Virus record (IMG/VR): IMGVR_UViG_3300026116_000079
Coordinates: 1-31,013 of that record
DNA from: a virus
Strand: one strand, 5' to 3'
DNA length: 31,013 bases
How positions within the stretch are numbered: the first letter of the stretch is position 1; each line of letters opens with the position of its first letter. Positions 1-31,013 of the stretch are shown piece after piece. Both the position numbers and the translations under genes were made by a program. The notes beneath the pieces were generated by a model. It did not search any database. It was not told the DNA's origin and saw nothing but the letters and a program-made list of their open reading frames with translations.

Positions 1-7
1 CAAAGAC

Positions 8-460
8 ATGGCGTTGCTGGAGCCCGGCACCCGCGCGGCTGTTCTCGCGCTGGTGGAAGAGGCGAAAGCCACCGGCCACGACTTGCGGGTGCTGGAAACC
101 TACCGCTCACAGACCCGGCAAAGTGCGCTGTTTCAGAGGCGCGCAACCCAGCTCCGCACCGTCGGCTGCCACGGCTATGGCGTCGCCGTCGACTTCGGCG
201 TGTTCACGAACGGCAAGTACGAAGCGGGGAACAAGCCCTATGTATTTCTGCGCTCTATGGCACGTAGACACGGACTTATCTCCGGGCAGGATTGGGGCCA
301 CGCCGTCACTGGCGGCTTTGTCGATAGCGGGCACGTACAGCGCGTTCCGGTGTGGCGCCAGTCCGCTTTGTTTAGCGGGTCGTGGTACCCGCCTGCAGAT
401 TATGACCCGTACGCAGACAGCGCCGCGACGGGTCACAAAGACGTCGTCCTAAAGATTTAA
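8..460 (+). CDS. Peptidase M15-family endolysin (peptidoglycan peptidase), possibly 5'-truncated by the window edge
   Basis: A 150-aa protein resembling VanY/L-Ala-D-Glu peptidase-type zinc endolysins, which cut the peptide part of peptidoglycan at lysis. The zinc-site pattern is visible: CHGYGVAVDFG with His55 and Asp62, and DSGHVQ with His109; the TYRS segment (Arg33) is also typical of the family. The C-terminal 35 residues are proline and aspartate rich without a recognisable domain. The reading frame is open to the left edge and no ribosome site fits in the seven bases before ATG 8, so the true start may lie outside. The holin-like gene follows at 967, giving a lysis pair. Family assignment is firm; cleavage specificity is not. 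Confidence 0.82.
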   Translation: MALLEPGTRAAVLALVEEAKATGHDLRVLETYRSQTRQSALFQRRATQLRTVGCHGYGVAVDFGVFTNGKYEAGNKPYVFLRSMARRHGLISGQDWGHAVTGGFVDSGHVQRVPVWRQSALFSGSWYPPADYDPYADSAATGHKDVVLKI

Positions 461-849
461 AGCTTCGGCGGAGCCGTACCGGCGTAGGCGGACGACTGCG
501 CGCCATCGCTTGCGTCGGCTTTGTCGTTTTTTCCGAAGGCTTCCAAGTCCTCTTCCAACGCGGCGATATCGGACATGTCGACGTCCAACGCTTCGTGCTG
601 TTTCATCATGATTTCGTCTTTACGCTTCCGAATATGGTTCACCCGGTCGACGTACTTTGCCACGTCCGAGATAAGTTCGTGCTCCAGACCGTCCCGCGCT
701 TCGGTTGCGGGTTTCAGCACATTGGCCAGTCGTCCCATTCTCAGCACCCTTGCAGCCCATACCAGGGCGGTTAGACGGTCCAGTGTCACCGCGTAGGGCT
801 CGCGCCCGGGCGGCCTTAGAATAACCAGCGGGGCCGGTTTCGAGGGCAT
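457..849 (-). CDS. Hypothetical protein, 130 aa, coiled-coil rich
   Basis: I do not recognise this protein. It starts at ATG 849 after AAAGGGG about 10 bases upstream; the in-frame extension to 1305 is only the shadow of the opposite-strand holin gene. Residues 1-45 hold a short basic/hydrophobic stretch, residues 50-105 are charged helical sequence likely to form a coiled coil, and the C-terminus is Ala/Ser/Asp rich and probably disordered. Its stop overlaps the end of the endolysin gene convergently by four bases. A spanin role was considered because of the lysis context, but there is no lipobox or obvious membrane anchor, so function is left open. Confidence 0.68.
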   Translation of the reverse strand: MPSKPAPLVILRPPGREPYAVTLDRLTALVWAARVLRMGRLANVLKPATEARDGLEHELISDVAKYVDRVNHIRKRKDEIMMKQHEALDVDMSDIAALEEDLEAFGKNDKADASDGAQSSAYAGTAPPKL

Positions 850-899
850 TCTAAACCGGCCCCTTTGGAGATTTAGGCGTGGGTTCACGCCCGCCATTC

Positions 900-927
900 G
901 TATGACATAATTTGACCGCGAATGCAA
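900..927 (-). promoter_or_regulatory. Weak promoter-like pair for the 130-aa minus gene
   Basis: On the minus strand TTGCAT (922-927) and TCATAC (900-905) are 16 bases apart. The -10 box falls within GTATGACA, an octamer found in four other gene-start regions of the window. Called by eye; modest match to sigma70. Confidence 0.35.
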
Positions 928-940
928 TAGGTGGTACTCA
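912..940 (+). promoter_or_regulatory. Sigma70-like promoter for holin-terminase
   Basis: TTGACC (912-917) and TACTCA (935-940) with a 17-base spacer. Initiation near 947 would leave about 20 bases of leader before the holin ATG at 967. It overlaps the divergent minus-strand promoter candidate. Confidence 0.55.
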
Positions 941-966
941 CGGGGCTTGCAAACCAGGGGCACAAA

Positions 967-1290
967 ATGAAGCTTCAAAACATCACAGCGTTGCAATGGA
1001 TTGGCATCGTTATTCTGTTCAACACCACGTTGCTGGGCGGCGCCAGCCAGCTCGGCGACCTTTCTCTCAGCCCCAACGTGGTCAAGGCTATCTTGGCAGT
1101 CGCGACACTGGGGAACGGCTTCCTGGGCGGCCTTGTCACCATGTTCGGCGGCTTGCAGGCGCAGAAAGACACCGTAGGCGCTTCCGGCGCCATCGTCGTC
1201 ACCAGCCCGGCCAGTGCCGACGCGCTGCCCAATAACCCCAATGTGATCGCCGCCACGCGCGAGAACTTGCAGGCGCTCGGGGTTCGATAA
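967..1290 (+). CDS. Holin-like small membrane protein
   Basis: A 107-aa protein with two hydrophobic segments, about residues 5-27 (ITALQWIGIVILFNTTLLGG) and 36-58 (KAILAVATLGNGFLGGLVTM), then a soluble Ala/Ser/Asn-rich tail. Small size, two membrane helices and position next to the endolysin suggest a holin that permeabilises the inner membrane. ATG 967 was chosen because CAGGGG precedes it at good spacing; the upstream ATG at 931 has none. It abuts terL (its stop ends at 1290, terL starts at 1291), so the two are probably translated from one message. It could instead be another small virion membrane protein; no holin-specific motif exists to settle this. Confidence 0.7.
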   Translation: MKLQNITALQWIGIVILFNTTLLGGASQLGDLSLSPNVVKAILAVATLGNGFLGGLVTMFGGLQAQKDTVGASGAIVVTSPASADALPNNPNVIAATRENLQALGVR

Positions 1291-2871
1291 ATGCAGGCGG
1301 CGCAACCACTCCCCTGGGACGTTGCGCCGCCCCCTGCGTTCCCATGGGACGCCCCGACGCCGGCCGCTTCAAAGGAAGAGCGCCGGGCGAAGTTGCGCGA
1401 TTTCAACTATTACCGCGAAAAGTTTTTGAAGGTCCGGCCGCGACAGGGCGGCGAACGCATACCCTTCATTCTCAATAACGCCCAGCGCGTCCTGCACGCC
1501 CGCATAGAAGCGGAGCGCGCAGAATTTGGCATGGTGCGCGCCCTCATTCCCAAAGCCCGACGTATGGGCGTTAGTACGTACATCGGTGGCAGGTACTTTC
1601 ACCAGACGTCTACCATGTTCGGCCGCCGCGCCCAGGTTGTCGCGCACCGATCGGACAGCGCGTCAAACCTGCACAAAGAAATTAAGGAATTTTTTCTAGG
1701 GCTGCCGCATGCCGTGCGGCCTTCTATCAGCGCTTCTAACGCCTATGAGCTGGTTTTTGACGGGCTCAAGTCGCTGTACAAAGTAGCATCGGCAGACGGT
1801 GGCGACATTGGCCGGTCTGACGACTTCCACGACTTGCATCTGTCGGAAGCGGCGTTCTTTGACAACACAGAAGATTTGTCGTCGGGCTTGTTGCAGACGG
1901 TGCAGAACTTGCCGAACACCGAAATTGCGATGGAGAGCACCGGCAATGGGCAGTCGGGCATGTTCTTTAACATGTGCGAAGAAGCCAACCGGCAGCAAAA
2001 TAAAGGACCGTGGCGCATTCACTTCCTGCCCTGGGCTGTCATGCCGGAGTACCGCGAAGCGGTGCCATTTGCGTGGAAGGCGCCGCAAGAATTTGAAGAG
2101 TACGGCAAAATGCACGGCCTAGACCGTGAACAGCTCCATTGGTTTTGGCGCCAGAACTACACCATTGCCACAATGAACGGCGGCCAGCCGGAGAAAATCC
2201 ACCGTTTGACGCGGCAGGAATACCCGTCCGTATACAGCGAATGCTTTATGGCCGATAGCACGCTGGACTTTTTCCCGGCGTCGACCGTGGCCGCAGCTAT
2301 GGCGCGCAAGGCGGCTCCGTCCTCCGGTGCGCTAAAACTGCTTTGCGTCGACCCGGCCGGCGACGGCCAAGACAAGCCTTTCGTTTGCGACCGGCAGGGC
2401 TCCGCCATTGGCGCCCGGGTGTGGGGCGAGCTGACGAACCGCGACTATAACGTACAGGCGGACTGGCTGCGGCAGACCTTCGAACGCTTCGACATGGACG
2501 CGATACTTATTGACGTCACCGGCACCGGCAAAGGCTTGGTCGACGCCACCCGGTTGCGTATGGCCCGGTACGGAGCCGAAAAGGTCGTGGCGGTGAACTT
2601 CGCCTGGGGCGCCATGAATGACACCCTGTACGGAAACCGCCGCTCCGAACTGCATGACAGGTTCCAGCGCTGGCTGCAGGGCGACGTCTCGATGCCAAAC
2701 GACAAGCTACTGCAGGAAGAGGCTTCCGCGTACAAGTGGGGCCTGGGCGGCTGCCGGCGCGACGAAAAGGCCCGGCTGTTCATGACTGCGAAAGAAAAGA
2801 TAAAGGCCGTTATCGGCCGGTCGCCGGACAGGCTTGACGCGTGCGCCGTGTCTATGGCTGTCGACGTCTAA
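1291..2871 (+). CDS. terL: Terminase large subunit (DNA packaging ATPase/nuclease)
   Basis: A 526-aa packaging motor protein. The ATPase half has a Walker-A-like PKARRMGVST (87-96) and a Walker-B/catalytic segment LHLSEAAFF (about 182-190). The RNase-H-like nuclease half has the expected acidic residues in LLCVDPAG (Asp354), ILIDVTG (Asp408) and SPDRLDA (Asp513/Asp516). Length is normal. The N-terminal 25 residues look disordered and carry two copies of a Pro-Trp motif, LPWD (7-10) and FPWD (17-20), that recurs in other proteins of this phage. No small terminase is recognised in the window. The gene follows the holin directly and its last bases overlap the end of a minus-strand small gene. 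Confidence 0.95.
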   Translation: MQAAQPLPWDVAPPPAFPWDAPTPAASKEERRAKLRDFNYYREKFLKVRPRQGGERIPFILNNAQRVLHARIEAERAEFGMVRALIPKARRMGVSTYIGGRYFHQTSTMFGRRAQVVAHRSDSASNLHKEIKEFFLGLPHAVRPSISASNAYELVFDGLKSLYKVASADGGDIGRSDDFHDLHLSEAAFFDNTEDLSSGLLQTVQNLPNTEIAMESTGNGQSGMFFNMCEEANRQQNKGPWRIHFLPWAVMPEYREAVPFAWKAPQEFEEYGKMHGLDREQLHWFWRQNYTIATMNGGQPEKIHRLTRQEYPSVYSECFMADSTLDFFPASTVAAAMARKAAPSSGALKLLCVDPAGDGQDKPFVCDRQGSAIGARVWGELTNRDYNVQADWLRQTFERFDMDAILIDVTGTGKGLVDATRLRMARYGAEKVVAVNFAWGAMNDTLYGNRRSELHDRFQRWLQGDVSMPNDKLLQEEASAYKWGLGGCRRDEKARLFMTAKEKIKAVIGRSPDRLDACAVSMAVDV

Positions 2872-3035
2872 AACTTATCCGGCACAAAGCGGGCGGCGTC
2901 GTCGCGCAACAGCTCTATTATCACGTCATACCCTTCGTTTTTGAACTGTTTCAGAATTTCCGCCCGTTGCTCCATCGTTATCGGTTCGTCCGAACGAAGG
3001 TGAATTTCCCCGATTTTAACACTGTACATCGGCAT
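2868..3035 (-). CDS. Hypothetical protein, about 55 aa
   Basis: A short minus-strand ORF starting MPMYSVKIGEIHL and ending in RFVPDKF, filling the gap between terL and the next promoter. ATG 3035 is preceded by GGGGG at about seven bases; ATG 3029 is an alternative. The stop overlaps the terL stop convergently. Composition (mixed charged, helical) looks like a real small protein rather than a GC-driven shadow, and no other gene explains the 180 bases. No family recognised and no clear promoter of its own. Confidence 0.5.
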   Translation of the reverse strand: MPMYSVKIGEIHLRSDEPITMEQRAEILKQFKNEGYDVIIELLRDDAARFVPDKF

Positions 3036-3056
3036 GCGGCAGCCCCCGGGCGCGTG

Positions 3057-3091
3057 TTGACATGTGCGAATGTGTACAGTATGACATTCGC
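3057..3091 (+). promoter_or_regulatory. Promoter with overlapping operator-like inverted repeat
   Basis: TTGACA (3057-3062), 17-base spacer, TATGAC (3080-3085). A perfect 7-base inverted repeat, GCGAATG (3066-3072) and CATTCGC (3085-3091) with a 12-base gap, covers the spacer and -10 box, as expected for a repressor site. The downstream gene encodes a ribbon-helix-helix protein, so autoregulation is a reasonable inference. Confidence 0.7.
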
Positions 3092-3115
3092 GATATCAAC
3101 CGGAAAGGGCTACAT

Positions 3116-3397
3116 ATGGACGTGATAACCGAAGCGCTCAACGAGGCGAAAAAGGCGAAAGCCAAGAGCAAGCCGAAGGCGAAGAAGAAACCGGCCGCCA
3201 AGAAAAAGGCGCCCGCGAAGCGCAAGCCGGCACCGAAGAAGAAAAAGGCTGTGAAGAAGCCGGCGGCGACGAATGACACCACCCGCGTGGACTTCCGCGT
3301 CCCGAACAAAATCAAGGACAAGCTGTACGCAAAGGCGAAGGCGACCCGGCGCACCATCACAAGCGTGGTTGTGGAACTGTTGGAGAAGATGAAGTAG
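3116..3397 (+). CDS. Ribbon-helix-helix DNA-binding protein with a histone-H1-like lysine-rich tail
   Basis: A 93-aa protein. Residues 1-12 form a short acidic/helical start; residues 13-56 are almost entirely Lys, Ala and Pro in AKKK/PAAKK-type repeats, like the tail of histone H1 or bacterial Hc1/AlgP proteins. Residues 60-93 (TTRVDFRVPNKIKDKLYAKA and on) match an Arc/MetJ/CopG ribbon-helix-helix domain. ATG 3116 is chosen because GGAAAGGG precedes it at good spacing; the upstream start at 3062 lies inside the promoter. It has its own strong promoter with an operator-like inverted repeat and is followed by a terminator. Likely roles, by inference, are specific repression via the RHH part plus non-specific DNA coating via the tail. 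Confidence 0.85.
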   Translation: MDVITEALNEAKKAKAKSKPKAKKKPAAKKKAPAKRKPAPKKKKAVKKPAATNDTTRVDFRVPNKIKDKLYAKAKATRRTITSVVVELLEKMK

Positions 3398-3423
3398 GTT
3401 CCAGCCGATCGGCGGACGTGAAA

Positions 3424-3455
3424 AAGGCCCCCAGGTGACTGGGGGCCTTCGTCGT
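3424..3455. terminator. Bidirectional rho-independent terminator between convergent operons
   Basis: Perfect 11-bp stem AAGGCCCCCAG (3424-3434) and CTGGGGGCCTT (3439-3449) with a four-base loop. On the minus strand a run of five T follows directly; on the plus strand a looser T-rich stretch follows. It separates the RHH gene from the minus-strand structural operon. Confidence 0.9.
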
Positions 3456-3471
3456 TTTGGTCACGGGAAGG

Positions 3472-4146
3472 TCAGAAATGCTTATTCAGTTCGAACATGA
3501 CGACGCTGGTAGCCGGCACGCCTTGCTGTGACGGGGCGTACAGGTACTTTACGTCGGTTGCCCAGCCGGCGGCAATGACGGTCTGCACACCGACGCCGTT
3601 CACCCATTCACTGATACCCCGGCGCTGCATGCCGCCGAAGGTCATATATGGGGTAGAGCTGGCCAGCAAGTTGGCCGGCACCGTGAGAGGCACCGGAGAC
3701 TGCCCGGCCACGGGCGAAGCGGCAGCCGTGGACGGGAAGAAGTTGTAGCCCAGCTTCACCAGTTCGGTGCCGATGAAACGCGAGCCCCCGCCGTTCTGGA
3801 TGGCGCCAGCGCTGGCATTCGTGGTGAACTCATAAGCAATGCCGGCTTCGATCGCAGCGAACCAAGCGCCGTTCCAAAGCTGGTAACCGCCCTGCAGCTT
3901 CAAGGCGCCGCCAGTCGAGAACACGGAACCGTTGATACCGTTCCCGATAACGTCGGCGTTGCTGCCGTCGCCCAGGATGCCAAAGCCAGCGTACCAGCCG
4001 GAACAGTTCTGCGGCGTGCAGCGCGTCGGCGCGGGGGCGTCCAGATAGAAGCCAGCCGGTGCCTTCACCGGCAAGTCGGCTGCATGTGCAGCCATGGGGG
4101 CGAGTACGGCAAGAGCCGCACCGACGATAGCCAAACGTTTCAACAT
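3472..4146 (-). CDS. Outer-membrane beta-barrel protein with signal peptide (Omp25/Omp31-like)
   Basis: A 224-aa exported protein. Residues 1-22 are a classical signal peptide (MLKRLAIVGAALAVLAPMAAHA), then mature ADLPVKAP, a start typical of Rhizobiales Omp25/Omp31 opacity-type porins. The body alternates aromatic and polar residues as in beta-strands and the protein ends in Phe (NKHF), the usual Bam recognition residue. Two cysteines (about 43 and 48) could form a disulfide. ATG 4146 has a strong GGAGGG at good spacing. It lies 27 bases after the preceding gene, so it appears to be the last gene of the portal/GroES/scaffold operon. Possible roles are superinfection exclusion, receptor masking or lysis aid; no direct evidence separates these. 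Confidence 0.88.
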   Translation of the reverse strand: MLKRLAIVGAALAVLAPMAAHAADLPVKAPAGFYLDAPAPTRCTPQNCSGWYAGFGILGDGSNADVIGNGINGSVFSTGGALKLQGGYQLWNGAWFAAIEAGIAYEFTTNASAGAIQNGGGSRFIGTELVKLGYNFFPSTAAASPVAGQSPVPLTVPANLLASSTPYMTFGGMQRRGISEWVNGVGVQTVIAAGWATDVKYLYAPSQQGVPATSVVMFELNKHF

Positions 4147-4173
4147 AGTCCCTCCAGGGTTCAAAAATGAACG

Positions 4174-4359
4174 CTAGCAGGGATAACCGCGTTTCATCGA
4201 ACCCGGCTTTGGCGGGTTCAAAGCTTCGGCCAAATCGGCCTTGGCGTGGTGAATGCGTGCTTTCGCCTGTAGCGTGTTGGCCATTTTACGATGCTCTTCC
4301 GCCGACATGCTACCCTTTGGCTTCTCCGCCTTACTTTTGCCGCCTGATTTCTTCGCCAT
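4174..4359 (-). CDS. Hypothetical protein, 61 aa, basic
   Basis: A small protein with a lysine/glycine/serine-rich start (MAKKSGGKSKAEKPKG) followed by a helical stretch, HRKMANTLQAKARIHHAKADLAEAL, and a proline-rich end. ATG 4359 was chosen because a G-rich ribosome site lies upstream and the protein composition changes there. It sits 13 bases after the 187-aa gene and 27 bases before the outer-membrane protein gene, in the same operon. It may bind DNA or be a small virion component; no family is recognised. Confidence 0.65.
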   Translation of the reverse strand: MAKKSGGKSKAEKPKGSMSAEEHRKMANTLQAKARIHHAKADLAEALNPPKPGSMKRGYPC

Positions 4360-4372
4360 AGTGGCCCCCGGG

Positions 4373-4936
4373 CTACACCCTGATACGCCAGCCGGCACCC
4401 TCGAACGTGGCTTTGGTGCCGTCTTTTGCATCAACGTTGCTTGTGTACTTGCCGTTCAACTCTTTGTTGGCCGGGTCCATGCCGGCATACAGGCTGCGGA
4501 GCTGTTTCCGCATTTCCCTGCGAATGTGGTCGCCCACCGCCTTAGGCCGCGACATGAGCATCGGCCGGTAAGCCTTCCCGGTTTTGTCGGTGCCGGCAAC
4601 AAGGTCAGTGAACAGGCCCGCCATTTCCGGGTCCGTGACTTCTTTCCAACCTTTGTTGTGGGCGTCCGCGATTTCCTGCGGAATGCTGTTGATAATGCGA
4701 AATTCCCAGTCGGGAAATTGCGCTCGCTTCGGAATGTACAGCTTAAGGGGCCGGTCCAGAATGAGGTTGCGAATGATGGCGTCCACGTCCTGGGGTTCGG
4801 TGAAGGGCGACAGCCGCGCCATGGCATCACCGGCACCTTGCGCCGCTGGCACTTCGCCGGGCGGGTTCGGAATGAGGTTCGGCGCGAGCCCGGCAAACGG
4901 ACTTGTGGCGGCTGGGTTAAACGGGCTGTCGGTCAT
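4373..4936 (-). CDS. Hypothetical structural-operon protein, 187 aa
   Basis: I do not recognise this protein. Residues 1-45 are Pro/Ala/Gly rich and probably disordered; residues 50-145 look folded, with a helical segment around IRREMRKQLRSLY; the last 40 residues are mixed beta-like. It is three bases downstream of the scaffold-like gene and in an operon with portal and GroES-like genes, so a role in the virion or in head assembly is likely. No signal peptide or membrane segment. Confidence 0.82.
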   Translation of the reverse strand: MTDSPFNPAATSPFAGLAPNLIPNPPGEVPAAQGAGDAMARLSPFTEPQDVDAIIRNLILDRPLKLYIPKRAQFPDWEFRIINSIPQEIADAHNKGWKEVTDPEMAGLFTDLVAGTDKTGKAYRPMLMSRPKAVGDHIRREMRKQLRSLYAGMDPANKELNGKYTSNVDAKDGTKATFEGAGWRIRV

Positions 4937-4939
4937 GGT

Positions 4940-5581
4940 TTACTTTTTCCCCTTGTTGCGCTGGTAAACGCCATAGTGGCTTTCCAGCGCTTTGGTAATG
5001 AAGGCTTCGCGCTGTTCCTTTGGCGCGTTGGACGAAACGAACTTGTCCGCCGAACGCTTGATTTCCTTCTGAATGTCTGCCGGCGCGTCCGCAAGCTTCG
5101 CCCATGGGCCGGAGCTGGTGCGCCGCATGGTGCGGTTGCTCGCGTCACCTTCGCCGGGACCGTCCGTACGGCGTACAGCGGGCTTCTCTTTGTCCGCCGT
5201 CTTGTCGTCCTCTTCGTCGTCCTCTTCGTTTTCCGCGCTCGCGGCTGCCGGCGCCGTCTTGCCGTCGTTCTCCACAGCCTTGACCAATGCAGCGGCGAAC
5301 AGCTCCGGCGTGGCAAACTTCTTCAAGTCCATGTGCTTGCCCAGCTCAATGGCGCGAGCCGATTTCGCCGGGTCGACGCCAAACCAGTCAAGCTTATTCA
5401 GCTCCGCCTTGATTTCGTCATTGCCGTACGGCGCCGCTTTGGGCGCGGTGGCGACTTCCAGCGCCGCAATGTCCTTTGCGATTTTGCGCGCGGCTTCGGT
5501 GTCGCCATTGGTCACAGCAACGTCAAGCTGGGTTTGCAGTCCGTTGCGCGCTTGCTCGCGCATCATTACGTTAAGGTCCAT
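4940..5581 (-). CDS. Probable head scaffolding protein
   Basis: A 213-aa hydrophilic protein. Residues 1-45 are helical, residues 55-105 are a mixed helical domain containing LDWFGVDPAKSARAIELGKHM, residues 110-130 are a highly acidic Glu/Asp run, and the last 60 residues are basic, ending KGKK. A charged helical rod with a basic C-terminus is the usual form of a phage scaffold, whose end binds the coat protein. Position between the portal/GroES-like genes and a structural unknown supports this. GGAG precedes ATG 5581 by six bases. No scaffold signature can be matched exactly, so the call rests on composition and context. Confidence 0.72.
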   Translation of the reverse strand: MDLNVMMREQARNGLQTQLDVAVTNGDTEAARKIAKDIAALEVATAPKAAPYGNDEIKAELNKLDWFGVDPAKSARAIELGKHMDLKKFATPELFAAALVKAVENDGKTAPAAASAENEEDDEEDDKTADKEKPAVRRTDGPGEGDASNRTMRRTSSGPWAKLADAPADIQKEIKRSADKFVSSNAPKEQREAFITKALESHYGVYQRNKGKK

Positions 5582-5596
5582 GGTAGCTCCCTGGGG

Positions 5597-6094
5597 TTAC
5601 TTTTTGCCGTAGGTGACGCGCTCGCGCACGCCGACGTCTGCCGGCAGCGGTTCCGGCTTCGCGACGGGCGGCTTGTAGTCGAATGCCGGCTTGTCGCTGT
5701 CGTCCCAAATCAGGGTCTTCGGGTCCGGCATCTTGTCGGCAGGAATGATGCCGATCACGTCGCCAAAGCTGGACACGTAGCGAAAGCCGCTGTTGACTTG
5801 CATCTTTCCGCCTTGCATCAGCGTGCCGGCAAACGGACGGATGGCGACCCAGTCACCTATCTTGACGTCCTGCCGGCTAAGTCCGTCACCGTCTTTGTAC
5901 TGGAACGCCAGCGGCCCCATGGCGACGATACGGCCGGCCTGCACGTTGTGCTGCGCCATGTCGCGCACGACGTCGGGGATTTCGATACTGCCCACGTGGG
6001 TGGGCGGCAACGGAATGCGAATGATGACCATGTCCCGCGTGGGCACAACGTGTTCGTGGGGGATTTGGAAATCGTGTACGCCAATGCCGCTCAT
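5597..6094 (-). CDS. GroES-like (Cpn10-fold) co-chaperonin protein
   Basis: A 165-aa protein whose residues 17-118 follow the GroES layout: PTRDMVIIRIP corresponds to the first strand, GSIEIPDVVRDMAQ (35-48) to the mobile loop with its hydrophobic GroEL-binding tripeptide, then AGRIVAMGP, VKIGDWVAI and FGDVIGII to the closing beta-barrel strands. It is longer than GroES because of a Pro-rich tail from residue 120. Phage co-chaperonins such as T4 gp31 adapt host GroEL to fold the capsid protein, which is the likely job here, given portal and scaffold genes on either side. Its ATG overlaps the upstream stop (ATGA), implying coupled translation. Assignment rests on visible pattern, not a search. 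Confidence 0.78.
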   Translation of the reverse strand: MSGIGVHDFQIPHEHVVPTRDMVIIRIPLPPTHVGSIEIPDVVRDMAQHNVQAGRIVAMGPLAFQYKDGDGLSRQDVKIGDWVAIRPFAGTLMQGGKMQVNSGFRYVSSFGDVIGIIPADKMPDPKTLIWDDSDKPAFDYKPPVAKPEPLPADVGVRERVTYGKK

Positions 6095-6336
6095 GTCTTG
6101 TTAGCTCCCTTTGGTGCCAGTGCTTGTTCAAATTCACGCCGCAAAACATCTTCGGCAGATGTTAGCAACTTCTCCAAATCATACAGCGCCGCCGCCCGCC
6201 CCTGCAGCTCCGGCGGCACCGGGTTGCCCGCCAGAAATATCTGCACCGCCGTCGCCCTGCGGTGCTGGAGGTACCGCACTAGCGTCTGGGTTTCCGGGCT
6301 GTGCAGCCATGTTGTTAGGTCCCGCATTGTTGTCAC
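6091..6336 (-). CDS. Hypothetical protein, 81 aa, overlapping the portal C-terminus out of frame
   Basis: The reading frame runs in a different frame through the last 158 bases of the portal gene. The protein (LVRYLQHRRATAVQIFLAGN, then ALYDLEKLLTSAEDVLRREFEQAL) is well-formed amphipathic helix, while the portal tail in the same DNA is low-complexity Gly/Ala/Pro, suggesting the small gene drives the sequence there. The start would be GTG 6336 without a clear ribosome site; ATG 6327 is an alternative. Its stop overlaps the GroES-like ATG as ATGA, normal operon spacing. It may be a small assembly factor; no family recognised. Confidence 0.62.
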   Translation of the reverse strand: MTTMRDLTTWLHSPETQTLVRYLQHRRATAVQIFLAGNPVPPELQGRAAALYDLEKLLTSAEDVLRREFEQALAPKGANKT

Positions 6337-8122
6337 TCATCATTTTTTGTACGGCGTCCTCTAGCTGCGCCATGGTAAGCAACGCGGCTTGATTGTTCAC
6401 CATACCGCCGCTGGCTTCGACCATATTCTTAAGTGCCTGCGTCAGCTTCACAGCGGCGTCAGCGGCGGCTTTCCGCTCTTCGTTCTTTTGCTTCATCAAG
6501 CCAAGCGCGCCATCCATCTTTTCCTTTGGCGTGGCCTGGGGCGGCGAAGCTTGACCGATAAGCTTTTCAGGGTTCGAAAGCCGCAGAACTTGCACAAGCC
6601 GCATTTGCAGTTCTTGCATATTCCACGGGATACCTTCGGCGGCCTGCTTTAGCATTTCCATGTAGACACCGGCAAGCGCGCTGCGCTGCATTTCTGTGGC
6701 TAGTTGCGGGTCCGCCGTTACTGCAACGCCGTCGGCGTTCGATACTGAAAGACCCTGCGGCAGCATGTCGTATGCGTCCGCCATCTGCACGAACTGCCGG
6801 AACTCTTGCGTCATGGACGCAACTAGGCGGCGGTGTACGGCAGACTGGATTTGCGAGCCCGTATCAATGATGCCCTTGGCCATGGTCGCCGTCATGGACG
6901 CAGGGGCATTCTCCAAAAGGTTCAACGTACCCGCCAGCCGATCGCCCAGCGTCATGACCTTTTCGAGCACGGCGACGGAGCCCGACGAAACCGACTTGGA
7001 CGGGAACGCCGAAAACATCTTTTCCAGCGGCATGCCGTCGGTGGGAATAGCCGTCACGCGGTTGTTTTTCAGTTCCACGCTATCGGGCAGCCCGGTATTG
7101 CTGCCGCCCATGACGCCGCCGTTCTGGCTTTCGGACTTCGCCGTGTCCACAATGGCGTCCAGCAAATTGTCGGCGGTGCCTTCGATACGGTCCAGAATGG
7201 CGCCGAAACCCAAGGGGAAGAAATCACCCTTCGGATTTGGCAGGAAGCGGTAGGGGTAGAAACGGTGAATGGGGTTGAAAATCAGAACTTCTTTAGTGTC
7301 CACAACCGTTTTCTTTGACCAGCGCGCCCGAATGCGCACGACTTCGGGGTGGTCGTCGCGCGATATGACAACGGTCCACGGCTCCGAAATGCTGTCGTCG
7401 TCTAGGTCAAGCCACGCATCGATTTCGTAAAAGCGCTTTGGTGCTTGGGGGTCGTTTTCATCGAATTGCGGGTCATAGTCCACCCACTTTTTCCGCTCGA
7501 TTGCCCGCTCAATTTCATACGGGTAACGGTCGAATTGGTGCGTGATACGCGGGGCGCGTTCGTATGATCGAACGTTCTTGTTTATAATGACGTCCGTACA
7601 CGGCAGGAAGTGAGAATGGAAAACCCGGTCTAAGTCGTCAAAGTCGCGCTTGCGCCACGCCAAGCCGGTGCCGGACATGTGCACACAAAGCGGGTCCGTA
7701 TCTATCGTCCAGTTTGGGTCTTTGGTGCGGAGCTGACTGGACACCCAGGCCGCTAGTTGTTCGTTACCGTCGCCGGTTTCGCTTGCCTTCGCTAAGTCGG
7801 GCTCGCCTAGCAAGGCATCGGCGGCGCGGGCGGAGAACTGAATAACGGCGGCCAGCGTCATTTCCGTGGACGGGGGCGCCTTTTCGTCGGAGCCTTCCTG
7901 TTCTTTGATGTTTGACTTGCTGCCGCTGTTGTCGGCTTCCATGTCGTCCAGGTAGCCCTTGGCTTTGCCTAGCCAGTCGGACATGGACGTTTCGTCAACG
8001 TTAATCAGTTCGATTAGGTCTGTGGCGAGCCGGCGGCGCTCTTCCACGTTCAGCTTTTCGGCAATATTGCCGAAGCTTTCCGGGGCTTTTATGTCGAATG
8101 AGAGTTTAGGAAGGTTGCGCAT
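6179..8122 (-). CDS. Portal protein
   Basis: A 647-aa protein of the size and layout of short-tailed phage portals, which form the dodecameric DNA gate at one capsid vertex. Residues 1-90 are helical and charged; a middle beta-rich region includes HFLPCTDVII, RYPYEIERAIERKKW and RARWSKKTVVDTKEVLIFNP, followed by HRFYPYRFLPNPKGDFFPLGFGAIL-type sequence common in this family; the C-terminal 130 residues are long helices (barrel region) ending in a Gly/Ala-rich tail. ATG 8122 is chosen because AAGGGG precedes it. It is the first gene of a minus-strand operon and is transcribed away from the capsid gene, an unusual split. Confidence 0.88.
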   Translation of the reverse strand: MRNLPKLSFDIKAPESFGNIAEKLNVEERRRLATDLIELINVDETSMSDWLGKAKGYLDDMEADNSGSKSNIKEQEGSDEKAPPSTEMTLAAVIQFSARAADALLGEPDLAKASETGDGNEQLAAWVSSQLRTKDPNWTIDTDPLCVHMSGTGLAWRKRDFDDLDRVFHSHFLPCTDVIINKNVRSYERAPRITHQFDRYPYEIERAIERKKWVDYDPQFDENDPQAPKRFYEIDAWLDLDDDSISEPWTVVISRDDHPEVVRIRARWSKKTVVDTKEVLIFNPIHRFYPYRFLPNPKGDFFPLGFGAILDRIEGTADNLLDAIVDTAKSESQNGGVMGGSNTGLPDSVELKNNRVTAIPTDGMPLEKMFSAFPSKSVSSGSVAVLEKVMTLGDRLAGTLNLLENAPASMTATMAKGIIDTGSQIQSAVHRRLVASMTQEFRQFVQMADAYDMLPQGLSVSNADGVAVTADPQLATEMQRSALAGVYMEMLKQAAEGIPWNMQELQMRLVQVLRLSNPEKLIGQASPPQATPKEKMDGALGLMKQKNEERKAAADAAVKLTQALKNMVEASGGMVNNQAALLTMAQLEDAVQKMMSDNNAGPNNMAAQPGNPDASAVPPAPQGDGGADISGGQPGAAGAAGAGGGAV

Positions 8123-8258
8123 GTGGCCCCTTGTCTTACAAAATGTATGACATGTCAAGGGGGTAGCCTACCACAGTTTGACGGGTGCCGCGACTATGTG
8201 TTAAATATGACGCATTCGCAACGCCGGCCTGCAGCGCCGGAAATCAGGGGTTACCAGC
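8123..8258. promoter_or_regulatory. Divergent control region between portal and capsid genes
   Basis: Plus strand: TTGACG (8178-8183) and TAAATA (8202-8207), 18 bases apart, would drive the capsid gene. Minus strand: a perfect TTGACA (8153-8158) faces the portal gene, but no good -10 lies at the right distance. GTATGACA at 8145-8152 and TATGAC followed by CATTCGC (8206-8218) repeat elements seen at 900 and 3080, suggesting a shared late regulator. Confidence 0.55.
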
Positions 8259-9191
8259 ATGCAGGTTATCGACCGCTCTTTGCAGGCATCGCAGTATTGG
8301 CCGGGTCTGTACGCCTTGTTCGGGCTCGACTACGAACGACTGGCGCCGATCTATCCGCAATTCTATGACACGAAGCCGTCGGAAAAGGCTTTTGAAGAGT
8401 TCATGACGGAGCGCGCCGGCCTGGGCCTTGCTGTACAGCAGCCCGAACTGGAGCCCGTGCAGTTCGATACGCCGAACGAAGGCTACCGGACCCAGGTTAC
8501 TCACGCGTCGTACGGCCTTGCCGTCGCCATTTCGCGCGAAGCGAAAGACGACAACCTGTACGAAGACGTCGGCAGCCGCATGATGAAGGAACTTGCCTTC
8601 TCCGCCCGGCAGACCGAAGAGTACATCGCCCACGCCCCGCTGCAGGTTGCCACCGACGCGGTGAACGGCCTTCGCGCCGACGGCGTTCCGCTCGGTTCGG
8701 CTTCCCACCCGACTGCCACCGGCCTGCAGTCCAACTTGCTGGTGTCCGCCAACGTTTCGGAACTCGCTTTTGAAAACGCGGTCATTCAGATTTCGTACAC
8801 CCGCAACGGGCGCGGCTTCATCATCAACACCCAGCCGAAACGGGTCATCCTGTCGCCGGAAAGCGGCCCGGAAACCCGGCGTATCCTGGGTTCGCCGCTG
8901 CAGTGGAACGCACAGACAAACAACATCAACGTGCTGCGCGCCACCGGAGCGCTGCCCGAAGTTGTCGAAACCCCGTACCTTGTCGACAAGGACAATTATT
9001 TCATCCAGACGTCAGAACAGATGAAAGACAACGGGCAGGGCTTCACGTTCTGGGAACGCTCCGCAGTCGAAACCCGCGAAGATAGCAACTGGAGCAACCA
9101 AGCGTCGCTCATTGCGCTTTGGTTCCGGTGCGCCGCTTCCATCGTGGATTTCCGCTCGGTCTATGTTTCGCCCGGCGCCGACGGCGTCTAG
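8259..9191 (+). CDS. Major capsid protein, HK97-fold, Mu gpT-like
   Basis: A 310-aa protein. The N-terminal YPQFYDTKPSEKAFEEF, the GYRTQVTHASYGLAVAISREAKDD segment, and GVPLGSASHP in the middle resemble Mu gpT-type capsid proteins; the C-terminal strand has RCAASIVDFRSVYVSPGA. It forms the icosahedral shell. ATG 8259 follows a GGGG ribosome site. It is alone on the plus strand between its own promoter and a strong terminator, consistent with very high late expression, while portal and scaffold are on the other strand. A capsid role is well supported; the subfamily name is by resemblance. Confidence 0.87.
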   Translation: MQVIDRSLQASQYWPGLYALFGLDYERLAPIYPQFYDTKPSEKAFEEFMTERAGLGLAVQQPELEPVQFDTPNEGYRTQVTHASYGLAVAISREAKDDNLYEDVGSRMMKELAFSARQTEEYIAHAPLQVATDAVNGLRADGVPLGSASHPTATGLQSNLLVSANVSELAFENAVIQISYTRNGRGFIINTQPKRVILSPESGPETRRILGSPLQWNAQTNNINVLRATGALPEVVETPYLVDKDNYFIQTSEQMKDNGQGFTFWERSAVETREDSNWSNQASLIALWFRCAASIVDFRSVYVSPGADGV

Positions 9192-9212
9192 CCAACGCTT
9201 CGGAAGCATGCT

Positions 9213-9260
9213 AGGAAACTGGCGGCGGGATTTCCTATCCGGGTCCCGCTGACGTTTCCT
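9213..9260 (+). other. Two-part stem-loop in the capsid 3' untranslated region
   Basis: AGGAAAC (9213-9219) pairs with GTTTCCT (9254-9260), and inside it GCGGGA (9225-9230) pairs with TCCCGC (9244-9249). It lies between the capsid stop and the terminator and could stabilise the capsid mRNA. Confidence 0.5.
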
Positions 9261-9273
9261 CCCTAGACTTCAC

Positions 9274-9306
9274 GGCCCCGGGTGCCTGTTCCCGGGGCCG
9301 CTTTTT
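9274..9306 (+). terminator. Rho-independent terminator of the capsid gene
   Basis: Perfect 9-bp GC stem GGCCCCGGG (9274-9282) and CCCGGGGCC (9291-9299), eight-base loop, followed by GCTTTTT. It ends right at the stop of the convergent ParB-like gene. Confidence 0.92.
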
Positions 9307-9307
9307 A

Positions 9308-10204
9308 TTACGCAGCTTTTGCCATCGGTGGCAGCCAGTCGGGCGGGGGCGCCAGCTCCACCCCAGGCGCGAGCCGGGAGCCGTTGGGGCGGCGAAAGTC
9401 AATCACCGACAGAAGCGCCTTGCCGGCATCTTCGGCTTTCGGACGCGGCCCTACGGCCCGCGCAGCGGCATCTATGCGCGGCCACCCCAGTTCCACCAGC
9501 CGCTTGCCGTGGTCGCGCAAAGAAGGGTAGTTGTGCACCAGCCACACGAAGCCCAGTGTTGCGTGCTCCGTCACCAGCGCGTTAGGCGGTGCCAGCCCGG
9601 CGATTAGCTCCAAAGCGCTATTCAGTTCGGCCGGCGGCACTGGCGTGGCGCGTTTGGCATAGCTCGGACTGCCGTGCCCGTAGAGTGATTTCAGCGCCCC
9701 GATACACGCCAGCTTCGGCACCGCAAATTCCTGCTTTGCCGTGTTCGCGTCAACGATCGCCAACCCCGCCCGCTGCACCAGCTTGTTAAGTTCCACGGCT
9801 TCTTCGTCGCCGGCCGCGACTTCCGCCATGAACAGCATCCCCTGCGGCACCTTCCGAATGCGGGTGTTGCACGCCAGAAAGATTTCAATCTCGCGCTTAC
9901 GGTCGTGCACGTTGTAAATGTCGCACGGGACGAACAGCTTGCCTGCCCGCTGCGCGCCTTCCCAGCGGTGCCGCCCGTCGACAATGAACAAGGCGCCGTT
10001 GGCTCTTCGCACGACGCGAAGCCGGCCAAACACGGTTAAATCGAAATTGTTTCCGATATCCCGGATAAGGCGCGGATTGCGCGGTGCCAGTGCTTGATAC
10101 GTTGTGTCGATATTCAACGAAGCAACCGGCACGCTTGTGGGCTCCGGCACTTCATCAATAACGACAATCGGTTTAGCTTCCCAAGGGAAAATTGCGGTAC
10201 CCAT
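9308..10204 (-). CDS. ParB/sulfiredoxin-fold nuclease-domain protein
   Basis: A 298-aa protein. After a short N-terminal tail with FPWE (6-9), residues 20-115 show the ParB/Srx-like fold, with VPVASLNIDTTYQ, LRVVRRANGALFIVDGRHRW (the GRHR-type motif) and EGAQRAG. The remaining 180 residues are helical, with a Pro-rich end, as in phage ParB-like proteins of the DUF6551 type. Such proteins bind DNA and/or CTP or act as nucleases; partner genes for plasmid segregation (parA) are not visible. A good sigma70 promoter (10240-10268) and GGAGGT before ATG 10204 indicate independent, probably early, expression inside the structural region. Confidence 0.85.
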   Translation of the reverse strand: MGTAIFPWEAKPIVVIDEVPEPTSVPVASLNIDTTYQALAPRNPRLIRDIGNNFDLTVFGRLRVVRRANGALFIVDGRHRWEGAQRAGKLFVPCDIYNVHDRKREIEIFLACNTRIRKVPQGMLFMAEVAAGDEEAVELNKLVQRAGLAIVDANTAKQEFAVPKLACIGALKSLYGHGSPSYAKRATPVPPAELNSALELIAGLAPPNALVTEHATLGFVWLVHNYPSLRDHGKRLVELGWPRIDAAARAVGPRPKAEDAGKALLSVIDFRRPNGSRLAPGVELAPPPDWLPPMAKAA

Positions 10205-10239
10205 CTGTACACCTCCGTTTGTTGACCCCTGCGTCTGTA

Positions 10240-10268
10240 CAAATACGGTTAGTCGGTGAATATGTCAA
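10240..10268 (-). promoter_or_regulatory. Sigma70 promoter of the ParB-like gene
   Basis: On the minus strand TTGACA (10263-10268), 17-base spacer, TATTTG (10240-10245), followed by GGAGGT and ATG 10204. Confidence 0.75.
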
Positions 10269-10358
10269 GCGTGTGGCAAAAACACCCTTGACTTGTGGCG
10301 GCAAATCACGGCAAGTCCGGCGCCCAACAGTGAGCAATTTTATACATAGGGGGTCTAC
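10269..10358 (+). promoter_or_regulatory. Leader and possible late promoter of the connector/tail operon
   Basis: TATACAT at 10341-10347 is a good -10 box just before the GGGGG ribosome site of the 10359 gene, but no -35 lies at 17 bases; the nearest TTGACT (10288-10293) is too far. This would suit a promoter that needs an activator. Nothing else was seen here. Confidence 0.35.
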
Positions 10359-10607
10359 ATGTCGGGGTATTGCTGGGCCAAAACACCAGACGGGGCACTA
10401 TTTGTGCTTCTCATAGCGGACGGGAGGGGCTTTGTTCCCGGCGTGGAAGGTGCTATAGATTTGCAAGAAATCGACATTTTGGAACCCGTGCAATGGCCGG
10501 CGCCCACCGCACCGCTAAACCTTCCTTCAAACCCGCCGAATTGTGGGGCGCGTGCAGCCGGTGCGGCGCGCGAGTGCGTTATTCTACCCTTCGCCGCGAG
10601 CGCTTGA
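10359..10607 (+). CDS. Hypothetical protein, 82 aa
   Basis: ATG 10359 has an excellent GGGGG ribosome site at five bases. The first 50 residues (WAKTPDGALFVLLIADGRGF, then VPGVEGAIDLQEIDILEPVQ) look like a compact beta-rich phage protein; the last 30 residues are Pro/Ala rich and overlap the next gene in another frame by 115 bases. It begins the connector and tail operon. No function can be given. Confidence 0.65.
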   Translation: MSGYCWAKTPDGALFVLLIADGRGFVPGVEGAIDLQEIDILEPVQWPAPTAPLNLPSNPPNCGARAAGAARECVILPFAASA

Positions 10608-11107
10608 CCGGGCTTCTGGTCTGCAGCTCCGCTTCCGGGCGGCCGGTAAACCCGTGTTGGGACCCGTGGCCGCCGGTCTATGACTTCCAGGCGTTCCCAG
10701 ACCGCTCTATGGACCCGCCCCCGGAGCCGCTACCCATGCGGACGGGGCTGGATGCCATCTGGAGCAGCGGCCCGGAAAGCGGCACCACCCAGGTTTTCGC
10801 CAACGCCCCGGCGCCGGCACCCGACGACGCCACGCGGCTGGCCGCCCTGCTTATGACAGTTCCCTACTATTCCAGCCTAGGCAAATCGGCCGCGTTCATG
10901 GGGCCAAACCCGACGGTGAAGCAAACCATAATCGACGTCACCACGATTGTGACGGCGAATTATGACGGCACGTTTATCCCGTCCGGCTCCGTCCGTACAG
11001 TGACGCCGCCCGACGAAGCCACCGAACTGGCTGACGTTTCGAAAACGGACAAGGACGTGTCAGATACTCTTTGGTCGCCGCCTTGGGCTGCGGTGAAAGG
11101 CGTCTAG
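10493..11107 (+). CDS. Structural-operon protein with a zinc-ribbon-like N-terminus, 204 aa
   Basis: ATG 10493 is chosen because the first recognisable motif follows it and the longer frame from 10370 is only a shadow of the 10359 gene. Residues about 19-50 hold CSRCG, LRRERLTGLLVC and a further Cys before DPWPP, a Cys pattern like small zinc-ribbon modules of phage structural genes. Residues 70-204 contain VPYYSSLGKSAAFMGPNP and TIIDVTTIVTANYDGTF, probably a beta domain. It precedes the gp4-like adaptor, so a head-to-tail or decoration role is possible. The ribosome site is weak (GGA), suggesting translational coupling with the overlapping upstream gene. Confidence 0.75.
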   Translation: MAGAHRTAKPSFKPAELWGACSRCGARVRYSTLRRERLTGLLVCSSASGRPVNPCWDPWPPVYDFQAFPDRSMDPPPEPLPMRTGLDAIWSSGPESGTTQVFANAPAPAPDDATRLAALLMTVPYYSSLGKSAAFMGPNPTVKQTIIDVTTIVTANYDGTFIPSGSVRTVTPPDEATELADVSKTDKDVSDTLWSPPWAAVKGV

Positions 11108-11108
11108 C

Positions 11109-11219
11109 ATGCTGGCAAAAACATTCCTCGCCGTGCTTACCTGGGGACTGTTTCTTGCCGTTGCAATCTACTTCACAGCCGCGCTGGTGCTGTACGGACG
11201 GATTAGGGGCTATATATGA
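11109..11219 (+). CDS. 36-aa single-span membrane microprotein
   Basis: MLAKTFLAVLTWGLFLAVAI and onward to YGRIRGYI: one hydrophobic span of about 25 residues with a basic end. It fits exactly between the stop of the 204-aa gene (11107) and the ATG of the gp4-like gene, which it overlaps as ATGA. That spacing supports translation. No SD is obvious, so it is probably coupled. Possible second holin or pinholin-like peptide; unproven. Confidence 0.6.
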   Translation: MLAKTFLAVLTWGLFLAVAIYFTAALVLYGRIRGYI

Positions 11220-11899
11220 CGACTGCGGCGGAACTGATAACGAGGGCGCTTCACCTGTTCGGCATCCTTGACCAGACAGAAGAGCCGCAACCGGCAGATA
11301 TCGAAAACAACGTCAAGGTGCTTAACGATCTGTTGCGCGCCGAACTAGCGGACGGCGCCGCGCAGTACCTTATGGGCATGACAAAGCCGACGCTGCCGGC
11401 CGGCGCGCAAGGGCAAATCTATACGTTCAATGTCGGCACGGCGAACCCCAACTACGCGGTGCAAGTCGACGCCGTCGCCATCAAAGCAATATGGTTGAAC
11501 GATATCAATTTGACGGTGAACCGCGAAACACGCGTGGGGCCGAAAGCTGACGTTGTTCGGACGACGTTCCCGGGCATCATTACAAAGTGGCATCAGGAAC
11601 GGCAGGCGGACGGCTCCGTGCTTGTCACCGCATGGCAGCCGCCCAACCGCGCGGTGCCGGCGTTAATCGAGTATGGCGGGCGCCTGCCGGCGATCACAGC
11701 GACGGACGGCAGCGACACCGTGGCCATGCCCCCGGAGGGCATCCACGACGCAACGCTGTTGCTGGGGCGCCGTATCTTCTCCAGCTATGGCAAGAGCGCG
11801 AACGACATTGCGGTTATCCTGGGCGACGCCGAAGCGGTGAACAAGCGCTGGCGTGACTGGGCGCACGGGCAGCAATGGCTTCGGTTTGTGAGGGCATAG
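11216..11899 (+). CDS. Head-tail adaptor, P22 gp4-like
   Basis: A 227-aa protein that begins MTTAAELITRALHLFGILDQ and continues with NNVKVLNDLLRAELADG, the helical N-terminus typical of P22 gp4-like adaptor proteins that bind under the portal ring. The middle is beta-rich, and the C-terminal 50 residues are helical, with a trailing basic end (WRDWAHGQQWLRFVRA). It is directly followed by a gp10-like gene, the P22 order. No lysozyme-like extension is seen. Confidence 0.85.
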   Translation: MTTAAELITRALHLFGILDQTEEPQPADIENNVKVLNDLLRAELADGAAQYLMGMTKPTLPAGAQGQIYTFNVGTANPNYAVQVDAVAIKAIWLNDINLTVNRETRVGPKADVVRTTFPGIITKWHQERQADGSVLVTAWQPPNRAVPALIEYGGRLPAITATDGSDTVAMPPEGIHDATLLLGRRIFSSYGKSANDIAVILGDAEAVNKRWRDWAHGQQWLRFVRA

Positions 11900-11900
11900 A

Positions 11901-13340
11901 ATGCCGCCTCTTGACGTACTGGGCTCATTTCAGGACCCGCTAAACCTTGACGAAGGCGCCGGCAAGCTGGTGAACGTGCGCGTTGTGCCGCGCGAAATGA
12001 AAGAGGGCAAGCCGGCCAAGGTCCGATTGATCGGCGCCCCCGGGCTGCCGCAAGTCTGCAAGCCAACGTCCGCGCCTTGCATTGCAATCTGTCATGCAGT
12101 CGGCACGATATGGTCCGGTCACGCCGACGGTTCGATATGGCACCATGTCGAAACGGGCGCCCCGATCGCTGCCGGCAACGTGCTGGTGAACCCGGCCCAG
12201 CCGATCATACGCATGGCGGAAGATAGGACGGCGCTAGTTGTCACATCAAACAACAATGCGGCTTCGGGCACGCAAGGCGGCACGGCGTATACTGCCACGG
12301 TTGCCGGCGGGGTTATCAACTCCGGCTTTGACGCGTCGATTAACTTCGACCCGGCATCGTGCGCGGAGCTGGACAACTTCGCTATCTACGGCGCAGCGTC
12401 GAATTTTTATATTAACCAGTCCGACCGTATGTACCGTTCGCAGCCGCTGCAGCCGGCCGTCGTCAACCCTCTAAGCTTCGCCACCAAAGAAGCGCGGGCA
12501 GACCGTATCGTGGACTTGGCGATATCGGGTCGCGTTCTGTGGCCCTTGGGCTCGCGCTCGCTGGAACAGTGGTACGACAGCGGCGCCGATACTGATTTTC
12601 CGTTCGTGCCGTATCCTAACTCGCTTTTCTCCGTCGGGCTCGCCGCGCGCCTGTCGCTGGCGGTGCTGCGCGATATCATCATGTTTGTGGCCACCGATCG
12701 CCGCATATGGCTTTGCATGGGGCAGTCCGGCAAGCCGGTTTCCCCGGCCTGGGTCGACTTGCTATTGCAGCAACTAACCGCCGCGCAGCTTGGCCAGCTC
12801 ACGGCGTACGCGTACGGACAGGGCGGCAGCGACTTCTATGTATTGACCATGCCGGGGCTGTGGACGATTGAACTTGCCGGCTCTACCGGCGTTTGGTCCT
12901 ACCGGCAGTCCCCTGGGCGCCTTGACCACGCCGGCCGCTGTGCGACGGAGCACGACGGCGGCATTACGTACGTCGGGCTGGACACCGGAGAGATTTGCAC
13001 CTTAGACCTTAGTTCCGCGTCGGAGCCGGCCGGCACGCTGTCGCGAACCATCATTACGCCGTGGGTTGGCTCCGAAGAGCAACGCGCTACGTTCAACGCC
13101 ATTGACGTGACTTCGTCCATGGGGCCGGCGGCAGGTACATTCCAGCTCGATTGGTCAGATGACAAGGCGGTGACGTGGCGCGGAGCCCGTCAAATTGTCC
13201 TGCCGCAGCCCGGGACGCGTCGCGCTATTGGGCGGAACTTCGGCACCGGGCGCCGCCGCCAGTTTCGTTTCCAGTATGGCGGCACCCAGGCGCCGTTCAC
13301 TTTTGACGAAATGTACGCGTACGTCACGCCCGGATCATAG
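11901..13340 (+). CDS. Tail hub / packaged DNA stabilisation protein, P22 gp10-like
   Basis: A 479-aa protein, close to the length of P22 gp10 (about 470). It is beta-rich throughout, with propeller-like repeats such as GTIWSGHADGSIWHH, RMYRSQPLQ, GRVLWPLGSRSLEQWYDSG and FVATDRRIWLCMGQSGKP, and ends with EMYAYVTPGS. Gp10-type hubs close the portal after packaging and hold the fibres and needle. It follows gp4 with one base between. The end overlaps a minus-strand gene by 17 bases. Confidence 0.86.
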   Translation: MPPLDVLGSFQDPLNLDEGAGKLVNVRVVPREMKEGKPAKVRLIGAPGLPQVCKPTSAPCIAICHAVGTIWSGHADGSIWHHVETGAPIAAGNVLVNPAQPIIRMAEDRTALVVTSNNNAASGTQGGTAYTATVAGGVINSGFDASINFDPASCAELDNFAIYGAASNFYINQSDRMYRSQPLQPAVVNPLSFATKEARADRIVDLAISGRVLWPLGSRSLEQWYDSGADTDFPFVPYPNSLFSVGLAARLSLAVLRDIIMFVATDRRIWLCMGQSGKPVSPAWVDLLLQQLTAAQLGQLTAYAYGQGGSDFYVLTMPGLWTIELAGSTGVWSYRQSPGRLDHAGRCATEHDGGITYVGLDTGEICTLDLSSASEPAGTLSRTIITPWVGSEEQRATFNAIDVTSSMGPAAGTFQLDWSDDKAVTWRGARQIVLPQPGTRRAIGRNFGTGRRRQFRFQYGGTQAPFTFDEMYAYVTPGS

Positions 13341-13554
13341 AGGATGCAAAATCACGGGCGGCTTTGCTAAGGTGCCCGGAGTGGCTTCGCAACGCGATAC
13401 GCGCCCAGTTCGTGATTGGTGTCGACCGTTCGTACACCGCCATGATCGGGCGTTCAAAACGCGAAAGGTGTTGAATAAGCTTCGGCCGGCTGTTGCTGGA
13501 AAAGTCCTGCAGTTTGTGGCTACCGTCGACTGCTTCGAATTGTATCGTGAACAT
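13324..13554 (-). CDS. Hypothetical 76-aa protein with its own promoter inside the tail operon
   Basis: MFTIQFEAVDGSHKLQDFSS and on: a beta-alpha start then KLIQHLSRFERPIMAVYERS and a basic helical end. ATG 13554 has AAAGG upstream. A near-consensus sigma70 promoter (13583-13611) drives it, opposite to the surrounding late genes, which suggests early or lysogenic expression. It wedges between the tail-hub and needle genes. No family recognised; a small anti-defence or exclusion protein is one possibility. Confidence 0.74.
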   Translation of the reverse strand: MFTIQFEAVDGSHKLQDFSSNSRPKLIQHLSRFERPIMAVYERSTPITNWARIALRSHSGHLSKAARDFASSMIRA

Positions 13555-13582
13555 GTCAAAGCCTTTCGTTAGTGTTGTACAC

Positions 13583-13611
13583 AAGATAACGTACGTTTGT
13601 GGAAAAGTCAA
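13583..13611 (-). promoter_or_regulatory. Sigma70 promoter of the 76-aa minus gene
   Basis: Minus strand TTGACT (13606-13611), 17-base spacer, TATCTT (13583-13588). The -35 box overlaps the leader of the plus-strand needle gene. Confidence 0.72.
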
Positions 13612-13614
13612 GAA

Positions 13615-14052
13615 ATGACCTTAAAAATACCGCCCCCGCCTTTCATCACCGGCAACGAGTGGCAGGGTTTTAATCGCTGGCTGATAGAACTGACGTCCAT
13701 TTTGGCGGACACCGGAGGCATTGACCCGGCTAGCGTGGCGGGCTTTGAACAAGCGCTAGTGCAGATTGCTGCGAACACCGTTGCCATTCTCGCGCTGGAG
13801 GGTTCGTCAGGGAGCCAAGAGCTAGAAATTGCTGTATTGCAGTCGCAAGTCGCCGCGCTCACGTTGGCGCTGGCTGCGGTCAATTCCAGTATTACGACGT
13901 TGTCAGCTCGCGCCCAGGTGTTTCAAGGTTCGGGCGCCCCGGGTGCCGGCCTGGGCAATACGAATGACTGGTACGCGAATGTCGGCGGCGCGGCGGGCTC
14001 GCGTATCTACATTAAGACGGCACCCGCTGTATGGACGCCGTTCCCGTTCTAG
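13615..14052 (+). CDS. Coiled-coil tail needle or short fibre protein
   Basis: A 145-aa protein. Residues 1-45 begin MTLKIPPPPFITGNEWQGFN; residues 47-105 are heptad-like (QELEIAVLQSQVAALTLALA) and should form a trimeric coiled coil; residues 108-145 contain GSGAPGAGLGNTNDWYANVG and end IYIKTAPAVWTPFPF, a knob motif common at fibre tips. Position after the gp10-like hub matches the P22 needle gene (gp26), which plugs the tail. It is shorter than gp26. The ATG at 13615 is preferred over the GTG at 13597, with GGAAAAG upstream. Confidence 0.78.
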   Translation: MTLKIPPPPFITGNEWQGFNRWLIELTSILADTGGIDPASVAGFEQALVQIAANTVAILALEGSSGSQELEIAVLQSQVAALTLALAAVNSSITTLSARAQVFQGSGAPGAGLGNTNDWYANVGGAAGSRIYIKTAPAVWTPFPF

Positions 14053-14258
14053 CGGTTTCGCTCTCTACTGATGCCCGCGAGGGGCTGAACTTTGCACTTG
14101 GCCCTGATCTCGACGGCAACGTTTGAATAGCCCTTTCGGCCGCTCCGCAGGGCTCTGTGGTGCCCGCCGAGAGTGTTAGTGGTCCAGCCAGCCCATTGCT
14201 TGATGATGCGCTGTCGCATGTCGTATTGGCCTTTGCGGTATGCTTCTTCGATTGTCAC
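14049..14258 (-). CDS. Hypothetical protein, 69 aa, basic
   Basis: Starts at GTG 14258 after GGAGA at good spacing (TIEEAYRKGQYDMRQRIIKQ). It is basic, with an amphipathic helix and an Arg-rich C-terminus (SRERNR). It follows the VRR-NUC gene by 25 bases in a three-gene minus-strand island. The stop overlaps the end of the needle gene by four bases. Could be a nucleic-acid-binding accessory of the nuclease; no family recognised. Confidence 0.68.
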   Translation of the reverse strand: MTIEEAYRKGQYDMRQRIIKQWAGWTTNTLGGHHRALRSGRKGYSNVAVEIRAKCKVQPLAGISRERNR

Positions 14259-14283
14259 TTTCCGTCTCCTTGCCAGCCTGGGC

Positions 14284-14673
14284 TTAAGCGAACAACGCTA
14301 CGCCTTGCACGACGCCCTGAAACTCTTCAAGCGTGCGGCATAGAAAGTAGGCGTTGCCGGCGGCTTCCCATTGCCGTTGAAACTTCTTTTGGTCTGCATC
14401 TTGCTCGCCGTCGTCGTCCTTTAATTCGATCGCCACGGCGATACGGCCCGGCAGGAACGCCAGCCAGTCGGCAACGCCATTGCGGACGCCCATTCGCTTA
14501 AAGTGGATGATTGCGCCGATGCCGCCTTTGCGCTCGTTGGCGACGTGGAAGATAAGCAGCCGGCCCCACAGCCCGGATTTGTCCAACCATTGCTTGCAGT
14601 GCATCTGCAGGCAAGTTTCGTCGTTCGTCGCGGTTTTGCGCTTCTTAACGGGCTTTTTTCGGGAGGACGCCAA
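14284..14673 (-). CDS. VRR-NUC-type nuclease (PD-(D/E)XK superfamily)
   Basis: A 129-aa small nuclease. HVANERKGGIGAII, then MGVRNGVADWLAFLPGRIAV and AIELKDDDGEQ show the family layout: catalytic Asp in GVADWL, the E-L-K motif (IELK) and a trailing Q...W..AG...F. VRR-NUC proteins of phages act as Holliday-junction or structure-specific nucleases. The N-terminal 20 residues are Lys/Arg rich. The start is probably TTG 14673, with GAGG about nine bases upstream, overlapping the CopG-like gene by 29 bases; an internal start cannot be excluded. Confidence 0.85.
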   Translation of the reverse strand: MASSRKKPVKKRKTATNDETCLQMHCKQWLDKSGLWGRLLIFHVANERKGGIGAIIHFKRMGVRNGVADWLAFLPGRIAVAIELKDDDGEQDADQKKFQRQWEAAGNAYFLCRTLEEFQGVVQGVALFA

Positions 14674-14845
14674 GCTTTTCTAGCCTCAACTCTTGTTCGG
14701 GCAGCCACGCTTCTAGGGCGGCCTGCAGCGCTACGGAGCGGTTTTTTATATCCCCGTCCGTGTTACGGGCGATGAAGTCAGCGCGAGCCACCAGCGAAGC
14801 CGGCAGGCGGGCGGATATCATTACGGTTTTGCGTTCGGGCGCCAT
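14645..14845 (-). CDS. CopG/Arc-type ribbon-helix-helix protein, 66 aa
   Basis: MAPERKTVMISARLPASLVA has the strand, and ADFIARNTDG and RSVALQAALEAWL the two helices, of a ribbon-helix-helix DNA-binding protein. The last 15 residues are basic. It is the first gene of the minus-strand island with the VRR-NUC gene and diverges from the ejection-protein gene; the 47-base gap contains GTATGACA (14868-14875, minus), so it may regulate this region and itself. The ribosome site is weak. Confidence 0.8.
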   Translation of the reverse strand: MAPERKTVMISARLPASLVARADFIARNTDGDIKNRSVALQAALEAWLPEQELRLEKLGVLPKKAR

Positions 14846-14892
14846 CGTGGTATGGTCTACGCGAATTTGTCATACAACGCAAGGGCTTCCAC

Positions 14893-15549
14893 ATGGCTAG
14901 TTTTGGCGAAGGGCTCGGGGCAGTAGTCGGCGGCGCCATGGCGTCCAAGGACTTGGAAGCCGGCGTGGACAAGGTCAACGGCATCGCAACCGGCTTTGGC
15001 GACACCACGGCGCCTTACAACAGCTTCGGGTCGTCGTTCCTGGCGCCGGCACAGAACATTCTCTTGGGGCAGACCACAAACAAGGACATTGGCGAACAGC
15101 GTTTGATGGGCACCGGAAACGACGTACAACAGTACGGCGATTTCATGAAAAACTATCAGACGTCGGACGCCGCAAAGTATGCGATCGGTCAGGGCACGGA
15201 AGCCGTTAACAACAGCGCCGCAGCCAAAGGAAAACTGATCTCGGGCGGCAACGAACGCGGGCTTGCCACGATGCAGCAGGGCATCGCAAGCCAGTTCGCG
15301 AACCAAGCCTACGGCCAGTACCTCGCCGGCAACAGCCAGCAATTCGGCCAACTCGAAACCGCGCTCGGGAACATGTTCGGCGCCATTGGCGTGGGCACTA
15401 CGGTGACCGGCCAGCAAGCCGGCGTTGCCAGTAGCCAGATGGGCGCGAACGCCAACCTTGCAGCCGCCCAGGCAAAGAACGATCAATCGAAGGGCTCCGG
15501 CCTGGGTTCGATGTTCTCGGGGCTGGGCTCGCTGGCCACGGCGTTCTAG
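14893..15549 (+). CDS. Candidate DNA-ejection / internal virion protein
   Basis: A 218-aa Gly/Ala/Gln/Asn-rich protein with few charges and no cysteine. The start (MASFGEGLGAVVGGAMASKD) and end (SKGSGLGSMFSGLGSLATAF) are glycine-rich and weakly hydrophobic; the middle contains FLAPAQNILLGQTTNKD and long Gln/Ala-rich helices. This composition and its position downstream of the needle gene resemble P22 gp7/gp14-type ejection proteins that leave the virion to form a conduit across the envelope. No lytic motif is present. The plus-strand structural block ends here. Confidence 0.72.
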   Translation: MASFGEGLGAVVGGAMASKDLEAGVDKVNGIATGFGDTTAPYNSFGSSFLAPAQNILLGQTTNKDIGEQRLMGTGNDVQQYGDFMKNYQTSDAAKYAIGQGTEAVNNSAAAKGKLISGGNERGLATMQQGIASQFANQAYGQYLAGNSQQFGQLETALGNMFGAIGVGTTVTGQQAGVASSQMGANANLAAAQAKNDQSKGSGLGSMFSGLGSLATAF

Positions 15550-15553
15550 CCGC

Positions 15554-15841
15554 CTACGGGTGGTTGAACGCCGGCAACAGTGACAGGACGTTTACCGCGA
15601 GATACGCGAGAATGACGCACGCGAGCCCGACGCGCCATCGGCTGCGGCGTGGGCGGGGTCCTAGTTTGTAGCTGCCGTCGGGAAGCCGCATGTAGGTGCC
15701 GTCGGGCCGCCGCCATAAAGGCGCTGGCGGCGGCTCCAGCATCCACATTGCCAGCCACACCAGCATGACGAAAACGAAGAGCACCACCAGCGGAACGTAC
15801 GGGCCGGCGGCAACGAGATAGGCGGCTACGAACGGGTTCAT
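15554..15841 (-). CDS. Two-span membrane protein, 95 aa
   Basis: A long hydrophobic segment at about residues 5-36 (PYVPLVVLFVFVMLVWLAMW) and another at 70-90 (VGLACVILAYLAVNVLSLL) flank a basic loop with a duplicated short motif, RPDGTYMRLPDGSYKL. Its ATG overlaps the previous stop as ATGA. It is the final gene of the replication-region minus strand, convergent with the ejection gene. Possibly an envelope-modifying or exclusion protein; unproven. Confidence 0.75.
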   Translation of the reverse strand: MNPFVAAYLVAAGPYVPLVVLFVFVMLVWLAMWMLEPPPAPLWRRPDGTYMRLPDGSYKLGPRPRRSRWRVGLACVILAYLAVNVLSLLPAFNHP

Positions 15842-16068
15842 GATATGGCTTTCGTAGTTTGGGCAAGACCGGCAGACTGATCGTCCTCAACAGCGAAGCC
15901 AACATCGTTTAGAAGGGCTTTCATCGCGGCAATGCGTGTCGGAAAGGGACCGGCGCTTTGGCCTTCTTCGTGTGGCTTGCCGTAGTGGCGATAACGCCAA
16001 CCGTCCGACGATTTGAACACGCCGTGTTTCTCTGTCACGGACACAGGAGAAGTTTGCGACATAGTCAT
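15838..16068 (-). CDS. Hypothetical protein, 76 aa, AP2/Arm-like beta-beta-alpha sequence
   Basis: MTMSQTSPVSVTEKHGVFKS is followed by DGWRYRHYGKPHEEG and FPTRIAAMKALLNDVGFAVE, that is, a short beta-hairpin and a helix, resembling small DNA-binding AP2-like or integrase-arm modules, though this is only resemblance. The ATG (16068) overlaps the GNAT stop as ATGA; the ATG six bases later also has GGGA upstream. Part of a tight four-gene cluster. Confidence 0.7.
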   Translation of the reverse strand: MTMSQTSPVSVTEKHGVFKSSDGWRYRHYGKPHEEGQSAGPFPTRIAAMKALLNDVGFAVEDDQSAGLAQTTKAIS

Positions 16069-16580
16069 TCCCTCACAATGGCATAAACGTACACGTCCTG
16101 GGGCTCGGGGGCAACGTTCGGGAACACTTCGAACCGTCGCAACCGGCCTTCCAGCTCCGCGCCGGAACGTTCCATAACGCGCTGTACAGGTTTGTTGTCT
16201 ACGTGGCAATACGCCCACACCCGCCAGATTTGCTGGTGCGTCAAAATCCACTGCACCAGCGGCAGCGCCACAGCCCGGCCGGCGCCACGGGCTCGCCAGT
16301 CCCGGCTAAACATGACTGTCAGGGTCGCTTGGTGTCGCTGCGTTTCCAAGCCAACTATGCCCAGCATGTTGGCAGGGGCGTCTTTTGGGCAGACGGCCAG
16401 CCACCGGCCGGCGGGGTTGTTCCGGTACCGTTCGATTAACTCCACAGCTTCGGCCACGTCCGTATGCGTACGGAACCCCATATACCGCATAACTTCGGGG
16501 TCGCCAGTCAACGCGAACACCCTGGGACCTTCCCAGGGATTTATCTCGCGTACGATGAAGCGGCCAAAGTCGACGTTCAC
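16065..16580 (-). CDS. GNAT-family N-acetyltransferase
   Basis: A 171-aa RimJ/RimL-style acetyltransferase: FIVREINPWEGPRVFALTGD at the start, then MLGIVGLETQ and SRDWRARGAGRAVAL (acetyl-CoA pyrophosphate-binding region, R-x-x-G-x-G/A type), and NKPVQRVMERSGAELEGRLR, the typical C-terminal helix/strand. It probably transfers acetyl groups from acetyl-CoA to a protein or small molecule; the target is unknown. Start is GTG 16580, one base after the previous stop. Residues 14-17 read NPWE, close to the recurring Pro-Trp motif but inside a fold, so it is not counted with it. Confidence 0.86.
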   Translation of the reverse strand: MNVDFGRFIVREINPWEGPRVFALTGDPEVMRYMGFRTHTDVAEAVELIERYRNNPAGRWLAVCPKDAPANMLGIVGLETQRHQATLTVMFSRDWRARGAGRAVALPLVQWILTHQQIWRVWAYCHVDNKPVQRVMERSGAELEGRLRRFEVFPNVAPEPQDVYVYAIVRE

Positions 16581-16581
16581 G

Positions 16582-16755
16582 TCAGCACCACACTAAGTCA
16601 CGGTCCTGGGCGATTTCCGTTTTTACGACGTTTTCAATGTGCAACGCGGCTTCGCGGGTTTCTTGAGACTTGTTAACACGCCCGGTTTCGTAATGATCGT
16701 TATGAAGCCGAAGCATGCGGGCGTTAAGGTCCCAGCCAGTAGTATGCTTAAACAT
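16582..16755 (-). CDS. Hypothetical early protein, 57 aa
   Basis: MFKHTTGWDLNARMLRLHND is followed by a helical EAALHIENVVKTEIAQDRDL. ATG 16755 follows the conserved 12-base leader hairpin (16760-16771) and a near-consensus promoter, so this is a regulated early gene although it lies within the polymerase cluster. No family recognised. The longer frame to 16803 would run through the promoter and is not used. Confidence 0.75.
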   Translation of the reverse strand: MFKHTTGWDLNARMLRLHNDHYETGRVNKSQETREAALHIENVVKTEIAQDRDLVWC

Positions 16756-16759
16756 TTTT

Positions 16760-16771
16760 CGCTCTCCAGCG
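16760..16771 (-). promoter_or_regulatory. Shine-Dalgarno-loop leader hairpin, copy 1
   Basis: Minus strand CGCTGGAGAGCG: CGCT pairs with AGCG and leaves GGAG as the loop, four bases before ATG. Exact copy of elements at 24513, 29397, 30246 and 30489. Confidence 0.8.
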
Positions 16772-16772
16772 G

Positions 16773-17003
16773 TTAAGGTATCTTTACGTACACGTCCGTA
16801 CAAAACATGTCAAGCTGCATTTCGTCCGAAGCTGCATTTTTCTTTCTGTACAAATGTGGCGGGCGCTTAACCCTGCGTTCATACGCTGCATTCTGACGCT
16901 TTTTCGCTGTCGTCCTGCATTCGTCGCCGCAATACTTGATAAACCGCAGCGCGGAGAATGGTTTCTGGCATTCCGGGCAAGGGCGTACCGCGTACCGGCT
17001 CAT
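16773..17003 (-). CDS. Small zinc-finger protein, 76 aa
   Basis: CPECQKPFSALRFIKYCGDECR forms a four-cysteine zinc knuckle (C-x2-C...C-x3-C) near residues 9-30, followed by a very basic region (TTAKKRQNAAYERRVKR) and an acidic/hydrophobic tail. Treble-clef-like knuckles of this kind are common in small phage DNA-binding proteins. Its ATG overlaps the polymerase stop (ATGA). Its 3' part contains the promoter for the next gene, so coding and control sequence overlap. Confidence 0.76.
   Translation of the reverse strand: MSRYAVRPCPECQKPFSALRFIKYCGDECRTTAKKRQNAAYERRVKRPPHLYRKKNAASDEMQLDMFCTDVYVKIP
16785..16813 (-). promoter_or_regulatory. Sigma70 promoter of the 57-aa early gene
   Basis: Minus strand TTGACA (16808-16813), 17-base spacer, TACGTA (16785-16790), inside the 3' end of the zinc-finger gene. 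The spacer lacks the TCCCTAGGGA palindrome. Confidence 0.72.
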
Positions 17004-18964
17004 TTGCGCATTCTCGGGGCTTCGTACCCTTCGCAATCCAGCGGCAGCCCGGCTGTCCAGAAACGCGGGCGCTTCATAATCTCGCGGATTTGCGCCGATC
17101 GTTCTTTCGCCACGGGCGTGGGCGCCCAGGCTAGAATGCTATCGTACACGTCCAACCCCACGTACACGTCCGGCAGCTCCCGTTCTATGTCCGCTTCGGC
17201 TGCCGTGACTAAGTCACGCATCATGCATTGGCAAGAGATTTCCAGCAACGAGCCGCCAAAAGCCTTTTGTCGGAGCATACCGCCGAACTTGGCGCGGAAA
17301 AACGCCATTTCGCCGGTATGGGTAATGTGGGCGGAGTAGTGCGGCACGGCCCGACCTGACGGCAAAATCATCCAGACCGTGCCGTGCGCGTCTTTCTGGA
17401 ATGCCACCTTGCCGGCCGGGAATAGGCGCCCGGGCTGTTCGTAAATTGCAAACTTGAAAGCGTCGCCCAGGTCATACCAAAGCTTGACTAACTTGGGGTT
17501 TGCCCGGCGGTACCCGTCGATATCGGAACGGGCTTTGATTTCGGTTATCTCATGACGTTTTAGTCCGTTCTCGGCGGCGGACCTAATCAGAAACGCCATA
17601 TACGTTTTCCAGCCTAACTGGTAGTTGCCGCCCAGCGTCACGCTTTTAAACGTCTGTCGTTCTTTGGGGTGCGTGTTTTTGGTGGCGTCCCTTGGCAAGT
17701 GCGGCAACGCCTGTAAAGCGTTGTACATGTACAGATCACTGCCGGGCGTCGCAAGAATGCGCAAGCGCTCTTCGTCACCAGCTTGCCACAAGGCAAAACG
17801 CAGCTCCCCCTGGGACGCGTCATTGTCGCACACCGTCCAGCCGTCGGGCGCCACGATGCACCCGCGCAGGCAATCGGTTAGGGCGGTATTGTTGTATTTC
17901 TGCCCGCGTTTCAGCCCTTCTATTACGCTGTCGATTGTCGGGCGCCCCTCTTTGCCGTCGTACCTGCCGGAGGGGCGGGCAATGTTGAACATGTTGGCGC
18001 CTTCGGACGTACCACGCCCGGAACGCGCGCCAAAATAACGGGTGGCATCCTTGTAGTAGCCGCCCACGTGACGGTCTAGCAATGACTGGGCCTTGAGCGG
18101 CGCGGAACCGCCTTCCGCCTGCAGCAGCTCCAGCACCAGCCGGACGTCGGGGTGCAGGTTTTCGTCTGTCAGCTTTTCCGCAACAATGTGTTTCTGCGTG
18201 CTCTCCAGGCCGGCGGCGCGGTTGCCACCGTTCGCCCACTCCAGAATACGCGAGCGCTGCGACAGCTTGGTTACAGCGTTATTCGTCAGCTCCATTAAGA
18301 GCTGGGTGCTTTCCTGTTCGATTTCCTGCCGGCGCAGTGCAATGGCGGTTGCCAGCGCGATATCAATAGGCAGCCCAGTTTCGTTCTTTCGCCAAGTCCG
18401 CTCAAAAATCACGCGCTCGCTATCCGTGAGCGGCGGCAAGCGCTCATCCACGCCTAACAGGCATCGGACGTCCTGCACGTTGTAAGCTAGCAGGTTGCGA
18501 AAGTCGGTTTCATTTTCGATGAAGTTGCCGTGTTTGTCCGGCTTGCACGTCCTCATGACCAGCGCATGGCCCTCCGGGCTCTTGCCCGGGATTTGCAGCG
18601 CCTTGCAAACTTCGTTAAGGCCGCCGGGCAGTGCAAGCGACTGCGCGCGTGCCATGGTGCAGTCAATCTTGGACAGCGGGATTTGCAGGAAGGGGTTTTG
18701 TTTCAGAAGTACGTTGACGTCGAAATTAGCATGATGGGCGACGAACCGGCGGCACTGGCGTATGTCATCGTACAGCGCCGCAATCGGGTGGGTGCCCAGG
18801 TGCGGAAACACGGTGCAGGCGGTTTTCATGACGCCGCGAAACTGCCACACCGCCGTCGTTACCTGCGTCGACGGGCACGCCGCGTACCGTCGCGCACCAG
18901 CCGTCTTAAGGTTGGTGCGCGAGCGGGTCTCAAGGTCACAAGCTAGGTCGTCAGGGTGCAGCAT
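17000..18964 (-). CDS. Family A DNA polymerase with 3'-5' exonuclease
   Basis: A 654-aa replicative polymerase. Exonuclease: DLETRS (Asp10, Glu12), HHANFDVNVL (Asp82) and YNVQDV (Tyr161, Asp165). Polymerase: motif A DNDASQGELRF (Asp382), motif B with R436-x3-K440 and Tyr448, and motif C VYDSILAW (Asp608). Catalytic aspartates are present, but motif C has Y-D-S instead of H-D-E, the E. coli Pol I Phe762 position reads Leu444, and motif A has Gly for Ile. Such variants occur in phage PolA enzymes. There is no 5'-3' exonuclease domain. ATG overlaps the SSB-like stop (TAATG), suggesting coupled synthesis. Confidence 0.93.
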   Translation of the reverse strand: MLHPDDLACDLETRSRTNLKTAGARRYAACPSTQVTTAVWQFRGVMKTACTVFPHLGTHPIAALYDDIRQCRRFVAHHANFDVNVLLKQNPFLQIPLSKIDCTMARAQSLALPGGLNEVCKALQIPGKSPEGHALVMRTCKPDKHGNFIENETDFRNLLAYNVQDVRCLLGVDERLPPLTDSERVIFERTWRKNETGLPIDIALATAIALRRQEIEQESTQLLMELTNNAVTKLSQRSRILEWANGGNRAAGLESTQKHIVAEKLTDENLHPDVRLVLELLQAEGGSAPLKAQSLLDRHVGGYYKDATRYFGARSGRGTSEGANMFNIARPSGRYDGKEGRPTIDSVIEGLKRGQKYNNTALTDCLRGCIVAPDGWTVCDNDASQGELRFALWQAGDEERLRILATPGSDLYMYNALQALPHLPRDATKNTHPKERQTFKSVTLGGNYQLGWKTYMAFLIRSAAENGLKRHEITEIKARSDIDGYRRANPKLVKLWYDLGDAFKFAIYEQPGRLFPAGKVAFQKDAHGTVWMILPSGRAVPHYSAHITHTGEMAFFRAKFGGMLRQKAFGGSLLEISCQCMMRDLVTAAEADIERELPDVYVGLDVYDSILAWAPTPVAKERSAQIREIMKRPRFWTAGLPLDCEGYEAPRMRK

Positions 18965-19830
18965 TACCTACCCGGAAAGCCGCCGGGAGCCGCGAAGGGC
19001 TGTCCGAAGCTGCCCGGAGCCGGGCTAGAAGGGAATGCAGCACCGCCACCGAAACCCGGACCACTCGGGGCCGTCGCCGGTTGCGCAAAGCCTCCCGGGT
19101 TCGTCGGGGCACCGGGAGCCGCGCCCGGCGTGAAACCCCCGGGTTGCCCTCCGAAGCCGCCCGGAGCCGCCCCGGCGCCCGGGAAACCACCCCCGGGCTG
19201 GCCGCCGAAGCCGCCAGCGGCGCCGGAAAAGCCGGTGGGCCGCAAGCCTTGCTGTTCGGCAAGACGCATCAGCTCCGCCCCGCTGACGCTGTTGGCGAAC
19301 ACGATTTCCTCGCCCGGATGGGTGAACACCACGGCATTGAGGTAGAACTTGACGCCGTTGGGCTGGTTTTGCTTCACGGCAGCGGTAACGCCCAGCATGC
19401 AGTAATCGCCGGACTTGACGCCTACCTTGTTCGGCAACTTCACAAGCTGGCCGCCTTGCTGCACCAGCTCAATGCCGGGCGGGTTGCCGCTGGACGCGGA
19501 GAATAGCCAATGCCCCTTGGCAAATTCCGACGTCTTGCCGTCGGGACTGGGCATGTCGCCGTCTGCGATCGGCCAGATAACGGCGTTGGGGTTTTGGGCA
19601 AACGCCTGCAGTTGGCCCTGCAGCAATTTCTGGAACGCCTGCATCGCGCCGGCAAAAACCGGCTCTTGCGACCAATGCCCCGCCGTTTTGGGCACCAGCC
19701 ACATGCCGAAGTAGTTGGGTTTTTGGGTTTGCTGCCCCTTGTAAGTCGTGCTCGGGGTCCACAGATGCCGCATGTCGGCACAACGCGCGTTAAAAATAGA
19801 CGCGCTTTCATATTGTCTCTGATTTGCCAT
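18964..19830 (-). CDS. Single-stranded DNA-binding-like protein (DUF2815-type) with Gly/Pro-rich tail
   Basis: A 288-aa protein. Residues 1-180 look like a phage OB-fold ssDNA-binding domain: ASIFNARCADMRHLWTPSTT at the start, YFGMWLVPK, then NGVKFYLNAVVFTHPGEEIV with the aromatic strand features of these proteins. Residues 205-288 are nearly all Gly, Pro, Phe and Ala (GGFGGQPGGGFPG repeats), a flexible tail ending GGFPGR. This is unlike the acidic DDDIPF tail of bacterial SSB. It coats ssDNA and likely recruits partners. Its own promoter (19881-19909) and the polymerase coupled downstream fit a replication role. Confidence 0.8.
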   Translation of the reverse strand: MANQRQYESASIFNARCADMRHLWTPSTTYKGQQTQKPNYFGMWLVPKTAGHWSQEPVFAGAMQAFQKLLQGQLQAFAQNPNAVIWPIADGDMPSPDGKTSEFAKGHWLFSASSGNPPGIELVQQGGQLVKLPNKVGVKSGDYCMLGVTAAVKQNQPNGVKFYLNAVVFTHPGEEIVFANSVSGAELMRLAEQQGLRPTGFSGAAGGFGGQPGGGFPGAGAAPGGFGGQPGGFTPGAAPGAPTNPGGFAQPATAPSGPGFGGGAAFPSSPAPGSFGQPFAAPGGFPGR

Positions 19831-19880
19831 TTGTCAGTCTCTCAATTTATCAATAGCCGGAAGCGCCGGCACGCATGCCC

Positions 19881-19909
19881 ACCGTACGAATACAGCGGGA
19901 ATTAGTCAA
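19881..19909 (-). promoter_or_regulatory. Sigma70 promoter of the SSB-polymerase operon
   Basis: Minus strand TTGACT (19904-19909), 17-base spacer, TACGGT (19881-19886). The -35 lies in the final codons of the 63-aa gene. The leader has a small hairpin, GCCGG/CCGGC. Confidence 0.65.
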
Positions 19910-20093
19910 CCGTTTCTGCCATCTGTCTGCCGATTTCGTAATAGTATTCGCGCAAAACAGCCAGCATTCTGGCAAGGTAGATAACTTTGCCCTCCGGCTG
20001 CACATTCATCGTGCCCGTTAACAAAGCGGCTGCATGATGAACGTCGTCAATCTCAAAGTGCTTATTTTCGTACAGCTTGTCAATGTCGACCAT
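19902..20093 (-). CDS. Hypothetical protein, 63 aa
   Basis: MVDIDKLYENKHFEIDDVHH then LLTGTMNVQPEGKVIYLARM and LREYYYEIGRQMAETVD: acidic, helical. It starts three bases after the exonuclease stop with no strong ribosome site, so is probably translationally coupled. The SSB promoter sits in its last codons. No family recognised; a small exonuclease or SSB partner is possible from position. Confidence 0.72.
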   Translation of the reverse strand: MVDIDKLYENKHFEIDDVHHAAALLTGTMNVQPEGKVIYLARMLAVLREYYYEIGRQMAETVD

Positions 20094-20096
20094 GTT

Positions 20097-21041
20097 TCAA
20101 TAGGTAGCCTTAAGCTGCCCCTCCGGTTTGTGAACTGCTACGGACACGTACGCCTTGCCAGCCGGCCCCAGCTTCTCCGCCTGGGCGGGGGTGACCGGCT
20201 TAACACCCTTCGGCCCGAAATGCTGGTGCAGGTAGGTTGCCGCCTGGGTGTCGTCGTTCCAGCTCCGATAGGAACGCTGCGGTTTCAGGTTGGCGCCGTC
20301 CGCCGTGCGTCCCATTTTAAGGTGCGTCGTCAACGCTTCTTCGTACACGGGCTTGACGTCGCCCAGGGCGCGAATAAGCCGGAGCAAGCGCACTAGCTCG
20401 GTCGTGGTCAAATCTTCGATACGGCGAGCCATGGCGCCCATGACAAAGCCGGCATCGGTGTGCATGGCCGGGCAGACTTGGAACGCCTTGCACCAGCGGC
20501 ACTGCGGACCCGGGTTCGGCACCGGGGGCCGTGCGATCGCACGCAACACGCGTTCCCGGTGCGCTTCCACTTCGGCCTGGGAAGCAACCCATTGCTTCCA
20601 CGGGTCTTCGTCCAAGCCGTTGGGCTGGTAGATAACTAGGCGCCACCACTTGGCGCGAGTGTAACCCAGCAATGCGGCGCTGTACGTAAGTAGCTGCATG
20701 TTGTGGAAGGCGTCCACGTCCCACTTGCCGAATTTACCGTCAAGGATGGTTGCAACACCGTGGACTACATGCGGCTTGTTGAACACGTCGGCGGTACCGC
20801 CGCAGTTGTCTGTGATTTTTACGCGCAGTTCGCGGTGTAATTCGCCGGCTTCAAGCTGCGCCAAAAAAGCTTCCACGTCGGGAATGTCGCCGGCTTCCAT
20901 ATCTTCGTGCTGCGCGGTGCCGGCATCGGCAGCTATGATCGTTTCCGCCTTCTTCGGGGCATCGGGCACGGCGTACAGCGCGGAATAGCTGCACTCAATC
21001 CACGTTGCGGTGCTGGAAGCGTTGAAAACGTCGTGGCCCAT
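20097..21041 (-). CDS. PD-(D/E)XK exonuclease with four-cysteine iron-sulfur site (RecB/Cas4-like, DUF2800-type)
   Basis: A 314-aa nuclease. Catalytic pattern: GTAQHEDME (His45, Glu46), GGTADV (Asp85), LDGKFGK (Asp101, Lys103), and NMQLLTY (Gln116, Tyr120), the QxxxY motif of RecB-type exonucleases. Four cysteines, Cys17 and the cluster CRWCKAFQVC (181, 184, 190), match the Fe-S staple of Cas4 and AddB. The C-terminal 110 residues are helical (TTTELVRLLRLIRALG). It likely resects DNA ends for recombination or processes packaged concatemers, with the SSB-like protein and helicase from the same region. GGGGTG precedes ATG 21041. Confidence 0.9.
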   Translation of the reverse strand: MGHDVFNASSTATWIECSYSALYAVPDAPKKAETIIAADAGTAQHEDMEAGDIPDVEAFLAQLEAGELHRELRVKITDNCGGTADVFNKPHVVHGVATILDGKFGKWDVDAFHNMQLLTYSAALLGYTRAKWWRLVIYQPNGLDEDPWKQWVASQAEVEAHRERVLRAIARPPVPNPGPQCRWCKAFQVCPAMHTDAGFVMGAMARRIEDLTTTELVRLLRLIRALGDVKPVYEEALTTHLKMGRTADGANLKPQRSYRSWNDDTQAATYLHQHFGPKGVKPVTPAQAEKLGPAGKAYVSVAVHKPEGQLKATY

Positions 21042-21060
21042 TTGTCACCCCTAAATTAGT

Positions 21061-21126
21061 GCACCGCCGACAGACCGGCTTTGATGGCGGCCGGCGGTGC
21101 GTTCTCAATGGCTGGCGGCAGCCATT
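21061..21126 (-). other. Two hairpins in the leader of the exonuclease gene
   Basis: GCACCGCCG (21061-21069) pairs with CGGCGGTGC (21092-21100), and AATGGCTG (21107-21114) pairs perfectly with CAGCCATT (21119-21126) around a GCGG loop. No T-run follows either on the minus strand. They may set mRNA stability or processing between the 156-aa and exonuclease genes. Confidence 0.5.
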
Positions 21127-21595
21127 AAGCTCCCATAAGCTTCGCGATATGGTCCAGCGCCGGCACTGTCAGTTTCGGCAGGAAGATGCCTTTGATTTGC
21201 GCCAAATCCGCGTTAGCCGCCGAAGCGTCGACAGGCGAGCACTGTTGACGAAACCACGTCAACATATCTTCCGCCTTCGTGGCTCCGCTGGACACCGCGC
21301 CGTCCATGCGGGCGACAATGCGGCTAACCAGGGCAGCCACTTCGGGCGCCATAACGGGCGCAGCGGCTGCAGGGAATGCCCCGCCCGCCGGTCCTGCACC
21401 ACCCGCCGGGGGAGCAAATCCAGTCGGGGCGCCACCCTGGGGGAAACCCGCCATTGCACCGCCGGCCGGAGGGGCGAGAGGCTGGGGCGCAGTGCCGGTG
21501 GCTTCGGCTTCGCCGTCGTCCTTTTTGCCGCGCGTGCCCTTGAGCTGTTTCACAAACGCTTGCACTTCTTCGATACTGTCAAAACTCAATCGCAT
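21125..21595 (-). CDS. Hypothetical two-domain protein, 156 aa, with Gly/Pro/Ala linker
   Basis: Residues 1-25 (MRLSFDSIEEVQAFVKQLKG) are a short amphipathic unit, residues 40-85 a Gly/Pro/Ala linker much like the SSB-like tail (GGAMAGFPQGGAPTGF), and residues 88-156 a helical domain (VAALVSRIVARMDGAVSSGA, then LPKLTVPALDHIAKLMGA). ATG 21595 has GGAG upstream, and a clear promoter lies just before. Shared linker style with the SSB-like protein suggests they act on the same DNA intermediates; this is inference. No family recognised. Confidence 0.78.
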   Translation of the reverse strand: MRLSFDSIEEVQAFVKQLKGTRGKKDDGEAEATGTAPQPLAPPAGGAMAGFPQGGAPTGFAPPAGGAGPAGGAFPAAAAPVMAPEVAALVSRIVARMDGAVSSGATKAEDMLTWFRQQCSPVDASAANADLAQIKGIFLPKLTVPALDHIAKLMGA

Positions 21596-21626
21596 TGCTT
21601 TAACTCCTAAGTTGTTAAGACGCTTT

Positions 21627-21655
21627 TGTATGTCAGTTTCCGTACGTCGCGTCAA
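21627..21655 (-). promoter_or_regulatory. Sigma70 promoter before the 156-aa gene and exonuclease
   Basis: Minus strand TTGACG (21650-21655), 17-base spacer, CATACA (21627-21632), in the gap after the helicase stop. Confidence 0.65.
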
Positions 21656-21668
21656 GCGCCCGAAAGGT

Positions 21669-23339
21669 TCACCGTTGGTGTACGTGACCGTTAGTGTCGT
21701 AAATGCCTGCAGCGAGATAACGGCCGTTCTGCGCTCGCTTCAAGAAAACGGAATGTGGTTGCGGCAGGTCCTCATAGGGCCACAGCGCCGTTGTGTACTT
21801 CGTCGTTAGCAGCCAGCCGCCGGCATCGTTCTTGACTGGCGCCGAAACCACAACCTGCCACGGCTCCGCTTCGATTATCTTTTTGACGTTGACAGCTTCG
21901 ACAGCTCCGCCGCGCGTGTTCAAGTCTTTGCCAGCTTCCAGCTTCACGGTGTTGTCGTACTGGCAGAACGGGCAGATCGGGTGCAGGAACGCCGCGTACG
22001 TTTCGTCACAAGCCGCGCACTTCTTAATGTCGGATTGTTGCTGGCCGCAGTGCGGGCACCGCATGCCGTGGTAGTGGGGGTCAAAGCGTTCGTTGCAGCT
22101 CTTGCATTTCGGGGCGCTCTTGTGCAGGGCTTCACAGCCCGGGCACGTCTTGCCATGCTGCCATGTTTCCCACTCCGCGCCGCAGCCTACAAAATCCCGT
22201 CTTACTTCGTCACAAGTGAGCATTCGCCCAGGTGCGGCCATGACAGCATCGAGCGTGCCGTGACGCTGTATGTTGCCGCCGAAGTCGGACACCAGACAGT
22301 TTGCGGCGTAGGGAGTAATACGGGCGCCGCGTCCAAGTCCCTGGGCGTAGTAGACGGCTGATTTTGTGGCGCGGCAGAAAGCCATATAGTCGATATCAGT
22401 AACGTCAAAGCCAGTGTTGAACATATTGCAAGATACCAAAATGCCGCCGTTCGGGTCATGTCGAAATGCCTCCACCGATTTATCGCGTTTACCCGTGATT
22501 GACTTCGAATGCACGCCGTACACGCGCGGGGCGCCCAACGCCTTTAGCTGGGCTTCCATCTTGTCGACGTGTTCAATGTTGCAACAGAACACCAGCACCC
22601 GGCGCCGGCCGAACTTGCGCATTACGTCTAGGATGGTTTTGGCGTGGCTCGGGGCAAGCTTGATCGCCCTGGGCGCCATTTCTTCTAAGTCGAAGTCTCC
22701 GCCGACAGACGCGAGCCCTTCCACATTTATGGTTTCGTCCTCTCCGGCGTCGACGGGTACAAGCGGCTTAACGTAGCCGTCGCGCAAGGCATCTAGGAAC
22801 GTGTAGCGGTAAACGATCGGCCCGAATGTCTTGGCTAGGTCGCCCGTGCCGTCCGCTCTAAACGGCGTCCCCGTGAGCCCGTGAACCTTCGCGTTCGGAA
22901 GCCTTTCGAACAGTTTCCGGTATTGCGAAGATGCCGCAGGCGGCACCATGTGTACTTCGTCAACGAGGATTGCGACGACGTCCCGGAAAAGATGAACCCG
23001 ATTAATAATAGTGCCAATGGTACCGACAGTAACCCGACCAAAGGCGTTAGTGGAGATTGAGCTAGAACAAATTCCGGGATTGATGCCCAGCAACTTACAA
23101 GCGGCTGCATTGTGTTTCACCAGTTCTTTGTTGTGTGCAACTATGAGTACACGCCCGTACTGGCTGTAATGCGCAGCCAGCATGCCCAACATGGCCGATT
23201 TGCCGCCGGCCACTGTCACTTCGGCAACGCTGAATTGCCCTTCGTACGCTACCAGCGCTTGCACGCCCTCAATTTGGTGAGGGCGTGGAATGAAGGGCAG
23301 CGGCGTCAGTGCCGTTGTGTTTGGGTAGTGCTGCAGCAT
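21669..23339 (-). CDS. SF2 DNA helicase with C-terminal zinc ribbons
   Basis: A 556-aa DEAD/DEAH-like helicase. Motifs in order: Q-like RPHQIEGVQAL (19-29), motif I TVAGGKSAM (A-G-G-K-S), motif II ILVDEVHMV (DEVH), motif III GLTGTPFRADG, a second RecA domain with VLVFCCNIEHVDKM, SCNMFNTGFDVTDID (V), and YAQGLGRGARI (VI). From about residue 380, eight or more cysteines form paired zinc ribbons (CPGCEAL, CKSC, CPHCG, CAAC, CPFC). Likely unwinds or remodels DNA during replication or recombination, near the exonuclease and SSB. Motif I lacks the usual G-x-G-K-[ST] spacing, but Lys and Ser are kept. Confidence 0.9.
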   Translation of the reverse strand: MLQHYPNTTALTPLPFIPRPHQIEGVQALVAYEGQFSVAEVTVAGGKSAMLGMLAAHYSQYGRVLIVAHNKELVKHNAAACKLLGINPGICSSSISTNAFGRVTVGTIGTIINRVHLFRDVVAILVDEVHMVPPAASSQYRKLFERLPNAKVHGLTGTPFRADGTGDLAKTFGPIVYRYTFLDALRDGYVKPLVPVDAGEDETINVEGLASVGGDFDLEEMAPRAIKLAPSHAKTILDVMRKFGRRRVLVFCCNIEHVDKMEAQLKALGAPRVYGVHSKSITGKRDKSVEAFRHDPNGGILVSCNMFNTGFDVTDIDYMAFCRATKSAVYYAQGLGRGARITPYAANCLVSDFGGNIQRHGTLDAVMAAPGRMLTCDEVRRDFVGCGAEWETWQHGKTCPGCEALHKSAPKCKSCNERFDPHYHGMRCPHCGQQQSDIKKCAACDETYAAFLHPICPFCQYDNTVKLEAGKDLNTRGGAVEAVNVKKIIEAEPWQVVVSAPVKNDAGGWLLTTKYTTALWPYEDLPQPHSVFLKRAQNGRYLAAGIYDTNGHVHQR

Positions 23340-23340
23340 T

Positions 23341-23496
23341 TCAACGCCAAGGGTGTTTGTAGACGACTACGTACATACGCCGCTTCTGTCTTTTCGCAAC
23401 TATCCGCGCTTCGGTTACCGCGCGGGACAGACTGCGCGAAAGGAAGTGTTGCCCCCTGCCACGGTCGCGCTGTTGCTTCGATCGAACAGCGTACAT
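23341..23496 (-). CDS. Hypothetical basic protein, 51 aa
   Basis: Starts at ATG 23496, two bases after the stop of the preceding gene, and stops one base before the helicase ATG, which fills an otherwise empty gap. It reads MYAVRSKQQRDRGRGQHFLS then RQKRRMYVVVYKHPWR; very rich in Arg and Lys, so likely nucleic-acid binding. No ribosome site of its own is clear. Operon spacing is the main evidence. Confidence 0.55.
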   Translation of the reverse strand: MYAVRSKQQRDRGRGQHFLSRSLSRAVTEARIVAKRQKRRMYVVVYKHPWR

Positions 23497-23498
23497 TG

Positions 23499-23768
23499 TC
23501 ACGACTGCCGCCCGAACAGCCTTAAGTCACGTTCCAGACACTCGATTAGCTTCGTGGCGGTGCCCGCAATAATATCGTCGCGGCTGCACTGCCCGCCGGC
23601 TATCATCAGCGCCATGGTGCCGGCCAGCGCGTTGACATACTCCGCATGCACTGACTTGCCGGCGGCGTGGTCATGCTGGATGACATGTGAAAACGTATGC
23701 ATGTGGTCAAGTATGGTTTTGTGCAGAACGACGCTTGCGGCGCTCTCGATTGACAGACCCGGTTTCAT
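23499..23768 (-). CDS. Hypothetical protein, 89 aa
   Basis: MKPGLSIESAASVVLHKTIL, then DHMHTFSHVIQHDHAAGKSV, NALAGTMALMIAGGQ and LIECLERDLRLF: helical and histidine-rich in the first half (five His), which might bind metal. ATG 23768 overlaps the stop of the 23-aa membrane peptide. The longer frame to 24005 covers other genes and is not used. No family recognised. Confidence 0.72.
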   Translation of the reverse strand: MKPGLSIESAASVVLHKTILDHMHTFSHVIQHDHAAGKSVHAEYVNALAGTMALMIAGGQCSRDDIIAGTATKLIECLERDLRLFGRQS

Positions 23769-23836
23769 AGGCACACCGCCGCGATAATAAGAACGCCGAA
23801 AAACATCAGCGGGAAGGCAATTTTCCAGTCGCTCAT
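23765..23836 (-). CDS. 23-aa membrane microprotein
   Basis: Reads MSDWKIAFPLMFFGVLIIAA and ends VCL: a three-residue polar start and one membrane span. It overlaps both neighbours as ATGA (upstream stop/its start, its stop/next start), and GGAG lies about nine bases before its ATG. Tight overlaps at both ends make it very likely to be translated. Confidence 0.68.
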   Translation of the reverse strand: MSDWKIAFPLMFFGVLIIAAVCL

Positions 23837-24069
23837 TTTGGCCACTCCACATATGAGGGGATATACATTCTTCGCGCGTCCGCAGCCCTGCGAACGTCCT
23901 CCGGCAAATCTTCGGCATCGCACGTACCTTGCTGTACGTCGTACCTATGGTCAACTGCATCGCGTATGCACCACGCGTACCCGGTGACCTTTCGACAGCA
24001 CCCAATGGCGCGCACGAACCGATCGCCCGGGCGCCATTGCTTCGTCGTGGTGAAAAGGATTGTTATCAC
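23833..24069 (-). CDS. Hypothetical protein, 78 aa
   Basis: Starts at GTG 24069, which overlaps the previous stop (GTGA). Sequence: ITILFTTTKQWRPGDRFVRA then GCCRKVTGYAWCIRDAVDHR and CDAEDLPEDVRRAADARRMY, ending SYVEWPK. It looks like a compact beta-alpha protein with four cysteines. Operon location suggests an early gene; function unknown. Confidence 0.7.
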   Translation of the reverse strand: MITILFTTTKQWRPGDRFVRAIGCCRKVTGYAWCIRDAVDHRYDVQQGTCDAEDLPEDVRRAADARRMYIPSYVEWPK

Positions 24070-24284
24070 GTCGCGCGCTCCAGCCAGTGGATACGCTCCA
24101 ACGTAGAGTGTTCGCGGGTTATGCCCGCGCGTTGTGCTTCGTCCCACCATGTTTTAGGGTCTTTTCCAGTGCGAATGCCCCAGTTTGTGATTGCCGCACT
24201 CTTGCGGAGTTGCAACTGCCTGTCGCGCAGTTCGGACATACGCCGTTTGGCGTGCACGGTACCCTTTTGGTTCCAGCGTTTCAT
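24066..24284 (-). CDS. Hypothetical protein, 72 aa, basic
   Basis: MKRWNQKGTVHAKRRMSELR, then DRQLQLRKSAAITNWGIRTG, WWDEAQRAGITREHS: strongly basic and helical. It begins right after the 73-aa gene and ends overlapping the next GTG start. Possibly DNA binding. The frame extends to 24359, but that part is the shadow of the neighbouring gene. Confidence 0.68.
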   Translation of the reverse strand: MKRWNQKGTVHAKRRMSELRDRQLQLRKSAAITNWGIRTGKDPKTWWDEAQRAGITREHSTLERIHWLERAT

Positions 24285-24286
24285 GA

Positions 24287-24508
24287 TCACGCCCACACCC
24301 GTGCCGGTTCTTGAATGGTGAAAGCGGGCCGCATGTCGACGCCATACTTTGCATCGCAATCGGCTTCGTACTTGCGGGTGGCGTGAATTGCCTTGAGGGC
24401 TTCCGCGAACGCGGCGCGGTAGCTGTGGTTATAGAAGGCGCCGTGCGACTTGATTTCGCGACGGGCGATTTCGTGGGCTTGAAAGAAGATGGTTTGAAGG
24501 GTTGTCAT
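24287..24508 (-). CDS. Hypothetical early protein, 73 aa
   Basis: MTTLQTIFFQAHEIARREIK, then GAFYNHSYRAAFAEALKAIH: helical. ATG 24508 follows the 12-base leader hairpin (24513-24524) and the operator-bearing promoter, so this is the first gene of an early transcript that continues through five small genes to the helicase. No family recognised. Confidence 0.78.
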   Translation of the reverse strand: MTTLQTIFFQAHEIARREIKSHGAFYNHSYRAAFAEALKAIHATRKYEADCDAKYGVDMRPAFTIQEPARVWA

Positions 24509-24512
24509 TTGT

Positions 24513-24524
24513 CGCTCTCCAGCG
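24513..24524 (-). promoter_or_regulatory. Shine-Dalgarno-loop leader hairpin, copy 2
   Basis: Minus strand CGCTGGAGAGCG with GGAG exposed as the loop, four bases before ATG 24508. Confidence 0.8.
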
Positions 24525-24535
24525 GGTGTGCTGTA

Positions 24536-24580
24536 CTTGTACAGCATCCCTAGGGATTGTCTAATCACGAATTGTTACAA
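24536..24580 (-). promoter_or_regulatory. Early promoter with TCCCTAGGGA operator and conserved upstream block
   Basis: Minus strand TAGACA (24558-24563), 16-base spacer, TACAAG (24536-24541). The perfect palindrome TCCCTAGGGA (24547-24556) fills the spacer. Upstream, the block GATTGTCTAATCACG...AATTGTTACA (plus-strand reading) is shared with the promoter near 29446. The sequence from the palindrome to TGCTGTACA matches the plus-strand promoter at 30195. Confidence 0.72.
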
Positions 24581-24582
24581 AC

Positions 24583-24891
24583 TCACTGCAACCTTTCCAT
24601 GTGCGCAAACAAGTACCCGTCGTCAGTCTGCATTACCGTGCAGCGCTCCAGCCGCAACCATTCCGTTGTGTCGGGGTGCGCCGTGAACGCCCGCGTATTG
24701 GGCGCCCCTTCACTTTCGATAATAACGAGGTTGGGGGCGTCGACAGCCGGCAACGCCTGGGCGGCGGCAATAAGGGCGTAGAAGCCGTCCTCCGAAGGCG
24801 GTTGCCGGTAGATGCCCTTGACTTCGTCCGCGAATGGCGAGCCGGCCAGCGCCATGGCGTCGGCAACAGCCCAGACTGGCCAGTACCTCAT
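24583..24891 (-). CDS. Hypothetical protein, 102 aa
   Basis: MRYWPVWAVADAMALAGSPF, GFYALIAAAQALPAVDAPNL and LRLERCTVMQTDDGYLFAHM: a mixed alpha/beta small protein without recognised motif. ATG overlaps the previous stop (ATGA). It is the last gene of the PrimPol operon, before the intergenic promoter region. Confidence 0.78.
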   Translation of the reverse strand: MRYWPVWAVADAMALAGSPFADEVKGIYRQPPSEDGFYALIAAAQALPAVDAPNLVIIESEGAPNTRAFTAHPDTTEWLRLERCTVMQTDDGYLFAHMERLQ

Positions 24892-25238
24892 GATTGCACC
24901 CCCAGGCCCAGCCCGGCCGCGACTTGCAGCACCTGGGCCACAAGCTTTTCAATGCTCATTAGCGGGGCGCCAACCTGCGGCATGCCGATATCCTGAAATT
25001 CGATCGTACTGCCATCCGACAGTTTGCCTTCCCCGCGCGGTATGATTTGCCCCCGGGGCGTGTTAACCAGTATCTGCAGGGCTTCGTGTTTGCTGTGTAC
25101 CAATACGGCGGTATGTGTCACCGCGTACGCAAAATCACGCTGCAGGGCCGCCACGATGGTTTCCACGGGCTGCGCTGCCGGCGCCTGGGCGGGCTCCGCA
25201 ACGGCGGGTACTGGTGGCGGGTCCCATGGAAAGGTCAT
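24888..25238 (-). CDS. Hypothetical protein, 116 aa, with N-terminal FPWD tail
   Basis: Starts MTFPWDPPPVPAVAEPAQAP: FPWD at residues 3-6 then a proline/alanine linker to about 28, then a domain VETIVAALQRDFAYAVTHTA and STIEFQDIGMPQVG, ending in a helix (SIEKLVAQVLQVAAGLGLG). ATG 25238 overlaps the kinase stop as ATGA; the in-frame ATG at 25253 is an alternative. No family recognised. It carries the recurring Pro-Trp motif. Confidence 0.8.
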   Translation of the reverse strand: MTFPWDPPPVPAVAEPAQAPAAQPVETIVAALQRDFAYAVTHTAVLVHSKHEALQILVNTPRGQIIPRGEGKLSDGSTIEFQDIGMPQVGAPLMSIEKLVAQVLQVAAGLGLGVQS

Positions 25239-25687
25239 ACTTGCAAGTCCCATGGAAGGCGCTTGCGCGGTGCTGCAGCTCTAAGATACTCCAAAACCTG
25301 TTCGGCGGTTCCGCGAAACGCGTACAGTTCGTGCGCCCGTTGAGTGTACGTAATCTGCCGGGTCAAGTGTCCGGCAGGAATAGGCACGCCCTCGCGTTTC
25401 AGGTATCGCGCGCTGATGACTTCGTTGGTTTCGAGAATGAACAGAGGCGTAACGCCAAGCCCCATCTTTTGCAAAGGTTTCATGATCTGCGATACGGAGA
25501 ACGGCGTTTCGGTCAACAGCGGCTTGGTTGCAATTGCATGCTGTCGAATGATTGCGTCGACATAGCCCCCGTCCATGTAGTCGTCGTGGCGTACGTAGTC
25601 GTACAGCTCGCGGAGCTGTTCGCAAACCCACGACTTGCCGGCGCCTGGGCAGCCAATGACTAAGTAAACGGGTTGCGCTATTCCCAT
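25235..25687 (-). CDS. P-loop kinase-like protein (AAA_33/polynucleotide-kinase type)
   Basis: A 150-aa protein: GCPGAGKS (Walker A, about residues 12-19), DDYMDGGYVDAI, LLTETPFSVSQIM, and LFILETNEVISARYLKREGV with lid-like Arg residues. This is the layout of small nucleotide or polynucleotide kinases and zeta-like enzymes, which transfer phosphate from ATP. Substrate unknown: a deoxynucleotide or a 5'-OH DNA end would fit the context. The C-terminus reads RLPWDLQV, with the recurring motif. ATG 25687 overlaps the previous gene by 10 bases. Confidence 0.82.
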   Translation of the reverse strand: MGIAQPVYLVIGCPGAGKSWVCEQLRELYDYVRHDDYMDGGYVDAIIRQHAIATKPLLTETPFSVSQIMKPLQKMGLGVTPLFILETNEVISARYLKREGVPIPAGHLTRQITYTQRAHELYAFRGTAEQVLEYLRAAAPRKRLPWDLQV

Positions 25688-25923
25688 GGGAAAGCCTTCC
25701 TTAAATACGTGGCGTCAATTGGGTACGTCACGGCGCCGCCGACGTCGCGCCACTTTATTCCCATGGTAGCCTGGGCTTCGTCCACGGAAACGACGGTCCC
25801 GGGCTCGGGGCTGTTGCCGGAATAGACGGTGTCGCCCACGGCATAAGGGCACGGTCCCGGAAGTGGCGAAGGTGCGTCGCCCCAAGGGAACACTGTATCC
25901 CGTCCATTGCCGCTTTCCCGCAT
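25678..25923 (-). CDS. Hypothetical KOW/SH3-like protein, 81 aa, Pro-Trp motif at both ends
   Basis: Residues 10-20 read TVFPWGDAPSP, residues 28-75 form a small beta-barrel-like sequence (YAVGDTVYSGN, GTVVSVDEAQATMGIKWRD, AVTYPIDATYLRKA), and the protein ends AFPWE. The start at ATG 25923 has GGGA at eight bases; the ATG at 25941 has its GGAG too close. Both ends carry the phage's recurring motif, as TerL does with two. It could act as a small adaptor. Confidence 0.75.
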   Translation of the reverse strand: MRESGNGRDTVFPWGDAPSPLPGPCPYAVGDTVYSGNSPEPGTVVSVDEAQATMGIKWRDVGGAVTYPIDATYLRKAFPWE

Positions 25924-25953
25924 GCGCAGATCCCGTCCCATTCTCCGTTAGCG

Positions 25954-26256
25954 TCAGTGGCCACGGTTCAAGATGGCGCATACTTGCACAGCGTCCACCC
26001 CCGCTTCTACCCTACAAACACGAAAACCCATGCGTACCAAACCCATGCGTACCCCGGTTGCTGTCTTGACGGGGCGTTGAAATATGCTCTTGCCGTCCTT
26101 TTCCGATACATAGAACAGCGGTTCGGCACCCGAAGCGGGGTCCAGCAAATCAGCGGCAGCGGTAAAGACCGCGTCGGCGCGGCTGGCTTGGTGTTCGGTA
26201 CCGCAAGCCATAGCGCGCAACAGCTTCGCAATAGTTTTTGGATCGTTCATTGCCAT
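25954..26256 (-). CDS. Hypothetical protein, 100 aa
   Basis: MAMNDPKTIAKLLRAMACGT, then VFTAAADLLDPASGAEPLFY, and MGFRVCRVEAGVDAVQVCAI: an alpha-helical start and a beta end. ATG 26256 overlaps the PrimPol end by 10 bases and is preceded by the covarying leader hairpin (26260-26271) with GGAGA. No family recognised; close coupling suggests a PrimPol partner. Confidence 0.76.
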   Translation of the reverse strand: MAMNDPKTIAKLLRAMACGTEHQASRADAVFTAAADLLDPASGAEPLFYVSEKDGKSIFQRPVKTATGVRMGLVRMGFRVCRVEAGVDAVQVCAILNRGH

Positions 26257-28304
26257 GGTAGCTCTCCAGCTTTGGTTACGGGCGGTACGATCGCCCAGGG
26301 CATCGTTAATTCTTGTCTTACGCTTCCCGTCGGTGCGTACACCGCCAGAAATGGCGTCGCGCGTATTGTACGGAAATGACCGGAATTTAGCAAGCTTGCG
26401 AGCCCGTCCTTTGCAAACATTTTTTGGGCCGCGTCCCGGCTAACTACGTACGCGGGTGGCTCGCCTTGGACCCCGTGGCCAATATCGGCGGCAACGGACG
26501 AAAAGCTGACAATGTTTCCAGCTCGTAAAGCGTCCATACCCGCGCCGGCTCCGGGCAGCATCGCCGCCAGCCGAACGACTTGGTTTTGCTCTCGTTGCTG
26601 GGGAGTGTCGACGACTTCACGCTTAAACACATTAACGGTTGTGGTACGGCCCTTACTGTCAGTACCGTAGTTTTCAGATACCACTTTTCCAACATAGCTT
26701 TTTGCCTTTGGTGCGCCGCGAGCCTTGCCGCAGTCGACTGAAATCCGGTCCTGAGTGCCGGCGGTGACGCGGTACATAAACCCGCTATTGCCGGACTTGG
26801 CACCGTTGCCTTTTTGGAACGCTTCTTCATTGCCCATGGGCAAATGGTCTGTGACGATTTCAGCGGCGCCGGTACGTCGCGCCACGTTCTTGAGCACGAA
26901 CATTGCTTTTAGAACGCTCTCCGTATCGTTGTCCGCGAAGCACAGGCCGGACGCGCCCCACGTGTCCACCACGATAAGGTCCACGCGCATACCCATTGCA
27001 GCCATCGCTTGAACCTGGGCGACGCATTGCTGTTCGAATGATGCTCCGTCGACATGACGCACAAGGTGGAAGCGGGCGGCCAGTTCTCTAGCGTTCGGCT
27101 CTTGCCGGAGCAAATGGCGTACGCGTCGTTCTGTGCCGTAATCGTCCTCAGCGGCAATCCATAGGACATGACCAGCCGTACGTTCGACGTCGGCATCAAG
27201 CCACGCGCGGCCTGTAAGACAAGAAATCGCCAAGTCTGTAACGACGGTAGACTTTCCGGCTCCACTATGGCCGGTAAAGAAGTGCACTTCACCACATAGG
27301 ACCCGCTGATATAGTAACCATGGTAGTTCATCGGTGTTGTCCTCCAATGAAATTTCAAAGCCAGTGCGCGCCAACAGACTGGGGTGCGTCTGCGCGTCCT
27401 GCAGCCCTTGCACAAGCGTACGGCGTGACATGATGGCGCCCATAATCAAGTTGCCGCGCAGCACTGGCAGGGCATCTTGACGCGCTATCTCTTCGCCTAG
27501 GGTTCGCCCGCCTACGCCTTCTTCCAACGAGTGGCCGGCGCTAACTATCGCCTCTTCGATTTCCTGCCGCGTGCACATGCCGTTCTGTTCGGCAAACTTG
27601 AGCACGCCCACCAGCGCGAAGATTGTAGACCCGCGCCCCTCCGTACGCCCTATCAGCTCTTGCTTTAGAAGCCCCAGGTAACGCATGGCGGCGTCGCGGC
27701 CCGCTTGCCATTCGTCCTGGGTGCGCGGCTTCGCTTCTTCTAACTCTTCGGCGCTGGCGGTTTCGTGGTCTGCGCTAAATCGGAGGCTTGTTCCGGCGCG
27801 TGCGGGAACGTCCGCCAGTACTCGCTGCAAGTCAGCCACACTGAGGCGCGGCCAGTCACTATCCCAATTCTCCCATTCGTACGGCTGTCCAGTGTCTTTA
27901 TGAATACCAAACGCGACAAATTGCCCTCCCATCAATTGGAATTTTTCACCGTCGGGAAACGTAAACGTACGTCCTGTTACGGGTGCGTCCGTGAGATAGA
28001 ACGGTATGAGGAAACGCGGCCGACGCCCCCAACGGACTGGAATGTTAGGACCCAGCGTTTGCCTGAATGCCATAAGCAATCGGGATGCTGTGTCGGGATT
28101 GGCGTTATCAACGTCAAAAGCGGTAAGTCCTCCGTCCCCACATCTAAGCCCCACACTACCGGCGCCTGGGTGGGGTATTGGGCTTGTCCAGACATTCCAG
28201 CCCTCTCCTATTGGTGCTTTGCTGCCGCGAGCAATGGCTAGGGGAAACAAACCGCGCTGTTGCGCTGCCGTCCAGAACTCTTGTATAGTCGTCGGGAGAG
28301 GCAT
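26247..28304 (-). CDS. PrimPol-type primase fused to a RecA-like (AAA_25) helicase
   Basis: A 685-aa replication initiator. Residues 1-150 are a bifunctional primase-polymerase domain: FPLAIARGSKAPIGEGWN, AFDVDNANPD (catalytic D-x-D at 64-66), RWGRRPRFLIPF and LMGGQFVAFGIH. Residues 330-520 are a RepA/DnaB-like RecA domain: GHSGAGKST Walker A (344-352), LIVVDTWGAS Walker B, then TDHLPM. The rest contains a C-terminal region ending GELPWQ, the recurring motif. It would prime and unwind at the origin. A plus-strand RNA candidate (28296-28370) is antisense to its start; the ribosome site is weak (TGGA). Confidence 0.93.
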   Translation of the reverse strand: MPLPTTIQEFWTAAQQRGLFPLAIARGSKAPIGEGWNVWTSPIPHPGAGSVGLRCGDGGLTAFDVDNANPDTASRLLMAFRQTLGPNIPVRWGRRPRFLIPFYLTDAPVTGRTFTFPDGEKFQLMGGQFVAFGIHKDTGQPYEWENWDSDWPRLSVADLQRVLADVPARAGTSLRFSADHETASAEELEEAKPRTQDEWQAGRDAAMRYLGLLKQELIGRTEGRGSTIFALVGVLKFAEQNGMCTRQEIEEAIVSAGHSLEEGVGGRTLGEEIARQDALPVLRGNLIMGAIMSRRTLVQGLQDAQTHPSLLARTGFEISLEDNTDELPWLLYQRVLCGEVHFFTGHSGAGKSTVVTDLAISCLTGRAWLDADVERTAGHVLWIAAEDDYGTERRVRHLLRQEPNARELAARFHLVRHVDGASFEQQCVAQVQAMAAMGMRVDLIVVDTWGASGLCFADNDTESVLKAMFVLKNVARRTGAAEIVTDHLPMGNEEAFQKGNGAKSGNSGFMYRVTAGTQDRISVDCGKARGAPKAKSYVGKVVSENYGTDSKGRTTTVNVFKREVVDTPQQREQNQVVRLAAMLPGAGAGMDALRAGNIVSFSSVAADIGHGVQGEPPAYVVSRDAAQKMFAKDGLASLLNSGHFRTIRATPFLAVYAPTGSVRQELTMPWAIVPPVTKAGELPWQ
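26260..26271 (-). promoter_or_regulatory. Covarying Shine-Dalgarno-loop hairpin
   Basis: Minus strand AGCTGGAGAGCT: differs from the other copies at the first and last bases (C-G changed to A-T), keeping the four-pair stem and the GGAG loop before ATG 26256. The matched change supports a real RNA fold. Confidence 0.6.
28260..28289 (+). promoter_or_regulatory. Promoter for the antisense RNA candidate
   Basis: Plus strand TTGCGC (28260-28265), 18-base spacer, TATAGT (28284-28289). The -10 is a five-of-six match. It lies inside the 5' end of the PrimPol gene, on the opposite strand. Confidence 0.5.
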
Positions 28305-28370
28305 TCACGGTCCAGAACGTGGCTGTTTCTTTGAACCCCTGCAAGTCGCGACACTTGCGGGGGTTTTTCT
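28296..28370 (+). ncRNA. Candidate antisense RNA over the PrimPol-helicase start
   Basis: About 75 bases from the plus-strand promoter at 28260-28289 to a terminator (28334-28370). It is complementary to the PrimPol ATG (28302-28304), its weak ribosome site and its whole 67-base leader. Stem AACCCCTGCAAGT (28334-28346) with ACTTGCGGGGGTT (28353-28365), one wobble, then TTTCTTTT. No plus-strand gene needs a terminator here, which makes an RNA product the simplest explanation. Antisense control of a replication initiator is known from plasmids (CopA, RNAI-type); its use here is inference. Confidence 0.55.
28334..28370 (+). terminator. Rho-independent terminator, plus strand
   Basis: 13-bp stem with one GU pair, loop CGCGAC (28347-28352), T-run on the plus strand only (28364-28368 and 28370-28373). 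The minus side has no T-run. Confidence 0.82.
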
Positions 28371-28371
28371 T

Positions 28372-28803
28372 TTAGTCCCAGGGGAGCGCCTTTGGCAAGA
28401 CACCATTACTAGCGGTTACTTTTTGTTCCTGCCCCAAGACAAGCGCGGCCGGCAGCTCGTATTTTGCCAGCGACGCCCTTAGCACCTGAATTTCTTCGAA
28501 CTGCACTTTTACACGTTCGTACAGCCCGTCCAGTTCGGCTTTCATCGTGACATTCGCCGTACGCAAGTCGGACAGCTCCGAATTTGTCGCCTGCAGTTTG
28601 CTGCGCCGATGTTTTTCGCAATTGCGCAAGCCGAATGAATTACTGTCGGCATGGCCTAGCGCAATCTTCTTCGTCACGAAAATGGAAAAGCTTTCACTGC
28701 ACACGCTGCACAAGCGCGTGTATTCGACAAGATTTTTGTATGTCTTGCCCTTGACGACTTTAGGGCCGTCGGCTGTACGCGCCCACCCGTCACGATTTTG
28801 CAT
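28372..28803 (-). CDS. Hypothetical zinc-finger coiled-coil protein, 143 aa, C-terminal LPWD
   Basis: Starts MQNRDGWARTADGPKVVKGK; residues about 30-68 contain CSVC...CEKH, a possible zinc knuckle, then a coiled coil of about 50 residues (SELSDLRTANVTMKAELDGL), and a tail ending GVLPKALPWD. ATG 28803 overlaps the upstream stop (TGATG). The frame extends to 28962, but that part is the shadow of the membrane gene. It may be a DNA-binding or adaptor protein; ends exactly with the recurring motif. Confidence 0.8.
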   Translation of the reverse strand: MQNRDGWARTADGPKVVKGKTYKNLVEYTRLCSVCSESFSIFVTKKIALGHADSNSFGLRNCEKHRRSKLQATNSELSDLRTANVTMKAELDGLYERVKVQFEEIQVLRASLAKYELPAALVLGQEQKVTASNGVLPKALPWD

Positions 28804-28955
28804 CAGATTGTCTCCGTTACGACGCGTACAGCGATGTACAGCAAACCCAAGGCGCCCAGGATTAGCACGGCGCCGACGACAGTTCGCGCAGCGCGCTCGC
28901 CAAATGCGAACGCTATTGCGGCAACGAGGGCGAGAACGCCTAATCCGTGGTGCAT
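28803..28955 (-). CDS. Two-span membrane microprotein, 50 aa
   Basis: MHHGLGVLALVAAIAFAFGE (span 1), RAARTVV, then GAVLILGALGLLYIAV (span 2), ending RVVTETI. Overlaps the previous gene by 16 bases and the next ATG by one (TGATG). Hairpin-type small membrane protein; function unknown. Confidence 0.7.
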   Translation of the reverse strand: MHHGLGVLALVAAIAFAFGERAARTVVGAVLILGALGLLYIAVRVVTETI

Positions 28956-29110
28956 CGGTCAATCTCTTCGGTCATGATTTCGCGCACGACGTCCCACGCT
29001 TTGTTGAAACCGTGCACGCTGTCGTCCCAGCCGGGTTTCATGTCGACCAACACGCTATCCATTATGCGGTCAACGCGGTCCTTTAATTTTTGAAGTTCTT
29101 TTTTGGTCAT
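28940..29110 (-). CDS. Hypothetical protein, 56 aa
   Basis: MTKKELQKLKDRVDRIMDSV then GWDDSVHGFNKAWDVVREIM: acidic, helical, coiled-coil-like start. GGGAG lies eight bases before ATG 29110. Member of the early minus-strand cluster; no family recognised. Confidence 0.75.
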   Translation of the reverse strand: MTKKELQKLKDRVDRIMDSVLVDMKPGWDDSVHGFNKAWDVVREIMTEEIDRCTTD

Positions 29111-29123
29111 GTCAGTAACTCCC

Positions 29124-29210
29124 CTAAACGATTGTTGCGAGGGCTGCAAGCCACGCGATTGCGCAGCCTGCAGCGAAGTAAAACATTGGTTCGTGCGTGG
29201 GGCGGGTCAC
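29124..29210 (-). CDS. 28-aa membrane microprotein
   Basis: Starts at GTG 29210, overlapping the previous stop (GTGA), with GGGAG about nine bases upstream. It reads MTRPTHEPMFYFAAGCAIAW and on to LATIV: short polar start, one span. A shorter start at ATG 29186 is possible. Confidence 0.6.
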   Translation of the reverse strand: MTRPTHEPMFYFAAGCAIAWLAALATIV

Positions 29211-29392
29211 GCTTGCTTCTCCCCGCGACGGTACGGCATGACAGCCCGACGGGCGCGCAGCGAAGCTTTCGCGCGCGTGCTGCAATCGCCTTGCTCCACA
29301 AGTTGGATCGGCTGGGCGTGTTCGATGGCGATAACCTGCCAGCGGTAGCCGGTTTCCGTTTTGGTGGTGCGCCAAGTGTAGACTTTGGTCAT
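29207..29392 (-). CDS. Hypothetical early protein, 61 aa
   Basis: MTKVYTWRTTKTETGYRWQV then AIEHAQPIQLVEQGDCSTRA and RARRAVMPYRRGEKQA: beta-rich start and basic end. It is the first gene of the leftward early transcript, following the 12-base leader hairpin (29397-29408) and a promoter at 29424-29451. No family recognised. Confidence 0.78.
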   Translation of the reverse strand: MTKVYTWRTTKTETGYRWQVIAIEHAQPIQLVEQGDCSTRAKASLRARRAVMPYRRGEKQA

Positions 29393-29396
29393 TTTT

Positions 29397-29408
29397 CGCT
29401 CTCCAGCG
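29397..29408 (-). promoter_or_regulatory. Shine-Dalgarno-loop leader hairpin, copy 3
   Basis: Minus strand CGCTGGAGAGCG with GGAG as loop, four bases before ATG 29392. Confidence 0.8.
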
Positions 29409-29423
29409 GTTGGTGTGAAATAT

Positions 29424-29478
29424 GTATGACAAACTCTCTAAGGATTGTCTAATCACGCTTTCGTGATCAATTGTTACA
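29424..29478 (-). promoter_or_regulatory. Leftward early promoter and conserved upstream block
   Basis: Minus strand TAGACA (29446-29451), 16-base spacer, TCATAC (29424-29429). The spacer holds a degenerate palindrome (TCTCTAAGGA, 29435-29444). The upstream block repeats that of 24558-24580, but with 11 extra bases that make a perfect hairpin, ATCACG-cttt-CGTGAT (29452-29467). Confidence 0.62.
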
Positions 29479-29581
29479 GTCTCTAGGGGACTTTCTAAGG
29501 ATACGTCCCTAGGGAGCCGAGCACTAAGTATACATATGGGATGTTCCTTAAGGATAGTCCCAAAAGGAACAGCTCTAAGGA
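29435..29581. promoter_or_regulatory. Cluster of TCCCTAGGGA-like palindromes (candidate operator array)
   Basis: About 150 non-coding bases with six related 10-mers: TCTCTAAGGA (29435), TCTCTAGGGG (29480), TTTCTAAGGA (29492), TCCCTAGGGA (29506, perfect), TCCTTAAGGA (29545, perfect palindrome) and GCTCTAAGGA (29572). GTTCCTT/AAGGAAC also forms an inverted repeat around 29544-29570. No gene is visible here. Confidence 0.68.
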
Positions 29582-29624
29582 TATCCTGTACGGGTGCTCC
29601 TTATGTGGACATTTATACTACGCA

Positions 29625-29680
29625 TAAGGCTTCCGCCTTACAGGCTAGGGAGCCAAGCCTTACGCGCTGAAAGCTAGGCT
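29625..29680. other. Hairpins in the intergenic hub
   Basis: TAAGGC (29625-29630) pairs with GCCTTA (29635-29640); downstream, AAGCCT and AGGCTT flank an inner GCT/AGC pair (about 29655-29681). They could belong to a structured leader RNA or an origin. Together with the palindrome cluster they fill the 29457-29750 gap; no ORF was seen. Confidence 0.45.
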
Positions 29681-29707
29681 TGACCCCAGAAGCCCAGATG
29701 TTAAAAA
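29680..29707 (+). promoter_or_regulatory. Rightward promoter of the 146-aa gene
   Basis: TTGACC (29680-29685), 16-base spacer, TAAAAA (29702-29707), about 44 bases before ATG 29751. Confidence 0.55.
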
Positions 29708-29750
29708 GACCCATCGGCTACTCAGGTACAAAAAGTAACTAGGTGCACGA

Positions 29751-30191
29751 ATGTTACCGGCTATTCGGCTGCCACAGTACGCAATGGAGCAAACGGCTAA
29801 TCATGCCGGCAGAATACGTACGCATGTGCGGATAACCAGCCCGGCTTTGACAACGCAGCTAAGGCAAGTCGGAATGCCGCTTGAACTGGCGGAGCTGTGC
29901 GGCGGCTTGCTCGCGTCTGTCGCGGATGATTTGGTCACAGTCTCCGGCTTGCGCAAATCGGACTTCGAACGTAGCAAGCGGATGGAACGCATTCTGGCGG
30001 CCACCCAGGAGCCCGTGCTATTTGCGCTCCGGCTCGCCATGGCTGCGTCGCCAACGAATGGGCGGGCTTGTGCGCGGCACTGGGACGCTATTTGCGACAA
30101 GGGCGAGCGCGGCATGTTTGCGTGGTTGATCGGCCTGGATACGGACAACGCGTACCGCTATGGAAAGAAAATTGAAAAAAGATCAAATTAG
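29751..30191 (+). CDS. Hypothetical rightward early protein, 146 aa
   Basis: MLPAIRLPQYAMEQTANHAG, then LTTQLRQVGMPLELAELCGG, DDLVTVSGLRKSDFERSKRM and MFAWLIGLDTDNAYRYGKKI: helical and basic at the end. AGGTG sits five bases before ATG 29751; ATG 29784 has no ribosome site. As the first rightward gene next to the palindrome cluster it could encode the regulator that binds there, but no helix-turn-helix can be assigned by eye. Function unknown. Confidence 0.74.
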   Translation: MLPAIRLPQYAMEQTANHAGRIRTHVRITSPALTTQLRQVGMPLELAELCGGLLASVADDLVTVSGLRKSDFERSKRMERILAATQEPVLFALRLAMAASPTNGRACARHWDAICDKGERGMFAWLIGLDTDNAYRYGKKIEKRSN

Positions 30192-30194
30192 CGC

Positions 30195-30223
30195 TTGACG
30201 GTCCCTAGGGAGTGCTGTACATA
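30195..30223 (+). promoter_or_regulatory. Early promoter with TCCCTAGGGA operator in the spacer
   Basis: TTGACG (30195-30200), 17-base spacer, TACATA (30218-30223). The perfect palindrome TCCCTAGGGA spans 30202-30211, in the same relative place as at 24547. Confidence 0.75.
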
Positions 30224-30245
30224 TACGTACATCGAAACGACGAAC

Positions 30246-30257
30246 CGCTGGAGAGCG
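30246..30257 (+). promoter_or_regulatory. Shine-Dalgarno-loop leader hairpin, copy 4
   Basis: CGCTGGAGAGCG with GGAG as the loop, four bases before ATG 30262. Confidence 0.8.
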
Positions 30258-30261
30258 ACAA

Positions 30262-30447
30262 ATGACCAAACGGTATCAAGTATTTGATTATAGCAACCGC
30301 GCTCCCTGCGAATACGTAGAAGCGTGCAACGCCACTGCGGCCCGCAATCTTTACGCCACCGCGCATGCGTTACCTTTGAAAGACGTAGGCGTTGAGTTGC
30401 CGCGCTTTAAGGTGACTGACGAACAGTTGACCAAATACGGGGCTTGA
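30262..30447 (+). CDS. Hypothetical early protein, 61 aa
   Basis: MTKRYQVFDYSNRAPCEYVE, then ATAARNLYATAHALPLKDVG and FKVTDEQLTKYGA: a beta-alpha-beta-like small protein. Directly after the leader hairpin and an operator-bearing promoter. Its last codons contain the -35 box of the next promoter. No family recognised. Confidence 0.8.
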   Translation: MTKRYQVFDYSNRAPCEYVEACNATAARNLYATAHALPLKDVGVELPRFKVTDEQLTKYGA

Positions 30448-30472
30448 CAGCCCCCAAACCTTCGCGTACTGA
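30444..30472 (+). promoter_or_regulatory. Sigma70 promoter of the 135-aa gene
   Basis: TTGACA (30444-30449), 17-base spacer, TACTGA (30467-30472). No TCCCTAGGGA in the spacer, so control may differ from its neighbour. Confidence 0.72.
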
Positions 30473-30488
30473 CATAGCCACACAAACC

Positions 30489-30500
30489 CGCTGGAGAGCG
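30489..30500 (+). promoter_or_regulatory. Shine-Dalgarno-loop leader hairpin, copy 5
   Basis: CGCTGGAGAGCG with GGAG as the loop, three bases before ATG 30504. Confidence 0.8.
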
Positions 30501-30503
30501 AAC

Positions 30504-30911
30504 ATGACTGCCAACACCCGAACCCCCGCCGAACTTCGCGACGCGCTTAACGCCATCGTGGAAGAGTTCAAGGCGCTGGACCCCTCACACATTGCCGACG
30601 CGTGCCTTGTGCCGCTGGCCAACGCCGTCAAGGCAATCGCCGAGTACGGCACCACCGTGCACAGCCAGATCGAATTGCGCGCCATTGCCAACGGCATCAG
30701 CATTCCCGGCGCCGCTGTGAAAGACGGCACTGTACACCGCAAATGGCACGACGAAGAAACCGCCGAACAGCTCGCCCGCGAAACCTTTGGCGATGCCGCG
30801 TTTACCGTGTCGCTGAAAAGCCCGGCGCAGATTGAGAAGATGGACGGCGGCAAAACGTTTGTGGCAGTTGCCGCATTCAAGCCCGACGCGCCCAAAAAAG
30901 TGGTGTACTGA
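30504..30911 (+). CDS. Hypothetical early protein, 135 aa
   Basis: MTANTRTPAELRDALNAIVE, then DACLVPLANAVKAIAEYGTT, LRAIANGISIPGAAVKDGTV and HDEETAEQLARETFGDAAFT, ending VAVAAFKPDAPKKVVY. It is acidic and alpha/beta, well expressed by appearance (own promoter and leader hairpin). The start at 30504 follows the leader; the frame upstream to 30444 lies in the promoter. No family recognised. Confidence 0.8.
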   Translation: MTANTRTPAELRDALNAIVEEFKALDPSHIADACLVPLANAVKAIAEYGTTVHSQIELRAIANGISIPGAAVKDGTVHRKWHDEETAEQLARETFGDAAFTVSLKSPAQIEKMDGGKTFVAVAAFKPDAPKKVVY

Positions 30912-31013
30912 TGGCGTTATTGGCCGCTCTAGCCGCAGCGGTGTGGGCGCCAGATGGGTGGCACTGCGCAGTGTTTTTCAGTCTGGTAACTATCGTCACG
31001 GCGCTGGAAGCTC
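30911..31013 (+). CDS. Membrane protein, partial at the window end
   Basis: ATG 30911 overlaps the previous stop (TGATG). The visible 34 codons read MALLAALAAAVWAPDGWHCA, then VFFSLVTIVTALEA: two short hydrophobic segments. The gene continues past the right edge. Confidence 0.6.
   Translation, partial: MALLAALAAAVWAPDGWHCAVFFSLVTIVTALEA

Follow-up and report, generated by a model that had tools for sequence, protein, structure and literature searches.

On the evidence of sequence comparison, a hydrophobic residue followed by Pro-Trp and then by an acidic residue or the C-terminus is a short linear motif under protein-level selection, carried on the flexible ends of unrelated DNA-handling proteins in one clade of phages. 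We consider it probable that the motif acts as a docking tip of the kind found on SSB tails, gathering its carriers at one pocket-bearing partner. The whole stretch of DNA analysed here (the window) is the 31,013-base virus record IMGVR_UViG_3300026116_000079; related phages are about 52 kb long. Scans for the large terminase subunit (TerL) returned overlapping sets of relatives, and the survey of motif carriers covered the window and 35 relatives, complete or partial. Genes in the window and its relatives were called with a home-made, self-trained caller, and some N-termini are uncertain. One relative, IMGVR_UViG_3300043252_000011 (G025, 98,428 bases), is about twice the usual length, and its motif positions equal those of the 51,936-base genome G026 at a constant offset of 267. 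G025 may have been concatenated, or joined to host sequence, during assembly.

A preliminary description of the window had listed nine copies of a tetrapeptide, [F/L]-P-W-[D/E/G/Q], and all nine translate as LPWD, FPWD, FPWE, FPWG or LPWQ. The class fits these copies and proved too narrow across relatives, where the first and last residues vary more. On the plus strand, TerL (526 aa, 1291-2871; phrog_2 terminase large subunit, E=1.7e-18) has an N-terminal extension with two copies, LPWD at 1309-1320 and FPWD at 1339-1350. All other carriers in the window are on the minus strand. A ParB-like/DUF6551 protein (9308-10204; phrog_1033, E=2.3e-11, with PF20188 just below the cut-off) has FPWE at 10178-10189, near its N-terminus. 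A 116-aa protein (24888-25238), the window member of family FAM24/67, consists of an N-terminal motif (FPWD, 25221-25232), a variable linker and a small alpha/beta domain. LPWD (25247-25258) lies near the C-terminus of a P-loop kinase-like protein (25235-25687) that matches AAA_22 and similar families below the cut-off. A small KOW-like protein (25678-25893) carries the motif at both ends and reads (M)FPWGD...KAFPWE*, with FPWG at 25879-25890 and FPWE at 25681-25692; its start is likely the GTG at 25893, in line with the starts of its relatives, and not 25941 or 25839. Two further proteins end in the motif. These are a PrimPol-AAA helicase (685 aa, 26247-28304; PF09250 and PF13481 above the cut-off) with the tip LPWQ at 26250-26261, and a zinc/coiled-coil protein (28372-28962) with the tip LPWD at 28375-28386. 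Family look-up of the 116-aa, KOW-like and zinc proteins, and of a 156-aa protein (FAM18) discussed below, gave no match reaching the cut-off.

We followed the motif through related TerL proteins. The 113 readable loci reduced to 54 distinct N-terminal extensions with identities down to 61%, and Pro-Trp is present in 54 of 54 (once in 38, twice in 15 and three times in one). In alignments of the extension, P18 and W19, which belong to the second copy in the window, form the conserved part, while the spacer length and the remaining residues drift. The residue after Trp is E in 30 copies, A in 12, Q in 7, D in 6, T in 6 and S in 5, with a few others. Because this residue is often A, T or S, an acid is not essential in TerL. 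The next TerLs in the collection, at 29-34% identity, lack the motif (0 of 5). Five annotated phages served as an outgroup (Pseudoalteromonas H6/1, Rhodoferax P26218, Burkholderia Bcep781 and two podoviruses from spring water), and none of their 254 called proteins has a terminal hydrophobic-Pro-Trp.

The other carriers show similar conservation. The motif occurs in 29 of 30 members of the 116-aa family, a count that includes two members in which it lies upstream of a wrongly called start. P12 and W13 are among only five positions conserved overall in the joint alignment of 28 FAM24/67 sequences, and a profile alignment of the family with its counterpart in a divergent subclade (hhalign 94.9%, E=4.6e-8) includes the columns of the motif itself. 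Seven of nine ParB-like proteins have the motif, the remaining two being called as fragments. At least one copy is found in all 12 KOW-like proteins, either end of which can carry it. Pro-Trp lies within the last 12 residues of 22 of 25 PrimPol-helicases and near the C-terminus of 24 of 24 zinc/coiled-coil proteins. The divergent subclade has a second, AAA_25 helicase with a C-terminal motif in six of six cases. Among accessory proteins, the methylases of two N6_N4 groups and one of Dam type all end in ...PWE, and the motif is also on the kinase of the window and several small proteins. The motif is thus N-terminal in TerL, the ParB-like protein and the 116-aa family and C-terminal in the PrimPol-helicase and the zinc/coiled-coil protein. 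Free loss among related phages, which the preliminary description had named as a sign against function, is not what the TerL and 116-aa families display. Its proposal of a docking motif in tails is strongly supported at the level of sequence by conservation in unrelated families, by occurrence on different methylases and by the fixation of Pro-Trp alone within drifting linkers.

We compared the frequency of the motif with chance. Terminal zones were defined as the N-terminal 25 and C-terminal 20 residues of each protein, the pattern as [FLMYW]PW[DEQG], and within-protein shuffles served as the control. The window has 8 copies in these zones versus 0.075 in shuffles (maximum 2 in 200 shuffles), an enrichment of about 100-fold; the ninth copy, at the KOW-like N-terminus, is absent from this count because the start chosen by the caller is shorter. 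For 17 relatives, 40 copies were observed versus 1.84 in shuffles (maximum 6), a roughly 20-fold figure that is a description and not a P value because related proteins were counted as independent. The mirror motif [DE]WP[FLMYW] did not occur in the same test. In the relatives, PW[DE] occurs at 0.98 per 1000 aa in the first 25 residues, 0.57 in the last 20 and 0.05 in the interior. The tetrapeptide is therefore not equally common elsewhere in the genome; equal frequency is what the preliminary description had said would count against a motif. When each of the 400 dipeptides was scored, relative to composition, by the number of family ends at which 70% or more of the members keep it, PW ranked first, with 8 ends. 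One of these eight ends, a PPWxxxKGV tail of a structural-region protein, may be unrelated to the docking motif. In about 30 of 33 relatives, this conserved protein (10709-11107, plus strand in the window) has that end or a similar one. Elsewhere in the window, a clade-conserved GroES/Cpn10-like protein (5597-6094, minus strand; PF00166 E=0.0019, just below the cut-off) adjoins the portal gene and is possibly a head-assembly co-chaperonin.

The composition of the motif differs between the two ends. Across relatives the first residue is F, Y, M, L or W and sometimes P, V, A or G. The last is mostly E or D near N-termini; in the FAM24/67 and ParB-like families, 34 of 34 N-terminal copies have Glu or Asp directly after Trp. 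In C-terminal copies, the residue after Trp can be E, D, Q, S, G, A or N, or Trp can be the last residue. Taken with the TerL tally, these counts indicate that an acid or a free carboxylate near Trp is usual and not absolute.

We compared the motif with known systems in which short peptides gather proteins on DNA. The tip of bacterial SSB (SSB-Ct) reads ...DDDIPF-COO-; its proline and aromatic residue fill a hydrophobic pocket, and its acidic groups contact the basic rim. More than 17 partners use this tip as a hub, and in RecO its Pro-Phe sits in a pocket (PMC7913777). The Pro-Trp tag shares with SSB-Ct a short hydrophobic-Pro-aromatic tip ([FLMYW]-P-W in most copies) that includes an acid and terminates a flexible linker, and the gathering of many DNA-metabolism proteins by SSB-Ct is what we propose for the tag. 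It differs in having Trp in place of Phe at the extreme C-terminus, in occurring at N-termini too, and in allowing residues after the aromatic; many copies are N-terminal or are followed by one to nine residues. It is also borne by many clients and not by the OB-fold SSB of the clade, which lacks PW tips. No Asp run precedes the tip, the flanks being enriched in Pro, Glu and Lys, and an IPF-type tip is found in 0 of 2105 clade proteins. Because several defining features of SSB-Ct are missing, we classify the motif as a variant of SSB-tip-type docking and not as a member of SSB-Ct. The acidic C-terminal tails of T7 gp2.5 and gp4 are another parallel, in which SSB and helicase share a tail logic, and a PolA-type polymerase is present here too. 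The gp4 tail (...STDWSNDTDF) has no Pro-Trp, however, and the clade tag is also on TerL, methylases and other proteins. Like the beta-clamp binding motif, in which many partners carry one short motif read by one hub (PMC11139829), the tag is shared by many partners, but its sequences lack the Gln/Leu pattern of the QLxLF-like consensus, and no clamp was recognised among the proteins scanned. A literature search for a known name of the peptide (FPWE, LPWD, MPWE and so on) returned only acronyms and one eukaryotic peroxisomal paper, on PEX39, in which a "PWE motif" is reportedly described.

Outside the clade, a DNA scan for K-M-P-W-E-stop over 2.9 million viral contigs gave at least 120 stretches. 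Of the 120 matches listed, 111 are the ends of open reading frames of at least 60 aa; the permuted control K-M-W-P-E-stop gave 14 matches and no such end. Among the matches listed, 85 are TOPRIM primase-helicases of unrelated AT-rich phages and three come from the clade of the window; other carriers include a 130-aa protein ending in FPWEKMPWE, a DUF669 protein and a DUF3127 protein. Proteins of OB type are, with the primase-helicases, the abundant bearers of KMPWE ends. Among homologous primase-helicases, the tip is EVPF in Cellulophaga phi10:1, EIPF in Flavobacterium elemoA and DVPF in snork9-1. Judged from these homologous ends, MPWE and E/D-I/V-P-F tips stand in for each other at one primase-helicase tail position. 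The statement in the preliminary description that it knew of no described motif of this form should be qualified in view of the resemblance to the SSB tip and this exchange with I/V-P-F, by which the motif looks like a variant of a docking tip already known in kind. In three KMPWE genomes that we fetched (G039, G040 and G043), a small SSB-like neighbour of the helicase ends in DDLPF. A PW tip and DDLPF thus coexist in these phages and may bind different pockets. Unlike the clade of the window, these three genomes have the tag on few or no other proteins. The protein of about 130 aa with two tandem copies (FPWEKMPWE) is metalloprotease-like (HExxH-like, with a weak match to Peptidase_M90) and was found at L342:13322-13714 (minus strand) and in 11 further contigs of unrelated AT-rich phages.

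These comparisons suggest how the tag could work. M/F/Y-P-W would fill a hydrophobic pocket on the partner, and the acidic part would be played by the side chain of the following Asp or Glu or, at a C-terminus, by the carboxylate of the chain itself. Tethered by their long linkers, the packaging motor, the PrimPol-helicase, the methylases, the ParB-like protein, the kinase and the small adaptors would be brought together on replicating phage DNA, at a single partner that has the pocket. The KOW-like protein, with its two copies, could cross-link. As candidates for the partner we rank the core of the phage SSB or another conserved replisome protein first, a host protein second and the FAM24/67 domain third. 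Besides the SSB core, the replisome candidates are PolA, the 156-aa FAM18 protein and the exonuclease. PolA, SSB, the exonuclease and the FAM18 protein are encoded in nearly all genomes, and an SF2 helicase and VRR-NUC less completely. Because the core replication genes are in nearly all genomes, gene presence or absence is uninformative about the partner.

The clade SSB is a candidate partner with an unusual tail. In the window, a gp2.5/Enc34-type SSB (18964-19830, minus strand; PF10991 E=3.7e-10) consists of an OB domain and an uncharged linker of about 87 aa ending in GGFPGR, and it has neither the motif nor an acidic tail. SSB tails of the clade average about 75 aa, are made of G, P, A, Q, S, N, F and T with 0.13 acidic residues each, and usually contain one basic residue, at the end; 27 of 30 end in [FW]xxR. 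An independent set of tails from further contigs agrees in being neutral with a basic tip. Although their domain matches PF10991, the clade SSBs thus lack the acidic tail of the gp2.5/Enc34 family, and an acidic tail has been called a characteristic feature shared by all SSBs of prokaryotes and phages (PMC5686142). We considered an inverted arrangement because the SSB lacks the acidic-aromatic tip that its likely partners carry. In this specific form of the docking explanation, the SSB core would be the receptor and the tip would have moved to the clients, leaving the SSB with a neutral linker and [F/W]xxR. The non-acidic tails and the sharing of one clade by tagged clients and an SSB without an acidic tail argue for such an inversion, but one clade is a single evolutionary correlation and the SSB-like neighbour in the KMPWE phages retains DDLPF, and we regard the inversion as possible and somewhat doubtful. 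Two further observations concern these tails. In the divergent subclade (G018-G023, L177-L194), NPF[AS] occurs near the N-terminus of FAM21 and, in the helicase, ahead of the PWE tip. Many SSBs of the main clade have a similar end, NPFA[PG]R, and NPF[AS] is perhaps a second tail motif. An in-frame SSB-methylase neighbour pair was seen in one instance.

The partner could instead be a host protein that other phages exploit too. The KMPWE ends in unrelated phages are consistent with this, and host proteins that bind the SSB tip provide known pockets (PMC7913777). However, the clade of the window is GC-rich, whereas the phages with KMPWE ends are AT-rich and have a helicase whose closest counterparts are in Cellulophaga and Flavobacterium phages. 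Because base composition and helicase affinities differ, the two groups probably have different hosts, and we judge a host partner unlikely. Genome scans for the host with TerL and with an exported porin-like protein of the window (3472-4146, minus strand) gave no match, and for the latter no relative was found in genome contigs. The N-terminus of this protein, ...AADLPVKAP, is of a kind that we take to be typical of Hyphomicrobiales outer-membrane proteins, a hint at the host.

Less probable still is that the FAM24/67 domain is the receptor, its own N-terminal motif driving self-assembly or self-inhibition. The family is present in both subclades, its gene lies among the motif genes, and the AlphaFold2 (AF2) model of the window protein (mean pLDDT 90.8) has a confident small alpha/beta domain without recognised relatives: the best PDB hit in a fold search had Z 3.3 (none reached Z 5), a search of a viral library with the domain gave nothing at E<=0.001, and a PDB sequence search with the 116-aa and 156-aa proteins gave no convincing match. 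In this model the N-terminal arm is moderately confident and featureless and is predicted better than the linker that follows (pLDDT 75, then 65). However, in an AF2 model of a second member, in which the motif follows ten residues, the arm is flat at 78/79 with no peak at the motif.

We also weighed explanations without docking. Descent alone, or recombination copying short tails between genes without function, would fit the kinase and 116-aa copies, which lie 26 bases apart with near-identical DNA, and the tandem TerL copies seen in some cases. Against it, Pro-Trp is kept while neighbours and spacer lengths shift over 61-85% identity, codons differ between copies, the tag is on different methylase families and frequent loss in relatives was not observed, making this explanation very improbable. 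The preliminary description had argued for selection on the protein from the palindrome beneath the peptide, and the CCATGG core is indeed broken in four of the nine window copies (1309, 10178, 25879 and 28375). Across 177 copies, 36 distinct 9-mers and all four Pro codons are used; the retention of Pro-Trp while codons, spacers and neighbours vary strongly supports that argument. A DNA-level feature, either the palindrome as a regulatory site or a gene-overlap start signal that happens to read Pro-Trp, is hardly credible: in the window the kinase and a 100-aa protein do start at ATG codons (25687 and 26256, respectively) that lie inside the Pro-Trp codons (CCATGG) of the preceding gene, but CCA is used in only 32 of 124 C-terminal copies, with the ATG starting a called gene in only 9 of these, N-terminal copies are spread over all Pro codons, and the bases are not uniform across copies, so that codon tallies refute it as a general cause.

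It is a tentative possibility that the clade has a plug-and-socket code of its own, encoded by the phage and private to it, with the SSB hub inverted: the acidic-aromatic tip would be spread over the packaging motor, the replicative helicase, the methylases and the adaptors, and replication, modification and packaging would be physically coupled at one socket. To our knowledge, coupling of terminase to the replisome is known mainly from T4. According to an excerpt of one account (PMC9026906), the T4 TerL gp17 binds the SSB gp32 and gp55 of the clamp-coupled late transcription system, a likeness in that packaging is coupled to replication; the excerpt describes no shared tetrapeptide tag. The clade also shows that an SSB family can lack the acidic tail regarded as universal, and the tag offers a possible explanation for this. 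The tag can be read from sequence and would mark phage proteins meant to act together, mostly of unknown function; it would also connect the terminase with the replisome. Finding the socket would mean that one interaction joins replication, modification and packaging, and further phages could then be annotated by means of the tag.
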